Assembly: GCF_900130075.1 (NCBI RefSeq)
Contig: NZ_LT671418.1
Span: forward strand, 310,001-374,000
Origin: Herminiimonas arsenitoxidans
Lineage (GTDB): Bacteria > Pseudomonadota > Gammaproteobacteria > Burkholderiales > Burkholderiaceae_D
Length of the DNA stretch: 64,000 nt
Reading direction: 5' to 3'
The position numbers were made by a program, and so were the translations under genes. Position 1 is the first letter of the stretch. Every line of letters starts with the position of its first letter. The notes under the pieces are model-generated. The model saw only the letters and a program-made list of their open reading frames with translations. It made no database searches and was not told the DNA's origin. Positions 1 to 64,000 of this stretch are shown piece after piece.

Positions 1-695
1 GTGCATCTATTGGTCCGCATGTCGCGATTGAGGCTGGCGCAGTTGTTGAAGATGGTTGTGTGATTGATGCAGGATGCTTTATCGGCCGTGGTGCGCATGT
101 CGGTGCCGGCACGCATTTCTATCCACGCGTTACCTTTTTAGCCGGTTGTCGAATTGGTGCGCGAGGGATTGTTCATCCCGGTGCAGTGATAGGCGCGGAT
201 GGCTTTGGCTTCGCCAATGAGGGCGGTGCGTGGATCAAGATTCCACAAACCGGCGCAGTCAAGATCGGTGATGATGTAGAAATCGGTGCGAATACTTCGA
301 TAGATAGGGGCGCCTTGGCGGATACCGTGATCGAAGATGGTGTCAAGCTCGACAATCAAATCCAGATTGGCCATAACTGTCACATTGGTGCGCATACGGC
401 GATGGCTGGCTGTGTTGGTGTGGCGGGAAGTGCTGTGATCGGCAAATATTGCACCTTCGGTGGTGCTGCGATGATATTGGGGCACTTGACCATAGCTGAT
501 CATGTGCATATTTCATCCGGTAGCATGGTTTCGCGTTCAATTCGTGAACCGGGGCAATATACCGGTTTCTATCCATTGGCAAAAAATGCCGAATGGGAAA
601 AATCTGCGGTGATTGTGCGCAATTTGCCGACGATGCGTGAGAAAATCCGCGAATTAGAAAAAATTATTAAATCGCTAGGCGACAAATCAGAATGA
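1..695 (+). CDS. lpxD: UDP-3-O-(3-hydroxyacyl)glucosamine N-acyltransferase LpxD (5'-truncated)
   Basis: Third step of lipid A synthesis in the cytoplasm: transfers a second 3-hydroxyacyl chain from acyl-ACP to the glucosamine amine. The frame is open to the left edge, so the N-terminal part lies outside the window. What remains is the left-handed beta-helix of isoleucine-patch hexapeptide repeats and a charged C-terminal helix ([14 protein letters not shown]). QIGHNCHIG matches the segment carrying the catalytic His of the family, and a second conserved His lies in the [11 protein letters not shown] segment. Its stop overlaps the fabZ start (ATGA), indicating translational coupling within the lpxD-fabZ-lpxA-lpxB cluster. 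Confidence 0.95.
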
Positions 696-1174
696 ATACA
701 GAAATGAAAACACTCGACATCAATCAGATCAAGCAATATCTGCCGCATCGCTATCCTATGCTGCTGGTTGATCGTGTGTTGAACTGGGAATCCGGTAAAA
801 CAATTACCGCGATCAAGAACGTTACTGCCAACGAAGAATTCTTCAACGGTCACTTTCCGCACAAACCAGTCATGCCTGGCGTGCTGATGATAGAAGCACT
901 GGCGCAAACTGCTGCCTTGCTCTCCTTCTTGACCATGGGTCAAAAACCGGATGACAACAGTGTGGTCTACTTTATCGGCATCGACGGTGCGCGCTTCAAG
1001 CGTCCGGTTGAGCCAGGTGATCAGTTGAAAATGGAAGTGGAAATTCTGCGCAATGCACGTGGTATCTGGAAGTACAAAGCAACCGGTTCTGTCGATGGAC
1101 AATTGGCGTTGGAAGCAGAACTGATGTGCACGATGCGTACGATTAACGATGCGAGTCCAGCTGCGGGGCAGTAA
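692..1174 (+). CDS. fabZ: 3-hydroxyacyl-[ACP] dehydratase FabZ
   Basis: Dehydrates 3-hydroxyacyl-ACP in fatty-acid elongation, and so competes with LpxA/LpxD for the same hydroxyacyl-ACP pool. The hot-dog fold signature is clear: [12 protein letters not shown] near the N-terminus, then [20 protein letters not shown] with the catalytic His and Glu. The 160-residue length is normal. The start overlaps the lpxD stop, and its stop overlaps the lpxA ATG (TAATG), so the three are translationally coupled. This is the standard proteobacterial position for fabZ. Confidence 0.97.
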
Positions 1175-1962
1175 TGGCACTGATACATCCAACGGCGGTT
1201 ATTGATCCCAAGGCGCAACTTGACTCTACCGTTGAAGTTGGCGCCTATACGGTGATCGGCCCTGAGGTATCGATCGGGGCTGGCAGCAAAATCGGTCCGC
1301 ATGTGGTGGTAGAAGGGCACACCACCATCGGTGCTGATAATACGATTTTCCAGTTCGCATCTATCGGTGCAGCACCGCAAGACAAGAAATATGCCGGCGA
1401 ACCGACATTGTTGACAATCGGTGATCGCAATACGATACGTGAGTTTGTGACGATCAATCTGGGCACTACGCAGGATGTCGGCATCACGCGCATGGGCAGT
1501 GATAACTGGATCATGGCTTACGTTCATATTGCACATGACTGCCAATTAGGCAACAACATCATCCTTGCCAATAACGCGACGCTGGCTGGTCACGTTCATT
1601 TAGACGACTGGGTTTTCCTTGGCGGTTTTACATCGGTTCATCAATTTTGCCGTATTGGTGCGCATGCGATGACGGCGTTTACTGCCGCAGTCAGCCAGGA
1701 CATTCCACCTTTCGTTACCGCGGCTGGCAATCGTGCGGTGCCTGCTGGCATCAATAGTGAAGGCTTGAAGCGCCGCGGTTTTAGTAGTGAACAGATCATG
1801 GCGATCAAGCGCGGTTACAAAGCGATTTATCGTTCTGGTTTGCCGCTAGAAGAAGCCAAACTTGCTTTACAGGCAGAAGAAGAAAAATCGCCTGACGCGG
1901 CGCAATACCTGCGTCAGTTGCGTGAATTCATAGCAGCATCTCCTCGTGGCATCATCCGCTAA
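1174..1962 (+). CDS. lpxA: acyl-[ACP]-UDP-N-acetylglucosamine O-acyltransferase LpxA
   Basis: First step of lipid A synthesis: puts a 3-hydroxyacyl chain on the 3-OH of UDP-GlcNAc. It has hexapeptide repeats over residues 1-190, the catalytic His at 121 in YVHIAHDC (E. coli H125), a second conserved His at 140, [13 protein letters not shown] at 66-78, and the C-terminal helical domain ([12 protein letters not shown]). Its 262 residues match the family. Aligned by eye to E. coli, the acyl-chain ruler position (Gly173 there) is Phe169 here (codon 1678-1680), which should shorten the acyl pocket. The 3' end overlaps the lpxB start by 17 bases. Confidence 0.97.
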
Positions 1963-3124
1963 CGCAGCAACAGCGATCGCAATGGTCGCCGGTGAAACTT
2001 CCGGTGATTTGTTGGCAGGTCGTCTGTTGTCTGGCTTGCGCCCGCAATTGCCTGATGCCTATATGCATGGCATCGGCGGCCCACATATGGAGCAACACGG
2101 TTTCGTCAGCGATTTCCCTATGGAAAAGTTGTCGGTGCGTGGTTTGTTCGAAGTGCTGGCGCATTATCGCGAAATCAAGGGAATTCAAACTGCGTTGCGC
2201 GATCAATTGCTGATCGAGCGACCTGCCGTCTTCATAGGTGTCGATGCACCTGATTTCAATCTGGGATTAGAAGCGCAACTGAAGAGTGCCGGCATTCCAA
2301 CCATGCACTTTATCGGTCCTTCGATTTGGGCGTGGCGTGGTGGCCGCATCAAGAAAATTGCGCGTGCCGTATCGCACATGCTGGTGATTTTCCCGTTTGA
2401 AGAAGAAATCTATCGTAAGGCAGGCATTCCTGCGACTTACGTTGGTCATCCATTGGCGCAAGTCATTCCGATGGAACCGGATCAAGCCGGAGCGCGCGAG
2501 ACATTAGGTTTACCAAATCGTGTGCCAGTCGTCGCGATCCTGCCGGGTAGCCGGATGTCTGAATTGAAATACAACGCAGTTGCCTTTGTCGCGGCTGCGA
2601 AAATCTTGCTGCAACGTGATCCAAGTCTGCGTATTGTCGCACCTATGGCTGGCGCGCCGCAACGTCGCTATTTCGAAGCGCTGATCGCTCAGGCTGGTTT
2701 GCAGGATGTGCCGGTGCAAATACTGGATGGACAATCGCATCAGGCGCTAGCCGCGGCGGATGCGGTCATGGTTGCGTCCGGTACGGCTTCGCTGGAAGTC
2801 GCACTGTTCAAGCGTCCTATGGTCATCGCTTACAAGATGATGGGCGCGTCTTGGCATATATTGCGTCATATGGCCTACCAGCCATGGATAGGTTTGCCGA
2901 ATATTCTGGCGCAGGAATTTCTGGTGCCGGAACTGCTGCAGGATGCCGCGACACCACAGGCTTTGGCTGATGCCTTGTGGCAGCAATTACAGGATGGTGC
3001 ACATCGCGAGCGCTTGCAGCATCGTTTTACCGAAATGCACCACACGCTGTTGCGTGATACGGCAGGCGAGAGCGCCCGTGCCGTGATGGAATTAATTGCG
3101 CAATCACGTAGTGGTAGCGTGTAA
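1946..3124 (+). CDS. lpxB: lipid-A-disaccharide synthase LpxB
   Basis: Condenses UDP-2,3-diacylglucosamine with lipid X to form the lipid A disaccharide; a peripheral inner-membrane GT-B glycosyltransferase. Visible family motifs are MVAGETSGD near the N-terminus, GVDAPDFN, the GHPLAQ segment, ILPGSRMSE and [12 protein letters not shown] start at 1946 overlapping lpxA is chosen because it supplies the usual short leader before VAGETSGD; an ATG at 1982 would leave almost none. The 392 residues are typical. It ends shortly before rnhB in the same operon. Confidence 0.95.
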
Positions 3125-3152
3125 AACAAACGCAGTACAAAAGACCACTCCC

Positions 3153-3785
3153 GTGAAAAAAGAAGATCCCAACCTCTCATTGTTTAGTAGTCTGGATGAG
3201 GACATCATCTGTGGTGTAGATGAGGCCGGTCGCGGCCCACTGGCGGGACCGGTATTTGCCGCCGCGGTGATTCTTGATCCGATGCGTCCTATCGACGGCT
3301 TGCGCGACTCCAAAAAACTGACAGAAGTAAAACGCGACGCACTGGCTATCGAGATCAAGCAATATGCGCTGTCTTGGTCGATTGCGCAGTGCTCGGAAGA
3401 AGAAATCGATACGCTGAATATTCTGCAGGCAACGATGCTGGCGATGCGTCGCGCGATTGAAGGATTGCATGTGTTACCGACATTGGCACTGATCGATGGC
3501 AATCGCTGCCCGGTGATGTCCGTGCGTTCCGAGGCAATCATTAAAGGTGATGATAAGGTGCAGGCGATTTCCGCTGCATCCATTCTTGCAAAGACTGCGC
3601 GCGATCACGCTCTGGGCCTGTTGCATATTGAATATCCGCATTATGCTTTCGATCAACACAAGGGTTATCCAACGGCCTTGCATCTTGAGCGTTTGCGTGA
3701 GCATGGCGTATCGCCCGTGCATCGCAAATCGTATGCGCCGGTGCGTGCCTTGCTGGGCAATGTCGCCATTGCTAACAAGCGTTAA
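3153..3785 (+). CDS. rnhB: ribonuclease HII
   Basis: Cleaves the RNA strand of RNA-DNA hybrids and removes single misincorporated ribonucleotides. Catalytic acidic residues are visible in [14 protein letters not shown] and further on in LIDGN and [14 protein letters not shown]. The GTG at 3153 (reading MKKEDPN) gives a 210-residue protein; an upstream TTG inside lpxB is possible but gives an atypical N-terminus, so the start is uncertain. rnhB immediately after lpxB is the usual order in many proteobacteria. Confidence 0.93.
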
Positions 3786-3802
3786 TACAACGCCGACCTA
3801 TC

Positions 3803-4597
3803 ATGACGATCAAAACCATTTCATCGCGCGACAATCCGCTCTACAAGGAGCTGAAGCATCTGGCAGGTAGCTCACAGGCGCGCCGCAAAGTCGGGCGCAC
3901 TTTGCTGGACGGAGTGCATCTGTGCGAAGCCTATCTGGAAAAAATTGGTACGCCGCCGTTGTGTATAGTCGGCGAAACGGCTCTGCTCAACAGCGAGGTG
4001 AGCGTCATTGTCCAACAGTGCAGCGATAGTCATACGCAATGCATCGTTTTACCTGACGCTTTGTTCCATGCCTTGAGTCAGGTTGAGCATGGCATTGATA
4101 TTTTGTTCGTCATCGATACGCCGGAAGTGCAAGAGCCGCTGCGTTTATCACAGTCAGCTGTGTTGCTGGACAAGGTACAAGACCCAGGCAACTTTGGTTC
4201 CATCGTGCGTAGTGCAGCAGCAGCAGGCATCAAACAAGTTTTTTGCAGTGCGGGAACGACCTTCGCGTGGTCGCCGAAAGTATTGCGTGCCGGTATGGGC
4301 GCGCATTTCTTGTTGGAGATATTCGAAGGCGTCGATCTGTCCGATCTATTGGGCCGCGCAGATATCCCGGTGATTGCAACCAGTTCACATGCGGAAAAGC
4401 AGCTTTATGATCTGGATCTGACGCAGCCAGTTGCATGGTTGTTCGGGCATGAAGGGCAGGGTGTGGCGGATGACTTGCTTGCATTGGCGACACATCGCGT
4501 GTCTATCCCACATCTAGGCGCAATTGAATCCTTGAATGTTGCGGCCAGCTCTGCTGTCTGCTTCTTTGAGCAAGTCAGACAACAAACCTCCCGCTAG
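3803..4597 (+). CDS. SpoU/TrmH-family RNA 2'-O-methyltransferase
   Basis: Predicted SAM-dependent 2'-O-ribose methyltransferase acting on rRNA or tRNA. The N-terminal part (ISSRDNPLYKELKHL) resembles the substrate-binding domain of the family. The C-terminal SPOUT knot is marked by LLDKVQDPGNFGSIVRSA (motif 1 Arg and Asn), LFGHEGQGV (motif 2) and IPHLGAIESLNVAASSAV (motif 3). The exact RNA target (RlmB-like 23S or other) cannot be fixed from sequence alone. It lies 17 bases after rnhB, so it is probably cotranscribed, and converges with ppsR. Confidence 0.9.
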   Translation: MTIKTISSRDNPLYKELKHLAGSSQARRKVGRTLLDGVHLCEAYLEKIGTPPLCIVGETALLNSEVSVIVQQCSDSHTQCIVLPDALFHALSQVEHGIDILFVIDTPEVQEPLRLSQSAVLLDKVQDPGNFGSIVRSAAAAGIKQVFCSAGTTFAWSPKVLRAGMGAHFLLEIFEGVDLSDLLGRADIPVIATSSHAEKQLYDLDLTQPVAWLFGHEGQGVADDLLALATHRVSIPHLGAIESLNVAASSAVCFFEQVRQQTSR

Positions 4598-4609
4598 GTA
4601 TTGCCTGTT

Positions 4610-5455
4610 TTAATCCTGGCGTTGCTCCGTTTTTATTTCCTGCAAGATAGTCGCTGCGATTTCCTCAATCGATTTGGTGGTTGATGACATCCAGCGTATG
4701 CCTTCGCGTCGCATCATTCTCTCCGCCTCATTGATTTCATAGCGACAGTTTTCCAGCGCTGCATATTTGCTGCCAGGCAAACGCTCATTGCGAATTTCTG
4801 CCAGCCTGTTCGCTGCAATCGATAAGCCAAAGATCTTGTGTTTGTAATCTTGCAAGCCGCTAGGCAACTTCTCACGCTCGAAATCATCAGGGATCAAAGG
4901 GTAGTTGGCTGCCTTGATGCCATATTGCATTGCGAGAAACAGGCTGGTTGGCGTTTTGCCGGAACGTGAGACGCCAACCAGAATGACATCGGCCGCTGAT
5001 AAATTCTTGTGAGATTGGCCATCATCATGCGCCAAGGAAAAATTGATCGCTTCAATCCGGTTCTTGTATTCTTCTGAATCGGCGCTGGTATGGCTGCGGC
5101 CTATTGTATGCGTCGATTTCACGCCCAGCTCTTGTTCCAGTGGTTCTACAAAAGTTTGAATTAAATCCATGTGCATGCCCTTGGATTGGCGCACAATGCT
5201 TGATAAATCGGCTTTAACTAATGTGGAAAAAACAATCGGACGCTGTCCATCGGTGGCAAATGCATCATTGATTTTCCGCAATGCATCATAAGCCTTGTCT
5301 TGCGAGTCTATGAAGGGCAAACGAATTTGTTTAAAGCGCAATTCAAACTGCGTTAATACTGAATGACCAAAGGTTTCTGCAGTGATGCCTGTGCCATCAG
5401 ATACAAAGAAAACGGTACGTGCGCTGGCTGTACTGCGGTCGACAGAGTTGGTCAT
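4610..5455 (-). CDS. ppsR: PEP synthase regulatory protein (bifunctional kinase/pyrophosphorylase)
   Basis: DUF299-family enzyme that inactivates PEP synthase by ADP-dependent phosphorylation of a Thr next to the catalytic His and reactivates it by phosphate-dependent removal. Motifs: the N-terminal [15 protein letters not shown] and the P-loop-like [19 protein letters not shown], followed by ANYPLIPDD. The 281 residues fit the family. It is divergent from its target ppsA with about 190 bases between them, which makes the assignment firm. Confidence 0.95.
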
Positions 5456-5646
5456 AGGATGGTGTAAGAATAGCGTAAGTTAAAAAAATGCTGCGGTGCA
5501 GTGCGAATCTCTCATAGATTCTGTAAAATGGCGGCCAATTGCTCACACACGTTGCGGCTAACTCGAAGAATAACAAAAACTGTAGCTTATCTGTCGCCTA
5601 TGAAAGGCACGCATGAAGATTTCTTATCATCAAAGCAGAGGTTGTT

Positions 5647-8085
5647 ATGTCGATTGCATTACAAACAGGGAGCAAGTATGACCCGGCAGTAGAAGGAAAT
5701 TATGTTGTCTCCTTCGAACGTTTACGGATGTCCGATGTGGATTCCGTTGGGGGTAAAAACTCTTCACTAGGTGAAATGATCAGCCAGCTTGCAGAAGCTG
5801 GTGTTCGGGTGCCGGGCGGCTTCGCCACTACGGCACAGGCGTTCAGGGACTTCCTGACGTACAGCGAAAACGGTGGGCTGAGTCTGGCGCAACGTATTGC
5901 TGACCGTCTGGTGGACTTGAATATTGATGACGTGCGTGCATTGGCGCAAGCCGGCGCGGAAATTCGTCAATGGATAGTGGAAACACCATTCCAGCCGCAA
6001 TTGCTGCAAGACATCAAGCAGTATTACAAAGATCTGGCCGCAGATTCCTCCAAGGAAATGTCGTTTGCCGTGCGTTCCTCTGCAACTGCAGAGGATTTGC
6101 CGGATGCGTCGTTTGCCGGCCAGCAAGAAACCTTCCTTAACGTCGTCGGCATCGATAATGTGCTCGAAGCGATCAAGCACGTCTTCGCTTCGCTGTACAA
6201 CGATCGCGCTATCTCTTATCGCGTGCACAAAGGCTTTACGCATGCCGAGGTTGCCTTGTCAGCTGGCGTACAGCGCATGGTGCGTTCCGATTTGGGCGCA
6301 GCAGGCGTGATGTTTACGCTGGATACGGAATCAGGCTTCAAGGATGTTGTCTTCATCACTTCCAGCTACGGTCTGGGCGAAACAGTGGTGCAGGGCGCGG
6401 TCAATCCGGATGAATTCTATGTGCACAAGCCTATGCTGGAGCTCGGCAAGCTGCCTATCATCCGCCGCAACATCGGTTCCAAGCTGATCAAGATGGAATT
6501 CACCGATGAAGCGAAAGCCGGACGTTCGGTACGCACCGTCGATGTCCCTATCGGCATGCGCAATCGCTATTCGCTGACCGATGATGAAATCGTCGAATTG
6601 GCCAAGTACGCTGTCATCATCGAAAAGCACTACGGTCGTCCGATGGACATCGAATGGGGCAAGGATGGCATTGATGGCAAGCTCTACATCTTGCAAGCAC
6701 GTCCGGAAACCGTAAAGTCGCAACAAAAAGCAACCGATGTACAGCAACGTTTCAAGCTCAAAGGCAGTGGCTCCGTGTTGACAGTTGGTCGTGCAATCGG
6801 TCAAAAGATCGGTGCAGGTCCAGTGCGCGTCATTCTCGATGCTGCCGACATGGAACGTGTACAGCCAGGTGATGTATTGGTTGCCGACATGACCGATCCA
6901 AACTGGGAGCCAGTCATGAAGCGCGCGTCCGCTATCGTGACTAACCGCGGTGGTCGTACCTGCCACGCAGCGATTATTGCGCGTGAACTGGGTGTACCTG
7001 CTGTGGTTGGTTGTGGTGACGCGACTGAGTTGCTGACTGACGGTACTTTGGTCACAGTCTCTTGCGCAGAAGGCGATGAAGGCAAAGTCTATGACGGCTT
7101 GCTGGAAACTGAAGTTACCGAGTTCGCACGTGGTGACTTGCCTGACTTGCCGTTGAAGATCACCTTGAACGTCGGCAATCCGCAATTGGCCTTCGATTTC
7201 CAATCGATCCCAAATGCAGGTGTTGGTCTGGCGCGCTTGGAATTCATCATCAACAACAATATCGGCGTACATCCAAAAGCAATTTTGGAATACCCGCATA
7301 TCGATGCTGATCTGAAAACAGCGGTGGAATCCGTCGCGCGCGGCCATGCATCGCCAAAAGCGTTTTACATCGACAAGCTGGCAGAAGGTATTGCGACTAT
7401 CGGTGCCGCATTCTGGCCTAAGCCAGTGATCGTGCGTTTGTCTGATTTCAAATCAAATGAATACAAGAAGCTGATCGGCGGTTCCCGTTACGAACCGGAT
7501 GAAGAAAATCCAATGCTGGGCTTCCGTGGTGTTGCACGTTACCTCGCACCAGATTTTGCTGAATCGTTCGAAATGGAATGCAAGGCGATGAAGCGCGTAC
7601 GTGATGAGATGGGTTTGACCAACGTCGAAATCATGGTGCCTTTCGTTCGTACACTGGGTCAGGCTGAGAAAGTTATCAACCTGCTGGCGAAGAATGGTTT
7701 GAAGCGTGGTGAAAACGGCTTGCGCATCATCATGATGTGCGAAGTTCCGTCTAACGCAATTCTGGCTGAAGAGTTCCTGAATTACTTTGACGGTTTCTCT
7801 ATCGGTTCCAACGATTTGACGCAATTGACCTTGGGCCTCGATCGCGATTCCGGTATGGAAATTCTGGCTGCCGATTTCGACGAACGTGATCCTGCTGTAT
7901 TGGCTTTGTTCTCGCGTGCGATTGCTGCATGTCGCAAGCAAGGCAAGTACGTCGGTATCTGTGGTCAAGGTCCATCGGATCATCCTGATTTTGCCGAATG
8001 GCTGATGAAGGAAGGCATTACATCGCTGTCGCTCAATCCTGATTCAGTGATTGAGACATGGCAGAATCTGGCCAAGCGTCTGTAA
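5647..8085 (+). CDS. ppsA: phosphoenolpyruvate synthase (pyruvate, water dikinase)
   Basis: Converts pyruvate, ATP and water to PEP, AMP and phosphate, the entry to gluconeogenesis from C3 and C4 acids. Domains in order: ATP-grasp-like nucleotide-binding domain (about 20-360; [20 protein letters not shown]), phosphohistidine swivel domain with [13 protein letters not shown] (His440), and a PEP/pyruvate TIM barrel ending with [14 protein letters not shown] (Cys772). The 812 residues are near the family length. The Thr preceding Cys-His440 is the expected PpsR target. Its function complements the C4-acid importer dctA elsewhere in the window. Confidence 0.97.
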
Positions 8086-8103
8086 TGTTTTAAAGCTGTA
8101 AAA

Positions 8104-8200
8104 CAGTCGGGTGTGTGAAATTATTTTTCCATGCAGTTTTTTAGTCTAGACTGTGTGCACCCGACTGGATAAAACTGAACAAGTCTTATCGTGGTTTCTT
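8104..8200 (+). promoter_or_regulatory. structured leader/3'UTR element upstream of the nfeD-slipin pair
   Basis: A perfect 10-base inverted repeat (8104-8113 with 8158-8167) encloses 44 bases that contain a 10-base palindrome AGTCTAGACT (8143-8152). A weaker stem, GATAA/TTATC (8168-8172 with 8186-8190), follows, and then the terminator-like hairpin at 8201-8240. The arrangement resembles an aptamer plus expression platform, but it could equally be the folded 3' UTR of ppsA. I recognise no known riboswitch class. Confidence 0.4.
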
Positions 8201-8240
8201 AACCCTCGTTGTCCATCGGACCCGAGGGTTTTTGTTTTTG
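8201..8240 (+). terminator. intrinsic-terminator-like hairpin
   Basis: AACCCTCG (8201-8208) pairs perfectly with CGAGGGTT (8223-8230), followed by a T-rich run TTTGTTTTT. It lies after ppsA but ends only 17 bases before the nfeD ATG. That leaves no room for a promoter between it and nfeD, so it may act as an attenuator rather than a plain ppsA terminator. Confidence 0.75.
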
Positions 8241-8257
8241 AACAGAAAGGAATGCAC

Positions 8258-8716
8258 ATGACGGACTGGATGATTTGGTTTGCGGTGGCATGCGTGCTGG
8301 TCATATTGGAAATGGCAACGGGTACCTTTTACTTGCTGATGATTGCCATCGGTACGGCGGCTGGTGGTGTTGCTGCGTTGAGTGGCGTGGCCGGTACGTG
8401 GCAATGCATTATTGCGGCAGCGGTTGCCGCGCTTGCTACCTACGCACTGCGTCGTAGCAAGTTCGGCCGACCAGACAATACGAATGCTGCGCGCGATCCC
8501 AATGTCAATCTCGATATCGGACAAACGCTGGAAGTAGCAGAGTGGCGCAATGCCGCCGGTACTTCCTATACAGCACGTGTGATGTATCGCGGAGCCTTGT
8601 GGGATGTTGAGCTGGCAGAGGGTGAGGCAGCGACACCGGGGAAATTCGTCATACAGGAAGTACATGGCAGCCGTTTAATCGTCATCAACAGTGACGCAAC
8701 TGGTCACGCACAATAA
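8258..8716 (+). CDS. NfeD-like membrane protein
   Basis: A 152-residue protein with two or three N-terminal hydrophobic segments (MIWFAVACVLVILEMATG, then FYLLMIAIGTAAGGVAAL and CIIAAAVAALATYAL). A C-terminal soluble domain of OB-fold character follows (VMYRGALWDVELAEG), as in short NfeD proteins that partner SPFH/slipin proteins. The ATG at 8258 is preceded by GAAAGG at good spacing; the longer open frame to 8153 runs through the terminator hairpin and is not used. It sits 10 bases before a slipin gene, the classic pairing. Proposed role: membrane-microdomain organisation or quality control. Confidence 0.88.
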   Translation: MTDWMIWFAVACVLVILEMATGTFYLLMIAIGTAAGGVAALSGVAGTWQCIIAAAVAALATYALRRSKFGRPDNTNAARDPNVNLDIGQTLEVAEWRNAAGTSYTARVMYRGALWDVELAEGEAATPGKFVIQEVHGSRLIVINSDATGHAQ

Positions 8717-8726
8717 GGGAGCTTCT

Positions 8727-9659
8727 ATGTTCGATGCTACAAGTACCACCATCATCATTCTTTTCGTCGCCATCGTTTTTGTCGTCAAGACTATCAATGT
8801 CGTGCCGCAGCAGCACGCGTGGGTAGTGGAGCGTCTTGGTAAATATCATGCGACGCTCGGTCCTGGTTTGAAGATCGTCTTGCCATTCATTGATCGCATT
8901 GCATACAAACACTCGTTGAAAGAAATCCCGCTCGACGTACCTATGCAGGTGTGTATCACCAAGGACAATACGCAACTGGAAGTGGACGGTATTCTGTATT
9001 TTCAGGTGACTGATCCTATGCGTGCATCGTATGGTTCATCGAATTACATCTCTGCGATTTCTCAATTGGCGCAAACCACTTTGCGTTCGGTGATTGGTCG
9101 CATGGAATTGGATAAAACTTTTGAAGAACGCGATCTGATCAACCACAGCGTGGTTGGCGCGGTCGATGAATCGGCAGCGAACTGGGGCGTCAAAGTTCTG
9201 CGTTACGAGATCAAGGACCTGACACCACCGAAAGAAATTCTGCATGCGATGCAATCGCAGATCACGGCTGAACGTGAAAAGCGTGCGTTGATTGCCGCAT
9301 CGGAAGGGCGCAAGCAGGAGCAGATCAATATCGCAACTGGCGAACGTGAGGCATCGATTGCTCGTTCGGAAGGCGAGAAGCAGGCGGCGATCAATCGTGC
9401 GCAGGGTGAAGCATCGGCTATTTTGTCAATTGCAGAGGCAACTGCGGAAGCAATCCGTAAAACGGCATCAGCGATCCGTGAGCCTGGTGGTTCAGATGCG
9501 GTGAATTTGAAAGTGGCCGAGCAGTATGTCGAGGCTTTCGGCAAACTGGCGAAAACGAATAACTCGATTATTATCCCGGCCAATCTTGGGGACATGAGCG
9601 GCTTGATCGCGACGGCGATGCAAGTTGTGAAATCGCAAGGGACGCACACCAAATCGTAA
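8727..9659 (+). CDS. slipin/stomatin-family SPFH protein (QmcA-like)
   Basis: A 310-residue protein with one N-terminal membrane anchor (TIIILFVAIVFVVKTI) and an SPFH/band-7 domain (VVPQQHAWVVERLGKYHATL through about residue 200). An Ala/Glu-rich coiled coil with repeated EG and ARSEGEKQAA elements follows, then a short hydrophobic tail (NLGDMSGLIATAMQVV). The ATG at 8727 follows AAGGGAGC; an upstream in-frame start would overlap nfeD. Family members oligomerise on the inner membrane and work with NfeD partners. Confidence 0.92.
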   Translation: MFDATSTTIIILFVAIVFVVKTINVVPQQHAWVVERLGKYHATLGPGLKIVLPFIDRIAYKHSLKEIPLDVPMQVCITKDNTQLEVDGILYFQVTDPMRASYGSSNYISAISQLAQTTLRSVIGRMELDKTFEERDLINHSVVGAVDESAANWGVKVLRYEIKDLTPPKEILHAMQSQITAEREKRALIAASEGRKQEQINIATGEREASIARSEGEKQAAINRAQGEASAILSIAEATAEAIRKTASAIREPGGSDAVNLKVAEQYVEAFGKLAKTNNSIIIPANLGDMSGLIATAMQVVKSQGTHTKS

Positions 9660-9675
9660 TCGGATTTGCAGGCAA

Positions 9676-9707
9676 TAAAAAACGGCGCTTAAGAGCGCCG
9701 TTTTTTT
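9676..9707. terminator. bidirectional terminator between slipin gene and smpB
   Basis: An A-run, then ACGGCGCTT and AGCGCCGT around a 3-base loop, then a T-run. The A/T tracts on both sides make it usable in both directions, serving the + strand slipin gene and the convergent smpB, whose stop lies in the T-run. Confidence 0.9.
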
Positions 9708-10155
9708 ATCGTCGATTCTGTTTCATGACCGACTGAATTTCACGTTGGGTATCGCGTTGTTTTTCAGTATCGCGTTTATCGTGTTGTTTTTTACCTTTGG
9801 CCAGACCAATCTCGCATTTGATATAGCCTTCTTTGTAATGCAGATTGAGCGGTACCAGCGTGTAGCCGGCACGCTCGACTTTGGCGACGAGCTTCTTGAT
9901 CTCTTCGGATTTCAGCAGCAGCTTGCGTGTACGTACCGGATCGGGTGTTATGTGGGTAGAGGCAGTCGCCAGCGGGCTGATGTGCGAGCCGAACAGGAAC
10001 ACTTCATCGTTGCGTACGATGACGTAGGCTTCCTTCAATTGCGCGCGCCCGGCGCGGATAGCCTTGGCTTCCCAACCTTGCAAAACGATGCCGGCCTCGA
10101 AGCGCTCCTCGACAAAGTAATCGTGGAACGCTTTTCTGTTATCAATAATGCTCAT
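9706..10155 (-). CDS. smpB: SsrA-binding protein SmpB
   Basis: Binds tmRNA and brings it to stalled ribosomes for trans-translation. Visible features: the N-terminal [17 protein letters not shown], the beta-barrel core with [39 protein letters not shown], and the basic C-terminal tail [20 protein letters not shown] that mimics mRNA in the ribosomal channel. The 149 residues are typical. No tmRNA gene was found nearby. It is divergent from ratA-rnfH. Confidence 0.96.
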
Positions 10156-10218
10156 GAGTTTCGGCTGGTGGTCGGTTAAAATGGGAACTTCGCGATTCTA
10201 TCAAACGGTTCATATTCG

Positions 10219-10650
10219 ATGGCGGTAGTACATAAATCAGTCTTGTTGGGTTACAGCGCTGAACAAATGTTTGCGCTGGTAGACCGAGTTGAGGATTATC
10301 CTCAATTTTTGCCATGGTGCGGCGGTGTTGATGTCAAACAGCGGGATGCAGATCGGCTCGTGGCGAGCATCATGATCAATTATCACGGCGTCAAGCAGAG
10401 CTTCACGACTGAGAATACCAATGTGCGTCCCGTCTCCATGACCATGCGTTTGCTGGAAGGACCGTTCAAGCAGTTGCATGGTACCTGGACGTTCAAGCCT
10501 CTGCGGGAAGATGCCTGCAAAATTGACTTTGACTTGCAGTATGAGTTTTCCAATCGTTTGATCGAATCGATCATCGGACCGGTATTCAATATGATTGCGA
10601 GCAGTTTTGTCGATTCATTCAGCAAAAGAGCGGATGCAGTCTATGGCTGA
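10219..10650 (+). CDS. ratA: RatA-type START-domain protein (Coq10-like)
   Basis: A 143-residue polyketide cyclase/START-like protein. Diagnostic are VDRVEDYPQFLPWCGGV near the N-terminus and the terminal amphipathic helix GPVFNMIASSFVDSFSKRA. Members are called RatA toxin in E. coli (reported to block 70S assembly) or Coq10 ubiquinone-binding protein. The smpB-ratA-rnfH arrangement is widely conserved, and a housekeeping quinone-related role is at least as likely as a toxin role. It overlaps rnfH by 8 bases. Confidence 0.9.
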   Translation: MAVVHKSVLLGYSAEQMFALVDRVEDYPQFLPWCGGVDVKQRDADRLVASIMINYHGVKQSFTTENTNVRPVSMTMRLLEGPFKQLHGTWTFKPLREDACKIDFDLQYEFSNRLIESIIGPVFNMIASSFVDSFSKRADAVYG

Positions 10651-10945
10651 TACAGCTATCCACATTCAAATTTGCTACGCCCGGCCGGATCAGCAGTTTT
10701 TGCTGGATCAGACCGTTGCCAGCGGCACCACCATACAGCAAGCGATCCAGAATAGCGGAATTATTCAGCAAGCGCCGGAAATAGACGTGAGCGTCTGGCG
10801 TGTCGGGATTTACGGCAAGATTAAAACGCTGGATACGGTGTTACGCGAACATGACAGAGTGGAAATCTACCGTCCTTTGATCGCCGATCCCAAAGACTCA
10901 CGCCGCAAGCGTGCAGATCATAAAAACGCCAAGAAAACAGATTAA
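10643..10945 (+). CDS. rnfH: RnfH family protein (RatB-like)
   Basis: A small 100-residue beta-grasp (ubiquitin-like) protein with IQICYARPDQQFLLDQTV at the N-terminus and VGIYGKIKTLDTVLREHDRVEIYRPL in the middle, then a basic tail ending in RRKRADHKNAKK. It belongs to the UPF0125/RnfH family, often next to ratA; its molecular function is not established. The ATG at 10643 lies inside the end of ratA; an alternative at 10634 is also in frame. Confidence 0.88.
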   Translation: MADTAIHIQICYARPDQQFLLDQTVASGTTIQQAIQNSGIIQQAPEIDVSVWRVGIYGKIKTLDTVLREHDRVEIYRPLIADPKDSRRKRADHKNAKKTD

Positions 10946-10975
10946 TACGGCGCTGGCTTAGTCAAGCGCTGAATT

Positions 10976-11473
10976 TTATCTGCAGTCATCCAAAGTACGT
11001 TTGTTTTCGCGGATTTCCTGCGCACGTTCGTCATCACTCAAATAAGCACGTTCGCCGGATTGATCCATGCGGCTGACCCGCTGACCGGATTCCAGCACGC
11101 GATTGTAGGCAGTTGCGCGATCGCAGCTATTCTTTTTGTCTGCTGCTTGCTTGGCTTTTTGCTCAGATTCCTTTTCTTTTTCGGCCTGTTGCATACGGCG
11201 TTTCTGGAAATCCGCATTTTTCTCCGTGATGGTTTGCGGCCTTGTTATATCGCTATCTTTCCCGGTGTTCTCGGAGGCCTGTTCTGGTGCCGCGCGCAAG
11301 GTCATGCCGGGCGATTTCAGGATTTTGCTGTTCGGCACTGAGGCTGGTGGCGGGACGTCGGAATATTGTTTGACGCCTTTCCCATCCAGCCAGACATATT
11401 GCGCGAAAGCGGCAGAGGCACAGCAGGATAATGCGAGTACGGCGGCAAGACGTTTCAAACCAGTGGAGCGCAT
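10976..11473 (-). CDS. DUF4124-domain secreted protein
   Basis: A 165-residue envelope protein with a signal peptide (MRSTGLKRLAAVLALSCCASAAFAQ) followed at once by the DUF4124 core YVWLDGKGVKQYSDVPPP. A charged coiled-coil region comes next (KRRMQQAEKEKESEQKAKQA), then a C-terminal segment with Cys and the YLSDDERAQEIRENKRTL motif. The start at 11473 is chosen so the signal peptide begins the protein; 22 more codons are open upstream. Function unknown; likely periplasmic. It is divergent from guaB. Confidence 0.85.
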   Translation of the reverse strand: MRSTGLKRLAAVLALSCCASAAFAQYVWLDGKGVKQYSDVPPPASVPNSKILKSPGMTLRAAPEQASENTGKDSDITRPQTITEKNADFQKRRMQQAEKEKESEQKAKQAADKKNSCDRATAYNRVLESGQRVSRMDQSGERAYLSDDERAQEIRENKRTLDDCR

Positions 11474-11601
11474 GGAAATCCTTGTGAGAAAGACGGCAAA
11501 CAGTTGTGCGATTTCGCCATGCTTCCTGCTTGATGTCAATCAATACGAAGATTTTGCAGAAACCTTTTTCGCAAGGTCAGGACGCAAGAAACGGATTTCT
11601 G

Positions 11602-11607
11602 TATAAT
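11602..11607 (+). promoter_or_regulatory. guaB: -10 box candidate for guaB
   Basis: A perfect TATAAT lies 28 bases before the guaB start, with an AGGA ribosome site at about 11624. No good -35 hexamer is visible at 16-18 bases upstream, so the promoter may depend on an activator or an UP element. Confidence 0.5.
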
Positions 11608-11625
11608 TCGCTTTTGCGCCACTAG

Positions 11626-13095
<1,470 letters not shown>

Positions 13096-13106
13096 GGTTA
13101 GTTGTA

Positions 13107-13577
13107 ATGGCCTTATCTCCGAACCTTGTCTGCAATAGCCCAACGGTGAGCAGGCAAGAAGATTTTTCTCAAGCAGTTGCACGCATCGAGCGGCTTGGGA
13201 AACATCTGTTCGGTGTGTCGGCCTGCGTTGTCTACCTGCATACGGAAAAAGAGCTGCTGGCAGCATCGGAAGCTCATCAGTTCTGCGCACAGTTGCCATT
13301 GACTGATGATTTGCAGGTGGTGCCGGAGAAGTCATCGCCATTCCAGGCTGCCTTGGGCAAGTTTGATAATGTTGAAGTGCGCTTTTGTGCCTTGCAGCCA
13401 CTACGCGATAGCACTGGAAAAATCGTCGGCAGGATGGCTTTGATCCATGAGCGGTCGCGTATGTTCACCGCTGGCGATAAAGATTGTTTAGTCGATTTGG
13501 TCGCATTGTTCGAGCGAGAATTGCATTTCCGCACATCTTCATTGTCAGCGCATTCCGATGTAACGCTGCCTAGCTAA
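13107..13577 (+). CDS. GAF-like domain protein between guaB and guaA
   Basis: A 156-residue soluble protein. EDFSQAVARIERLGKHLFGVSACVVYLH and FCALQPLRDSTGKIVGRMALIHERSRMFTAGDKDCL have the helix-sheet pattern of a short GAF domain, and the C-terminal helix LVDLVALFEREL is typical of a GAF end. There is no output domain. It starts 11 bases after guaB and ends 53 bases before guaA, so a link to purine metabolism is possible but not shown. Ligand unknown. Confidence 0.65.
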   Translation: MALSPNLVCNSPTVSRQEDFSQAVARIERLGKHLFGVSACVVYLHTEKELLAASEAHQFCAQLPLTDDLQVVPEKSSPFQAALGKFDNVEVRFCALQPLRDSTGKIVGRMALIHERSRMFTAGDKDCLVDLVALFERELHFRTSSLSAHSDVTLPS

Positions 13578-13630
13578 AAATTGTTATTCCACATTGACTC
13601 ATCATTTGAAGTTCTCAGCCATTTAATCTC

Positions 13631-15250
13631 ATGCACTCGAAAATTCTCATCCTCGATTTCGGTTCACAAGTCACCCAATTGATCGCACGTCGCGTGCGCG
13701 ATTCTGGTGTTTTTTCTGAAGTCTATCCATACGATGTCAGCGATGAGTTCGTGCGCAATTACGGCGCGGCTGGTGTGATTCTGTCCGGTGGTCCGAATTC
13801 AGTCATCGAAGGTGACGAGTCGCCACGCGTACCGCAAGCAGTATTTGAACTGGGTGTGCCAGTACTCGGCATTTGCTACGGCATGCAAGCCATGGCAGAG
13901 CAACTCGGTGGCAAGGTGGAAAATGGCACAGTACGCGAGTTCGGTTACGCAGAAGTGCGTGCGCATGGTCATACCGCGCTACTGAAAGACATCAGCGACT
14001 TCACCACGCCTGAAGGCTATGGCATGTTGAAAGTCTGGATGAGCCACGGCGATAAAGTGAACGAAATGCCGCCAGGCTTCAAACTGATGGCGTCGACACC
14101 GAATTGTCCTATCGCCGGCATGGCAGATGAAGCTCGTCGCATGTATGCATTCCAGTTCCATCCGGAAGTCACGCACACGGTACAAGGTAAAGCCATCATC
14201 GCGCGCTTCGTGCACGATATTTGCGGCTGCAAATCGGACTGGAACATGCCCGATTACATCGCCGAAGCGGTTGAAAAAATTCGTCAGCAAGTTGGCAAGG
14301 ATGAAGTCATTCTAGGCTTGTCCGGTGGCGTTGACAGCAGTGTTGCTGCAGCGTTAATCCATCGCGCGATTGGTGATCAATTGACTTGCGTGTTTGTCGA
14401 TCACGGCTTGTTGCGTCTGGACGAAGGCAAGATGGTAATGGAGATGTTCGCCGAGAACTTGGGCGTTAACGTCATCCGCATCGATGCAGTCGATCAGTTC
14501 ATGGGTCATCTGGCCGGTGTCTCTGATCCGGAAGCGAAACGCAAGATTATCGGTCGCGAGTTTGTTGAAGTGTTCCAGGTCGAAGCCGGCAAGCGCAAGA
14601 ATGCCAAATGGCTGGCGCAAGGCACAATTTATCCAGACGTCATTGAGAGTGCAGGCAAGGGCAAGAAAGGCCACACGATCAAGAGTCACCACAATGTAGG
14701 CGGCTTGCCGGAAACATTGAATCTGCAATTGCTGGAGCCATTGCGCGAGTTGTTCAAGGATGAAGTGCGTCAACTGGGCGTCGCGCTCGGCCTGCCGCAT
14801 GACATGGTCTACCGTCATCCATTCCCAGGCCCTGGTCTGGGTGTGCGTATCCTCGGTGAAGTGAAAAAAGAATTTGCTGATCTGTTGCGTCGTGCAGATG
14901 CGATCTTTATCGAAGAGCTGCGTAATACGCCATTCGTGGCGACGCCAGGCGCATCGGAAGCAACCGATAACGGTATTCCACATCGCAATTGGTACGACGC
15001 GACTAGCCAGGCATTTGCCGTGTTCCTGCCAGTTAAATCGGTAGGCGTGATGGGTGATGGCCGCACTTACGAATACGTCGTTGCTTTGCGTGCAGTGCAG
15101 ACGCAGGATTTCATGACTGCACACTGGGCGCACTTACCGCATGAGTTGTTGGGCAATGTGTCCAACCGCATCATCAATGAAGTACGCGGCATTAATCGCG
15201 TGGTCTACGATATCTCGGGCAAGCCGCCTGCGACGATCGAGTGGGAATAA
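13631..15250 (+). CDS. guaA: GMP synthase (glutamine-hydrolysing)
   Basis: Amidates XMP to GMP. N-terminal class I glutamine amidotransferase domain (1-200) with the nucleophile Cys82 in GICYGMQAM and the His-x-Glu of [10 protein letters not shown]. Then an ATP pyrophosphatase domain with the P-loop [13 protein letters not shown], and the C-terminal dimerisation domain ending PPATIEWE. The 539 residues are near the usual length. Two perfect palindromes follow the stop. Confidence 0.97.
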
Positions 15251-15252
15251 TT

Positions 15253-15318
15253 ATCTAATTGATCAATTAGATATGTGGTGATCTTTCTAGTGCCGCTTGA
15301 GTTAACTCAAGCGGCACT
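15253..15318. repeat. two perfect palindromes downstream of guaA
   Basis: A 20-base perfect palindrome (15253-15272, centre GATC) is followed by a 30-base perfect palindrome (15289-15318, two 15-base arms with no spacer, beginning AGTGCCGCTTGAG). The second could fold as a strong stem and end guaA transcription, but no clear T-run follows. A further nested inverted repeat, GCATAGA/TCTATGC (15351-15357 with 15381-15387), lies in the same 315-base gap before fecI1. Confidence 0.7.
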
Positions 15319-15435
15319 ATTCATTTCTGCGTCACCTTTTTGTAGATGGAGCATAGATGTACGCATGCATCACTGATGCTTCTATGCAACGAGGTGTAGA
15401 TACAACAGTCAATTGACGTGTCGCTCATCCAGTGA

Positions 15436-15457
15436 AATAATGAGAACTATTCTCATT
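15436..15457. promoter_or_regulatory. Fur-box-like palindrome upstream of fecI cassette 1
   Basis: AATGAGAA-CTA-TTCTCATT (15439-15457) is a perfect 8-3-8 inverted repeat. The 19-mer at 15436-15454 matches 14 of 19 bases of the classical Fur consensus by my count. It sits about 110 bases before the sigma-factor start. Confidence 0.7.
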
Positions 15458-15565
15458 TACTGGGCAAGCAATCCTTTACGGTAGCCAGCCGATTTGCAAG
15501 GCGTATGCCTACACTGGATTGCTGTGACTACTGTTTTTCATCCGAATGAAATCAAATCTGATGCG

Positions 15566-16057
15566 ATGATCACATCGCGGTCGGTGGGCGAGTTGTATAT
15601 CGATCATCAAGGCTGGTTGCAGACTTGGTTGCGTCGCAAATTGGGTTGCAGCGATCATGCTGCCGATCTTACACAAGATACTTTCGTGCAATTAATGAGT
15701 GGCATGCACCCGGCTAATTTGAGTGAGCCGCGCGCCTACATTACGGTGATTGCAAAGCGGGTGCTGTTCAACTTTTGGCGTCGACGTGATCTGGAAAACG
15801 CTTACCTCGAAGCACTTGCCGCTTTGCCTGAAGATGTGGCCCCATCCATGGAGGACCGTGCCTTGGTGCTTGAAGCACTGGAGCAAATCGATAGGGCGCT
15901 GGCAGCTATTCCAGTAAAAGCCAAACAGGTATTTTTGCTGAATCAACTTCAAGAACTAACGTATAGCGAAATTGCCGCGCAACTTTTGATGCCTGTCATT
16001 ACCGTGCGTCGGTATATGAAGCTGGCGATTTGCGCATGTTGTACGGCGGCTGAATAG
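15566..16057 (+). CDS. ECF sigma factor, FecI type (cassette 1)
   Basis: Directs RNA polymerase to the receptor gene of its own cassette when the surface signal is received. Region 2 is seen in ELYIDHQGWLQTWLRRKLG and the LTQDTFVQLM motif; YITVIAKRVLFNFWRRRDLE is the end of region 2; region 4 has a helix-turn-helix (ELTYSEIAAQLLMPVITVRRYMKLA). The ATG at 15566 gives 163 residues, normal for FecI proteins. A longer frame opens at 15494 but its extra residues are not family-like. No strong ribosome site is visible. fecR1 starts 2 bases after the stop. Confidence 0.92.
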   Translation: MITSRSVGELYIDHQGWLQTWLRRKLGCSDHAADLTQDTFVQLMSGMHPANLSEPRAYITVIAKRVLFNFWRRRDLENAYLEALAALPEDVAPSMEDRALVLEALEQIDRALAAIPVKAKQVFLLNQLQELTYSEIAAQLLMPVITVRRYMKLAICACCTAAE

Positions 16058-16059
16058 TC

Positions 16060-17103
16060 ATGCGTCATCCTTCTTCCAATATGTGCGTAGACGGCAACTC
16101 CTTGTTGATCTCGCAGCAAACCATTTCACAAGCGGCACTGGATGCGGCGATCGACTGGATGGTTTTGTTTCGTTCAGGTGAAAGCAGCGAAGATGAATAT
16201 CAGCGCTTCGCGCACTGGAAATCTTTAGACAGTCAGCACGAGCATGCCTGGAACAAGGTTGCGGGTGTGTTGGATAGATCTTTCGCGCCGATACGCAGCG
16301 TCGGTCAACGTGTGCCGGGACATGGCAAAGCGGCGGAGCTGGCCATTTTGCAGGTGGCAGATCCACGACATTCTGCGTCAAGAAGAAAATTGCTGGGTGG
16401 TCTGCTGGCTTTTGGTGCTATCAGCGCCGTCGGAGTAGTGGCAGTAAAAAATGGTTCTGTCTCCACACTGGTTGCTGATCTGCGCACGGGTACGGGTGAG
16501 CGCAAGACTTTCAATTTGCCAGACGGCAGTACGGTGATGCTGAATGCATGTTCTGCTGCTGACGTTGATTTCGATGGCGTAGCGCGTGTTGTGCGCTTGC
16601 GCAAAGGTGAATTGGTCGCCTCCGTCAAAACGGATGCGCGGCCTTTTATTGTGCAGACTGATTGCGGCATGGTACGCGCTTTGGGAACACGCTTCCTGGT
16701 GCGACAGGAGGCAGACCGTAGTTTTGCATTAGTGCTTGAGCATACGGTTGGCATTACAACCCGCAATGACACAGGCAATGGTAATTCGCACGTTTTGCGC
16801 GAAGGTGAGGCCGTCTGGTTCGATCGTGATGGCATTGGTGCTGTGCAAGCCGGACTTGAGGGCAAGGCTGCGTGGATGGATGGCATGTTGTCAGTCAACG
16901 ATGAATCCTTGGAAGATGTAATCGCTGCACTGCGTCCTTATCGAACTGGCTTTGTACGCGTTTCCCCAGCTGCTGCGCAATTGCGGGTGTTGGGTGCATT
17001 CCCTCTAGACAATACCAATCAGGTGCTGGAATCCTTGGTGCAAACCTTGCCGATCCGAATTACACGCTATAGCGATTTATTCGTGTTGATCGATGTAGCT
17101 TGA
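16060..17103 (+). CDS. FecR-family anti-sigma/signal transducer (cassette 1)
   Basis: Inner-membrane protein that holds FecI and relays the receptor signal. N-terminal cytoplasmic DUF4880 domain (about 25-70; AAIDWMVLFRSGESSEDEY). A twin-arginine-like motif, SRRKLLGG (107-114), opens the single membrane segment (111-129). The periplasmic FecR domain (LRTGTGERKTFNLPDGSTV onwards) and a C-terminal STN-like segment that contacts the receptor follow. E. coli FecR is known to be membrane-inserted by the Tat pathway, which fits the RRK motif. 347 residues. Confidence 0.92.
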   Translation: MRHPSSNMCVDGNSLLISQQTISQAALDAAIDWMVLFRSGESSEDEYQRFAHWKSLDSQHEHAWNKVAGVLDRSFAPIRSVGQRVPGHGKAAELAILQVADPRHSASRRKLLGGLLAFGAISAVGVVAVKNGSVSTLVADLRTGTGERKTFNLPDGSTVMLNACSAADVDFDGVARVVRLRKGELVASVKTDARPFIVQTDCGMVRALGTRFLVRQEADRSFALVLEHTVGITTRNDTGNGNSHVLREGEAVWFDRDGIGAVQAGLEGKAAWMDGMLSVNDESLEDVIAALRPYRTGFVRVSPAAAQLRVLGAFPLDNTNQVLESLVQTLPIRITRYSDLFVLIDVA

Positions 17104-17201
17104 GCCTTGCCAAAATTTATTTTCAGATTCGATGATCACTTTTGTCTGCGTCGATGCACATGTTCTTTGAAGACATGTTTAACGAACCCAGGAAATTGAT
17201 C

Positions 17202-19604
17202 ATGAATTGCTTTATCACCTCATCATTGCGTCCTCGTCCCGTCGTATTGGCCATCGCGCTGGCTTTATCTACTGGCGCTTATGCTCAGAGTGCGCAACAA
17301 ACGACATCAACCACAGAACGTGCCTCGTCACTTCACAACTATCAGATTGCAGCAGGGCAGTTGGGTATCACGCTGCTGGAAATCGCGCGCATCAGTCGCA
17401 CGGCAATTTCTGTTGATCCTGCTCTGGTGCAGGGGCTGAGCGCACCAGCAATTCGTGGCGACTTGCGTGTTGAGCAGGCTGTGCAACGTGCATTGGCAGA
17501 TCATGCGCTGGTTTTACAGCGCACTGAGAACGGCACGCTGACCGTCGTCAAGAGAGCAGATAGCGAGGCGCGCGATACGGGTGCTTTGCCAGAGGTAAAG
17601 GTGACGAGTACGGCGCTTGCAGATACAGGTCAGCATCTCAATGCACCAGTTAATAGCGGTGCGTTAGGCAATCGCACAGTGCTGGAGACGCCTTTCTCAA
17701 GCACGGTGGTAACCAGTGCAGATATCGCCGAGCGGCAGATCAGCAAGTTGGGTGATGTATTCGCTACCGATGCATCTGTCTCGGACAACAGCGGCGCTTA
17801 TGGTGCATGGGCTACTTATTTGACGGTGCGCGGTCTGGCGCTGGATTTTCAGAACTCCTTTCGTATCGATGGCAAGCCATTCCTGAGTTATGTCGTGACG
17901 CTGCCTTATGAGCACATGGAGCAAATCGAATTGCTGAAAGGCTCTACTGGCTTCATGTATGGCTTTGGCTCGCCCGGTGGTTTGGTCAACTATGTCACCA
18001 AAAAACCAACGGATGAACCTTTACGCAGTGTGGGCGTTGGCTATTCGTCCAAAGGTTTGTTGAGCGAACATGTAGATATCGGTGGGCGCGTGGGTGAAAA
18101 CGGCAGGTTCGGTTATCGTCTGAATGCAACACATGAAGAAGGCAGGACATTCAATAATGGTTCACTGAATCGCAACGCACTATCGCTGGCACTGGATGCG
18201 CGTCTGACCGATAAGCTGACATGGGATTTTCAATCCATTGCGCAGGATCGCAAGGCTGTTGGGCAGGAGCCAACGATTACCACTTTCGGTCTTGTTGGCA
18301 ACAGACTTCCTTCTCCGATCAGGAATGACAACAGCACGATAGTCGGCAGCGGTGTCTATGCGGACAATTCTTTCCGCTTTTACTCTACCGGCCTCAAATA
18401 CGAGTTAACACCTGATTGGAAAATCAGTGCCAACTATAGCCACAGTTCAACCACAACGCGACGCAATGAATCGGTTCTTGGTTTGACGGACAGCTTGGGA
18501 AATTACACTGATACTCGCTCTGATTATGGTGAGTCGTATCAATTCAATCAATTGCAAGCCATGTTGGAAGGTAAATTCCAGACTGGTTCGTTCGAGCATC
18601 AAGTTGTTGTGGGTGCGTCAGCGCTGAAGCTGAAGAACGACTACAGTCGAATTTCTGTTTATCAGCTTATTGGTACTGGAAACCTCGCATCGCAAAATAC
18701 GAATAGTTATTACAGTTCAGGTGATCTGGGTTTGTATCGTGGTGGTGATATGACACAAAAAGCACTTTTCGCGAGTGACACGATAAAACTGTCCGAACGT
18801 GTGTCTGTGTTGGCTGGTTTGCGCTACACCAACTACAGTCACGCTACTTACAAATCTGACGGCACAGCTTTGTCTGATCCGTATAAACAGAATGGTATAA
18901 AAACGCCTACCTTGGCACTGATGTACAAACTGACGCCGAATACCATGGCTTACACCAGTTATATGGAATCGCTGGAGCCTGGAACCGTAGTCGGACTCAC
19001 TTACGCTAACCAACGTTCCGTATTGGACCCGCTCAAGAGCAAGCAATATGAAGTAGGGATCAAAACAGAGCAAAGTGATTGGAGTGCAACTGCCGCGATA
19101 TTCCGTATCGAGAAAAAATCACAATACGGTAATAGTGCGAATGTGTTTGTGCAGGATGGCATGGCTATTTACCAAGGTCTCGAACTGGGTGCCGCAGCAC
19201 GTCTGGCGAAGAACTGGAATGTGGGCGGCAGTTTGATGTTGCTGGATTCTGAATATAAAAATGCGCTTGTTGGTACGGGTAACCGTGTGGCGGGAGCACC
19301 AGAAGCGATTGTGGCTGCACAACTGGCTTATACCGTGCCGCAAGTTCCCGGCTTGAAGTTGAATGCCAATGCAAAGTACACCGGAGCCACGATGTTGCGA
19401 GCAAGTAATGATATTCAGGTCGCGGGTTATACCTTGTTGAATCTTGGCGCTGTCTATGACACGCGTATCGGTGGATATGACACGACCTTCCGTCTGGCGA
19501 TCAATAACGCGACTGACAAGCGCTACTGGATGTTCCAGTACGAAAATTACGTGAAAGCGGGTGACCCTCGTTCACTCACGCTTAACGCGACTTTCAAATT
19601 CTGA
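17202..19604 (+). CDS. TonB-dependent siderophore receptor with signalling domain (cassette 1)
   Basis: Outer-membrane receptor and signal transducer. The ATG at 17202 is preceded by AGGAA at good spacing and begins a signal peptide ending at ALSTGAYAQ; two upstream in-frame starts are less likely. An STN domain (about 35-115) is followed by the TonB-box-like LPEVKVTS, a plug domain (ETPFSSTVVTSADIAERQ through GSTGFMYGFGSPGGLVNYVT) and a beta-barrel ending in the aromatic NATFKF. 800 residues. The ligand cannot be read from sequence; the barrel end resembles receptors of the TonB-siderophore family. Confidence 0.93.
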   Translation: MNCFITSSLRPRPVVLAIALALSTGAYAQSAQQTTSTTERASSLHNYQIAAGQLGITLLEIARISRTAISVDPALVQGLSAPAIRGDLRVEQAVQRALADHALVLQRTENGTLTVVKRADSEARDTGALPEVKVTSTALADTGQHLNAPVNSGALGNRTVLETPFSSTVVTSADIAERQISKLGDVFATDASVSDNSGAYGAWATYLTVRGLALDFQNSFRIDGKPFLSYVVTLPYEHMEQIELLKGSTGFMYGFGSPGGLVNYVTKKPTDEPLRSVGVGYSSKGLLSEHVDIGGRVGENGRFGYRLNATHEEGRTFNNGSLNRNALSLALDARLTDKLTWDFQSIAQDRKAVGQEPTITTFGLVGNRLPSPIRNDNSTIVGSGVYADNSFRFYSTGLKYELTPDWKISANYSHSSTTTRRNESVLGLTDSLGNYTDTRSDYGESYQFNQLQAMLEGKFQTGSFEHQVVVGASALKLKNDYSRISVYQLIGTGNLASQNTNSYYSSGDLGLYRGGDMTQKALFASDTIKLSERVSVLAGLRYTNYSHATYKSDGTALSDPYKQNGIKTPTLALMYKLTPNTMAYTSYMESLEPGTVVGLTYANQRSVLDPLKSKQYEVGIKTEQSDWSATAAIFRIEKKSQYGNSANVFVQDGMAIYQGLELGAAARLAKNWNVGGSLMLLDSEYKNALVGTGNRVAGAPEAIVAAQLAYTVPQVPGLKLNANAKYTGATMLRASNDIQVAGYTLLNLGAVYDTRIGGYDTTFRLAINNATDKRYWMFQYENYVKAGDPRSLTLNATFKF

Positions 19605-19634
19605 TGGTTATGTTTGTTGGTACATCTGGAGAGG

Positions 19635-19663
19635 AAAACGGCTGCTGAGGCAGCCGTTTTTTT
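19635..19663 (+). terminator. intrinsic terminator after receptor 1
   Basis: AAAACGGCTGC and GCAGCCGTTTT form an 11-base stem with a 4-base loop, followed by a T-run. It ends cassette 1. Confidence 0.92.
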
Positions 19664-19767
19664 AAGCAGTATCTTTGTTGAATGGGAATAAATTGAACGA
19701 CAGTGAGATGCAGCACGCAGTTGTCAGTTGAGGTTAAGCATCAACGACGTGCTGTGTGAGTTGTTGA

Positions 19768-20340
19768 TTAAGTCAGGCGCGTAGCAAATTCCGCGACACG
19801 TTTTCCTAGCAAGCGTGCAGTTTTCAGATCGCCTGAACGTGGCGCTTCGTCCGGCGAGGCATCTGACGGCGATATTGCCAAAGCGCCGGCGAAACCTGCA
19901 GTCCAGTTCACATCATCGGGGCCATGTGTTTTGGTATTGGCCGGCATCAAGCCGGTGCCTATCCATATCTGGCCGTGTTGTTGCGAGAGCGTCCAGAAAT
20001 ACTGAATAGTAGAAAATTTGTCGCCATTCAGCGATGCTGAATTGGTGAAGCCGGCAGCGACCTTGTCTTTCCATGCTTGTCCGAACCACGGTTTGGATGA
20101 AGCATCAGCAAATTTCTTGAATTGCCAGGCTGGGCCGCCCATGTAAGTAGGGCTGCCGTAGATGATGGCATCTGCTTTGCTGATTTCTTCCCACGCGCTT
20201 TCTGGCAGGTCACCTTCGGGATTGATTTGATACAACTTGGCTTTTGCGCCGGGAGCAGATGACGCTCCCTCAAAAACCGCTTCCGCCTGCTTGGTTGTAT
20301 GGCCGTAGCCGCTGAAAAATACGATGGCGATGGTAGTCAT
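19768..20340 (-). CDS. flavodoxin-like / NAD(P)H-dependent oxidoreductase (WrbA-like)
   Basis: A 190-residue FMN-binding protein. IVFFSGYGHTTKQAEAVFEG is the phosphate-binding loop and IIYGSPTYMGGPAWQFKKF the second flavin-contact loop; GFTNSASLNGDKFSTIQYFW and the GPDDVNW region match the flavodoxin/WrbA type. The start at 20340 (MTTIAIVFF) is chosen because upstream residues are not family-like. It lies between cassettes 1 and 2 on the opposite strand. A role as an iron-sparing electron carrier or a ferric reductase partner is inference from position. Confidence 0.85.
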   Translation of the reverse strand: MTTIAIVFFSGYGHTTKQAEAVFEGASSAPGAKAKLYQINPEGDLPESAWEEISKADAIIYGSPTYMGGPAWQFKKFADASSKPWFGQAWKDKVAAGFTNSASLNGDKFSTIQYFWTLSQQHGQIWIGTGLMPANTKTHGPDDVNWTAGFAGALAISPSDASPDEAPRSGDLKTARLLGKRVAEFATRLT

Positions 20341-20519
20341 GGGAGCACGCTTTCTATAGAAGACGTTAGGGAAGGCACGGGCAAGGTGAGATGCCGTACT
20401 CAATCTGAGAGTGGCTTGCAGCTTATTAAGTTTCTATAAGAAGCCTGAATTGAGGGGCAACACGTCATTCTGAACAAAGTATGAGGTCCTCCATGTACCG
20501 TCTTCGCAACAAGTTTGGT

Positions 20520-20614
20520 CAAGTTGCAAGCTGGATGTAGTCAGAACTAACAAGTAATGTGATAATGAGAATCATTATCAATAGTGTTATTTGATTCTTC
20601 ATCTAGTTTTCATG
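20520..20614 (+). repeat. duplicated fecI promoter region, copy A
   Basis: About 95 bases ending at the fecI2 ATG are nearly identical to 24841-24935 before fecI3. Shared blocks include AAGTAATGTGATAATGAGAA, the rest of the Fur box, TTGATTCTTCATC and AGTTTTCATG. Confidence 0.85.
20561..20579. promoter_or_regulatory. Fur box upstream of fecI cassette 2
   Basis: GATAATGAGAATCATTATC matches the 19-base Fur consensus at 18 of 19 positions. It ends 32 bases before the fecI2 ATG, so Fur-Fe would cover the promoter or transcription start. Confidence 0.92.
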
Positions 20615-21130
20615 TCTCACGCCTCCCACTCCAGTCAGCACGATGTTTTGCACACTTTGTACAGCGAGCAGTACGGCTGGTTGCATGCGTGGCTGCGCAA
20701 GAAACTATCGTGCACACATCAGGCAGCGGATCTTGCGCAGGATGCGTTCCTGCAAATTCTGAGACGCCCTGAAACATTAGTTGATGTGCGTGAGCCGCGA
20801 GCTTATTTGACGACGATTGCACGTCGATTGGTATTCGAGACTTGGCGTCGACGCGATCTGGAGCAGGCATATCTGGCTGAGTTGTCAGCATTGCCTGAGG
20901 ACGTGGTGCCATCACCGGAAGATCAGGCGCTGGTATTGGAAACCTTGCTGGCAATCGATCGCTTGCTGGATGGATTGTCACTCAAGGCGCGTAGCGCTTT
21001 CCTGATGAGCCAACTGGATGGCATGACCTATAAGGAAATTGCTGCCGAGTTGAATGTCTCGGCCAGTCGTGTGCGTCAATACATGGCGCAGGCACTGACT
21101 TGCTGTTACGCAGCGGTATTGCCGGCATGA
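20612..21130 (+). CDS. ECF sigma factor, FecI type (cassette 2)
   Basis: A 172-residue sigma factor. HTLYSEQYGWLHAWLRKKL and AADLAQDAFLQIL are region 2; YLTTIARRLVFETWRRRDLE ends region 2; MTYKEIAAELNVSASRVRQYMA is the region 4 helix-turn-helix. The N-terminal 40 residues are almost identical to those of the cassette 3 sigma factor, and the promoters are also near copies, pointing to cassette duplication. The stop overlaps the fecR2 start (ATGA). Confidence 0.95.
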   Translation: MSHASHSSQHDVLHTLYSEQYGWLHAWLRKKLSCTHQAADLAQDAFLQILRRPETLVDVREPRAYLTTIARRLVFETWRRRDLEQAYLAELSALPEDVVPSPEDQALVLETLLAIDRLLDGLSLKARSAFLMSQLDGMTYKEIAAELNVSASRVRQYMAQALTCCYAAVLPA

Positions 21131-22122
21131 ATGCATTTGCTTCTCACACGGCAGCACCTGTCTCCAACGATCCAATTGTCGAAGCGGCTATCGATTGGAT
21201 TATCTGTCTGCGCTCGGGTGAGGCAGGGCAGGTCGAACACGAGGCCTTCAAGCGCTGGCGCCTGCAGGATGTACGTCACGATGCTGCCATTCGTCATCTG
21301 GAACAAGTGCTAGGCGCTTTCGATACCTTGCCGGTTTCTTCTCATGTTCGTAGTTCAGCGCGTCGCGCTTTGCTGAAGTCGCCTGAGCGTCGCAAGTTGC
21401 TGCGGAATGGCTTGGCTCTGTTGCTGCTTGGTTCAGGAGCTGCTTTGCTGACTCAGCGTATAACGCCACTTAATACGATGACGGCAGACTTGCGTACTGC
21501 AACCGGGCAGCGCAAACATGTACGACTGGCCGATGGCAGCCAGATATGGCTGAATGCACGTAGCGCGGCTGATATTGATTTTGATGAGGCGACGCGCCGT
21601 ATTCATTTACGCAGCGGAGAAATCATCGTCGATGTCGCGTCTGATGCGCAGCGTCCATTCATTGTGCAGAGTGCGCAAGGAAGCATGCGCGCGCTAGGAA
21701 CACGCTTTCTGGTAAGGCAAGAGGAGGGCGCTACTGTCCTCGCTGTTTTGCATTCTTCGGTACGAATCGATGCCATGGGTGGTACCAGCCGCACTTTGGT
21801 TGCAGGACAAAGTGCGCGTTTCGATCAAGTGCAGATCGATGCTATAGATGCGGCATCCGACGATGCTGCCGCATGGATGGATGGTTTTATTGAAGTTCAT
21901 GATCGTCCTCTGAGTGAAGTGATTGCAGCGCTCAGACCATATCGTTCAGGCTTTTTACGATTGACGCCACAGGCTGGTGCCTTGCGCGTAACGGGGACCT
22001 TCCCGCTGGATGATAGTGGACGGACTTTGGCTGCATTGGCTGAGACATTGCCGATTGCAATTCGCCGTCGCACCGATTATTGGGTCAGCATCGAGATGTT
22101 GAGTCCCGTGCCTTCCTCTTGA
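21127..22122 (+). CDS. FecR-family anti-sigma/signal transducer (cassette 2)
   Basis: 331 residues from the ATG that overlaps the fecI2 stop. Cytoplasmic DUF4880 domain (AAIDWIICLRSGEAGQVEH), a twin-arginine-like ERRKLLRNG at 87-95 leading into the membrane segment (about 94-110), the FecR domain (LRTATGQRKHVRLADGSQI, then FIVQSAQGSMRALGTRFLV) and a C-terminal STN-like end (PLDDSGRTLAALAETLPI). The family role is to sense ligand-loaded receptor in the periplasm and release FecI. Confidence 0.93.
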   Translation: MNAFASHTAAPVSNDPIVEAAIDWIICLRSGEAGQVEHEAFKRWRLQDVRHDAAIRHLEQVLGAFDTLPVSSHVRSSARRALLKSPERRKLLRNGLALLLLGSGAALLTQRITPLNTMTADLRTATGQRKHVRLADGSQIWLNARSAADIDFDEATRRIHLRSGEIIVDVASDAQRPFIVQSAQGSMRALGTRFLVRQEEGATVLAVLHSSVRIDAMGGTSRTLVAGQSARFDQVQIDAIDAASDDAAAWMDGFIEVHDRPLSEVIAALRPYRSGFLRLTPQAGALRVTGTFPLDDSGRTLAALAETLPIAIRRRTDYWVSIEMLSPVPSS

Positions 22123-22253
22123 AGTCTTGCTTGTAACCCGGCTGAAAATATTTTTTTAAATAATCTGCCATCAGCCCTGTCACTTTTTTCTCTTCGTTGC
22201 ACAAACCAGATGAAACCCATTGTTTATCTCGTTTGTTATTACGGAGAATTATC

Positions 22254-24665
22254 TTGGAACCTGTCGTTAAAACATCTTCACTCTGGCTGCGCCCGTCAGT
22301 TCTGGCGGTCTGCCTTGCCGTGAGCTCACCCTTGTTGGTACAGACTGCGCTGGCTCAAAGCAGCAAGTCTGTAGCGCAGGCATTCGATATTCCGGCCGGA
22401 CCACTGGATGCCACGCTGACCAGAATTGCCCGCCAGAGCGGGCAGATCATTTCCATTCAACCCGAACAGATGCAAGGTCGTAGTGCACCTGCAGTGCGAG
22501 GTGAAATGAGTGCCGAACAAGCTTATCGTCAGGCTTTGCAAGGTAGTGGTCTGGAGTTATTCGTGACTGGTAGCGGTGCCTTGAATTTGCGTCCGGTTCC
22601 GGCTGGAACAGTGTCTACCTTGCCGGAAGTAAAGGTCAGAGGGAGTGCGCAGGAAGATGCAAGCGGCTCGGCGCACGGTTACGTTGCCAAGCGCAGTGCA
22701 ACCGGTACCAAGATGGATAGTTCCATTATCGAGACGCCGCAATCTATCTCTGTTGTGACGGCGCAGGAAATGGAAGTTACGAAACCACAGAGTTTGACTG
22801 ATGCACTGGCTTATACCGCCGGCGTGTTTCGTTCTGAAGGCAATGACCGTACCGCAGATCGTTTGTACATACGCGGCTTCGGCGCGGATGCAATTGAAGG
22901 CAGTCTTTATCGCGATGGCATGAAGTACATGGTCAATGCCTTTAACGGTAAGCAGGAAGTCTATGGCCTGGAGCGTATCGAAGTGCTTAAAGGCGCGGCT
23001 TCTGTTTTGTATGGGAGTGCAGCACCAGGTGGCATCATCAACACGGTAACGAAGCGGCCGACGACAGAGACTTTGCGCGAAGTAAATATGGAAGTGGGAA
23101 GTTATAACCGCAAGCAAATTTCTGCCGACCTGGGTGGCGCACTGACGGACGACGGTGTGTGGTCGTATCGTTTGACGGCCTTGAAACGCGATAGCGATAC
23201 TTTCGTCGATTTCGTCCCCGATGATCGTATCTATGTTGCGCCTGCGCTCAAATGGCAACCATCTGCGGATACATCGTTGACACTGCTGAGTCACTATCAG
23301 AAGAGCAAGAGCAAGTACGTCTTCGGCTTCCCGGCAGCTGGTACAGTTTTGCCTAATCCGAATGGCCGCATTCCAGTTAATCGCTATCTGGGTGAGCCGG
23401 ATCGCGATCGTTATGTGAGCACGATTGAATCCATCGGTTATATTTTCGAGCATGCTTTCTCGGATACCTTGCGCTTGCGCAATAACGTTTCCTTCTTCAA
23501 GGCATCCACCTCGATGCCGGCTACTTGGCCGGACGACAATGTGTTTGAAGATGCCAGCATGCGTACAGTGAAACGCTATGCTGAATCCCGTCGTGAAGAT
23601 AAATCATCGGCCCTCGCATTGGATGTATCGCTTGAATACAAATGGAAAATGGGTGAGGCAACTAATACCTTGCTCGTAGGTCTTGATCATACCAAGCAGG
23701 AGCATCAATCTGAACGGTGGCGACAAACGGCATCATCGCTGGATCTCTACAATCCAGTTTATGGTTTGCCCTATACGAGTGCTGCAACTTTGCATGGTAG
23801 TACGCGCAAGGAGCGTGCATGGCTGACTGGTGCGTATTTGCAGAATCAGACCAAGATAGACGACAAATGGGTTGTGCTGTTGGGTGGACGTCAGGACAAA
23901 GCGAAGAACGGTAGGTCACCACTTTTTGGTCCGGAAAACTGGAAGGATGAAAAATCAAGTGCATTCAGCGGACGCGCGGGTTTGGTCTATCTGGCCGACA
24001 ACGGTCTTGCACCTTTTGTGAGCTGGAGCGAATCCTTCCAGCCACAATCCGGTAGCGATAGAGCGGGTAATCGGTTCGATCCAACTACCGGTCGCCAGTA
24101 TGAAGTGGGCGTACGTTATCAGCCGAAGGGTAGCAATACCTTATTGTCAGCTGTGGTGTATCAACTCACGCGACAAAACGTCACAACGACGGATCCGACG
24201 GACAATGCATATCAAGTGCAAGCCGGTGAAGTACGTTCTCGCGGACTGGAGCTGGAAGCGAAAGTACAAGTCACCCGAAGCTTCGGTCTTGTCGCCGCGT
24301 ATGCATATACCGATGCACGTACCATACGTAGCAACGATGCCGGCGATGTTGGTAAGCGTACAGGTGCGGTTCCCTACAATCAGTTTTCAGCATGGGGCGA
24401 TTACAACTTCCACGCATTGGGTATGCCTGGTTTGAAGGCTGGAGCTGGTGTGCGCTATGTCGGCTCTACAGTTGGGACGTATATGGACGTCAAGGTTCCA
24501 GCCTTTACCTTGTTGGATGCGATGGTCGCTTATGAGGTTGGCCATTGGCGCTATGCGTTCAATATCACGAATTTGACGGACAAGGTGCACGTCACCAATT
24601 GCATCGACGTGTGTTATTACGGCGAACCACGCAAGGCGGTTGCAACAGCCAGTTATCGTTGGTAA
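22254..24665 (+). CDS. TonB-dependent siderophore receptor with signalling domain (cassette 2)
   Basis: A TTG at 22254 is chosen as start because GGAGA lies 7 bases before it and the protein then begins directly with a signal peptide (up to QTALAQ); no ATG is available. STN domain (FDIPAGPLDATLTRIARQSG), TonB-box-like LPEVKVRG, plug (DSSIIETPQSISVVTAQEM to GAASVLYGSAAPGGIINTVT) and a barrel ending ASYRW. A C-terminal CIDVCYYGEPRK segment with two Cys is typical of the hydroxamate-siderophore receptor group (FhuA/FoxA-like), so a ferric hydroxamate ligand is a reasonable guess. 803 residues. Confidence 0.92.
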   Translation: MEPVVKTSSLWLRPSVLAVCLAVSSPLLVQTALAQSSKSVAQAFDIPAGPLDATLTRIARQSGQIISIQPEQMQGRSAPAVRGEMSAEQAYRQALQGSGLELFVTGSGALNLRPVPAGTVSTLPEVKVRGSAQEDASGSAHGYVAKRSATGTKMDSSIIETPQSISVVTAQEMEVTKPQSLTDALAYTAGVFRSEGNDRTADRLYIRGFGADAIEGSLYRDGMKYMVNAFNGKQEVYGLERIEVLKGAASVLYGSAAPGGIINTVTKRPTTETLREVNMEVGSYNRKQISADLGGALTDDGVWSYRLTALKRDSDTFVDFVPDDRIYVAPALKWQPSADTSLTLLSHYQKSKSKYVFGFPAAGTVLPNPNGRIPVNRYLGEPDRDRYVSTIESIGYIFEHAFSDTLRLRNNVSFFKASTSMPATWPDDNVFEDASMRTVKRYAESRREDKSSALALDVSLEYKWKMGEATNTLLVGLDHTKQEHQSERWRQTASSLDLYNPVYGLPYTSAATLHGSTRKERAWLTGAYLQNQTKIDDKWVVLLGGRQDKAKNGRSPLFGPENWKDEKSSAFSGRAGLVYLADNGLAPFVSWSESFQPQSGSDRAGNRFDPTTGRQYEVGVRYQPKGSNTLLSAVVYQLTRQNVTTTDPTDNAYQVQAGEVRSRGLELEAKVQVTRSFGLVAAYAYTDARTIRSNDAGDVGKRTGAVPYNQFSAWGDYNFHALGMPGLKAGAGVRYVGSTVGTYMDVKVPAFTLLDAMVAYEVGHWRYAFNITNLTDKVHVTNCIDVCYYGEPRKAVATASYRW

Positions 24666-24678
24666 CCATGACTCATTT

Positions 24679-24717
24679 AAAAATGCCCCAGTGATGACTA
24701 ATCATTGGGGCATTTTT
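24679..24717 (+). terminator. intrinsic terminator after receptor 2
   Basis: AAAAATGCCCCA and TGGGGCATTTTT form a 12-base stem, with further partial pairing (GTGAT/ATCAT) towards the loop and a T-run at the end. Confidence 0.92.
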
Positions 24718-24840
24718 CTTTGAAGTCACAGAGGGCGCAAGGCAAGCCCTAGAAGTGAGTAGCTTGGCTCAGGGTGAAAGATCAGACTTTACTTGATGAT
24801 TCGCTCTGCATGAAAAAGAGGAGAAAACAACAGTTCATCG

Positions 24841-24935
24841 CAAAGTTACAAATTGGATGTGGCAAGAAATAATAAGTAATGTGATAATGAGAATCATTAT
24901 CAGTTGAGTTGTTGATTCTTCATCCAGTTTTCATG
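24841..24935 (+). repeat. duplicated fecI promoter region, copy B
   Basis: Near copy of 20520-20614. It includes the same Fur box and the same spacing to the sigma-factor ATG within one base. Confidence 0.85.
24883..24901. promoter_or_regulatory. Fur box upstream of fecI cassette 3
   Basis: Identical 19-mer to the box of cassette 2 (18 of 19 to the Fur consensus), ending 31 bases before the fecI3 ATG. Confidence 0.92.
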
Positions 24936-25466
24936 CCTTCTGCTTCCAATCCCAGTCAGCACGATCTTTTGCACACCTTGTACAGCGAGCACTACGGCTG
25001 GCTGCATGCGTGGTTGCGCAAGAAGTTGTCTTGCCCGCATAGTGCGGCGGATTTGGCGCAGGATACTTTCTTTCGTTTGTTGTCGGTGCCGTTCGAGCTG
25101 TCTGTACTCAAGACACCGCGCGCTTATCTGACGACGACAGCTACGCGTCTGGTTATCGATGAAGTACGGCGACGCAAGGTCGAGCAGGCGTATATGGATG
25201 CGCTGGCATTGTTGCAAGAAGATGCGCACGCGGTATCGCCGGAACAGCATTTGCAAACGGTAGAAACCTTGACGCTGATTGCACAGATGCTGGAAAACCT
25301 GCCGGAGAAAGCGCGTCAGGCTTTTATGCTGAGTCGCCTCGACAATCTGACTTATCCCGAAATCGCAGCTCAACTCGGCGTCTCCAGCAGCATGATCAAG
25401 CAATACATCGCACGCGCGATGGTGCACTGTTACCAGATCGTTTATGCAGAGGAGCCGACAGCATGA
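24933..25466 (+). CDS. ECF sigma factor, FecI type (cassette 3)
   Basis: A 177-residue sigma factor. Region 2: HTLYSEHYGWLHAWLRKKL, SAADLAQDTFFRLL. Region 4: LTYPEIAAQLGVSSSMIKQYIA. The middle (FELSVLKTPRAYLTTTATRLVIDEVRRRK) differs from paralogue 2, which has WRRRDLE where this has VRRRKVE, so promoter recognition may have diverged after duplication. The stop overlaps the fecR3 ATG by 4 bases. Confidence 0.95.
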   Translation: MPSASNPSQHDLLHTLYSEHYGWLHAWLRKKLSCPHSAADLAQDTFFRLLSVPFELSVLKTPRAYLTTTATRLVIDEVRRRKVEQAYMDALALLQEDAHAVSPEQHLQTVETLTLIAQMLENLPEKARQAFMLSRLDNLTYPEIAAQLGVSSSMIKQYIARAMVHCYQIVYAEEPTA

Positions 25467-26485
25467 GTCTGACTGCTTCCGGCGTTGCTACGCAATACAT
25501 ACCGCCTCAAATCGACAATATGCGCGCAGCAGATAGCGATGCCGATATCATCGCGTGCGCCGCAGAATGGCATGCGCATCTGCATTCCGGCGAAGCTGTG
25601 AACGAGGATTACACCAACTTTGAATACTGGCGTACGCAGGATATCCGCCATGCGGAAATTTATGCGCGCATGGAAAAACTATGGGCGCGCTTCGATGACG
25701 TGGATGCCAAGCCAGCGACTATCGCCTTGAACAAGGCATTGAGGTCTGGTGCAGCCAAGCGCAAGAAAGTGGCTGCACAAGCGCTGGCGTTTTGCCTTGG
25801 GGTATTTGGTGTATGGACTGCTCTGCAAACAGCACCAGCGAAATACATGCTGGCCGACTATCGTACGGCAGTCGGTGAACAGCGTGTGATTGAGCTGGAT
25901 GATCGCAGCCGCATTACGCTCAATACACATTCCGCAATCGATGTTGATTACAGCGGCAAGCAGCGTCGCATCACCTTGCAGCAGGGCGAAATTCTGGTCG
26001 AAGTGGCGAAGGACAGTGAACGACCATTTATCGTCGAAACTGAACACGGCACGGCACGTGCACTCGGCACGCAATATCTGGTCAAGCGCGAAGCAGAGGG
26101 CACGCGCGTTACCGTCATCGAATCGACGGTGGAAGCGTGCGCTGCCAAAGTGCCCGCATGCGTCACGCTGAAGCCGGGCGAGCAAACCGTGGTCACGCCG
26201 GATGCAGTGCAAGCGCCGAGCATGGTCAATGCCGAAGCTTCTGCTTCATGGAGCAAGCACATGCTGGTGGTTGACAATCAACCGCTGGCGCAAGTGCTGC
26301 AAGAATTGGCGCGCTATCGCTACGGACGCATCTTCTTCAATGCTGACGAGATTGCCGATCTACGTGTATCCGGCGTGTATGCGCTGGATGACACCGACCG
26401 TACGCTGTCGATACTGGTGGCAACCACGCCGATTCGCGTCAAGCAATACACCCCTTTATTTGTAACGGTGGCCCCGCTTAAATAA
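25463..26485 (+). CDS. FecR-family anti-sigma/signal transducer (cassette 3), lacks twin arginine
   Basis: 340 residues. DUF4880-type cytoplasmic domain (ACAAEWHAHLHSGEAVNED), membrane segment about 104-121, periplasmic FecR domain (YRTAVGEQRVIELDDRSRI, FIVETEHGTARALGTQYLV) and the STN-like C-terminus. Where the other three FecR proteins have RRK before the membrane segment this one has AKRKKVAA (98-105), with no Arg pair, so insertion may not follow the Tat route reported for FecR. It also carries a Cys pair, CAAKVPAC, in the periplasmic domain. Confidence 0.92.
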   Translation: MSLTASGVATQYIPPQIDNMRAADSDADIIACAAEWHAHLHSGEAVNEDYTNFEYWRTQDIRHAEIYARMEKLWARFDDVDAKPATIALNKALRSGAAKRKKVAAQALAFCLGVFGVWTALQTAPAKYMLADYRTAVGEQRVIELDDRSRITLNTHSAIDVDYSGKQRRITLQQGEILVEVAKDSERPFIVETEHGTARALGTQYLVKREAEGTRVTVIESTVEACAAKVPACVTLKPGEQTVVTPDAVQAPSMVNAEASASWSKHMLVVDNQPLAQVLQELARYRYGRIFFNADEIADLRVSGVYALDDTDRTLSILVATTPIRVKQYTPLFVTVAPLK

Positions 26486-26564
26486 ATTTTTTTGCCGTTC
26501 ACTGTCCCTCCTGTCTTTTGCTTCGTCATCACTTATGAAGACATCAAACAGGAGGACTCTTTCA

Positions 26565-28997
26565 ATGCATCAAGCACTCTTCAAGCAAAAGCCCTTGGCT
26601 GCTGCTGTACATCTTTTGCTGGCCGTATCAGTCAGCGCAACCGCACTTGTATCGAGCGCTGCATACGCACAAGCAGCCAGCACCGAATCAGCTGCGGCAA
26701 GCCGTGCTTACGATATTCCAGCCGGTCCGCTGACACAGGCGCTGAATACCTTTGCGCAAACGGCTGGCGTACTGCTTTCTTTCGAACCGGAATTGACGGC
26801 CGGTAAAACCACCAAGGGTATCAAGGGTACATACGGCATCAAGCAAGGGTTTGATGCTTTATTGCAGGGCAGTGGTTTGGCGATAGCGGCCAGTTCCGGT
26901 AACGCTTATACGTTGAAAAAAATTCCTGTGTCGCAACTGCACAGTACGGAAGCGACGTTGCCGGAAGTGCACGTCAGAGCGGGTGTGCAGGAAGATGTGG
27001 GTTACGTCGCCAAGCGCAGCACGACGGCGACCAAAACAGACACCCCCATCATAGAAACACCGCAGTCAATTTCTGTCATCAGCCGAGAGGAAATGCAGGA
27101 TAGAGGCACGCAAAACCTGATGGAAGCTTTGCGTTACACGCCGGGCGTCATCACTGAAAGTTATGGTGTGGACCCGCGCGGTTTCGACTACATCAAGTTA
27201 CGTGGTTTCAGCACGATGTACTCTGGGCAGTATCTCAATGGCTTGCGTTTTTATAACAGCGGTTTCGCCGTATTCAATACAGAGCCGTTCGGGTTGGAAC
27301 GCATAGAGGTGCTGAGAGGGCCAGCTTCAGTTTTGTATGGACAAGGCGATGTAGGTGGCGTCGTTAATGCGGTCAGTAAACAACCTACTGCTGACAGTGT
27401 GCGCAACATTCAATTGCAAGCGGGAAGTAACGACCGCAAACAGCTGGGTCTTGATATTGGCGGTGCACTTAATGAAGATGGCACGCTCTTGTATCGCCTG
27501 CCTGTCTTGCTGCGTGAGAGCAACTCCCCGTATGCGTACAGCAATGGTGCCAAACAACCTGATGATCGGATTTATCTGGCACCGTCATTGACCTGGAAGC
27601 CCAATGGCAGAACGTCTTTCACGATACTGTCGGAATTTCAGAAAGACAAACGCGGTAGCCAATTCCATCCCTACCAAGTGCCGTATGGTGCTTCGACCAA
27701 TATCACTTCGGGTGTGCCTGGTTTCGACCGCATGCACCAGCGTCAGGCTATGTTGGGTTATCAATTGGAGCATACGTTTGATAATCAATGGACGTTCAGT
27801 CAGAACTTCCGCTATGCAGAAAATGATGTGGACTACCGTTCAGTAACCGGTTATGACTTGCAGAACAACATGATGTCCCGCTATTTGTACGCGGCGAAGG
27901 AGCATACCGAACAATGGTCGGTGGATAATCGCATGCAGGGACAAGTCGATTTTGGCGGCTTGCGGCACAAGCTTTTGCTTGGGCTGGATAGCTACAATGT
28001 ACGCACTCATCAGGATAGCTTTTTATCGTTCGCTATTCCTGCCCTCGACATAACGGCGCCCGTTTATGACACTCCTATCACGATGCCAGCCAGTCCTAGC
28101 GGCAGTACGCAAACCAAGCTCAGACAAACGGGTATCTATTTGCAGGATCAGATCGATCTGGGAGAAAAATGGCGTGTCACTCTAGGCGCGCGTCGGGACG
28201 AAGTGCGGCAGGAAACAAATAATTTGCTCGCAATGACGCAACAGGAGCAAAAGGATAGTGCGAGCACTTATCGTCTGGGCGTTTCCTATTTGTATAACCC
28301 ACGCATCGTTCCGTATTTTAGCTACAGCGAATCGTTTCTTCCCAATGTTGGCAGGGGTTACGGCGATGTGACTTTCGCACCTTCGCAAGGGAAGCAGTAT
28401 GAAGTTGGCTTGAAGTACGCGCCACAGGATTGGGACGCGCTGTTTACCATGGCGGTCTTTGATTTACGTAAAACCAATGTACTAACCAAGGATGTCGCGA
28501 ATACATGTCAAGTGTCGAATAAGCCGGATTGCGGCGACAACTACCAAAGGGCTGAAGGCGAAGTGCGTACGCGTGGCCTGGAGTTGGAATTCAAAGCCAA
28601 TCTGATGCGTCAACTAGACGTCGTTGCAAGCTACACCTATCTGGATGCAGAGATTACGCGTAGCGAAGACGGTAATGCCGGTCGTCGTCCACTCGATGTG
28701 GCAAAGCAGAATGCTGCGCTCTGGCTGAACTATCGCGCCTCGTCGATACCTGGATTGAGTACGGGCATGGGTGTGCGATATATGGGGCCGACGTACAGCG
28801 ATAGCAAGTACCTCGCGGAAGTGCCGTCCTACACAGTGCTTGATATGGCCTTGCGCTACAAGATAGACGCACAGTGGAATCTGGCATTGAACATCAGCAA
28901 TTTGACGAACAAGAAATATGTGACGACGTGTCCAAACGGTAGTTGCTATTACGGTTCACAACGTATCGTGCTCGCCACCTTGTCCTATGCCTGGTAA
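26565..28997 (+). CDS. TonB-dependent siderophore receptor with signalling domain (cassette 3)
   Basis: The ATG at 26565 follows a strong AGGAGG and opens a signal peptide ending SSAAYAQ; an ATG 30 bases upstream lacks a site. STN domain (YDIPAGPLTQALNTFAQTAG), TonB-box-like LPEVHVRA, plug (ETPQSISVISREEMQDRG to GPASVLYGQGDVGGVVNAVS) and a barrel ending TLSYAW, with a C-terminal CPNGSCYYGSQR as in the hydroxamate-type group. 810 residues. The stop overlaps the downstream esterase by 11 bases, linking uptake and siderophore processing. Confidence 0.93.
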   Translation: MHQALFKQKPLAAAVHLLLAVSVSATALVSSAAYAQAASTESAAASRAYDIPAGPLTQALNTFAQTAGVLLSFEPELTAGKTTKGIKGTYGIKQGFDALLQGSGLAIAASSGNAYTLKKIPVSQLHSTEATLPEVHVRAGVQEDVGYVAKRSTTATKTDTPIIETPQSISVISREEMQDRGTQNLMEALRYTPGVITESYGVDPRGFDYIKLRGFSTMYSGQYLNGLRFYNSGFAVFNTEPFGLERIEVLRGPASVLYGQGDVGGVVNAVSKQPTADSVRNIQLQAGSNDRKQLGLDIGGALNEDGTLLYRLPVLLRESNSPYAYSNGAKQPDDRIYLAPSLTWKPNGRTSFTILSEFQKDKRGSQFHPYQVPYGASTNITSGVPGFDRMHQRQAMLGYQLEHTFDNQWTFSQNFRYAENDVDYRSVTGYDLQNNMMSRYLYAAKEHTEQWSVDNRMQGQVDFGGLRHKLLLGLDSYNVRTHQDSFLSFAIPALDITAPVYDTPITMPASPSGSTQTKLRQTGIYLQDQIDLGEKWRVTLGARRDEVRQETNNLLAMTQQEQKDSASTYRLGVSYLYNPRIVPYFSYSESFLPNVGRGYGDVTFAPSQGKQYEVGLKYAPQDWDALFTMAVFDLRKTNVLTKDVANTCQVSNKPDCGDNYQRAEGEVRTRGLELEFKANLMRQLDVVASYTYLDAEITRSEDGNAGRRPLDVAKQNAALWLNYRASSIPGLSTGMGVRYMGPTYSDSKYLAEVPSYTVLDMALRYKIDAQWNLALNISNLTNKKYVTTCPNGSCYYGSQRIVLATLSYAW

Positions 28998-29859
28998 AAA
29001 ACGAAGCGCTGCATGGCGCTTCTCCATGCTTGGGTGCAGCCTGTTGGTGCTCGGCTTATTGATGACCGTGGAGGTCTCGGCACAGGAGGTCAAGCTGTCG
29101 GGAACGCGGCAGCTTACATTCATGGGAGGGCCGTCCGCTGATCGGCCTTACCACCTCTTCATTAGCGAGCCGGCTGGCAAGAAGATTCCACGCGATGGGC
29201 ATCCTGTGCTCTTCGTGCTGGATGCCAATGCGTATTTCGCCGCATTCCATGAGGCACGGCGTGTGCAGGCCTCCTTTGAGGAAGCCATCATTGTCGGTAT
29301 CGGCTATCCAACAACAACGCCGCATGATTTTTTGCGGCGCTCTTATGATTTCTCTCCGGCTGTTGCGCCGGAGCGCAATACTCCTCCACAGGGTGGCGAT
29401 GATGAATTTCTCGATACCTTGCAAAAGATTATTGATGAGATCAAGCGTCGTTATCCGGTCAATCCGCAACAGTTGAGTCTGTTCGGTCATTCTTTCGGCG
29501 GCATGTTCGCGATGCATGCACTATTTACGCGTCCGACGCTCTTTAGTCATTACGTCGCGGCTAGTCCATCGTTGTGGTGGAACGATAACTATCTGCTGAA
29601 ACAGGAACGTCATTTCATCGAGCAGGTAGAAGCAGGTCTATGGGATACCAGAAATCAAAGCGTGCTATTGCTGGTGGGAGATAGAGAGACGCCGCAGAGT
29701 ATTCAAGAACCTCAGGCTCTGGAGCAACGCTTGCAACCGTTATCACGCTGGGGTTTGCGTACCGCTTTTTATTTGCAGCCGGATGAGGATCACATGTCAT
29801 TGCCGATCAGCATTGCGCCGCGGGTGCTGCGACAAGTGTTTACTGCGCGTAGAAGATAG
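28987..29859 (+). CDS. periplasmic esterase of the IroE/Fes type
   Basis: A 290-residue alpha/beta hydrolase with an N-terminal hydrophobic signal or anchor (CSLLVLGLLMTVEVSAQ). Catalytic Ser169 sits in LFGHSFGGMFAMHAL, and an acid/His pair is likely in QPDEDHMSLP near the C-terminus. VLFVLDANAYFAAF and VGIGYP are typical of the esterase-D/enterochelin-esterase-like family (IroE, BesA). The start lies inside receptor 3, so translation is coupled. Likely job: hydrolysing an ester-linked siderophore carried by receptor 3; the substrate is inferred from position. Confidence 0.87.
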   Translation: MPGKKRSAAWRFSMLGCSLLVLGLLMTVEVSAQEVKLSGTRQLTFMGGPSADRPYHLFISEPAGKKIPRDGHPVLFVLDANAYFAAFHEARRVQASFEEAIIVGIGYPTTTPHDFLRRSYDFSPAVAPERNTPPQGGDDEFLDTLQKIIDEIKRRYPVNPQQLSLFGHSFGGMFAMHALFTRPTLFSHYVAASPSLWWNDNYLLKQERHFIEQVEAGLWDTRNQSVLLLVGDRETPQSIQEPQALEQRLQPLSRWGLRTAFYLQPDEDHMSLPISIAPRVLRQVFTARRR

Positions 29860-29875
29860 GGGCGGGTTGAATCAT

Positions 29876-29909
29876 AAAAATCAGCAGCGTTTATCGCTGC
29901 TGATTTTTT
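29876..29909. terminator. bidirectional terminator between cassettes 3 and 4
   Basis: An A-run, then TCAGCAGCG and CGCTGCTGA with a 5-base loop, then six T. It is symmetrical, so it can end both the esterase transcript and the convergent receptor 4 transcript. Confidence 0.93.
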
Positions 29910-29921
29910 GTCTGCTGCGAC

Positions 29922-32399
29922 TTACCAACGATGTGTATAGCTGACAGATAATGTCGCGCCTGTCGCTGGCAAACGACTATTGTTGTTGCCGCTACGGATG
30001 AGTTGGCTATACAGCGGCAGATAGTATTTGTTGAACAGATTCTGCACGCCTATCGTGATGGAATCATGTTTGTCCAGCTTGTAACGGCTGACGACATCGA
30101 CGGTGTAATAGCTTTTGACATCGGCTCTGCCGAGCTGCGTTATGCCATTGGCCAAACGATAATCCTTGGAACCGAACCAGGTCAGTTGCGCGCGATTGCT
30201 CCAGCGTTCATTTGGTTGATATTGCACATAGCCGGTGATTTTGACGGGTGGGATGCGGTAGCCGCTCATTTGCTGTGTTTTCGTTGCGTTCTGTGGCAGC
30301 TCGCGACCTTGCATCCATGTGAAGGTAGCGCCGCTCGCCCATTTTTCATCATCGCTGTAGTGATCGACAGTTGCTTCTACGCCGTTGATTTTTTCGCTGG
30401 TGCGCGTCAGTACCAAGCCATTGTTGAAAGACTGTACGGCCCCCAGATCAGAGGTGGAACGGAACAGCGCCAGCGATGCCATCGTGTTCGTAAAGCGGCC
30501 ACGCCAGCCCATTTCATAGTTGTCGGTTTTAACCGGTTCCAACTGGGAAGAGTTGATGTTGAAGCCGGCTCCAGCATTACGCACTTGCAGACCGATGTCT
30601 GGCAAATCAAAACCCTGGCTGACCGATGTATAAAACTCCTGACCTTTGACAGGTTTGAATACGATGCCTGCGTTGTGCATCAGCGCGTCGTAGCTAACCT
30701 TACCACCTTGGATCGTGGCGGGATTGGTGAGTTTGGATTGCGACAAGGGCTGGAAGTCATTGAAGGATGCACTTGCTCTTTCGTAACGCAAGCCACCTTC
30801 GATAGACCATTGTTCATTGAGTTTGTGTTGCAATTGAGCGAAAGCACCGATGCTGCGTGTCGTGGTCCACGGAAGAAAAATTTTCTGACCTATCTTGCGG
30901 AATACAAGACCACCGCTGGCATCGTAGGCGGCCGGATCGAATACATCGATAGGCATATTGCTACGTTCCTGTATGAAGTCTGCTCCCCATACCAGACGTG
31001 TATCTTCCTTGCTGCCTAACGGTGTATCCAAGGTCAGACGACCACCGAATACCTTGTTGTTCTGCATGACTTGATCGATGTTTTGGCCACGAGTGATGCT
31101 TGATTTACGCGCATCGAAAGGTGTAAAGCGCGTGAAGTTATCGCGACCATAGACAAGTGCAGATAGCGAGCCACCCAAGACATCTTTGTGTTCGTAATTA
31201 AGGCTGAGCAAAGTATTTTCTACTTCGTTCTGATTCGCCAGTTGTAGACCTTTAATGGCACGCGCCGTAGTGCTGCCTATCGGCGTTGCGGAAACTGCAG
31301 GATCACTAGCGTAATCGGTGTCTTGTTTTGCGCGCAGATAGCTGGCCGCAAGTTGCAGTCGCTGATTGGCGTCGATACGGAAGCCCATCTTGCCACCCAA
31401 GCTGTAAGTGTTGGAATCGAATAGATCGCCTTGACTTGCATCCGGCGCAATGCGATCGCCGTGTGCATCGTAGGAACCGCCTATGCGGCGATAAGATGTG
31501 TCCACTTCATAATCGACGACATCGCCTTTACCGGAAAAATAATGTTGTACCTGCGCACCCAAACCTTTGCTTGTCAGCTTGGATAGCGCGGCATCCATCG
31601 ATATCGTGGTTTCTGCAACGGGTTCGCCGCCAACAGGGCGCGTTGTGACGGAAATGATGCCACCGCTTGCGCCGCTGCCGTAGATCGAATTACTCCCGCG
31701 CAGGACTTCGATGCGATTGATGCGGCTGGGATCGATGTTGACCAGATTGCGTGATGAATCGCGATTGGTATTGAGCGGGATGCCATCGACCAGTATCAGC
31801 GCATTGCGTCCACGCAGTGTTTGTCCAAAGTCGGTGAGGTTGCGACTGGAATCTGATAAGCCGGGTACGCTCTTGGTCAGCATTGCGCCCAGATTAGGCG
31901 AAGTGGCGCGCAAATCTGCCAGTTCCTGTCCTTCGATCACGGTGACTTGTCGCGTCGGTTGCATCAAGCCGCTGCCGGAGCGTTCTGTTGTCACGACGAC
32001 GGTTGGCATGATGTCAGGCACTGAAGGAATCGATGCTGCACTGATTTCAGCCGCTGTCTTGCGTCGAATATGCAAGGCGCCGTTGGTGATCGTTTCTGCT
32101 GTCAGATCGCTGCTACTGAGTGCTTGTCGTACCGCTTCATCGGCTGACAGGCGGCCATTGATTGCGGCTGCCTGATGTCCGGCGATCAAAGCTGGATCGG
32201 CGACGATAGTGCGACCGCTTTGCTGGCCGATGCGAGTCAGCGTGGTGCTCAATGGTCCGGCCGGAATATTCAGTTGAACTGCGTTGGCGGTGGAGGCTGG
32301 GCTGGCGCTTTGTGCCCATGCACTGGCTTGCGTACAGGCGATGGCAACAGCGAAGGCGATACGACTTAGTTTCAAACGAGAGGTATGTATGTGCTGCAT
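29922..32399 (-). CDS. TonB-dependent receptor with signalling domain (cassette 4)
   Basis: An 825-residue outer-membrane receptor with signal peptide (to QASAWAQ), STN domain (LNIPAGPLSTTLTRIGQQSG), TonB-box-like MPTVVVTT and plug (GRNALILVDGIPLNTNRDS to GSNSIYGSGASGGIISVTT). The barrel ends VSYTHRW. The plug is of the FepA/CirA/BtuB-like style (LILVDGIP) rather than the FhuA style of cassettes 2 and 3, so the ligand class probably differs (catecholate, haem or another chelate). Order on the - strand: fecI4-fecR4-receptor. Confidence 0.92.
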   Translation of the reverse strand: MQHIHTSRLKLSRIAFAVAIACTQASAWAQSASPASTANAVQLNIPAGPLSTTLTRIGQQSGRTIVADPALIAGHQAAAINGRLSADEAVRQALSSSDLTAETITNGALHIRRKTAAEISAASIPSVPDIMPTVVVTTERSGSGLMQPTRQVTVIEGQELADLRATSPNLGAMLTKSVPGLSDSSRNLTDFGQTLRGRNALILVDGIPLNTNRDSSRNLVNIDPSRINRIEVLRGSNSIYGSGASGGIISVTTRPVGGEPVAETTISMDAALSKLTSKGLGAQVQHYFSGKGDVVDYEVDTSYRRIGGSYDAHGDRIAPDASQGDLFDSNTYSLGGKMGFRIDANQRLQLAASYLRAKQDTDYASDPAVSATPIGSTTARAIKGLQLANQNEVENTLLSLNYEHKDVLGGSLSALVYGRDNFTRFTPFDARKSSITRGQNIDQVMQNNKVFGGRLTLDTPLGSKEDTRLVWGADFIQERSNMPIDVFDPAAYDASGGLVFRKIGQKIFLPWTTTRSIGAFAQLQHKLNEQWSIEGGLRYERASASFNDFQPLSQSKLTNPATIQGGKVSYDALMHNAGIVFKPVKGQEFYTSVSQGFDLPDIGLQVRNAGAGFNINSSQLEPVKTDNYEMGWRGRFTNTMASLALFRSTSDLGAVQSFNNGLVLTRTSEKINGVEATVDHYSDDEKWASGATFTWMQGRELPQNATKTQQMSGYRIPPVKITGYVQYQPNERWSNRAQLTWFGSKDYRLANGITQLGRADVKSYYTVDVVSRYKLDKHDSITIGVQNLFNKYYLPLYSQLIRSGNNNSRLPATGATLSVSYTHRW

Positions 32400-32479
32400 G
32401 AGAAGGTCCCTTTTGGTTTGTTTTCAATAACCATGTGGAACGAAACGGAAAAACCCCTCATGCTTTTTAAAATTAATTG

Positions 32480-33469
32480 CTATGCCTGTTTGATGTCGAT
32501 GGAAATCAACCAATTACCGTAGTGCTGCATCTTCAGCGGCAAGGTGTACGTCAAGGTGCGCAATGCATGGCCGGGATCGTCTAGCGGGAAGACGCCGAAC
32601 ACGCGCAACTCTGCAGCGGCTGGTGAAAGTCGTATCAAGCCGCTGTAATAAGGCTTGTAGGCATCGACGACTTCGGCCAGCGTGGCATTCTCGACAGCCA
32701 GCATGCCGTCCGACCAGGCGGCACGCGCGACGGCATTACCGGCGATGGGCTCGATTTGTGCCGAGGTAAACAAAGCACCTTCGCCTTCACGCATGCGCAT
32801 TTGCTGACCATCGTGCGTGCGTAAGTCTATGCTGTGTTCAAGTACAACGACTTGCGATTGCGCAGCGCGTTGACTGACCAGAAAACGCGTACCCAAGGCT
32901 TGTACCGTGCCTTGACTGGTGCGAACGATAAACGGACGTTGCGCATCCGGCGCGACGGTAGCGATCAACTCGCCTTCACGCAAATGCAATTGCCGTGTGT
33001 CTTGATTGAAGTCGATATCCGCTGCAGAGCGTGCATTCAGCTCGACGCTGCTGCCATCGGACAAGCTAAACGTTAGTCTTTGCCCCGTGCCTGTACGCAG
33101 ATCGGCCATGAGTTGACTGATGGGCATACTGCGATTGGCGACGATGGCCGAAGCACCACCCAAGCCGGCGAACACCAGCGCACCGCGCAGGAATTTTCTG
33201 CGACGGGTGCCGAGCAGAGTGCGTTGCGTTGCCTGGACTTGTCCCGGTGCGCTCAGGCCGGCATCGCGCACGATGCTTAATGAATCGTCCAACAAACCAG
33301 CGACCCGATTCCATGCCATTTCATGTGCCGGATCGGCAGTACGCCAATGCTCAAAGGCCAGACGATCAGCCTCGCTCAAGGTGTCCGATTCAAAGCGGAT
33401 CAGCCAATCTACGGCAGTATGGAGCAGCTGATCGTGTGCGGCTGACGCGTGATGGCTGGCTGGATTCAT
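32480..33469 (-). CDS. FecR-family anti-sigma/signal transducer (cassette 4)
   Basis: 329 residues from the ATG that overlaps the fecI4 stop (ATGA). The frame is open 279 bases further but that part is antisense-like filler over fecI4. DUF4880 domain (TAVDWLIRFESDTLSEADR), the strongest twin-arginine motif of the four (TRRRKFLRG, 88-96), membrane segment about 96-110, FecR domain (LRTGTGQRLTFSLSDGSSV, FIVRTSQGTVQALGTRFLV) and the STN-like end. Confidence 0.93.
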   Translation of the reverse strand: MNPASHHASAAHDQLLHTAVDWLIRFESDTLSEADRLAFEHWRTADPAHEMAWNRVAGLLDDSLSIVRDAGLSAPGQVQATQRTLLGTRRRKFLRGALVFAGLGGASAIVANRSMPISQLMADLRTGTGQRLTFSLSDGSSVELNARSAADIDFNQDTRQLHLREGELIATVAPDAQRPFIVRTSQGTVQALGTRFLVSQRAAQSQVVVLEHSIDLRTHDGQQMRMREGEGALFTSAQIEPIAGNAVARAAWSDGMLAVENATLAEVVDAYKPYYSGLIRLSPAAAELRVFGVFPLDDPGHALRTLTYTLPLKMQHYGNWLISIDIKQA

Positions 33470-33969
33470 GGCGCCCATTGCAGGCATTGCAGCAGCGCGC
33501 GCTTCATGTAGCGTTCTACCGTGGCGAGTGAGACGCCTAATTTTTCGGCGATTTCTGGGTAGGTCAGGCGATCCAGACGGCTGTAGAGAAATGCTTTCTT
33601 GACTGGCAGCGGGAGTGCGTCGAGTGCGCGGTCTATCTGTTCTATGGCTTCCAGCAGAACTGCGCGTTCTTCCGGTGACAGGGCGACGGCTTCCGGCAAT
33701 AACATCAGCGATTGCAGATAGGCTTTTTCCAGATCCTGCCGACGCCATAGATGAAAGAGGATGCGCTTGGCGATCGTCGTCAAAAAGGCGCGCGGTTCAG
33801 CTATCGTCGCAACGTCCTTGCTCTCTACAACCTGGGCGAAGGTTTCCGAGGTGACGTCTTCCGCATCGGCACGGCTGGACAAGCGGCGCTGCAGTCGACA
33901 CAGCAGCCACGGCTGATGCTCGACATACAGCATTTCTAAAACGGCAGACGATGAAGGATGGATGGGCAC
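33466..33969 (-). CDS. ECF sigma factor, FecI type (cassette 4)
   Basis: A GTG at 33969 with GGAGA six bases before it gives 167 residues (MPIHPSSSAVLEMLY). A TTG at 34005 would add 12 residues but lacks spacing. Region 2: MLYVEHQPWLLCRLQRRL, AEDVTSETFAQVV, FLTTIAKRILFHLWRRQDLE. Region 4: LTYPEIAEKLGVSLATVERYMKRAL. More diverged from the other three, in line with a separate origin of cassette 4. Confidence 0.93.
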   Translation of the reverse strand: MPIHPSSSAVLEMLYVEHQPWLLCRLQRRLSSRADAEDVTSETFAQVVESKDVATIAEPRAFLTTIAKRILFHLWRRQDLEKAYLQSLMLLPEAVALSPEERAVLLEAIEQIDRALDALPLPVKKAFLYSRLDRLTYPEIAEKLGVSLATVERYMKRALLQCLQWAP

Positions 33970-34019
33970 AGCGACTCTCCGAGGCTTGCCTAGTTTATGC
34001 GGCAAGTCCTTGATTTTGT

Positions 34020-34038
34020 GTAAATGAGAATCGTTATT
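34020..34038. promoter_or_regulatory. Fur-box-like site upstream of fecI cassette 4
   Basis: The 19-mer beginning GTAAATGAGAATCGTTATT matches the Fur consensus at 14 of 19 positions. It lies about 50 bases before the GTG start of fecI4 on the - strand. Confidence 0.65.
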
Positions 34039-34154
34039 ATTACATGAAGACGTAAAAACAGAACCGGTTTTTATCGTCGGTTGTAGGTGAGTGCTGTTTT
34101 TTTACGACGCTGGCAAGCCTGTGCGGCACATACTTCTTGTGCAAGTCGCAACAG

Positions 34155-34565
34155 TCAACCTTGAGAGAAATCCAGATCAGTCGGCAGTGCATCCGGCTGA
34201 CGGTTCATTTGATAGCTGTACCAAAGACTTTGCGCGATGCGCTGAGCGGAAGCATAAGCGCGTTCGCTCATGGCTTGATTCGGTTGCTCATTGAGAGTTT
34301 CCTTGAACAGTGCCAGCCAGCGTTGAAACAGTGCCGGATCCAGATGATGCAACGCGATATGTTTTTGCATAGGCGTACCGCTATAACGGCCGGTGCCGCG
34401 CAGTATCGATGACCAGAAGTCGACTAGTTTGGCTAGATGATGATTCCAGTCGTCGATATGACCGTTGAAGATGGGGCCGAGCACGGCATCGCGTCTCACC
34501 TTGGCATAAAAGGCATGCACCAATTGCGTGACTTCTTCATCGGTGCACAGTTCGTGTGATGACAC
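34155..34565 (-). CDS. group III truncated haemoglobin
   Basis: A 136-residue 2/2 globin. TDEEVTQLVHAFYAKVRRD carries the B-helix Tyr20, VLGPIFNGHIDDWNHHLAKLVDFWSSILRGTGRYSG is characteristic of trHb group III, and HIALHHLDPALFQRWLALF holds the proximal His region (69-74) and the conserved WL. These bind oxygen, NO or peroxide; the physiological role is unsettled. It lies directly upstream of the cassette 4 Fur site, on the same strand, but about 185 bases from fecI4, so cotranscription is uncertain. Confidence 0.92.
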   Translation of the reverse strand: MSSHELCTDEEVTQLVHAFYAKVRRDAVLGPIFNGHIDDWNHHLAKLVDFWSSILRGTGRYSGTPMQKHIALHHLDPALFQRWLALFKETLNEQPNQAMSERAYASAQRIAQSLWYSYQMNRQPDALPTDLDFSQG

Positions 34566-34659
34566 TAGTTTCTCCAGTATGTAATGCGTTGCTAGCTAAT
34601 GATAGGCCGTGCAGCTCGTTATCGCTCATGCGTCATGTCTGTTATTGGCCTGCGTTTGC

Positions 34660-35565
34660 TTATTGTTTCTGCGGTGGTAAGGCGCGCTCGAATATTTCCT
34701 TCAACCATTCTGCGAAGATGCGCACACGCGGAGACAGTTGTCGATTATGTGGATACAAGACGCTGATCGGCATCAATGGCGGTGGAGATTTTGGTAATAC
34801 GGATTTCAAGATGCCGGATTCTAATTGAGGAATGATGTGATAGCGCGGCACTTGGATCAATCCCAATCCGGCGATCGCGCATTCAGTATAAATCTCTGCA
34901 CCGGTCACGGACACAGCGCTGGGAATGTCGATTAGCTCGACTTTGCCGTTCACAGTAAATTCAAATGGATAAGGTTTGCCGGTAGAGCTGGATATGTAAT
35001 TGACCGCTTTGTGTTCGGCGAGATCTGCGATGTTGCGTATGGGTTTGTGCTTGGCCAGATAAGTAGCGCTGGCGCAGGTGACTTGTTCTAGCAACGCAAC
35101 CCTGCGGCCGATCAAGGAGGAGCTTTGCGGATTGCCACCACGTAATACGCAATCTATACCGTCGCGCACCAAATCGACCAGCAGATCACTTACGTCGATG
35201 TGCAATTCGATATCGGGATAACGTGCGAGGAAGTCCGGCAGGGCAGGAACGACGAAGTGCGCCGCCAGAGTGCCTTGCAAGCTAACGCGCAACAAGCCTT
35301 TGGGCGCAGCATTGTGGAAAGCGCTGTCCGCTTCTTCCACATCGGCCAGCAGACGCACGCAGCGTGCGTAATAGGCATCGCCATCCAGCGTCGGTGTCAC
35401 TTGCCGCGTCGTGCGATTGAGCAAACGCGCGCCTAGGCGTTCTTCCAATCGGCTCATCGCATTGGTGACAGTGGCGCGTGGTAGTTGCAGATCATCCGCC
35501 GCTTTGGTGAAGCTGCGGCGTTCCATGATGCGCACAAAAATCTGCATTTCCTGAAATCGATCCAT
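34660..35565 (-). CDS. LysR-family transcriptional regulator (divergent from SDR gene)
   Basis: A 301-residue regulator: winged HTH at 1-60 (FVRIMERRSFTKAADDLQL, RLEERLGARLLNRTTRQV) and a periplasmic-binding-like effector domain (LLRVSLQGTLAAHFVVPAL onwards). It belongs to the CrgA/AaeR-like branch. Divergent from the SDR gene at 35682 with about 116 bases between, the usual layout in which the LysR protein controls its divergent neighbour. Effector unknown. Confidence 0.93.
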   Translation of the reverse strand: MDRFQEMQIFVRIMERRSFTKAADDLQLPRATVTNAMSRLEERLGARLLNRTTRQVTPTLDGDAYYARCVRLLADVEEADSAFHNAAPKGLLRVSLQGTLAAHFVVPALPDFLARYPDIELHIDVSDLLVDLVRDGIDCVLRGGNPQSSSLIGRRVALLEQVTCASATYLAKHKPIRNIADLAEHKAVNYISSSTGKPYPFEFTVNGKVELIDIPSAVSVTGAEIYTECAIAGLGLIQVPRYHIIPQLESGILKSVLPKSPPPLMPISVLYPHNRQLSPRVRIFAEWLKEIFERALPPQKQ

Positions 35566-35681
35566 GAGCTGGCCTTTTGATTGTTATCGAAATTCGAATA
35601 ATGAAGTCGATTTTAGCCTGATTATCTTTTTTGTGGTTTGTCGCACAATCCGTCCATACCAACATTTTGAGGAAAAGCATC

Positions 35682-36422
35682 ATGACTAAGCAAGCCAAAA
35701 AAGTAGCCATCATTACCGGTGCATCACGCGGCATAGGTGCAGCAATCGCAGAGCGTCTCGCGCATGACGGCTTTGCCGTCGTTATCAACTACGCCAATAG
35801 CGCAACAGAGGCTGATGCGCTGGTTGCGAAACTGGCGGCAGACCAACATCAAGCCATCGCCGTCCAAGCCGATGTGTCCAAGGCGGCAGATGTGCGTCGC
35901 CTGTTTGATGAAACTGAACAAAAGCTGGGCAAGGTTGATGTGCTGATCAATAACGCCGGCATTCTGAAAACGGCCTCGTTGGCAGAAAGCAGCGATGAAA
36001 TGTTCGAGCAAACTTTCAGCATCAATGTGCGTGGCACGTTCAACACCTTGCGTGAAGCAGCGACGCGTTTGAATGATGGCGGTCGGGTGGTGAATTTTTC
36101 CAGCACGACGGTGGTAATGAACTTGCCTAACTATGCGGTCTACAGCGGCAGCAAGGCGGCAGTGGAAGTGTTGACGCCGATCTTTGCGAAAGAAATGCGC
36201 GGTCGCAATATCACCGTCAATGCTGTTGCACCGGGACCGGTTGCAACGGAATTATTCTTTAATGGCAAAACAGAAGCGCAGATACAGCAATTCGCCAATA
36301 TGCCGCCGCTGCAACGCCTCGGTCAGCCTGATGATATTGCTGGGACAATTTCATTCTTGGTTGGCAAGGATGGCGGCTGGATCAACGGACAGGTATTGCG
36401 CGCGAATGGCGGATTGGCTTGA
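35682..36422 (+). CDS. short-chain dehydrogenase/reductase
   Basis: A 246-residue classical SDR. NAD(P) loop TGASRGIG (12-19), NNAG (90-93), catalytic Ser around 140 and the YAVYSGSK motif with Tyr154/Lys158, then the C-terminal GQPDDIAGTISFLVGKDGGWINGQ. FabG-like but not in a fatty-acid locus; substrate unknown. The ATG at 35682 follows TGAGGAAAAG. Probable target of the divergent LysR gene. Confidence 0.93.
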   Translation: MTKQAKKVAIITGASRGIGAAIAERLAHDGFAVVINYANSATEADALVAKLAADQHQAIAVQADVSKAADVRRLFDETEQKLGKVDVLINNAGILKTASLAESSDEMFEQTFSINVRGTFNTLREAATRLNDGGRVVNFSSTTVVMNLPNYAVYSGSKAAVEVLTPIFAKEMRGRNITVNAVAPGPVATELFFNGKTEAQIQQFANMPPLQRLGQPDDIAGTISFLVGKDGGWINGQVLRANGGLA

Positions 36423-36452
36423 TTCTGCGAGGAGTACAGCAAGCTTGATTGA

Positions 36453-36489
36453 AAAAACGCCGACATGATGAGTGTCGGCGTTTTGTTTT
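36453..36489. terminator. terminator between SDR gene and tarD (convergent)
   Basis: AAAACGCCGACA and TGTCGGCGTTTT form a 12-base stem with a 7-base loop; A and T tracts on both sides suggest use by both converging genes. Confidence 0.9.
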
Positions 36490-36499
36490 GTACGGATGT

Positions 36500-37666
36500 T
36501 TAAGCAGAGAGCTTTTGCATTTCGCTATACAGATCAGCTTTGCCTTCAAAGCCGATGCCGGGTAAGTCCGGCAAGGTGATGTAACCGTTATCGACCTTGG
36601 CACCATCCGGGAAGCCGCCGTAAGGTTGGAATAAATCAGGATACGACTCGTTGCCACCCAAGCCCAGGCCTGCCGCAATATTCAGCGACATTTGATGGCC
36701 GCCGTGCGGAATGCAGCGTTTGCGCGACCAGCCGTGCTCATGCAGCATATCCAGCGTACGCAGGTATTCCACCAAGCCGTAACTCAACGCGCAATCGAAT
36801 TGCAGCCAATCGCGATCCGCACGCATGCCGCCGTAGCGAATCAGGTTGCGAGCATCTTGCATAGAGAACAGGTTTTCCCCGGTCGCCATCGGTTTGTCGT
36901 AATAGTTGCGCAAGGTCGCCTGCAATTCAAAGTCCAATGGATCGCCGGCTTCTTCATACCAGAACAGATCGTATTGCGATAAAGCCTTCGCATACTTGAT
37001 GGCGGTATCCAGATCGAAACGACCATTCGCATCGACCGCGAGTTTTTGACCATCACCTAGTACGCTCAGGATGGAGTCGATGCGACGCAAGTCTTCGTCC
37101 AGAGATGCACCACCGATTTTCTTCTTCACGACGGTATAACCGCGGTCGATGTAGCTGCGCATCTCATCCTTGAGCTTGCCGTGATCCTGTCCCGGGTAGT
37201 AGTAGCCGCCAGCCGCATAGACAAAAATCTTGCGATCTGGCTGACCATTGCCGTAACGATCAGCCAGCAACTGGAATAGCGGCTTGCCTTCAATTTTGGC
37301 GACTGCATCCCATACCGCCATATCGATGGTGCCGATGGCGACGGAACGTTCGCCGTGGCCGCCTGGTTTCTCGTTGGTGAACATCGTGTTCCAGATTTTG
37401 TGCGGATCGAGGTTGTCACCGGCATCGTTGACCAGAGAAGCAGGATCAGCTTCCATCAAGCGCGGAATGAAGCGTTCGCGCATCAGCATGCCCTGACCGT
37501 AACGACCATTCGAGTTGAAACCGTAGCCGACGACTGGTTTACCGTCACGGATGACGTCGGTAATGACAGCAACCAAACTCAGCGTCATCTTGCTGAAGTC
37601 TATGTATGCATTGCGTATCGGGGAGCTAATCGGTAAAGTCTTTTCGCGGATTTCAACTATTCTCAT
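36500..37666 (-). CDS. tarD: D(-)-tartrate dehydratase
   Basis: Enolase-superfamily enzyme that dehydrates D-tartrate to oxaloacetate. N-terminal capping domain with ISSPIRNAYIDFSKMTLS and GYGFNSNGRYGQG, then the (beta/alpha)7 barrel with VVKKKIGG (Lys181, Lys183), metal ligands Asp212 (VDANGRF), Glu238 or 239 (WYEE) and Glu264 (ATGENLF), and catalytic His321 in CIPHGGHQMSLN. The overall sequence strongly recalls the characterised Bradyrhizobium TarD, including the C-terminus LPGIGFEGKADLY. 388 residues. Divergent from a LysR gene; no transporter is adjacent. Confidence 0.92.
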   Translation of the reverse strand: MRIVEIREKTLPISSPIRNAYIDFSKMTLSLVAVITDVIRDGKPVVGYGFNSNGRYGQGMLMRERFIPRLMEADPASLVNDAGDNLDPHKIWNTMFTNEKPGGHGERSVAIGTIDMAVWDAVAKIEGKPLFQLLADRYGNGQPDRKIFVYAAGGYYYPGQDHGKLKDEMRSYIDRGYTVVKKKIGGASLDEDLRRIDSILSVLGDGQKLAVDANGRFDLDTAIKYAKALSQYDLFWYEEAGDPLDFELQATLRNYYDKPMATGENLFSMQDARNLIRYGGMRADRDWLQFDCALSYGLVEYLRTLDMLHEHGWSRKRCIPHGGHQMSLNIAAGLGLGGNESYPDLFQPYGGFPDGAKVDNGYITLPDLPGIGFEGKADLYSEMQKLSA

Positions 37667-37740
37667 GTGGGTCTCCTGAAAACATCGCGTCTGGTCGATG
37701 TGGAATATGGAAAGCGCTAGCTTATTCGCAGAACGCGTAC

Positions 37741-37765
37741 TTATAATTCACCGCAAGTCATATAA
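37741..37765. promoter_or_regulatory. inverted repeat in the tarD/LysR intergenic region
   Basis: TTATA (37741-37745) and TATAA (37761-37765) form an interrupted inverted repeat between the divergent tarD and LysR genes, where a LysR operator is expected. AT-rich repeats of this size arise by chance, so support is weak. Confidence 0.3.
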
Positions 37766-37778
37766 CTATTCACCCCCA

Positions 37779-38696
37779 GTGAAAACTGACATCTCATCCG
37801 AACTTGAATTCTTTGTGCTGATTGCCCGCCACGGCAATCTCTCGGCTGCTGCACGCGCGCTCGATATCACGCCGCCGGCGGCAACCAAACGACTGGCGCA
37901 ACTGGAAGCACGGCTCGGCGTCAGGCTCATCAACCGGACGACACGCAGCATCAGTCTCACCAGCGAAGGCGAAACCTATCTGGGTTATGCGACCAGAATT
38001 CTGGAAGAAGTAAAGGAAATGGAAGACGCGGTGTCGTCGGGTGGTTCCACACCTCGCGGACTGTTGCGCGTCAATGCGACTCTGGGTTTCGGTCGTACCG
38101 CCATTGCACCGCTGGTGTCTGAATTCGCCAAACTGTATCCGCATGTGGAAGTACAGTTCGAAGTGACAGACAAGCCCATCGATTTGGTGGAGAGCGGCTT
38201 TGATTTGGCGATACGCTTCGGCGACTTGCCGGATACGCGTCTCAATGCGCGTAAGATCATGTCCAATCGCCGATTTCTATGCGCATCGCCGATTTATTTG
38301 GAACGTCACGGCACACCCAAGACGTTGGCTGATTTAAGCAAGCATCGTTGTATTACGCATCGCCAGAATGATGAAGCAGCCGGTATCTGGCGTTTCACGC
38401 ACAAGGGCAATAGCGAAGTCGTCAAGGTGCAGAGTGCACTATCCAGCAATGACGGCGATATCGTTCTGGGTTGGGCGCTGGATGCGCATGGCATCCTGAT
38501 TCGATCCGAATGGGATTTGGCGAAGTATGTGAAGAGCGGTCGGCTGAAAATTGTCTTGCCCGATTTTGTCTTGCCTTCGGCAGATTTGTTCGTCTACTAC
38601 CCGAACCGACGCAATCAGAGTACGCGGGCGAGGGTGTTTATCGATTTCCTCGTTGAGCATGTTGATATGCTTGCAGACTTGCCTCTCTCCAGCTAG
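37779..38696 (+). CDS. LysR-family transcriptional regulator (divergent from tarD)
   Basis: A GTG at 37779 gives a 305-residue protein whose HTH begins at the usual place (ELEFFVLIARHGNLSAAARA, RLAQLEARLGVRLINRTTRSI). The upstream ATG at 37698 adds 27 residues of non-family character. Effector domain from about 95 (LLRVNATLGFGRTAIAPLV). Divergent position makes it the likely tartrate-responsive activator of tarD. Confidence 0.88.
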   Translation: MKTDISSELEFFVLIARHGNLSAAARALDITPPAATKRLAQLEARLGVRLINRTTRSISLTSEGETYLGYATRILEEVKEMEDAVSSGGSTPRGLLRVNATLGFGRTAIAPLVSEFAKLYPHVEVQFEVTDKPIDLVESGFDLAIRFGDLPDTRLNARKIMSNRRFLCASPIYLERHGTPKTLADLSKHRCITHRQNDEAAGIWRFTHKGNSEVVKVQSALSSNDGDIVLGWALDAHGILIRSEWDLAKYVKSGRLKIVLPDFVLPSADLFVYYPNRRNQSTRARVFIDFLVEHVDMLADLPLSS

Positions 38697-39001
38697 CTGT
38701 GATGCAGGCGATCAGATAAATCGAGCATAAATTTGATATAGCGCAAGAAGCCAAATATTCGATGCCGGATAATGCTCGGCATGATGTGTACACCAGCAAT
38801 ACCAGTTTTTGATCCATTTTTCGCGCGACCAAGCAACGCTTATTCACCGGCCGAAAATCTGCTACGGCTAATTACAGATCTATCTGATACTGTCTACAAC
38901 GCTCGCCTAGGCGTATGCTGTCATCAATCTCATCGGATCCGATGCAATGAAGCACGTGTTGTTACGCAATGACGTGGCAATGCGCAAAAATGCAAGGCAC
39001 T
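38697..39001. other. 305-base gap before cydD with a weak FNR/ANR-like site
   Basis: No gene is supported here; a 66-codon open frame at 38772-38972 has no recognisable content. TTGATATAGCGCAA (38733-38746) matches the FNR/ANR pattern TTGAT-N4-ATCAA at 8 of the 10 defined positions. Oxygen control is expected for cyd genes, so this is a plausible but weak candidate. Confidence 0.35.
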
Positions 39002-40681
39002 ATGCGAACTACTCCAGCCGCTTTCCTTCGATTGCGATCCGGTAAAGGGATTGATGTCGGGAGTTTGCTGCAAGCGTTTGCATCATTGCTGTGGTTGCCG
39101 CAGGCAGCGCTGCTTGCTTATGCATTGCAGCGCCTGGCTGACGGCGATGGACTCGCCTCTATATACCTTCCTGCTTCTCTGATTTTCATACTTGGTGTGC
39201 TGCGTGCGCTGTGTGATGCGTGGGGTATGCGCCGTGTTTTTAAAACGGCGCGTGCTGACTTGTCGCAATTACGTGAACGCGTGGCATTGTCGCTGGCGGT
39301 GCGTTCTCCGCTGGACGCGCAACGACCTGCATCGGGTCTGGCCGCGAGTGTCATAGCCGAACAGGCGGAAGCAGTCGTCCCTTATCTCACTCGTTATCGT
39401 CCCGCACGCCTGCGCTCCACCATTGTTCCGCTGGCGATACTTGTCGTCGTTTTTCCTCTTTCCTGGATTGCTGCATTCATTCTGTTGGTGGCGGCTCCGC
39501 TGATTCCCATCTTTATGGCGCTGGTTGGCTGGCGTGCGAAAGCAGCGAGCGAAGCGCAGATGGTGGAGATTGGTGGCATGAATGGCTTCCTGCTGGATCG
39601 TCTACGTGGCTTGGCGACGCTACGCACATTGGATGCGGTAGAGACGACAGCACAGCGTTTGCAGGAATCGGCACAATCGCTGCGACATCGCACGATGAAT
39701 GTGTTGCGCATCGCGTTCTTGTCTTCGGCAGTGCTGGAATTGTTCGCTGCCTTGGGTGTGGCGATGATGGCGGTTTATATCGGCTTTCATTTGCTGGGAC
39801 AAATCGAATTCGGTACATGGGGCACACGCCTGACTTTGGGGCAGGGTTTGTTCATCCTGTTGTTGGCGCCGGCTTTCTTTGAACCTTTACGTGAGTTATC
39901 CAGCGTTTGGCACGACAAAGCCGCAGGCGATGCTGCACTGGATGCGATCGCTCGTTTGACGGCGCAAGGGTTGTTGTTGCCGGATGCAGAGCAACAGACA
40001 AAGAAAACAGCTCAGACAACTGAACGCGCTGCGCCATCCATCGATGTGCAAGGACTGTGTTTTTCATACTCAGATGCCAGCGCCACGATATTTGATGAAT
40101 ACGATTTACATGTAAAAGCAGGTGAGCGTATTGCCATCGTCGCACCTAGTGGTGGTGGCAAATCAACGCTGCTGTCCTTGATCGCCGGCATGGTGTCTGC
40201 ACAGTCTGGCGAGATCGTGATCGATGGCGTGCAGTTGTCTGCGGATACGGTAGCCGAATTGCGTACACGTATGGCGTGGATAGGGCAGAAGCCACATATT
40301 TTCTCCGGCTCGGTTCGGGCGAATGTGGCATTGGGACGTGCCGATGTGAGTGCTGCTGATGTCGCTGAAGCGTTGCGTTTCGCTTCACTGGATACCGTAT
40401 CGCAAGCACACCCTGGTGTTGGCTTGAGTGAAGGTGGTGGCGGTTTGTCGGGCGGCGAGGCAGTGCGCTTGGCGTTGGCGCGTGCTGCGGTCGATAAGCA
40501 TGCTGACTTGCTACTAGTCGATGAGCCGACTGCGCATCTTGATAGCACTACGGCACAACAGGTGATGGATGCCTTGCTGCAACTGGCGCAGGGCAAGACC
40601 ATGATCATCGCGACACATGATCCAATCCTGGCGGCGCGCATGGATCGGGTGATCGTGTTGGATGCACAGGAGTCTGAATGA
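39002..40681 (+). CDS. cydD: thiol reductant ABC exporter subunit CydD
   Basis: Half of the heterodimeric CydDC inner-membrane ABC exporter that supplies glutathione/cysteine (or haem) to the periplasm and is needed for cytochrome bd assembly. N-terminal six-helix membrane domain (to about 330) and C-terminal ATPase with Walker A VAPSGGGKSTLL, signature GGGGLSGGEAVRLALARA, Walker B LLLVDEPTAHLD and His-switch IIATHD. The ATG at 39002 has CAAGG four bases before it; ATG 38990 is an alternative. It overlaps cydC by 4 bases. Confidence 0.93.
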   Translation: MRTTPAAFLRLRSGKGIDVGSLLQAFASLLWLPQAALLAYALQRLADGDGLASIYLPASLIFILGVLRALCDAWGMRRVFKTARADLSQLRERVALSLAVRSPLDAQRPASGLAASVIAEQAEAVVPYLTRYRPARLRSTIVPLAILVVVFPLSWIAAFILLVAAPLIPIFMALVGWRAKAASEAQMVEIGGMNGFLLDRLRGLATLRTLDAVETTAQRLQESAQSLRHRTMNVLRIAFLSSAVLELFAALGVAMMAVYIGFHLLGQIEFGTWGTRLTLGQGLFILLLAPAFFEPLRELSSVWHDKAAGDAALDAIARLTAQGLLLPDAEQQTKKTAQTTERAAPSIDVQGLCFSYSDASATIFDEYDLHVKAGERIAIVAPSGGGKSTLLSLIAGMVSAQSGEIVIDGVQLSADTVAELRTRMAWIGQKPHIFSGSVRANVALGRADVSAADVAEALRFASLDTVSQAHPGVGLSEGGGGLSGGEAVRLALARAAVDKHADLLLVDEPTAHLDSTTAQQVMDALLQLAQGKTMIIATHDPILAARMDRVIVLDAQESE

Positions 40682-42378
40682 GACTGTGGCGCGACCTCCA
40701 TCCTGTATTGAGTTTGTTCGCGGCTGAGTGCCGGAATAAATTGTGGCTGGGCGCGTTGCTGGCTGCCGTGACGGTGCTATCCGGTATGACGCTGCTCGGT
40801 TTATCTGGTTGGTTCATCACGGCGACAGCGATTGCCGGATTGAATACAAGCATGGCCTTCACCTTCGATGTGTTCATGCCTTCGGCAGGTATACGCTTGT
40901 TGGCTCTGGGACGTACCGCTTCGCGTTATGGCGAAAGACTGGTGACGCACGATGCCACGCTGGCGGTATTGGCTGCTTTGCGTGTGCGTCTGTTCCGCGG
41001 TTGGGCGCAACCAGAAGCTGCGCGACGTTTGCTGGCACGACCGGCGCAATTGTTGTTCCGACTCACAGGCGATATCGACGCATTGGATTCGCTGTATTTA
41101 CGCATACTGGTGCCCGTTGGTGCTGCACTGGCAGCAGCGCTGGCAATCGGTGTGGCACTGGGGTTTGTGCAGATATGGCTGGGTGCCGTCATTGCGCTGT
41201 GGCTGATTGTGACGGGCTTGGGCATCACATTGATCGTGGCGCAACGTGCTCGTCCCGCCGCGTGTCGCCGCAGTTATGCGATGGAAGCTTTACGCGCCCG
41301 CAGTATCGATTTGGTTGCGGGGCAGACAGAGTTAATCATGACCGGTCGCCTTGATGCACAGCGCGCTGCCTTGGCGAGTGCCGATCGTCATCTGGCGCGT
41401 GCAGACGATGCCTTGAATCGCTTGGAAGCGCAGGCGGGCGTGGCGTATGGCGTGGTCGGTACATTGACGTTGACGGGAACCTTGCTTGCCGTTGCTGCAT
41501 TGGTAGAAGTCGGCGCAATAGATACACCTATTGCTGCGCTTGCCTTGTTGTTGGTACTGACCGCAACCGAACCATTTTCTGCCTTGCGACGTGGTGCTTT
41601 GGAGTTGGGACGTACGGTGTTGGCGGCACGTCGTCTTGCCCCGCGTATGCAAGAAGCAGAGATCAATGTCGTTCCTGCACAAACTCTTTCTAATGAATAC
41701 GTCGTTAATCTCATCAACATCAGCGCGCATCCTGCCGGTAGCGATGCGCCTGGCCTTGCCGTTCTTCACAACATATCGCTGACGCTAGGCGTCAACGAAC
41801 GCGTTGCCTTGATAGGTGCGAGCGGGGCAGGGAAATCCACATTAATGGCAGTTGTCGCAGGCGAACTGAGCGTGCGCTCAGGCACGGTACAAGTTGCGCC
41901 GCATTGCCTGCTGACGCAGCGTACTGAACTGTTCCAGGACAGCTTGCGCGATAACTTGCGTCTGGCTGACCCGGATGCCGACGATGCGCGGCTGTGGGAT
42001 GTATTGCAGACAGTCGGTTTGGCCGACGATGTTGCAGATTTGCCAAAAGGGCTGAATACACGCTTGGGTGAAGGTGGTTTGGGCTTGTCCGGCGGGCAAT
42101 TGCGTCGTTTGGCACTGGCTCGCTTGTTATTGCGACAAGTGCAGCTCTGGCTCCTGGATGAGCCGACGGAAGGGCTGGATCCAGCGACGGCGCGGGACGT
42201 TTTACAAAGATTGAAGATGCAAGCTACGGGACGTGCTTTCCTGTTGGCAACACATGTGCGACGTGAGGCAGAGTTGGCAGACCGCTTGGTTTGTTTGCAA
42301 CATGGGCGTATTGTTGCTGATGTGAAGCGTAGCGATGCAGATTTTGAGGGTGTGTTGAACAGCTTGCGGCCGGATTGA
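40678..42378 (+). CDS. cydC: thiol reductant ABC exporter subunit CydC
   Basis: Partner of CydD. The membrane domain has LLGLSGWFITATAIAG, typical of CydC; ATPase domain with Walker A LIGASGAGKSTLMAVVAG, LSGGQLRRLALARLLL and LLDEPTEGLD. 566 residues. The start overlaps the cydD stop (ATGA), giving one transcription unit cydD-cydC-cydA-cydB-cydX. Confidence 0.94.
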   Translation: MRLWRDLHPVLSLFAAECRNKLWLGALLAAVTVLSGMTLLGLSGWFITATAIAGLNTSMAFTFDVFMPSAGIRLLALGRTASRYGERLVTHDATLAVLAALRVRLFRGWAQPEAARRLLARPAQLLFRLTGDIDALDSLYLRILVPVGAALAAALAIGVALGFVQIWLGAVIALWLIVTGLGITLIVAQRARPAACRRSYAMEALRARSIDLVAGQTELIMTGRLDAQRAALASADRHLARADDALNRLEAQAGVAYGVVGTLTLTGTLLAVAALVEVGAIDTPIAALALLLVLTATEPFSALRRGALELGRTVLAARRLAPRMQEAEINVVPAQTLSNEYVVNLINISAHPAGSDAPGLAVLHNISLTLGVNERVALIGASGAGKSTLMAVVAGELSVRSGTVQVAPHCLLTQRTELFQDSLRDNLRLADPDADDARLWDVLQTVGLADDVADLPKGLNTRLGEGGLGLSGGQLRRLALARLLLRQVQLWLLDEPTEGLDPATARDVLQRLKMQATGRAFLLATHVRREAELADRLVCLQHGRIVADVKRSDADFEGVLNSLRPD

Positions 42379-42432
42379 TATTGGCTTCAAGAACCAAGCA
42401 CGACGAAGAATTTAAGCACAAAAGGGAGCTAC

Positions 42433-44037
42433 ATGGAACTCGATATTGTTTCTTTATCACGGCTACAGTTTGCCACGACAGCGTTGTATCACTTTCTGTT
42501 CGTGCCGCTGACTCTCGGCCTATCTATCATCCTCGCCATTATGGAAACGGTCTATGTCATGACCGGTCGCGTCATCTGGCGCGATATGACCAAATTCTGG
42601 GGCACTTTATTCGGTATCAACTTCGCAATGGGCGTGGCGACCGGCATCGTCATGGAATTCCAGTTCGGCATGAACTGGAGCTATTACAGTCACTACGTGG
42701 GCGATATTTTCGGCGCACCGCTGGCGATTGAAGGCTTGATGGCTTTCTTCCTGGAAGCTACTTTCGTTGGTCTGTTTTTCTTCGGCTGGGACAAGCTTTC
42801 CAAGGTAGGTCATTTGGTCGCAACCTGGGCGGTGGCTATTGGTTCCAATCTTTCCGCTCTGTGGATTTTGATTGCTAATGGTTGGATGCAGAATCCGGTT
42901 GGCGCGGTTTTCAATCCGGAAACCATGCGTATGGAAGTCAGCGATTTTTTCTCGGTGCTGACTAATCCGGTAGCGCAGGCCAAGTTCGTACACACGGTTT
43001 CTGCCGGCTATGTCACAGCGGCGATCTTCGTGCTGGGCGTATCTGCATGGTACGTGCTCAAAGGCCGTCATCTGGAACTGGCCAAACGCTCGATGACAGT
43101 AGCGGCCTCATTCGGTTTGGCTGCTGCGCTGTCGGTTGTCGTACTCGGTGATGAAAGCGGTTATCTGTCTACCGAACATCAAAAAATGAAGCTGGCCGCG
43201 ATTGAGGCCATGTGGGAAACCGAACCTGCGCCAGCCAGCTTTACCTTGATCGGTTTTCCTGATCAGGCTGCGCGCGAAACGCACTATGCGATTCATATCC
43301 CGTGGGTCATGGGTCTGATCGGTACGCGTTCACTCGATACCGTGATTCCGGGCATCAATGAATTGGTACAGCACGCGGAGTTGCGCATTGCCAACGGTAT
43401 ACGCGCCTATGATGCTTTACAGAAAATACGTGCTGCAGGTAGTTCGGCCAACATCACACAGGCAATGCGCACGGAGTTTGAAGATAACGGTCATGACCTT
43501 GGTTATGCGTTGCTGCTCAAACGCTATGTAGATGATCCTCGACTAGCAACGCCTGAACAGATCAGCAAGGCAGCGCTGGATACGGTGCCGCAGGTGGCAC
43601 CGCTGTTCTGGCTGTTCCGCATCATGGTCGGGATCGGTCTCTTCATGATTCTACTGACGGCGACTTTCTTCGTATTGTCTGCACGTCGTGAACTGGATCG
43701 TCATCGCTGGTTGTTGAAGCTGGCGGTGTACGCGATTCCATTGCCGTGGATTGCGGTTGAGGCGGGTTGGCTGGTGGCCGAATTTGGTCGACAACCATGG
43801 GTGATTGAAGGCGTCTTGCCGACTGCAGTAGCGGTATCGAATCTGGGCATTAAAACCCTGTTGCTTACGCTGGCCGGTTTTGTGTTGATTTATACCGTGT
43901 TGTTTGTGATCGAGATAAAGCTGATCTTTAAAACGATCAAACAAGGGCCGACTTCAGAGCATTCGCCTACAACGGGTGTGAACGTCAATTCCGCTGCCGC
44001 TAGTGCAGTCCCTCTCGCCAAGTCGGAGCAATTATGA
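42433..44037 (+). CDS. cydA: cytochrome bd ubiquinol oxidase subunit I
   Basis: Quinol-oxidising, haem-carrying subunit of the high-affinity terminal oxidase. Haem ligand His20 (LYHFLFVPLT), His187 (FVHTVS), Glu100 and Glu108 of the proton/oxygen path (AIEGLMAFFLEATF) and the GRQPWVIEGVLPT motif are visible. 534 residues with a long Q-loop region (around 250-390), similar to the E. coli long-loop type. The ATG follows AAAGGGAGC. It overlaps cydB by 4 bases. Confidence 0.97.
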   Translation: MELDIVSLSRLQFATTALYHFLFVPLTLGLSIILAIMETVYVMTGRVIWRDMTKFWGTLFGINFAMGVATGIVMEFQFGMNWSYYSHYVGDIFGAPLAIEGLMAFFLEATFVGLFFFGWDKLSKVGHLVATWAVAIGSNLSALWILIANGWMQNPVGAVFNPETMRMEVSDFFSVLTNPVAQAKFVHTVSAGYVTAAIFVLGVSAWYVLKGRHLELAKRSMTVAASFGLAAALSVVVLGDESGYLSTEHQKMKLAAIEAMWETEPAPASFTLIGFPDQAARETHYAIHIPWVMGLIGTRSLDTVIPGINELVQHAELRIANGIRAYDALQKIRAAGSSANITQAMRTEFEDNGHDLGYALLLKRYVDDPRLATPEQISKAALDTVPQVAPLFWLFRIMVGIGLFMILLTATFFVLSARRELDRHRWLLKLAVYAIPLPWIAVEAGWLVAEFGRQPWVIEGVLPTAVAVSNLGIKTLLLTLAGFVLIYTVLFVIEIKLIFKTIKQGPTSEHSPTTGVNVNSAAASAVPLAKSEQL

Positions 44038-45188
44038 TTCTGCATACTCTCATAGACTATGACACTCTGCGCCTGATCTGGTGGGCATTGATAGGCGTAC
44101 TGCTGGTCGGTTTTGCCGTGACGGATGGCTTTGATCTGGGAACTGGAATCCTGCTGCCTTTTGTTGGTCGCACCGATATTGAGCGACGTGTCGTCATCAA
44201 CAGTGTTGGCCCGGTGTGGGAAGGCAATCAGGTTTGGCTGATTCTGGGTGGCGGAGCTATTTTTGCTGCCTGGCCGCAGTTGTATGCGGTGTCTTTCTCC
44301 GGATTTTATCTCGCCATGTTTGTGATCTTGGTCGCTTTGATTTTACGACCGGTGGCATTCAAGTTTCGCAGCAAACGTGAAGATCCACGCTGGCGTGCGC
44401 GGTGGGATTGGGTCTTGTTTTTCAGCGGCTTTGTACCGGCGCTGATCTGCGGTGTGGCTCTGGGTAATGTGTTGCAAGGTGTACCGTTCCGACTCGATTC
44501 CAGCCTGCAAATTTTTTATGATGGCAGCTTCTTTGATTTGCTTAATCCATTTGCCATATTGTGCGGATTGGTATCTGTCGCCATGTTGATCATGCATGGC
44601 GCGGCGTGGCTGCAGTTGAAAACAGACGGTGCGGTTGCTGGTCGGGCGCGCAACTTCGGCAGTGTCGCGGCTGTGGCTACGATCGTGTTGTATGCGGTTG
44701 CTGGTTTATTGCTCTGGAAATATATCGATGGCTATCGCATCAGCAGCGTTGTTGATCCGCTAGGTCCATCGAATCCTTTGCTAAAAACCGTTGCGGAGCA
44801 TCCCGGTGCATGGTTCGTCAATTACCAGGAGCATGCGTGGACGATGGCGGCACCGGTTCTGGGTTTTGTCGGCGCAGTGGGTGCCTTGCTGGGTTTGCGC
44901 TTGCGTCGTGAAATCTTTGCGTTGCTGTGCAGTGCATTGAGCGTGAGTGGCATTGTTTTGAGCGTGGGCGCATCGATGTTTCCTTTCATCCTGCCTTCGT
45001 CCGTCGATCCGCATGCCAGTTTGACGGTGTGGGATTCGTCATCCAGTCATTTGACGTTGTTCATCATGCTGGTCGTGACGGGTATTTTCATTCCTATCAT
45101 CGTGGCGTACACCACGTGGGTGTATCACGTGCTGTGGGGCAAGGTCGATGAAAAAGAGATACGTGATGAAACCAAACACGCCTATTAA
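44034..45188 (+). CDS. cydB: cytochrome bd ubiquinol oxidase subunit II
   Basis: Second integral subunit of cytochrome bd with about eight or nine membrane helices. The N-terminal signature LIWWALIGVLLVGFAVTDGFDLG and PVWEGNQVWLILGGGA are highly conserved. 384 residues. A short stem-loop, GCTGCCGT/ACGGTAGC (45212-45219 with 45226-45233), lies between it and cydX and may tune expression of the last gene. Confidence 0.97.
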   Translation: MILHTLIDYDTLRLIWWALIGVLLVGFAVTDGFDLGTGILLPFVGRTDIERRVVINSVGPVWEGNQVWLILGGGAIFAAWPQLYAVSFSGFYLAMFVILVALILRPVAFKFRSKREDPRWRARWDWVLFFSGFVPALICGVALGNVLQGVPFRLDSSLQIFYDGSFFDLLNPFAILCGLVSVAMLIMHGAAWLQLKTDGAVAGRARNFGSVAAVATIVLYAVAGLLLWKYIDGYRISSVVDPLGPSNPLLKTVAEHPGAWFVNYQEHAWTMAAPVLGFVGAVGALLGLRLRREIFALLCSALSVSGIVLSVGASMFPFILPSSVDPHASLTVWDSSSSHLTLFIMLVVTGIFIPIIVAYTTWVYHVLWGKVDEKEIRDETKHAY

Positions 45189-45255
45189 TTGTGAAGAAAC
45201 TCCAACCTCACGCTGCCGTTATCTGACGGTAGCTAGTTAAAGACAAGGACAAATC

Positions 45256-45378
45256 ATGTGGTATTTCGCCTGGATACTCGGCTTGCCTCTCGCGGCTGCT
45301 TTCGCTGTATTGAATGCGATGTGGTACGAACTTATGGAAGATGATGCCATCCGCAAGGAGAAGATGGGCAAGCCTTGA
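45256..45378 (+). CDS. cydX: cytochrome bd small subunit CydX (40 residues)
   Basis: A 40-codon reading frame after cydB beginning MWYFAWILGLPLAAAFAVLN and continuing AMWYELMEDD. This is the CydX/YbgT signature: one membrane helix starting MWYFxWILG, then a charged tail. AAGGAC lies 7 bases before the ATG. CydX stabilises haem b595/d in CydAB. It is easily missed in annotation because of its size. Confidence 0.95.
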   Translation: MWYFAWILGLPLAAAFAVLNAMWYELMEDDAIRKEKMGKP

Positions 45379-45396
45379 TGGTAACTATGTAAGGAG

Positions 45397-45467
45397 AGTG
45401 AACATGGATAGTCTCAGAGAAAACCAGCGCAGGCATTGCCTACGCATTGATCTGAGCCATGTTCACT
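45397..45467 (+). ncRNA. long imperfect hairpin downstream of cydX (unclassified structured RNA)
   Basis: AGTGAACATGG (45397-45407) pairs perfectly with CCATGTTCACT (45457-45467). CTCAGA (45413-45418) pairs with TCTGAG (45451-45456) after a 5-base bulge. GCGCAGGC (45427-45434) pairs with GCCTACGC (45438-45445) with one mismatch around a 3-base loop. About 25 pairs in one 71-base hairpin with internal loops and no T-run after it, so it is not an ordinary intrinsic terminator. It may stabilise the cyd 3' end, be a processed small RNA, or be part of the leader of the antiporter gene 115 bases downstream. It matches no RNA family that I recognise. Confidence 0.5.
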
Positions 45468-45547
45468 TTGCCGCTTCAGCGTAAAATCGATGCCTGGCAG
45501 CTTGCGCGGAAACTTTGGTTTTCCCATCTGCATTACGTAAGTCATTC

Positions 45548-45589
45548 GTGTGCTTAGGCACCATTTGAAATTCAGGCTTAGATGCACAC
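45548..45589 (+). promoter_or_regulatory. possible start-occluding stem at the antiporter gene
   Basis: GTGTGC (45548-45553) can pair with GCACAC (45584-45589), which begins at the last base of the ATG at 45582-45584. The loop holds the weak ribosome site. Six pairs over a 30-base loop is weak on its own. Confidence 0.25.
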
Positions 45590-47216
45590 CGTCACCATCA
45601 TTCTCGTATTACTTCTTGCTGTCGTGGCTAGCGCCTTTATCGCGCGTTTGCTGCCGCTCAACATCCCTTTACCTTTGATTCAAATTGGCACTGGCGCTGT
45701 GCTTTCTTACGGCTTCGGCATGAGTGTGCCGCTGGATCCTGAGTTTTTCTTTCTTTTCTTTATTCCGCCTTTGCTGTTTTTGGATGGCTGGCGCATACCC
45801 AAAAGCGCTTTCTTTCGTGATGCGCGTCCGATAGTGACGCTGGCAATCGGCTTGGTGCTGTTCACCGTGGTCGGCATGGGCTATTTCATCCACTGGATGA
45901 TTCCTGCGATTCCATTGGCGGCGGCTTTTGCGCTGGCGGCGATTTTGTCGCCTACTGACCCGGTTGCGGTATCGGCGATTGCGTCGCATAGCCCGATTCC
46001 GTCACGGATGATGCACATACTGGAAGGCGAGGCCTTGTTGAATGATGCCTCGGGTCTGGTGTGTTTTCGCTTTGCAGTGGCGGCGGTGATTACTGGCAGT
46101 TTTTCCTTGTTTGATGCTTCGCTGGAATTCTTGCAAACGGCAGGTGGTGGTTTGCTGATAGGTATTGGGGTTGCTTGGTTGATCGGCATCTTGAATCGCT
46201 GGCTGGTCGCAGCGGCTGGTGAAGATCCGGGCACGCAAATCCTGATCAGTCTGCTGATTCCTTTTGCCGCGTATCTGGGTGCAGAGCACATAGGCGGCTC
46301 TGGCATTCTCGCTGCGGCTGCTGCCGGTATCACCATGCATTATGCGGATTTGGTTGGCCGCCGTTTGGCTGCAACGCGCATGCAGCGTCGCGCCGTGTGG
46401 GACACGATACAGATGGCTTTGAATGGTGTGATCTTCGTTATCCTCGGGGCGCAATTGCGGGCGACTGTCGAGGGCTTGCCCGGCATCGCGCTGGAGATGG
46501 GTTTGAGTACGGCGTGGTGGCTGGCGTTTTATGTGCTGGCGATTACGACGGTCTTGGCTGTCCTGCGGTTTTTGTGGGTCTGGAGTTCCTTTAAATTTAC
46601 CTTGTTCCGCGCCAAGCGGAATGGCGACGAAATCGTCAAACCATCTTTTTTCCTGCTGCTGGTCGGTGCATTTGCCGGCGTGCGTGGCGCGATTACCTTG
46701 GCAGGTATTTTGACCTTGCCGTTTTTGCTGCCGAACGGCGCGGAGTTTCCGGCCAGAGATTTAATGATTTTTCTGGCGAAGGGCGTGATTCTGTTGTCCT
46801 TGCTGAGCGCCAGTATCGCCTTGCCGATTTTGACCAGGGATCTGGAGTTTTCACCGGAACCTATCATGGGCGCGGGAGAGTGGCAGGCGCGGGCGGCGGC
46901 GGCTGAAGCGGCAATCCGTCGCATCGAGCAATTGATGAAGAGCATGAGTGCCAACGATGCCTATGCTGAAGCAGCTACGCGCGTGACCGAGTTGTACCAG
47001 CGCCGACTGGATTATGGGAATGAAGGTGACGAAGCAGCACGCATACACTCGCAGGCAGATGCCGAGCGCAGCCTGAAGCTGGAAGCGATCCGGGCTGAAC
47101 GCGATGAACTGTTTCAAATGTGGTTGAGCAACAAGCTGGATGACTCCGTGCATCAACGCCTGTTACGCGAGCTGGACTTGATCGAAGGAGCCTTGTCGCG
47201 TCCGACCGGACATTGA
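45582..47216 (+). CDS. Na+/H+ antiporter, CPA1 family
   Basis: A 544-residue inner-membrane antiporter with about 12 hydrophobic helices over residues 1-420. LSPTDPVAVSAI holds the conserved TDP motif, and EGEALLNDASGLVCFRFAV the ion-binding ND of the family. A later helix reads GAFAGVRGAITLAG, another CPA1 landmark. A 120-residue cytoplasmic tail follows, rich in charged helices (EAAIRRIEQLMKSM, RRLDYGNEGDEAARI). YjcE/NhaP-like exchange of Na+ or K+ for H+. It lies behind two possible structured elements. Confidence 0.92.
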   Translation: MHTVTIILVLLLAVVASAFIARLLPLNIPLPLIQIGTGAVLSYGFGMSVPLDPEFFFLFFIPPLLFLDGWRIPKSAFFRDARPIVTLAIGLVLFTVVGMGYFIHWMIPAIPLAAAFALAAILSPTDPVAVSAIASHSPIPSRMMHILEGEALLNDASGLVCFRFAVAAVITGSFSLFDASLEFLQTAGGGLLIGIGVAWLIGILNRWLVAAAGEDPGTQILISLLIPFAAYLGAEHIGGSGILAAAAAGITMHYADLVGRRLAATRMQRRAVWDTIQMALNGVIFVILGAQLRATVEGLPGIALEMGLSTAWWLAFYVLAITTVLAVLRFLWVWSSFKFTLFRAKRNGDEIVKPSFFLLLVGAFAGVRGAITLAGILTLPFLLPNGAEFPARDLMIFLAKGVILLSLLSASIALPILTRDLEFSPEPIMGAGEWQARAAAAEAAIRRIEQLMKSMSANDAYAEAATRVTELYQRRLDYGNEGDEAARIHSQADAERSLKLEAIRAERDELFQMWLSNKLDDSVHQRLLRELDLIEGALSRPTGH

Positions 47217-47256
47217 GCCGATGTTCCTCTGTAGCACGGTAATACGCGGGCTAGTC

Positions 47257-47262
47257 TATAAT
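47257..47262 (+). promoter_or_regulatory. -10 box candidate upstream of queE
   Basis: A perfect TATAAT (CTAGTCTATAATGACGG context) lies about 150 bases before the queE start. The upstream 17-18 base position lacks a convincing -35. Confidence 0.35.
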
Positions 47263-47407
47263 GACGGCCTTCGACCATGCCTTTAAAACCGCGATTCGCA
47301 GCCAGATGCGCTGCTTTTCTGGCCGGTGGCATGCATAGCCTCGCAATCGATTGTCATTGCGGCAAGACATTCATTCCTCGCAATTATTTAGTTATTCGGC
47401 ACACATT

Positions 47408-48043
47408 TTGACTTACAGCGTAAAAGAGATTTTCTACACACTTCAGGGCGAGGGCGCGCAAGCCGGACGTCCTGCGGTGTTTTGCCGTTTTTCCGGCTGT
47501 AATTTGTGGACCGGTCGCGAGAGCGATCGCGCAACGGCGGTGTGCCAGTTTTGCGATACCGACTTTGTCGGAACTGATGGTGAGGGTGGCGGCAAGTTTG
47601 TCGATGGTGTGGCTCTGGCGAACAGGATCACTGCCTTGTGGCCTGAGTCTTATACTGCCAGCAAATACGTGGTCTTTACCGGCGGCGAGCCTTTGCTGCA
47701 ACTGGATAAAGCCCTGATAGATGCGATGCATGCCGTCGGTTTCGAGATTGCGATAGAAACCAACGGCACCTTGCCGGTACCGGATGGCGTTGACTGGATT
47801 TGCGTCAGTCCCAAGATGGGCTCGCAACTGGTCGTGCGCAAAGGCAGCGAATTGAAGGTCGTGATTCCGCAAAACGATCAGTCGTTAGCCGCCTACGAAG
47901 CACTGGAATTCGAGCACTTCTTCGTGCAGCCTATGGACGGCCCTTTGGCGGAACAAAATACCAAGCTTGCGATTGATGTCTGCAAACGCAATCCGAAGTG
48001 GAAGCTGAGCTTGCAGACCCATAAACTTTTACAGATACCGTAA
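47408..48043 (+). CDS. queE: 7-carboxy-7-deazaguanine synthase QueE
   Basis: Radical-SAM enzyme that converts 6-carboxytetrahydropterin to CDG in queuosine/7-deazaguanine synthesis. From the TTG start at 47408 (MTYSVKEIFYTLQGEGAQAG, the typical betaproteobacterial N-terminus) the cluster ligands are Cys31, Cys46 and Cys49. This is the C-x14-C-x2-C variant known from Burkholderia QueE rather than the canonical C-x3-C-x2-C. VVFTGGEPLLQ and IAIETNGTLPVP are SAM-binding elements. 211 residues. No ATG is available near the start. It is followed at 5 bases by queD. Confidence 0.94.
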   Translation: MTYSVKEIFYTLQGEGAQAGRPAVFCRFSGCNLWTGRESDRATAVCQFCDTDFVGTDGEGGGKFVDGVALANRITALWPESYTASKYVVFTGGEPLLQLDKALIDAMHAVGFEIAIETNGTLPVPDGVDWICVSPKMGSQLVVRKGSELKVVIPQNDQSLAAYEALEFEHFFVQPMDGPLAEQNTKLAIDVCKRNPKWKLSLQTHKLLQIP

Positions 48044-48048
48044 CCTCT

Positions 48049-48498
48049 ATGTTGACTATTACCCGCAAGCTGGAATTCGATGCCGGCCACCGCATTCCCG
48101 ACCACAAAAGCCAGTGCCGCAATTTGCACGGCCATCGCTATACGCTGGAAATCACCTTGGTCGGTGCAGTGATCGAAGTAGAGGGCAGCTCCGATAACGG
48201 CATGATCATGGATTTTTCCGATATCAAGTCGCTGGCGAAACAGCATCTGGTCGATGTCTGGGATCACGCTTTTCTCGTTTATGAGAAGGATGCCAAGGTG
48301 CGCGAATTCCTCGAAAGCATTCCAGGCCATAAAACCGTGATCATCGACCGTATTCCTACGGTGGAAAATCTGGCACAGACCGCATTCAATATTCTGAATG
48401 CCGCGTATCAGGATCATTACGGTACTGGTTTGCGCCTGCAAAAACTGGTGCTGCACGAAACCCCGAATTGCTGGGCTGAAATTACAGCAGAAGGCTGA
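48049..48498 (+). CDS. queD: 6-carboxy-5,6,7,8-tetrahydropterin synthase QueD
   Basis: Turns 7,8-dihydroneopterin triphosphate into 6-carboxytetrahydropterin, the substrate of QueE. Zinc ligands His14, His27 and His29 and the catalytic Cys23 are in DAGHRIPDHKSQCRNLHGHRY; LQKLVLHETPNCWAEI is the C-terminal motif with the substrate-binding Glu. 149 residues. Adjacent to queE in one unit. Confidence 0.96.
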   Translation: MLTITRKLEFDAGHRIPDHKSQCRNLHGHRYTLEITLVGAVIEVEGSSDNGMIMDFSDIKSLAKQHLVDVWDHAFLVYEKDAKVREFLESIPGHKTVIIDRIPTVENLAQTAFNILNAAYQDHYGTGLRLQKLVLHETPNCWAEITAEG

Positions 48499-48999
<501 letters not shown>

Positions 49000-49109
49000 G
49001 TTGCAGTATCTCTTTTCCTTTTACCTCTTCCTGTTTGCGTGCGCGTTAATCGTTGAACCACGCGCCGTATGTGTACTCCAATCAAGACTTGCCTTGATCT
49101 GGGAAAACC

Positions 49110-49931
49110 ATGATGGCTACACATCGCTCCACCGATACCTCCAATGAAACAAGCGAGCTGAAGCCGCCGAACATGCTGTTATTTGCATTGGAAGGACGTG
49201 CGCCGTGGGAATTGGGCGCAGCTTTGTTGGCGGCACCCTTGTTGAAGGATGTGCCCAAGGGAGATGGACATCCTGTCATGGTGTTGCCTGGTTTGATGGC
49301 TGGCGATTTTCTGACGCTCTTTCTGCGTAGATTTCTTAAAAACTGCGGCTATGCAGCCTATGCCTGGGAACAAGGTGTGAACCTTGGGCCTCGCGATGGT
49401 TTGCTGGAAGAGTGTGTGGCACGCGTCAAGGAATTAAGCGAAAAACACGGACAAAAAGTCAGCTTGGTAGGGTGGAGTCTCGGCGGTATTTATGCGCGCG
49501 AAATTGCGAAGGCCGTGCCACATGACGTACGTTGCGTCATCACTTTAGGCTCGCCATTTACTGGTCATCCGACGGCGACGAATGCCTGGCGTTTGTATCA
49601 GATGGTCAGTGGCAAACCAGCAGTCGATGAGGTGCAAATTTCAGAGCTCAAGAAAACACCTCCAGTGCCAACCACCTCGATTTTCAGTCGCACCGATGGT
49701 ATTGTGTCGTGGCAGTGTTGCATCGAGCAGGAAACCAATCACTCCGAAAATATCGAGGTGCATGGCAGTCATACCGGCATGGTCGCGAATCCAACGGTGT
49801 TGTATGCCATTGCGGATAGATTGGCGCAGTCGGATGGTCAGTGGCAACGCTTCGATCGTAATGGTCATCAAGGTGTTAAAAAATTCATTTATCGTGATCC
49901 ACAACGTGCACCTCGTGCCGGTGGTTTTTAG
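49110..49931 (+). CDS. alpha/beta hydrolase (lipase-like)
   Basis: A 273-residue soluble alpha/beta hydrolase. The nucleophile Ser123 lies in SLVGWSLGGIYAREIA; VMVLPGLMAGDFLTLFLRRF precedes it as the oxyanion strand; the C-terminal EVHGSHTGMVANP probably carries the catalytic His. VITLGSPFTG and the FSRTDGIVSW segment (possible Asp) resemble esterase/lipase relatives such as PGAP1-like proteins. No signal peptide. Substrate unknown. A second hydrolase begins 11 bases after it. Confidence 0.8.
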   Translation: MMATHRSTDTSNETSELKPPNMLLFALEGRAPWELGAALLAAPLLKDVPKGDGHPVMVLPGLMAGDFLTLFLRRFLKNCGYAAYAWEQGVNLGPRDGLLEECVARVKELSEKHGQKVSLVGWSLGGIYAREIAKAVPHDVRCVITLGSPFTGHPTATNAWRLYQMVSGKPAVDEVQISELKKTPPVPTTSIFSRTDGIVSWQCCIEQETNHSENIEVHGSHTGMVANPTVLYAIADRLAQSDGQWQRFDRNGHQGVKKFIYRDPQRAPRAGGF

Positions 49932-49942
49932 AAAGTTTTTCC

Positions 49943-50854
49943 TTGCCGACTATTCATGTAAATAACGTAGACATTGCGTATGAAACCCAAGGCAATCCGG
50001 ATGATCAGGCTATCTTGCTGATCATGGGCTTGGGGATGCAACTCATTTCATGGCCGGATGCTTTTTGCGATGGCTTGGTGCGACAAGGATTCTATGTCAT
50101 ACGCTTCGACAATCGCGACAGCGGACTGTCGAGCAAATTGCATCATCTAGGCAAGCCGAATACGGTGCTTGCTTTAATCAAGCTGGCGTTTCGCATCCCG
50201 ATTTCTGCTGGCTATACCTTGGACGATATGGCATCCGATGCGGTCGGTGTGCTGGATGCCTTGGATATCAAGAAAGCGCATATAGTCGGCGCATCCATGG
50301 GCGGCATGATCGCGCAAATCGTCGCGGCAAACTATCCAGAACGTACGCTGAGTTTGACTTCCATCATGTCTACTAGTGGTCGACGCGGTTTGCCTGGTCC
50401 GACCAAAGCTGCGCGCAAGGTTTTGTTTGCCAAACCGCCTGATCCTAGCGATCAGAAAGCGGTCATAGAACATTTCGTCAATACGATGGAAGTGATCGGT
50501 AGTCCAGGCTATCCAGTCGCGCATGAAGTTCTGCAAGAGCGTATTGCGCAGAGCGTACAGCGCAGTCTCGCGCCGGTTGCCACTTCGCGTCAATTGCTGG
50601 CAATAGGCGCCTCGGGTGATCGTGTCGAATTATTGAAAACCGTGCGTGTTCCAACTCTAGTGATACACGGTGCCGACGATCCATTGCTGCCGGTCGCTTG
50701 TGGGCGTGAAACAGCCGAATTGATACCGAATGCCGTCATGCAGGAAATCGATGGCATGGGACATGATTTGCCGGATGGTTTGAATGATCATCTGTCGCAA
50801 TTGATAGGCGATCATTGCCGCGCTGCGGGCAAATTGTATGGGCCAACTGAATAA
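49943..50854 (+). CDS. alpha/beta-fold hydrolase
   Basis: A TTG start at 49943 (MPTIHVNNVDIAYETQG, the usual N-terminus of this family) with GAAAG upstream. 303 residues with Ser118 in VGASMGGMIAQ, RFDNRDSGLSS after the second strand, a cap region, Asp in IHGADDPLLP and His in MGHDLPDGL. Related to the aclacinomycin methylesterase/haloperoxidase-like group; substrate unknown. Same strand and close spacing with its neighbours suggest one unit with the hydrolase before and LdcA after. Confidence 0.85.
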   Translation: MPTIHVNNVDIAYETQGNPDDQAILLIMGLGMQLISWPDAFCDGLVRQGFYVIRFDNRDSGLSSKLHHLGKPNTVLALIKLAFRIPISAGYTLDDMASDAVGVLDALDIKKAHIVGASMGGMIAQIVAANYPERTLSLTSIMSTSGRRGLPGPTKAARKVLFAKPPDPSDQKAVIEHFVNTMEVIGSPGYPVAHEVLQERIAQSVQRSLAPVATSRQLLAIGASGDRVELLKTVRVPTLVIHGADDPLLPVACGRETAELIPNAVMQEIDGMGHDLPDGLNDHLSQLIGDHCRAAGKLYGPTE

Positions 50855-50857
50855 AAA

Positions 50858-51817
50858 ATGAACGCTGAATTGAATTTATCCATACGCAAGCTCACAACAG
50901 TTAGTGACGATAGGCAACCTGTTGTCGCGCTTGTTTCTCCCAGCGGTTATGCGGTGAATCCCGATGCGGTTGAACGCGGAATTGCGACACTGCAGGCGCA
51001 AGGATGTCAGGTACGAAATTTCACTGATTCCTCCAGAAAATTCCAGCGCTTTGGCGCAACGGACGATGAGCGGGTTGCGCAGTTATATGCAGCAGCACAA
51101 GATCCTGAAGTCGACATCGTGTTGGCATTGCGCGGCGGCTATGGCTTGACGCGATTATTGCCGTCGCTGGATTTCAAGATGCTGGCTGCCAGCGGGAAAT
51201 TGTTTGTCGGACACAGCGACTTCACAGCTTTGCAGATGGGCTTGCTGGCGCAAACTGGCGCGATCAGTTTTTCCGGTCCGATGTTGTGCGACGACTTTGT
51301 GCGCGATGAATTGAGCGCATACACGCTGAGTAATTTCTGGCATTGCATTACGCAGAAAGAACATGCGCTGACAGCACAAACTGAAGGCAATCCAACATTA
51401 GATGTAAATGGCACATTGTGGGGCGGCAATCTGGCGATGCTGGCCCATCTGGTGGGTTCGCCTTACTTGCCGCAAGTGCAGGGCGGCATACTGTTTGTTG
51501 AGGACGTGAACGAGCATCCATACCGTGTTGAACGGATGATGTTGCAGTTATTGCATGCAGGTGTGCTCGATCATCAAAAAGCGATATTGCTGGGCGATTT
51601 TTCCGCTTATCGTTTGACCGACTACGACAACGGTTATGACTTTGCGCAGATGGTGGCGTATTTGCGAGAGAATTTGCCTGTGCCAGTACTAACCGGCTTG
51701 CCATTTGGACATGGTCGTGACAAGGCGACGTTGGTGGTTGGTGCGCAGGCCACGCTGCGTTCACAAGCTGATTCTTTTACGTTGACGATGCAGGGCTATC
51801 CGAACCTGGCGAGATGA
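50858..51817 (+). CDS. ldcA: murein tetrapeptide LD-carboxypeptidase (S66 family)
   Basis: Removes the terminal D-Ala from muropeptide tetrapeptides during cell-wall recycling in the cytoplasm. Serine peptidase S66 triad: Ser120 in FVGHSDFTAL, Glu215 in LFVEDVNEHPYR and His285 in LPFGHGRDK. ALRGGYGLTRLLP is also conserved. 319 residues. MccF-type immunity proteins share the fold, but no microcin locus is present. Confidence 0.92.
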   Translation: MNAELNLSIRKLTTVSDDRQPVVALVSPSGYAVNPDAVERGIATLQAQGCQVRNFTDSSRKFQRFGATDDERVAQLYAAAQDPEVDIVLALRGGYGLTRLLPSLDFKMLAASGKLFVGHSDFTALQMGLLAQTGAISFSGPMLCDDFVRDELSAYTLSNFWHCITQKEHALTAQTEGNPTLDVNGTLWGGNLAMLAHLVGSPYLPQVQGGILFVEDVNEHPYRVERMMLQLLHAGVLDHQKAILLGDFSAYRLTDYDNGYDFAQMVAYLRENLPVPVLTGLPFGHGRDKATLVVGAQATLRSQADSFTLTMQGYPNLAR

Positions 51818-51998
51818 AGCGAGGCAATAATCGCCTGTCGCCATCGTTGTTTTGTTAGCCAAAAAATAATAAACGACTGCCGATTAGCATGGCCAGTAGT
51901 GCGATTCACTCCGCCGTATCCTGCGTTCAAAGCAGATCACCCCTCTGAGATGATAGAATAGAAGGTTATTCGAATTCATATCCGCAAAGGCTTTATCA

Positions 51999-53600
51999 GT
52001 GTTATCCACAGCTAATATCACGATGCAGTTCGGCCCCAAGCCGCTGTTTGAAAACATTTCCGTCAAGTTTGGCGACGGCAACCGCTACGGCCTGATTGGT
52101 GCCAACGGTTGCGGCAAATCCACATTCATGAAAATCCTCGGTGGCGATCTCGATTCGTCCGCCGGTACGGTCATGCTCGATCCAAACGAACGTTTGGGTA
52201 AATTGCGCCAGGATCAATTCGCGTTTGAAGAAATGCGCGTGTTGGATGTTGTGATGATGGGTCACACAGAGATGTGGGCAGCGATGGCTGAGCGCGATGC
52301 AATTTACGCGAACCCAGACGCAACCGACGACGACTACATGAAGGCTGCGGATCTCGAAGCGAAGTTTGCTGAGTACGATGGCTACACAGCAGAATCGCGT
52401 GCGGGCGAGTTGCTACTGGGTGCCGGCGTTGCAATCGATTTGCACCAAGGTCCGATGAGCAATGTATCGCCAGGCTGGAAGCTGCGCGTATTGTTGGCGC
52501 AAGCCTTGTTCTCGAATCCAGACATTCTGCTGCTCGACGAACCGACCAACAATCTGGACATCAACACGATTCGCTGGCTGGAAGATGTGCTCAACGAGCG
52601 CAACTCCACCATGATCATCATTTCCCATGATCGTCACTTCTTGAATCAAGTGTGTACACACGTGGCCGATATGGACTACGGCACCCTGAAGATTTATCCA
52701 GGCAATTACGACGACTACATGTTCGCTTCGACCCAGGCGCGTAATCAGCAACTGGCCAACAATGCGAAAGCAAAAGATAAAGTCGCCGAGCTACAGGAAT
52801 TTGTACGCCGCTTTGCCGCGAATAAATCGAAGGCACGCCAGGCTACATCGCGCGCCAAGCAAATCGAAAAAATCAAGGTTGACGATATCAAGCCATCGTC
52901 ACGTGCTTATCCATTTGTGCGTTTTGACGGTGAGAAGAAGCTGCATCGTCTGGCAGTGGAAACAGAAACCATCACCAAGGCATTCGATCGCCAACTGTTC
53001 AAGAACTTCAGCATCATGGTTGAAGCAGGCGAACGTATCGCGATCATCGGTGCCAACGGTGCCGGTAAAACGACCTTGCTGCGTTGCATCGGCGGTGAAG
53101 ACATCACAGGCTTGTCCGCTGATCAAGGCCGTATCAAATGGGCAGAAAACGCCAACGTCGGCTACATGCCGCAAGATCCGACCGAAGACTTCGCCAGCGA
53201 CAAAAATTTGAGCGACTGGATGGGTCAATGGACGCAGGAAGGCGACGATGATCAAGCCGTGCGCTCCATTCTCGGCCGTTTGCTGTTTGGTGGCGATGAT
53301 GTGAAGAAATCGGTCAAAGTCTTGTCCGGCGGTGAAAAAGGTCGCATGACCTACGGCAAATTGATGCTGGGCCGTCACAACGTCTTGCTGATGGATGAGC
53401 CGACCAATCACATGGACATGGAATCGATTGAATCCTTGAACATTGCGCTGGAAAAATACGCCGGCACACTGATTTTCGTTTCGCACGATCGTGAGTTCGT
53501 ATCCTCGCTGGCAACTCGTGTGCTGGAAGTGAAAGATGGTGAAATCATCGACTTCCAAGGTACGTACGAAGAATACTTGTCCAGCCAAGGCATCGAGTAA
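51999..53600 (+). CDS. ybiT: ABC-F family ATPase YbiT
   Basis: Soluble tandem ATPase thought to act on ribosomes. A GTG start with AAAGG eight bases before gives [20 protein letters not shown], very like E. coli YbiT. Two nucleotide-binding domains: Walker [10 protein letters not shown] and GANGAGKTT, signatures SPGWKLR (degenerate in the first) and LSGGEKGRM, Walker [12 protein letters not shown] and [11 protein letters not shown], with a linker rich in basic residues ([19 protein letters not shown]). No membrane segments. 533 residues, like YbiT. Exact role unknown. Confidence 0.93.
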
Positions 53601-53612
53601 TACTGGTAATGT

Positions 53613-53649
53613 AAAAGCGCGGCGCGGAATCTTCCCCGTCGCGCTTTTT
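53613..53649 (+). terminator. intrinsic terminator after ybiT
   Basis: AAAAGCGCGGCG pairs with CGTCGCGCTTTT (one G-T wobble) around an 11-12 base loop, with a T-run. Confidence 0.85.
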
Positions 53650-53834
53650 CACATTCGCAGGCAAGAATGTATTGCATGCGAGTCAAGAACCCTCATATAA
53701 AAATAGCGCTACAATTCGACGACACCGCCATTCCCTTCTAAAGGGATTCAGCAAGGCAATACATACTGTTGATAAAGCCTGCTGTAATCGCGACACGAAT
53801 AAATAATCCATCGCATTCAATTATCCGACTAGCC

Positions 53835-54974
53835 ATGCAAATCCAGCCAATCAAAACCGTTGAATTCGAACGTCCTGCCATGCAAGCTGGTACCAGCTGC
53901 ACTGCACATGCATGGGCGCGGACGCCGGCCACGTCATCGCCGGAAGAAAAAATCGCATTGAAGGAACGCATCAAGCGTTTGTTGAAAGAGCGTGAAGCCG
54001 TTCTGGTCGCGCATTACTACGTTGATTCCGACTTGCAGGATCTGGCGGAAGAAACTGGTGGTTGTGTTTCTGACTCGCTGGAGATGGCGCGCTTTGGCCG
54101 TGATCATCCGGCCAAGACCTTGGTAGTCGCCGGTGTGAAATTCATGGGAGAGACCGCCAAGATTTTGAGCCCGGAAAAAACCATCTTGATGCCAGATCTG
54201 GACGCGACGTGCTCGCTCGATCTGGGTTGCCCGACGGATGAGTTTTCTGCTTTCTGCGATGCACACCCTGATCGCGTAGTCGTCGTATATGCGAATACCA
54301 GCGCAGCAGTAAAAGCACGCGCCGACTGGATGGTAACTTCATCCATCGGTTTGAAAATCGTTGCGCATCTGCACGCACAAGGTAAAAAAATTCTGTGGGC
54401 ACCGGACAAACATCTTGGTGGTTACATTCAAAAGCAAACTGGCGCAGACATGCTGCTGTGGCAAGGCTCCTGCCTGGTGCACGATGAGTTCAAAGCCGTC
54501 GAACTGGAATTGCTGAAGAAGGAACACCCACTTGCAAAAGTGCTGGTGCATCCAGAGTCGCCGGCATCCGTCGTCGCATTGGCTGACGCTATTGGTTCGA
54601 CTTCGCAGTTGATACACGCTGCGCAAACCATGGATGCACCGGAATTCATCGTCGCGACCGATAACGGCATTTTGCACAAAATGAAAGCCGCAGCACCTGG
54701 CAAAATCTTCATTGATGCGCCGACAGCTGGCAATAGTGCAACTTGCAAGAGCTGTGCACATTGCCCATGGATGGCGATGAACGGCTTGCAGAATCTGGCT
54801 GACGTATTGGAATCCGGTCGCAATGAAATTCACGTTGATCCAGAAATCGGCCGCAAGGCGACTGTCTGTATCGATCGTATGTTGGACTTTGCTGCAGCAG
54901 AAAAAGCCAATGTGCGTCCATCCAGCGATCTGGCGAAAGAACAACAACTGTTTTCAGGAATAGGACCGGCATGA
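53835..54974 (+). CDS. nadA: quinolinate synthase NadA
   Basis: [4Fe-4S] enzyme that condenses iminoaspartate with DHAP to quinolinate in NAD synthesis. The ATG at 53835 ([14 protein letters not shown]) gives 379 residues; an upstream start at 53769 is less likely. [45 protein letters not shown], and the cysteine-rich [19 protein letters not shown] near the C-terminus are visible. Coupled to nadC by a 4-base overlap. Confidence 0.96.
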
Positions 54975-55843
54975 GTTTGTTGCGTAATCCCTTTGCTCCA
55001 TTCGATGCTGCACTGGCTGCAGCGTTTGAACGCAATATCGAAACCGCTTTGGCGGAAGATGTCGGCACCGGTGACGTCACCGGCAAGCTGGTACCTGAGC
55101 AGGAAATTGTCCAAGCCCGCGTGATCGTGCGCGAAGCGGCAGTGCTGTGCGGTGCGCCGTGGTTTGAATGCGTGATGAAGCGCCTCGATGCGCGTATCAA
55201 GATTACCTGGCATTACGCTGAAGGCGATGTGATGACAGCCGACAGTGAAGTGTGTGCGATTGAAGCACCGGCGCGCGCCTTGCTGACCGGAGAACGCTCG
55301 GCCCTGAACTTCCTGCAATTGTTATCAGGTGTAGCCAGCGCGACGCGTGAATACACCGGTATCGTGAGCGGTACCAAGGCCGCGATCCTGGATACGCGTA
55401 AAACGCTGCCAGGGCTGCGTTTGGCACAGAAGTATGCCGTACGTGTGGGTGGCGGTAAAAATCAGCGCCTGGCGCTGTATGACGGCATCCTGATCAAAGA
55501 AAATCATATCGCCGCTGCTGGCGGCGTGCGTGCAGCGATGGAAGCGGCGTTGGCGCTGAAAGCCGGCGTGACGATACAGATCGAGGTGGAGAATCTGGTC
55601 GAGCTGAAGGACGCCCTGGATGCTGGTGCTGAATCGGTCTTGCTGGATAACTTCTCGCTGGCGGATATGCGCGAGGCGGTTGCATTGACGGCCGGGCGTG
55701 CCTTGCTCGAAGCTTCGGGTGGTATCAGCCGCGAGTCGCTGCGGGCGATTGCAGAAACCGGTGTCGATCGGATTTCGATAGGTGCTTTGACCAAGGATGT
55801 GCGGGCGACTGATTATTCCTTGCGTATCATCGAGACGAAATAG
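54971..55843 (+). CDS. nadC: nicotinate-nucleotide pyrophosphorylase (carboxylating) NadC
   Basis: Converts quinolinate and PRPP to nicotinate mononucleotide. [65 protein letters not shown] and IEVENLVEL are family landmarks; EASGGIS and DRISIGALT close the barrel. 290 residues. The start overlaps the nadA stop. Confidence 0.97.
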
Positions 55844-55858
55844 AATTTCCCGTTTGAT

Positions 55859-55884
55859 AAAAAGCCGCTTTGAGCGGCTTTTTT
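55859..55884. terminator. bidirectional terminator between nadC and nadB
   Basis: AAAAAGCCGCT and AGCGGCTTTTTT form a tight hairpin with a 3-base loop; A- and T-tracts let it serve both convergent genes. Confidence 0.93.
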
Positions 55885-55900
55885 GTAAAACATTCCAATC

Positions 55901-57505
55901 TCAATGCTTGCGGTCTGGCGATAACACACTAGGCAAAGCCTTAGGCAAGGTATCCGGATAATCTCGGCTGAAATGCAAGCCACGGCTTTCGCGGCGGGAC
56001 AGTGCGCTATTGACGATCAGCGACGCGACTTCAACCAGATTACGCAACTCCAGCAAATCCGGCGTGATGCGGAAGTTCGCGTAGTACTCGTCGATTTCTT
56101 CCTTCAACAAACGGATACGATGCTGTGCGCGTTCCAGACGTTTGGTAGTACGTACGATGCCGACGTAGTTCCACATGAAGCGACGCAGCTCATCCCAGTT
56201 ATTGGCGATGATGACTTCTTCATCGGCATCGGTGACGCGGCTTTCATCCCAGGCGGGCAGGGTGACGAGTTTCTGTTTCGGTTGTTCGTCGATATATTTT
56301 GCCGTTGCACGGCCGAGTACCAAGCATTCCAACAGCGAATTGCTGGCTAGGCGATTGGCACCGTGCAGGCCGGTGTAAGTTGCTTCACCTACCGCGTACA
56401 AGCCCGGCAGATCAGTGCGACCGGAGAGGTCAGTGATGATGCCGCCACAGGTGTAATGTGCAGCTGGCACGACTGGGATAGGTTGCTTGGTCATATCGAT
56501 ACCAAGTTCCAGACAGCGTGCCATGATGGTCGGGAAGTGTTCTTTCAGGAACTCCGGTGACTTGTCACTGATGTCGAGGTCGACGTAATCGAGGCCGCGT
56601 TTTTTCATCTCGGCATCGATGGCACGAGCGACGATATCGCGCGGTGCCAGTTCGGCGCGTTCGTCATGCGCAGGCATGAAACGTTTTCCGCCATCTCTAC
56701 CGGCGCTGACCGGGAGTTTCAATACGCCGCCTTCGCCACGTACTGCTTCCGTGATCAGGAAGGATTTTGCGTAAGGGTGATACAGGCAAGTTGGGTGGAA
56801 CTGGATGAATTCCATATTGGCGATGCGACAACCTGCGCGCCATGCCATTGCAATGCCGTCGCCAGTCGCCGTATCCGGATTGGTGGTGTACAGATAAACC
56901 TTACCAGCACCACCAGTGGCGAGCACTGTGTGCTCGGCTGAAATGGTAATGACCTTGCCGCTTTTGACGTCTTGTACATACAAACCGAGGCAGCGCGGGC
57001 CGCGTTTTTTCTGCTCCAGTTTGTCGGAGTTGATGACGTCAATTGCGTAGTGATGTTCGAGCAACGTGATGTTCGGATGCGAGCGAACCTTTTGCTCCAG
57101 AGTAACTTGTACCGCGTGACCGGTTGCATCGGCGGCGTGAATGATGCGGCGCTGACCGTGGCCACCTTCGCGTGTCAGATGGAAGCCGAGTTCAGCAGTC
57201 GGATCGGGTGTGAAAGGGACGCCTTGCGCGATCAGCCATTCAATCGCTTCGCGACCGTGTTCGACGATGAAGCGGGTTGCTGCTTCATCGCACAGGCCGC
57301 CGCCAGCAACCAGCGTATCGGCGACGTGTTCGTCATAGCTATCGTTGGAATCCAGAACAGCAGCAATACCGCCTTGTGCCCAGCTGCTGGCACCGTCTAG
57401 CAGCGTGCGTTTGGAAATGACAGCAACTTTACGGGTTTCAGCCAAGTGGAGTGCAACGGAAAGTCCTGCCAGTCCGCTGCCGACAATCGCGACATCAAAT
57501 TTCAT
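55901..57505 (-). CDS. nadB: L-aspartate oxidase NadB
   Basis: FAD enzyme that makes iminoaspartate for NadA. FAD-binding [61 protein letters not shown] and [15 protein letters not shown] are all visible. 534 residues. It is convergent with nadA-nadC, so the three de novo NAD genes are clustered but in two units. Confidence 0.97.
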
Positions 57506-57925
57506 AAATGTTTGTAGTAAGGATAAGTTTGCCCATGACTATATTCGATTTGGCGAGAAGTCGCGCAATCCACGCACCAAAAACGCGCGGAATATCGGAG
57601 AGATGTGAGCAAAGCGTTAAAAAAGGCAGGTTTGGCGACGCGGCTATCCTGCTGCCTGATTACCGTATGGTAACGCACTGCGGGCTGTCGTAGTAGTACC
57701 ATCCAAAAGGGCATGTACAAAGGCGAAAGTCAGTTTCAGAGCCGCCTTAAAACGGTGCTTTATTTGTCATGCCTGAGTGAATCTTTTTCCACATGGACTG
57801 CCTAAAAGAGGTCTAGCATGATCTTCTCTTAGGCATAGCAGTAGGTCGATGCAAGGTATGCCTGTCTACGATGGACATGACCTCGATCGGATTGGTTGTT
57901 CCCCTCTTTCAAAGAAAAGAAAAAA
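57506..57925. other. 420-base divergent gap nadB/dctA with an inverted repeat
   Basis: No gene is supported. TGCCTAAAAGAG (57799-57810) pairs with CTCTTAGGCA (57826-57835) with a 2-base bulge; the hairpin lies about 90 bases before the dctA ATG. AGGTC (57842-57847 region) and GACCT further on could form another stem. No RpoN or NadR/NrtR-like site was recognised. Confidence 0.45.
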
Positions 57926-59245
57926 ATGCAAAAGCAGCCTCTATATAAATCCCTTTATGCACAGGTTATCTGCGCCATCATTATCGGGGTATTGTTGGGT
58001 CATTTTGTACCGGAGACAGGTACGGCGATGAAACCTCTAGGCGATGGTTTCATCAAATTGATCAAGATGATTATCGCGCCAGTTATTTTCTGTACGGTGG
58101 TGATTGGTATCGCCGGTATGGAAGATATGAAAAAAGTGGGCAAGACAGGTGGTCTTGCCCTTCTTTATTTTGAAGTCATGAGTACGGTTGCGCTTTTGGT
58201 TGGCTTGATTATTGTCAATGTACTGCAACCAGGTGTGGGCATGCACATTGATGTCAGCACCATCGACACATCAAGCATCACAGCGTATACCGCACCCGGC
58301 AAGATGGAGACAGTGACTCAGTTTGTCATGAACATCATCCCGACTAGCATGATGGATGCATTTGCCAAGGGTGATGTATTGCAAGTGCTGCTGGTTTCTG
58401 TTTTGTTCGGTTTTGCTCTACAGAAGTTGGGTGGACGCGGCACTATGATTTTCGACTTTATCGAAAAAATTTCACACGTTCTGTTCTCTATCGTCGGCAT
58501 GATCATGAAGGCAGCACCTATCGGTGCGTTCGGCGCGATGGCATTCACGATAGGTAAGTACGGCATCAGCTCGCTATTGTCTCTGGGTAAATTGATGGGG
58601 ACTTTCTATCTGACGTGTTTGCTCTTCATTTTTATCGTGCTAGGAATCGTGACGCGTTTGCACGGCTTCAGCGTCTGGAAGTTCGTTAAATACATCAAGG
58701 AAGAATTGCTGATCGTGCTCGGTACTTCATCGTCTGAGTCGGTGTTGCCGCGCATGATAGCCAAGATGGAAAATCTGGGCGTCAAGAAATCGGTAGTCGG
58801 CCTGGTAATTCCAACCGGTTACTCGTTCAACTTGGACGGCACTGCGATCTATCTGACGATGGCTGCGGTCTTTATCGCACAAGCAACCGATACGCCCATG
58901 AGTCTCATGCAGCAAGTGACCTTGCTGGCAGTCTTGTTGTTGACGTCCAAAGGTGCGGCGGGAATTACTGGTAGCGGTTTTATCGTGCTGGCGGCTACGC
59001 TATCGGCAGTTGGCCATGTGCCTGTTGCCGGCTTGGCGCTGATACTCGGGATCGATCGTTTCATGTCTGAGGCGCGCGCATTGACCAACACCATCGGTAA
59101 CGGTGTCGCTACCTTGGTGGTGGCGAAGTGGGTCAATGATCTGGATATGGAGAAGTTGCACTCGGAATTGAATAATGAAAGTCCGCAGGCAGCCGATCAG
59201 CCGGAAAAAATACTGGATCTGACTAACACCAAGTTAGGCGCTTGA
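57926..59245 (+). CDS. dctA: C4-dicarboxylate transporter DctA
   Basis: Na+ or H+-coupled importer of succinate, fumarate and malate (DAACS family). [23 protein letters not shown] at the N-terminus, [14 protein letters not shown] (serine-rich re-entrant loop), [19 protein letters not shown] and [15 protein letters not shown] match DctA rather than GltP. The ATG at 57926 gives 439 residues; the ribosome site is only A-rich. It could supply C4 acids for the ppsA route. Confidence 0.95.
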
Positions 59246-59254
59246 GTTATCTGC

Positions 59255-59277
59255 CACTCATCCATTGCGGGTGAGTG
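59255..59277 (+). terminator. weak stem-loop after dctA
   Basis: CACTCATCC and GGGTGAGTG pair with one wobble around ATTGC. There is no T-run, so terminator function is doubtful. Confidence 0.35.
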
Positions 59278-59302
59278 CGTATCCATTTATTGCCGTTATG
59301 TC

Positions 59303-61933
59303 TTACACCAGCATCAACGGGAATCGATGAGATGAACAAATCAGGGCTTCCGCTTCCTGTGCTGTCAACGGCATAGAGAACAGGAAGCCCTGTCCTAAAT
59401 CGCAGCCCATTTTCTTCAACTCGTGGAGCTGCTCAAAGGTTTCTACACCTTCTGCTGTGGTTTGCAGATTCAGCGTTTGCGCCAGTGCCATCATCAGGCG
59501 AATAATTTCCATATCACTTTGATTTGTTCCCAGTCCGCGGACAAATGCCTTGTCGATTTTAAGTATGTCGATAGGCAGTTTTTGCAGGTAGGCGAGGGAT
59601 GAGTAACCGGTGCCGAAATCATCGAGCGCTAGACGCACACCGAGTTTCTTCAGCATCGACAGGTTTTCCATCGTTTGCAATGGATTGGCCATGGCAGATG
59701 TTTCTGTCAGTTCCAATTCAACCATGTGCGGCACAACGCCGGTGCTCTCCAGGATGTCGCGTACTTGAGTGAAGAATGAGGTCTGTAATAACTGTCGCAT
59801 CGAGACATTTACTGCGATCGTAATGTCTCCCATCTCTGGATATTGGGTCTGCCATGCCGCGAGTTGGCTGCAGGCTTGTTCCATGGCCCACATGCCGATA
59901 GGTACGACCATGCCGGAGGTTTCTGCAATCGGAATGAACTCGTTAGGTGAAACCATTCCGTACTCAGGACTATTCCAGCGCAACAGTAATTCAAAGCCTT
60001 GGACGCTACCGTCCGTCAGCGATATCTTTGGTTGATATGCAACGGATAACTCTTCGCGCTCCAATGCAAAGCGCAAGGCCACATCCATGCGTGCATGCTT
60101 GGTGGATTTGCTCTGCAATGCCGCATCGTAAATTTCTGCCCGATTACGTCCGCGCTCTTTGGCTTGATACATTGCGGCATCAGCATCACGTATCAGATCA
60201 GCAGGACTTTGATGATCGACGTTGAGTTGCGCGATGCCTATGCTGGTTTGTATCTTCACTGCGACGTTGTCAAAGATCAGACGCTCAGATACGGCGCGCA
60301 TGATGGCATTTGCCTTGACGGTAGCTTCTGCCAGCGATGAATTGGTCAGGATCACGAATTCATTGCCGCCAAAGCGTGCAACGAAGTCGCTCTTCGGTAA
60401 AGCTGCAACGATGCGCTTGCTGGTTTCTATCAGGCATTGATCACCAAAGTCGTGACCATGTGTGTCGTTGACGCTTTTAAAGAAATCCAGATCGCAGAAC
60501 AGCATCGTCAGGCTGGATTGACGTTGTCGGCTTGCTTCCATCGCCGTAGTCAATGTATTGACCAGGAAACGACGGTTCGGCAAGTCCGTGAGTATGTCGT
60601 GCATAGCCTGATACTCAATTTTCAGCTCAGTATTTTTGCGTTTTGTGATGTCGCGCGTGACACCGAGCACGCCTATGGTGTTGCCTTTCACATCGGGCAA
60701 TGGATATTTGCTGGTGTGGAACCAGCGATCCATATCGTGACGCCAGAATCCCTGTACCTCTATATCTTGCAAGGGTACGTCGGTTCTCATGACTTGCAGA
60801 TCCTGACGATGAATTTCGTCGGCGATATCACGCGCACTTAATTCATCGTCTTTTGCCGCCATTTTCAGGCAGAGTTCATACGCGGTTTTGCCACGTAACT
60901 CTTCTTCGCTGTCATAGCCGAAACGTTTCTGGAAACTTTGATTGCTGATGGTGAAGCGGCCTTCGCTATCCTTCGCATAGATCATCGATGGATTGAGATC
61001 GAGTACCGCACGCAGCAAGGCGGTTTCTTCCTGTAATTTTTGTTCTGCGTCTCTTTGCAGCGTGACATCTTCGATGCTGAAAACCAGACCATTGATGGCG
61101 GCATCATGCAGCATGTTGTAGCCACGCGTTTCCAGCCATATCCAATGGCCGTCTTTATGGCGTGTACGGTGACGCGAGAATATCGTGCTGTGCGGTGTAT
61201 CACGTAGATGGCGCAGCTTCTCTTGGTGTTCTGCCTCGTCATCTGCATGCAAGACAGGCTTCATGGCGTGCTTGATGACTTCATCAGCATCGTAGCCTAT
61301 GACTTCCTGCAAGGCAGGATTGGCAAACTTGATGTGATAGTGCGAGTCCGTGATGATAAAGATATGGCGGGTAACGCGTGCGATGGCATTGAAGCGACGC
61401 TCGTTGGTATGAGCCTGCTTGAGCGTGAGACGGTTAAGGTGAAGCGTTTTGGCAAGGAGTACGGCTAGCCAGCCGATGCAAAGCGTGGCGAAAAAATCCG
61501 GCAGCAAGTCACTGATTTTTGCGCCGAAATAATGCGTCAAAAAGTAGCCTATGCCAGCCAGTATCGCAATCACGATCAGCGCGATACGCGGACGTAACAC
61601 CAATGGAGAAATGCCGGCGATAACAATCAGCCACGGCATCGAATTGTAGGAAGAGAGTACTGCGATGATGAAGGTCGCAATGACTATTTCGCATAGAAAA
61701 AATGCTTCCCCGAGGACGACGCTGTGAAGCCAAAAGTAGCGTACGAAGGAAGCAATCAGTAATGCGATGAGTAATGCTGCGGCAGCCACGCCGAGCGGAG
61801 ACAAGCTCAGGTGACTGTCATACACCAGTAGAACAACATTAAATAAAAGCGCCGCATAGAGGAGCAGGGAGACGGCACGATAAATATCGTGCCCTGCAAA
61901 GATATCTATGCCACGGAAATGCGGCGTTTTCAT
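59303..61933 (-). CDS. membrane PAS-GGDEF-EAL protein; cyclase motif degenerate
   Basis: 876 residues: five or six hydrophobic helices (about 17-165), two PAS domains (about 178-295 and 303-432), GGDEF domain (about 440-605) and EAL domain (about 615-865). The cyclase motif reads FGGNEFVIL (Gly522-Phe526): Asn replaces the metal-binding Asp/Glu, so diguanylate cyclase activity is probably lost. The EAL motif is GFELLLRW (catalytic Glu kept at 648), and NVSMRQL, ELTETSAM, DDFGTGYSSL, KIDKAFV and TTAEGVET keep the phosphodiesterase residues. Likely a c-di-GMP phosphodiesterase gated by PAS and GTP. It abuts purT. Confidence 0.93.
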   Translation of the reverse strand: MKTPHFRGIDIFAGHDIYRAVSLLLYAALLFNVVLLVYDSHLSLSPLGVAAAALLIALLIASFVRYFWLHSVVLGEAFFLCEIVIATFIIAVLSSYNSMPWLIVIAGISPLVLRPRIALIVIAILAGIGYFLTHYFGAKISDLLPDFFATLCIGWLAVLLAKTLHLNRLTLKQAHTNERRFNAIARVTRHIFIITDSHYHIKFANPALQEVIGYDADEVIKHAMKPVLHADDEAEHQEKLRHLRDTPHSTIFSRHRTRHKDGHWIWLETRGYNMLHDAAINGLVFSIEDVTLQRDAEQKLQEETALLRAVLDLNPSMIYAKDSEGRFTISNQSFQKRFGYDSEEELRGKTAYELCLKMAAKDDELSARDIADEIHRQDLQVMRTDVPLQDIEVQGFWRHDMDRWFHTSKYPLPDVKGNTIGVLGVTRDITKRKNTELKIEYQAMHDILTDLPNRRFLVNTLTTAMEASRQRQSSLTMLFCDLDFFKSVNDTHGHDFGDQCLIETSKRIVAALPKSDFVARFGGNEFVILTNSSLAEATVKANAIMRAVSERLIFDNVAVKIQTSIGIAQLNVDHQSPADLIRDADAAMYQAKERGRNRAEIYDAALQSKSTKHARMDVALRFALEREELSVAYQPKISLTDGSVQGFELLLRWNSPEYGMVSPNEFIPIAETSGMVVPIGMWAMEQACSQLAAWQTQYPEMGDITIAVNVSMRQLLQTSFFTQVRDILESTGVVPHMVELELTETSAMANPLQTMENLSMLKKLGVRLALDDFGTGYSSLAYLQKLPIDILKIDKAFVRGLGTNQSDMEIIRLMMALAQTLNLQTTAEGVETFEQLHELKKMGCDLGQGFLFSMPLTAQEAEALICSSHRFPLMLV

Positions 61934-63153
61934 TAGTTGGGTATGACCGGTTGGACTTTCGCTGCGGCGGCTTTAGCGTTATGGCGTGCAGTCTCGATAT
62001 CGGCGGCGCTGGCAAGCGCAACACCCATACGACGACGTGCAAACGACTCCGGCTTGCCGAACAGTCGGATATCGGTACCTGGAACTTGCAAGGCATCGGC
62101 GACGCCTTCAAATGCCACTGCTTTGCTGTCATGACGACCATAAATGACGGCGGAGGCGGCTGGCGTTCTCAGCGCGACATTGACGGGCAGGCCAAGGATA
62201 GCTTTGGCGTGTAATTCAAATTCGCTTTGTTCCTGACTGGCCATGGTGACCATGCCGGTATCGTGCGGACGTGGGCTGACTTCCGAGAACCAGACTATAT
62301 CGTTCTTGACGAATAATTCAACACCGAACAGACCTAGGCCGCCGAGGTTGTCAGTTACACGTTTTGCGATGTCGTGTGCTTTTTGCAGTGCGCCCGGATG
62401 CATGGGTTGCGGCTGCCATGATTCAACGTAATCACCATTCACTTGTACGTGACCGATGGGTTCGCAGAAATGCGTATGTGTTTGTCCATCGGCACCGATG
62501 GCGCGTACGGTCAGCAAGGTGATCTCGTAATCGAAATCGATAAAGCCTTCCACAATCACACGACCTGAATCAACACGGCCGCCAGCTGCGGCGCAATCCC
62601 ATGCTGCTTCAACATCGTCCATGCTGTTCAATTTGGATTGGCCTTTGCCGGACGAAGACATGACAGGCTTTACTACGGATGGAAAACCGATCTCTGCACA
62701 TCCAGCCTTGAGTTCTTGCAAGCTGTCCGCAAAGCGGTATGGGGAAGTGGCAACGCCCAATTCTTCGGCCGCCAGACGACGTATGCCTTCGCGGTCCATC
62801 GTCAGCCACGCTGCGCGCGCGGTCGGGATAACGCGCACGCTACCGGCATTTTCCATTTCAACAAGTTTTGCAGTGGCGATGGCCTCGATTTCAGGCACGA
62901 TCAAATCCGGCTTTTCTTGATTGATTAATTCTGCCAGCGCGACACCATCAGTCATGTCTATGACATAAGAGCGATGTGCTACTTGGTGGCCAGGTGCATT
63001 GGCATAACGATCCACCGCGATGACTTCGACGCCCAGACGTTGCAGCGAAATAATGACTTCTTTGCCAAGTTCACCAGAGCCAAGCAGCATGACCTTGGTG
63101 GCGGAGCTGGACAGCGGAGTGCCGATGCGATTGAGTGTGTTGCTTTTATTCAT
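61933..63153 (-). CDS. purT: formate-dependent phosphoribosylglycinamide formyltransferase PurT
   Basis: ATP-grasp enzyme that makes formyl-GAR from GAR, formate and ATP (purine synthesis). [60 protein letters not shown] and [13 protein letters not shown] are family landmarks. 406 residues. Its stop shares a base with the ATG of the GGDEF-EAL gene downstream, so that gene is probably expressed from the purT transcript. Confidence 0.96.
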
Positions 63154-63321
63154 GAGGGGAAATTAATTGAAGATGATGCGCTCTCGAACGGTGTGCGAGA
63201 AGTGATTTATTGACTTACAGACAATAGCAAATCTTGCTGTGTTTGGACAGCGTAAATCGCGATTAAGGCTAGTGTTTCCTGAGGGTAACTGATGTCTGAA
63301 TGCAGCAAAATAAACACGTAA

Positions 63322-63355
63322 AAAAAGCTGCCAGCAAATTGCCTGGCAGCTTTTT
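63322..63355 (-). terminator. terminator of the MFS gene
   Basis: AAAAAGCTGCCAG and CTGGCAGCTTTTT form a 13-base stem with an 8-base loop between purT and the MFS gene; on the - strand the run of T after the stem fits the MFS gene. Confidence 0.9.
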
Positions 63356-63390
63356 ATTCAAGACTAGCTTGAATGTATGCTTAACGCTTA

Positions 63391-64000
63391 TTAGTCGTTG
63401 GCATAAATATCATTGTCTTTGGTTTCACGCACGAAGATCATACCGACAACGAAGGTGATCAACGCGATGATGATTGGATACCAGAGACCGTAGTAAATAT
63501 CGCCCTTGAATGCAACCAGAGCAAACGCTGTGGTTGGTAACAAGCCACCGAACCAGCCGTTACCGATATGGTAAGGGAGGGACATCGACGTGTAGCGGAT
63601 ACGGGTTGGGAACATTTCAACCAGCATAGCTGCGATTGGACCGTAGACCATCGTGACATAAATCACGAGGATGAACAGCAACAACAGTGTCATGCCGTAG
63701 TTGATTTGGTTAGGGTCAGCTTTGGTTGGATAGCCGTGGGCCTTGATCGCATCGCTCAACTCTTTCGAGAAGGCTTTGTCTTTGGCTGCAGCATCTTCTT
63801 TCGACAAACCTTTAGCATCGAATGATGTAATCAGTGTGTCGCCGACTTTTACCGTAGCAGTGGTGCCTGCAGGTGCCGCTTCATTTGAATAACCAACGGA
63901 AGCTGCTGCCAGTTTCGCCTTCACGATGTCGCATGACGAAGTGAATTTTTTGGTGCCAGTTGGGTTGAACTGGAATTGGCAAGTTGCTGGATCAGCGGTG
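63391..64000 (-). CDS. MFS transporter, C-terminal part with large hydrophilic loop (cut by window end)
   Basis: The frame is open to the right edge, so at least 202 residues are seen and the N-terminus is missing. The last four helices (MTLLLLFILVIYVTMVYG; PIAAMLVEMFPTRIRYTSMS, typical of metabolite/H+ symporters; WFGGLLPTTAFALVAF; LWYPIIIALITFVVGMIFV) identify the MHS-type MFS. Before them is an unusually long hydrophilic segment of at least 100 residues with two Cys (CQFQFN and SSCDIV), probably an extracytoplasmic loop. Substrate unknown. Confidence 0.85.
   Translation of the reverse strand, partial: TADPATCQFQFNPTGTKKFTSSCDIVKAKLAAASVGYSNEAAPAGTTATVKVGDTLITSFDAKGLSKEDAAAKDKAFSKELSDAIKAHGYPTKADPNQINYGMTLLLLFILVIYVTMVYGPIAAMLVEMFPTRIRYTSMSLPYHIGNGWFGGLLPTTAFALVAFKGDIYYGLWYPIIIALITFVVGMIFVRETKDNDIYAND

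Follow-up and report, generated by a model that had tools for sequence, protein, structure and literature searches.

Receptors of the cell-surface signalling (CSS) type serve two partners, a ligand outside the cell and a specific FecR inside it, and the established mechanism consists of Fur release, TonB engagement, FecR cleavage and sigma activation. The closest described systems are FecA-FecR-FecI of Escherichia coli and the Pseudomonas systems FoxA/FoxR, PupB/PupR and FpvA/FpvR, with which the locus described here shares the sigma-FecR-receptor gene order, a Fur-like box, an STN domain ahead of the TonB box and plug, and the LGT motif of FecR. Can the demands of the two partners be separated? 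In laboratory-made PupA/PupB chimeras, a swap of 86 N-terminal residues redirected signalling, and the barrel kept its transport specificity (Koster et al. 1994, as related in the available part of PMC9249621). The pyoverdine receptors of the FpvA type are diverse and carry STN, plug and barrel; the available text of that study (PMC11444679) invokes recombination for the synthetase clusters and does not name barrel exchange behind STN. Literature searches brought up no report of natural barrel exchange behind STN.

The present block differs from the E. coli and Pseudomonas systems in having four linked cassettes, in having no inner-membrane transporter among its scanned proteins, in that S1, F1 and the receptors fall below equivalog cut-offs, and in the exchange of ligand modules across species. 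Unlike the PupA/PupB chimeras, the fusions arose in nature and more than once, with the joint at the TonB box or close to it. Our reading, which we hold to be probable, is that the four CSS cassettes make up an accessory, Fur-controlled array of separate sensing channels, most likely for foreign siderophores, and that their ligand modules are exchanged with the TonB box as the joint.

Anatomy of the block

Within the window, i.e., the whole stretch of 64,000 nucleotides analysed, from a member of Herminiimonas (GTDB genus), positions 15436-34038 hold four complete sigma/FecR/STN-receptor cassettes (Table 1) of ordinary CSS anatomy. By Pfam the gene order is the same in all four, an ECF sigma factor (Sigma70_r2 and r4_2), a FecR protein (DUF4880 and FecR) and a receptor with Plug and TonB-barrel domains. 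An earlier note on this DNA had proposed just this, four of each in one shared order with three cassettes tandem and one convergent, and it is borne out by Pfam and by the mapped coordinates and strands, the STN of R2 being recognised via alignment. At E<=0.001 Pfam finds STN in three of the four receptors, above the curated cut-off in R4 and below it in R1 and R3, and does not find it in R2, whose N-terminus aligns with the STN domains of other receptors and is 83-87% identical to the N-termini of two orthologues. LGT, which we take to be the self-cleavage site of such proteins, is present in all four FecR proteins, and the periplasmic part of F3 resembles the solved chains 6ovk/6ovm (E 5e-32), presumably the PupR signalling domain. 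The note had also placed a Fur-like palindrome before each sigma gene. Such a box is present in all four cases, but that of cassette 4 is weak on its own because, of 3000 stretches of 340 bases drawn at random from the window, 5.7% score at least as high. The scan used a 19-mer that we take to be the Fur consensus and took in 340 bases for each sigma gene. Across the genus, a score of at least 13 occurs upstream of 48 of 88 sigma genes.

Table 1. Features of the four-cassette block and its edges, in window positions
Feature	Position	Strand	Basis or remark
guaA (GMP synthase), left slot edge	13631..15250	+	GAGTGGGA core in 3' end, 15239-15246
Cassette 1	15494-19604	+	Pfam
Fur-like box, cassette 1	15436..15454	+	14/19
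S1, ECF sigma factor	15566..16057	+	longest ORF from 15494; start 15566 chosen by us
F1, FecR anti-sigma/sigma regulator	16060..17103	+	LGT at residues 208-210
R1, STN-plug-barrel receptor	17202..19604	+	longest ORF from 17142
R1 TonB box LPEVKV	17586..17603	+	where signalling module and ligand module join
WrbA-like flavodoxin / NAD(P)H:quinone oxidoreductase, between cassettes 1 and 2	19768..20403	-	NCBIfam, below cut-off
Cassette 2	20591-24665	+	Pfam
Fur-like box, cassette 2	20561..20579	+	18/19
S2, ECF sigma factor	20591..21130	+	Pfam
F2, FecR	21127..22122	+	longest ORF from 21100
R2, receptor with STN-like N-terminus	22197..24665	+	Pfam and orthologue alignment
R2 TonB box LPEVKV	22620..22637	+	
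Cassette 3	24909-28997	+	Pfam
Fur-like box, cassette 3	24883..24901	+	18/19
S3, ECF sigma factor	24909..25466	+	Pfam
F3, FecR	25463..26485	+	Pfam; structure-chain match
R3, STN-plug-barrel receptor, FoxA/FhuA type	26535..28997	+	matches FoxA
R3 TonB box LPEVHV	26958..26975	+	end of DNA similarity to G007 cassette 3
Esterase (PF00756)	28987..29859	+	11-bp overlap with R3 end
Cassette 4	34005-29922	-	Pfam
R4, STN-plug-barrel receptor	29922..32399	-	Pfam
R4 TonB box MPTVVV	31992..32009	-	
F4, FecR	32480..33487	-	longest ORF from 33748; start 33487 chosen by us
S4, ECF sigma factor	33466..34005	-	Pfam
Fur-like box, cassette 4	34020..34038	-	13/19, weak
Bacterial-type globin, right slot edge	34155..34565	-	before cyd genes in several relatives

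The four receptors resemble different solved or named receptors: the nearest solved structures to R1 are FemA and BauA, the R2 barrel is closest to FhuA/ferrioxamine receptor models though below their cut-offs, and the plug and barrel of R4 share 61-62% identity with Cupriavidus proteins that carry the name 'ferric alcaligin E'. The scanned receptors are below the NCBI FecA equivalog cut-off, F1 is under that for FecR (215.6 of 385, NCBIfam), and S1, the one sigma factor of the four that was scanned, passes NF009180 and TIGR02937 but scores 161.7 bits where the FecI equivalog demands 260. Neither IucA/IucC nor NRPS Condensation domains are found in the genome on searching for the NIS and NRPS routes, which suits the use of foreign siderophores. 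With receptors of such different resemblances, only 24-41% identical to one another beyond residue 140, the parallel ligand-sensing panel that the note had envisaged is plausible. The esterase next to R3 would possibly process the R3 ligand. A by-eye look at the FecR-receptor gaps gave no shared sigma-dependent promoter that we would claim, and R3 as a single-protein query against the genome contigs recovered no relative. The G+C content of the block, 0.49-0.56, matches that of its surroundings, which rules out a recent foreign origin as judged by base composition.

Might the block be a static set, four paralogous FecI-FecR-FecA systems from tandem duplication and divergence and nothing more? 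Besides the canonical anatomy, this would fit the S2 and S3 promoters and 5' ends, which are 82% identical over 229 bp, and the R2/R3 pair, the closest of the receptors (41% beyond residue 140). However, each cassette has a sigma factor, FecR and STN that resemble their orthologues in other species more than their counterparts in the neighbouring cassettes, the slot that holds the block varies in content by species, and a tree of FecR plus STN conflicts with one of plug plus barrel. To a purely static origin we give little credence.

Exchange within the genus

The genus yielded 125 FecR domain matches. Among the loci used, 96 FecR ORFs were recognised by a profile of F1-F4, 15 of which had no receptor within limits (for several the fetched piece ended), and 81 FecR-linked receptors from 13 genomes, giving 3240 pairs, were kept. 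What was left out was mostly left out by choice, namely FecR matches in long frames of about 450-680 aa and weak matches; loci L018-L020 were unused.

Where FecR is at least 65% and STN at least 55% identical, the barrel is nevertheless less than 40% identical in 23 of 60 pairs, though the pairs are not independent. Breaks elsewhere did not appear: none of 64 pairs with sigma factors at least 75% identical has FecR below 45%, none of 60 with FecR at least 65% has STN below 45%, and none of 57 with plugs at least 80% has barrels below 40%. To judge from these alignments, sigma factor, FecR and STN travel together, plug and barrel travel together, and the two sets have been exchanged repeatedly. 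The minimum count of exchanges is 9-14 over four sets of thresholds, and at the middle thresholds eight signalling groups have mixed barrels. AU tests reject the opposite grouping for FecR plus STN (p 4e-25), for STN alone (1e-37) and for plug plus barrel (6e-48), the groups having been chosen after seeing the data. Cassette 4 was inherited whole.

The constancy of the FecR-STN link, broken in 0/60 pairs, is what a need for matched partners would predict, and it bears on a cross-talking network in which any receptor would activate more than one sigma factor. S2 and S3 share 57% identity and have nearly identical Fur boxes and 5' regions, and to that extent cross-talk is conceivable; across all cassettes the sigma factors are 39-57% identical. 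However, between cassettes the FecR proteins share only 33-45% and the receptor N-termini 27-42% identity, and such a network is improbable, though the sigma and FecR identities are not decisive by themselves. Receptors with conflicting module relationships in this survey are those of G007, G009, G002 and G012.

Position of the joint

Among 38 pairs that share signalling parts, 25 have their change-point 2-13 residues past the start of the TonB box (median 6); in the others it is 11-26 residues before the box (seven), at +42 (one) or beyond +50 (five), the last having barrels still 35-39% alike. The modules evidently switch at the TonB box or close to it. The clearest single case is that of cassette 3 of genome G007, which keeps a sigma-FecR-STN set of the window's cassette 3 type but has a cassette 1-type barrel. 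Its DNA resembles the window's cassette 3 up to 18 nt past the start of the TonB box and the window's cassette 1 from the start of the box to 25 nt before the end of the ORF, with a 19-nt overlap of the two similarities where the TonB box lies. The barrels of the window's cassette 1 and of G009 are 77-87% identical to that of G007 cassette 3, behind different STN domains, and the fusion of STN3 to barrel 1 is also present in P0002 (Herminiimonas glaciei), P0003 and P0004. Barrel 1 accordingly occurs with STN1, with STN3-like domains, or, in 112/120 plug-plus-barrel relatives of R1 among the matches listed, with no room for STN.

Could fast divergence of barrels behind conserved STN domains, with no exchange, give the same picture? 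Extracellular receptor parts are generally under diversifying pressure, R2 of the window and R2 of G007 are intermediate (STN 83%, plug 65%, barrel 55%), and the five change-points far inside the barrel part would suit a difference in rate. Yet the same barrel stands at 77-87% behind another STN, pairs that keep the barrel (FecR at least 55%, barrel at least 50%) hold it at 56-96%, and for the trio of G007, the window and G009 the abrupt DNA switch at the TonB box refutes it; as a general account it merits very little credence.

For exchange, then, there is also a case of replacement in place. Between G007_L009_14546 and G009_L081_1641 the DNA similarity runs to 27 nt past the start of the TonB box and resumes 96 nt past the receptor end (86% over 601 bp), and the plug and barrel were evidently replaced with both flanks retained. 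Elsewhere DNA similarity ends off the box: at +142 nt for the window's cassette 2 and G002, at -24 for G000_L017 and G005, at -153 for G002_L038 and G008_L080, and at -411 for G007_L071 and G009_L083. The barrel of G000_L015_7657, proposed as a relative of that of G002 cassette 2, shows no barrel similarity to it at DNA level. Burkholderia homologues of R4 (L089, L090), with plug and barrel 60%, STN4 25-30%, and sigma factor and FecR 22-31% identical, are compatible with exchange but too distant for proof; L091, an R4 homologue split over two frames, and L092, whose frame is extended, were unused.

A second genus

A comparison genus, g6, was represented by nine genomes, in which 60 of 68 FecR matches were fetched, 47 having a receptor and 32 of these also a recognised sigma gene. 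None of its 63 comparable pairs is exchanged, and barrel exchange is therefore not general; as a universal process it is rejected. The sample is thin at FecR identities of 65-75%, where exchange is 0/8 versus 19/31 in Herminiimonas. The all-pairs rank correlations are 0.15 (STN-barrel) and 0.61 (FecR-STN) in Herminiimonas and 0.09 and 0.29 in g6, and they are not diagnostic of reassortment because g6, without exchange, gives an equally low STN-barrel value. The contrast between the genera raises the issue of what sets the exchange rate.

Mechanism and implications

On iron starvation Fur would leave the promoter of the sigma and FecR genes, a loaded siderophore seated in the barrel would free the TonB box for engagement by TonB, and the STN, acting on its own FecR, would lead to FecR being cut and the sigma factor transcribing the receptor. 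Sigma factor, FecR and STN would thus form a fixed signalling channel. Plug and barrel, for R3 perhaps with the downstream esterase, would be the ligand module, exchanged through recombination that has the TonB box as one of its boundaries, and the exchanged receptors would be expected to signal. The pattern suggests that evolution separates the ligand and FecR demands at the TonB box, as the 1994 laboratory chimera implied. A more tentative proposal, to which we give somewhat less than an even chance, is that in this lineage the TonB box works as a splice joint in nature and CSS loci are insulated sockets that take plug-barrel modules repeatedly, even barrels that are STN-less elsewhere, with arrays being both a sensing panel and a local store of modules. 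If true, one recombination step would connect a new siderophore with a regulatory channel already in place. Separation of the two demands at the TonB box would explain how new siderophore receptors are gained with matched regulation intact. Naming receptors by whole-protein similarity can then mislead about regulation. Naturally matched FecR-STN pairs lend themselves to mapping of specificity, and natural joints to siderophore-reporting biosensors.

The guaA slot and the frequency of arrays

Here the four cassettes occupy the stretch from guaA to a globin gene; the slot is empty in G005 and G008, and other relatives carry different contents there. GAGTGGGA is, in the available part of PMC9376610, the integration core of GIsul2 at the guaA 3' end, and the GIsul2-type islands described there are like the present block in being variable DNA beside that 3' end with its core. 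They differ in that here no integrase adjoins guaA in the window, S1 being the first gene found downstream, and a second core is absent at the right slot edge, and membership is not claimed. On these two absences we reject an integrative element at guaA. Copies of GAGTGGGA lie at 15239 and, on the opposite strand inside S2, at 20624 (chance expectation 1.14). Among ten scanned proteins of relatives, mostly guaA neighbours, an integrase was found in G002 only, phage-type and directly after guaA.

Would gain and loss of whole cassettes suffice, with the TonB-box fusions arising only as side effects when neighbouring cassettes are joined by deletion? If two tandem cassettes lost the DNA between their TonB boxes, such a fusion would result, and the empty or differently filled slots, the G002 integrase and the core in guaA all point to such traffic. 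However, five of the eight signalling groups with mixed barrels have no member in the guaA slot, integrase and right-edge core are lacking here, and the G007_L009/G009_L081 replacement is not a deletion product because both flanks are retained. We regard gain and loss as unlikely to be the whole account, though it is a serious contender; exchange at the TonB box is the reading we prefer.

The earlier note considered that a block common and static across the family would weaken the panel idea; the slot contents prove very changeable among relatives. It had called the number of linked cassettes unusual, and runs of at least four FecR matches (spacing at most 8 kb, grouped by eye) are indeed rare, in 2 of 13 genus genomes, but not unique, the other genome having runs of 8, 4 and 4. 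Outside the genus, none of 38 genomes of the family, many of them drafts, has two FecR matches at E<=1e-10 within 10 kb. Two adjacent cassettes are described for Kerstersia gyiorum in the available part of PMC6461280, and in one of the nine g6 genomes two FecR matches are 9.9 kb apart.

Ligand modules exchanged at the TonB box

Of most interest is that ligand modules (plug plus barrel) have been exchanged at the TonB box, which came to light while the cassette array was being checked. Sigma factor, FecR, STN, plug and barrel were compared over 3240 pairs of the 81 FecR-linked receptors found in 13 genomes of the window's GTDB genus. Linked parts have Spearman values of 0.73 (sigma-FecR), 0.61 (FecR-STN) and 0.78 (plug-barrel), and across the joint they are 0.12 (STN-plug), 0.15 (STN-barrel) and 0.23 (FecR-barrel). 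These all-pairs correlations are not proof of exchange, as g6, a second genus taken as control in which no exchange was seen, also gives a low STN-barrel value; most pairs are distant paralogues and it is the close ones that carry information. Barrel identity is below 40% in 23 of the 60 pairs with FecR identity of at least 65% and STN of at least 55%. Breaks were found neither between sigma and FecR (≥75% and <45%; 0/64 pairs), nor between FecR and STN (≥65% and <45%; 0/60), nor between plug and barrel (≥80% and <40%; 0/57). The 23 discordant pairs do not stand for 23 events. Under single-linkage grouping the minimum over four threshold sets is 9–14 exchanges, with 7–10 signalling groups having more than one barrel type and 7–10 barrel groups extending across more than one signalling group.

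Trees of 25 receptors (quick ones, under one simple model, with groups chosen after the data had been seen) put the window's third cassette, c3, with that of genome G007 for FecR plus STN, and the window's c1 with G007 c3 and G009 for plug plus barrel, each with support of 100. AU tests rejected the opposite grouping for FecR plus STN (p 4e-25), STN alone (1e-37) and plug plus barrel (6e-48). Also rejected for plug plus barrel were the window's c2 with G002 c2 (3e-82) and G007_L071 with G009_L083 (1e-70), and for FecR plus STN G000_L015_7657 with G002 c2 (4e-6) and G003_L040 with G009_L083 (0.0096). Long-branch warnings concerned other rows, save one joining the c1/G007 c3/G009 barrel clade to G005_L053.

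Position of the joint

Where does one history give way to the other? For 38 pairs (FecR ≥55%, STN ≥60%, barrel <45%) the best change-point, counted in residues from where the LPxVxV TonB box starts, has a median of +6 (quartiles 3.75–8), with 25 at +2 to +13, seven at −11 to −26, one at +42 and five beyond +50; the nine pairs with a common barrel and different FecR have a median of +15. At the DNA level G007 c3 matches the window's c3 from the promoter to +18 from the box start (2171 bp, 72.6%) and the window's c1 from +0 to 25 nt short of the ORF end (2002 bp, 74.5%), the two matches overlapping by 19 nt, and its match to the c1 orthologue of G009 runs from −3 to 2 nt short of the end (78%). 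G003_L039 and G012_L063 have sigma-FecR-STN DNA in common up to +7, and the barrel DNA common to G012_L063 and G008_L080 begins at −45 and continues to the end. G007 and G009 also have an orthologous locus where the DNA is common as far as +27, over an aligned length of 2991, and similarity is back 96 nt past the receptor end (601 bp, 86%); as both flanks are common, plug and barrel alone have been replaced. Not every end lies at the box: similarity of the window's c2 to G002 stops at +142, and other ends are at −24 (G000_L017/G005), −153 (G002_L038/G008_L080) and −411 (G007_L071/G009_L083), while G002 c2 has no barrel match in DNA to its protein-level barrel relative, G000_L015_7657. The window's c4 against G007, and its c1 against G009, stay similar across the box unbroken, so the method forces no break there.

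The steps of cell-surface signalling (CSS) are general knowledge and are set out in the available text of PMC11637429, PMC6699858 and PMC9249621: ligand binding frees the TonB box, STN contacts FecR, FecR is proteolysed and the sigma factor is released. In this literature the box is placed in a flexible loop between the signalling and plug domains. Given that position, a joint at the box leaves both folds whole. Fusions at the box might reflect short similarity promoting recombination, or selection keeping the fusions made there; the right-hand joints lie near or past the stop, which would favour selection. Laboratory PupA/PupB chimeras are described in the available text of PMC9249621, and the titles and abstract openings that were listed, among which subscription journals are thinly covered, contain no report of natural STN/barrel exchange.

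The control genus

The same analysis of g6 (nine genomes, 60 of 68 FecR loci, 47 receptors) gave no exchanged pair among 63 with FecR ≥65% and STN ≥55%, and of 70 pairs with barrel ≥60% none had FecR <45%. Its Spearman values are 0.68 (sigma-FecR), 0.29 (FecR-STN), 0.81 (plug-barrel), 0.01 (STN-plug) and 0.09 (STN-barrel). Barrel exchange is not general, or is much slower in g6; because pairs are not independent, no p value is attached to the contrast between the genera.

Exchanged pairs (barrel <45%) among those with STN ≥50%, by FecR identity
FecR identity	Window's genus	g6
55–65%	20/32	0/1
65–75%	19/31	0/8
75–85%	4/23	0/31
≥85%	0/6	0/28

Database relatives

With the STN region of R3, the c3 receptor, as query, nine proteins were retrieved at E≤1e-15. 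One, P0001, is an intact relative (STN 92%, plug plus barrel 95%); P0002 (Herminiimonas glaciei), P0003 and P0004 join the R3-type STN (72–75%) to an R1-type barrel (77–81%), P0005–P0008 have R3-like STNs (56–62%) with other barrels, and P0009 has one (50%) with an R4-type barrel (59%). Among the 120 matches listed of 606 to the plug plus barrel of R1, 112 lack room for an STN, Bordetella, Achromobacter and Variovorax proteins at 61–69% being among them; the eight with room, R1 included, comprise four with its own STN type, three with that of R3 and one R3-like (P0118, 53%). For the plug plus barrel of R4, 21 of the 120 matches listed of 783 lack such room, and of the 35 listed at 70–84% identity 32 keep an R4-like STN (44–78%), P0137 and P0153 have a likeness of 29–30% only, and one other starts at the plug. 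An R3-like match in G010 crosses one TAA (table below), which may reflect decay of the gene, an error in sequencing or a match whose edge is misplaced.

The block and its ligands

The anatomy first described, four complete sigma/FecR/STN-receptor cassettes in constant order with a Fur-like palindrome before each sigma gene, is correct and, taken alone, ordinary. In all four, Pfam finds sigma regions 2 and 4, DUF4880 with FecR, and Plug with barrel; it also finds STN in R1, R3 and R4, above cut-off in R4 only, and alignment finds it in R2. All four FecR proteins have LGT, which we take to be the self-cleavage site of such proteins. The putative Fur boxes of c1–c4 match at 14, 18, 18 and 13 of 19 positions, a score of 13 being reached by 5.7% of random 340-base stretches, and at least 13 is attained before 48 of 88 sigma genes scanned across the genus. 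A WrbA-like gene lies between c1 and c2, and an esterase gene overlaps the 3′ end of R3. The sigma genes S2 and S3 are alike in promoter, Fur box and 5′ end, a pattern suggestive of gene conversion or of a joint at the module's left edge.

S1, F1 (the FecR of c1) and the receptors fall under the NCBIfam FecI, FecR and FecA equivalog cut-offs, and the receptors are above that of the siderophore-receptor subfamily TIGR01783. Nearest structures are FemA (4e-64) and BauA for R1, and FoxA (1e-135) and FhuA for R3. R2 is nearest to FhuA and ferrioxamine models, under cut-off. The matches listed for R4 include Cupriavidus proteins named 'ferric alcaligin E' (61–62%), and R4 is weakly similar to YncD/PqqU. 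As hints from homology, these matches make several ligand classes likelier than one. The genome (3,784,322 bases, one contig, 12 FecR matches) has no IucA/IucC or NRPS Condensation domain in a domain search that detected its positive controls, making siderophore synthesis by NIS/NRPS routes improbable.

Arrays and the genomic slot

Is the number of linked cassettes unusual, as the earlier note had it? Twelve other species of the genus were searched for FecR, neighbouring matches at most 8 kb apart counting as an array, with runs read by eye. Runs of at least four occur in two of the 13 genomes, the window's and G004 (Oxalicibacterium flavum; runs of 8, 4 and 4), and G007 has a run of three. 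The longest run yielded all eight of its FecR ORFs, of which seven have a receptor and six a sigma gene that could be recognised; the final piece ended prematurely. G004 has 32 FecR matches in ~3.2 Mb, a density far above the window's. Outside the genus, none of 38 genomes of other family genera, many of them drafts, has two matches (E≤1e-10) within 10 kb. One pair 9.9 kb apart (G052) is present among the nine g6 genomes, and the available text of PMC6461280 lists a pair of neighbouring cassettes in Kerstersia gyiorum. Cassette arrays are a habit of the window's genus, rarer around it.

Nor is the same block common and static, a possibility that the earlier note had raised. To its left are smpB, ratA, guaB and guaA, and to its right a globin gene, followed at some distance by two genes for ABC transporters, cydDC judging by their position, and by cydAB. 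This frame is recognisable in relatives. Between guaA and globin G005 and G008 have a single gene of 180–182 aa and nothing else, and G001 a receptor gene without FecR match; G010 (Herminiimonas sp. KBW02) has c4 and one further receptor, G002 (Herminiimonas contaminans Marseille-Q4544) c2, c4 and one further receptor, past a contig break, G007 c2, c3 and c4, and G003 at least two other cassettes. G009, G011 and G012 stop at contig breaks, and G004 and G006 are arranged otherwise. In this comparison of 12 other genomes c1–c4 were not found together in any.

The sequence GAGTGGGA is the core of GIsul2 in the available text of PMC9376610. A second core is absent from the block's right edge, so the block is not called an integrated island, and that reading was rejected.

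Coordinates of the features
Feature	Location	Strand	Remarks
Four-cassette block	window 15436-34038	c1–c3 +; c4 −, convergent	Each cassette runs from ECF sigma factor through FecR to TonB-dependent receptor
GAGTGGGA, core matching GIsul2	window 15239-15246		3′ end of guaA
Perfect 32-base palindrome	window 15288-15319		16 + 16, no loop; shortly 3′ of guaA
Second perfect palindrome, 22 bases	window 15252-15273		Close to the 32-base palindrome
S2/S3 promoter with Fur box, and gene 5′ end	window 20521-20749 and 24843-25070		82% identical; rest of c2/c3 mostly diverged
Phage-type integrase, Arm-DNA-bind domain (G002)	L022:1959-3191	+	Directly 3′ of guaA
Eight tandem FecR genes (G004)	L004 + L005 (G004:C4:177500-217300)		
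Tandem CSS cassette pair (window genome)	L015:1-17001 (G000:C1:1560000-1577000)		
R3-like receptor match	L085 (G010:C15:404837-407323)		

The genes after the G002 integrase match nothing in the window, to the end of the examined piece. The other tandem pair in the window genome has beside it an opposite-strand frame that is at least 1383 aa long and one further, weaker FecR-domain match.
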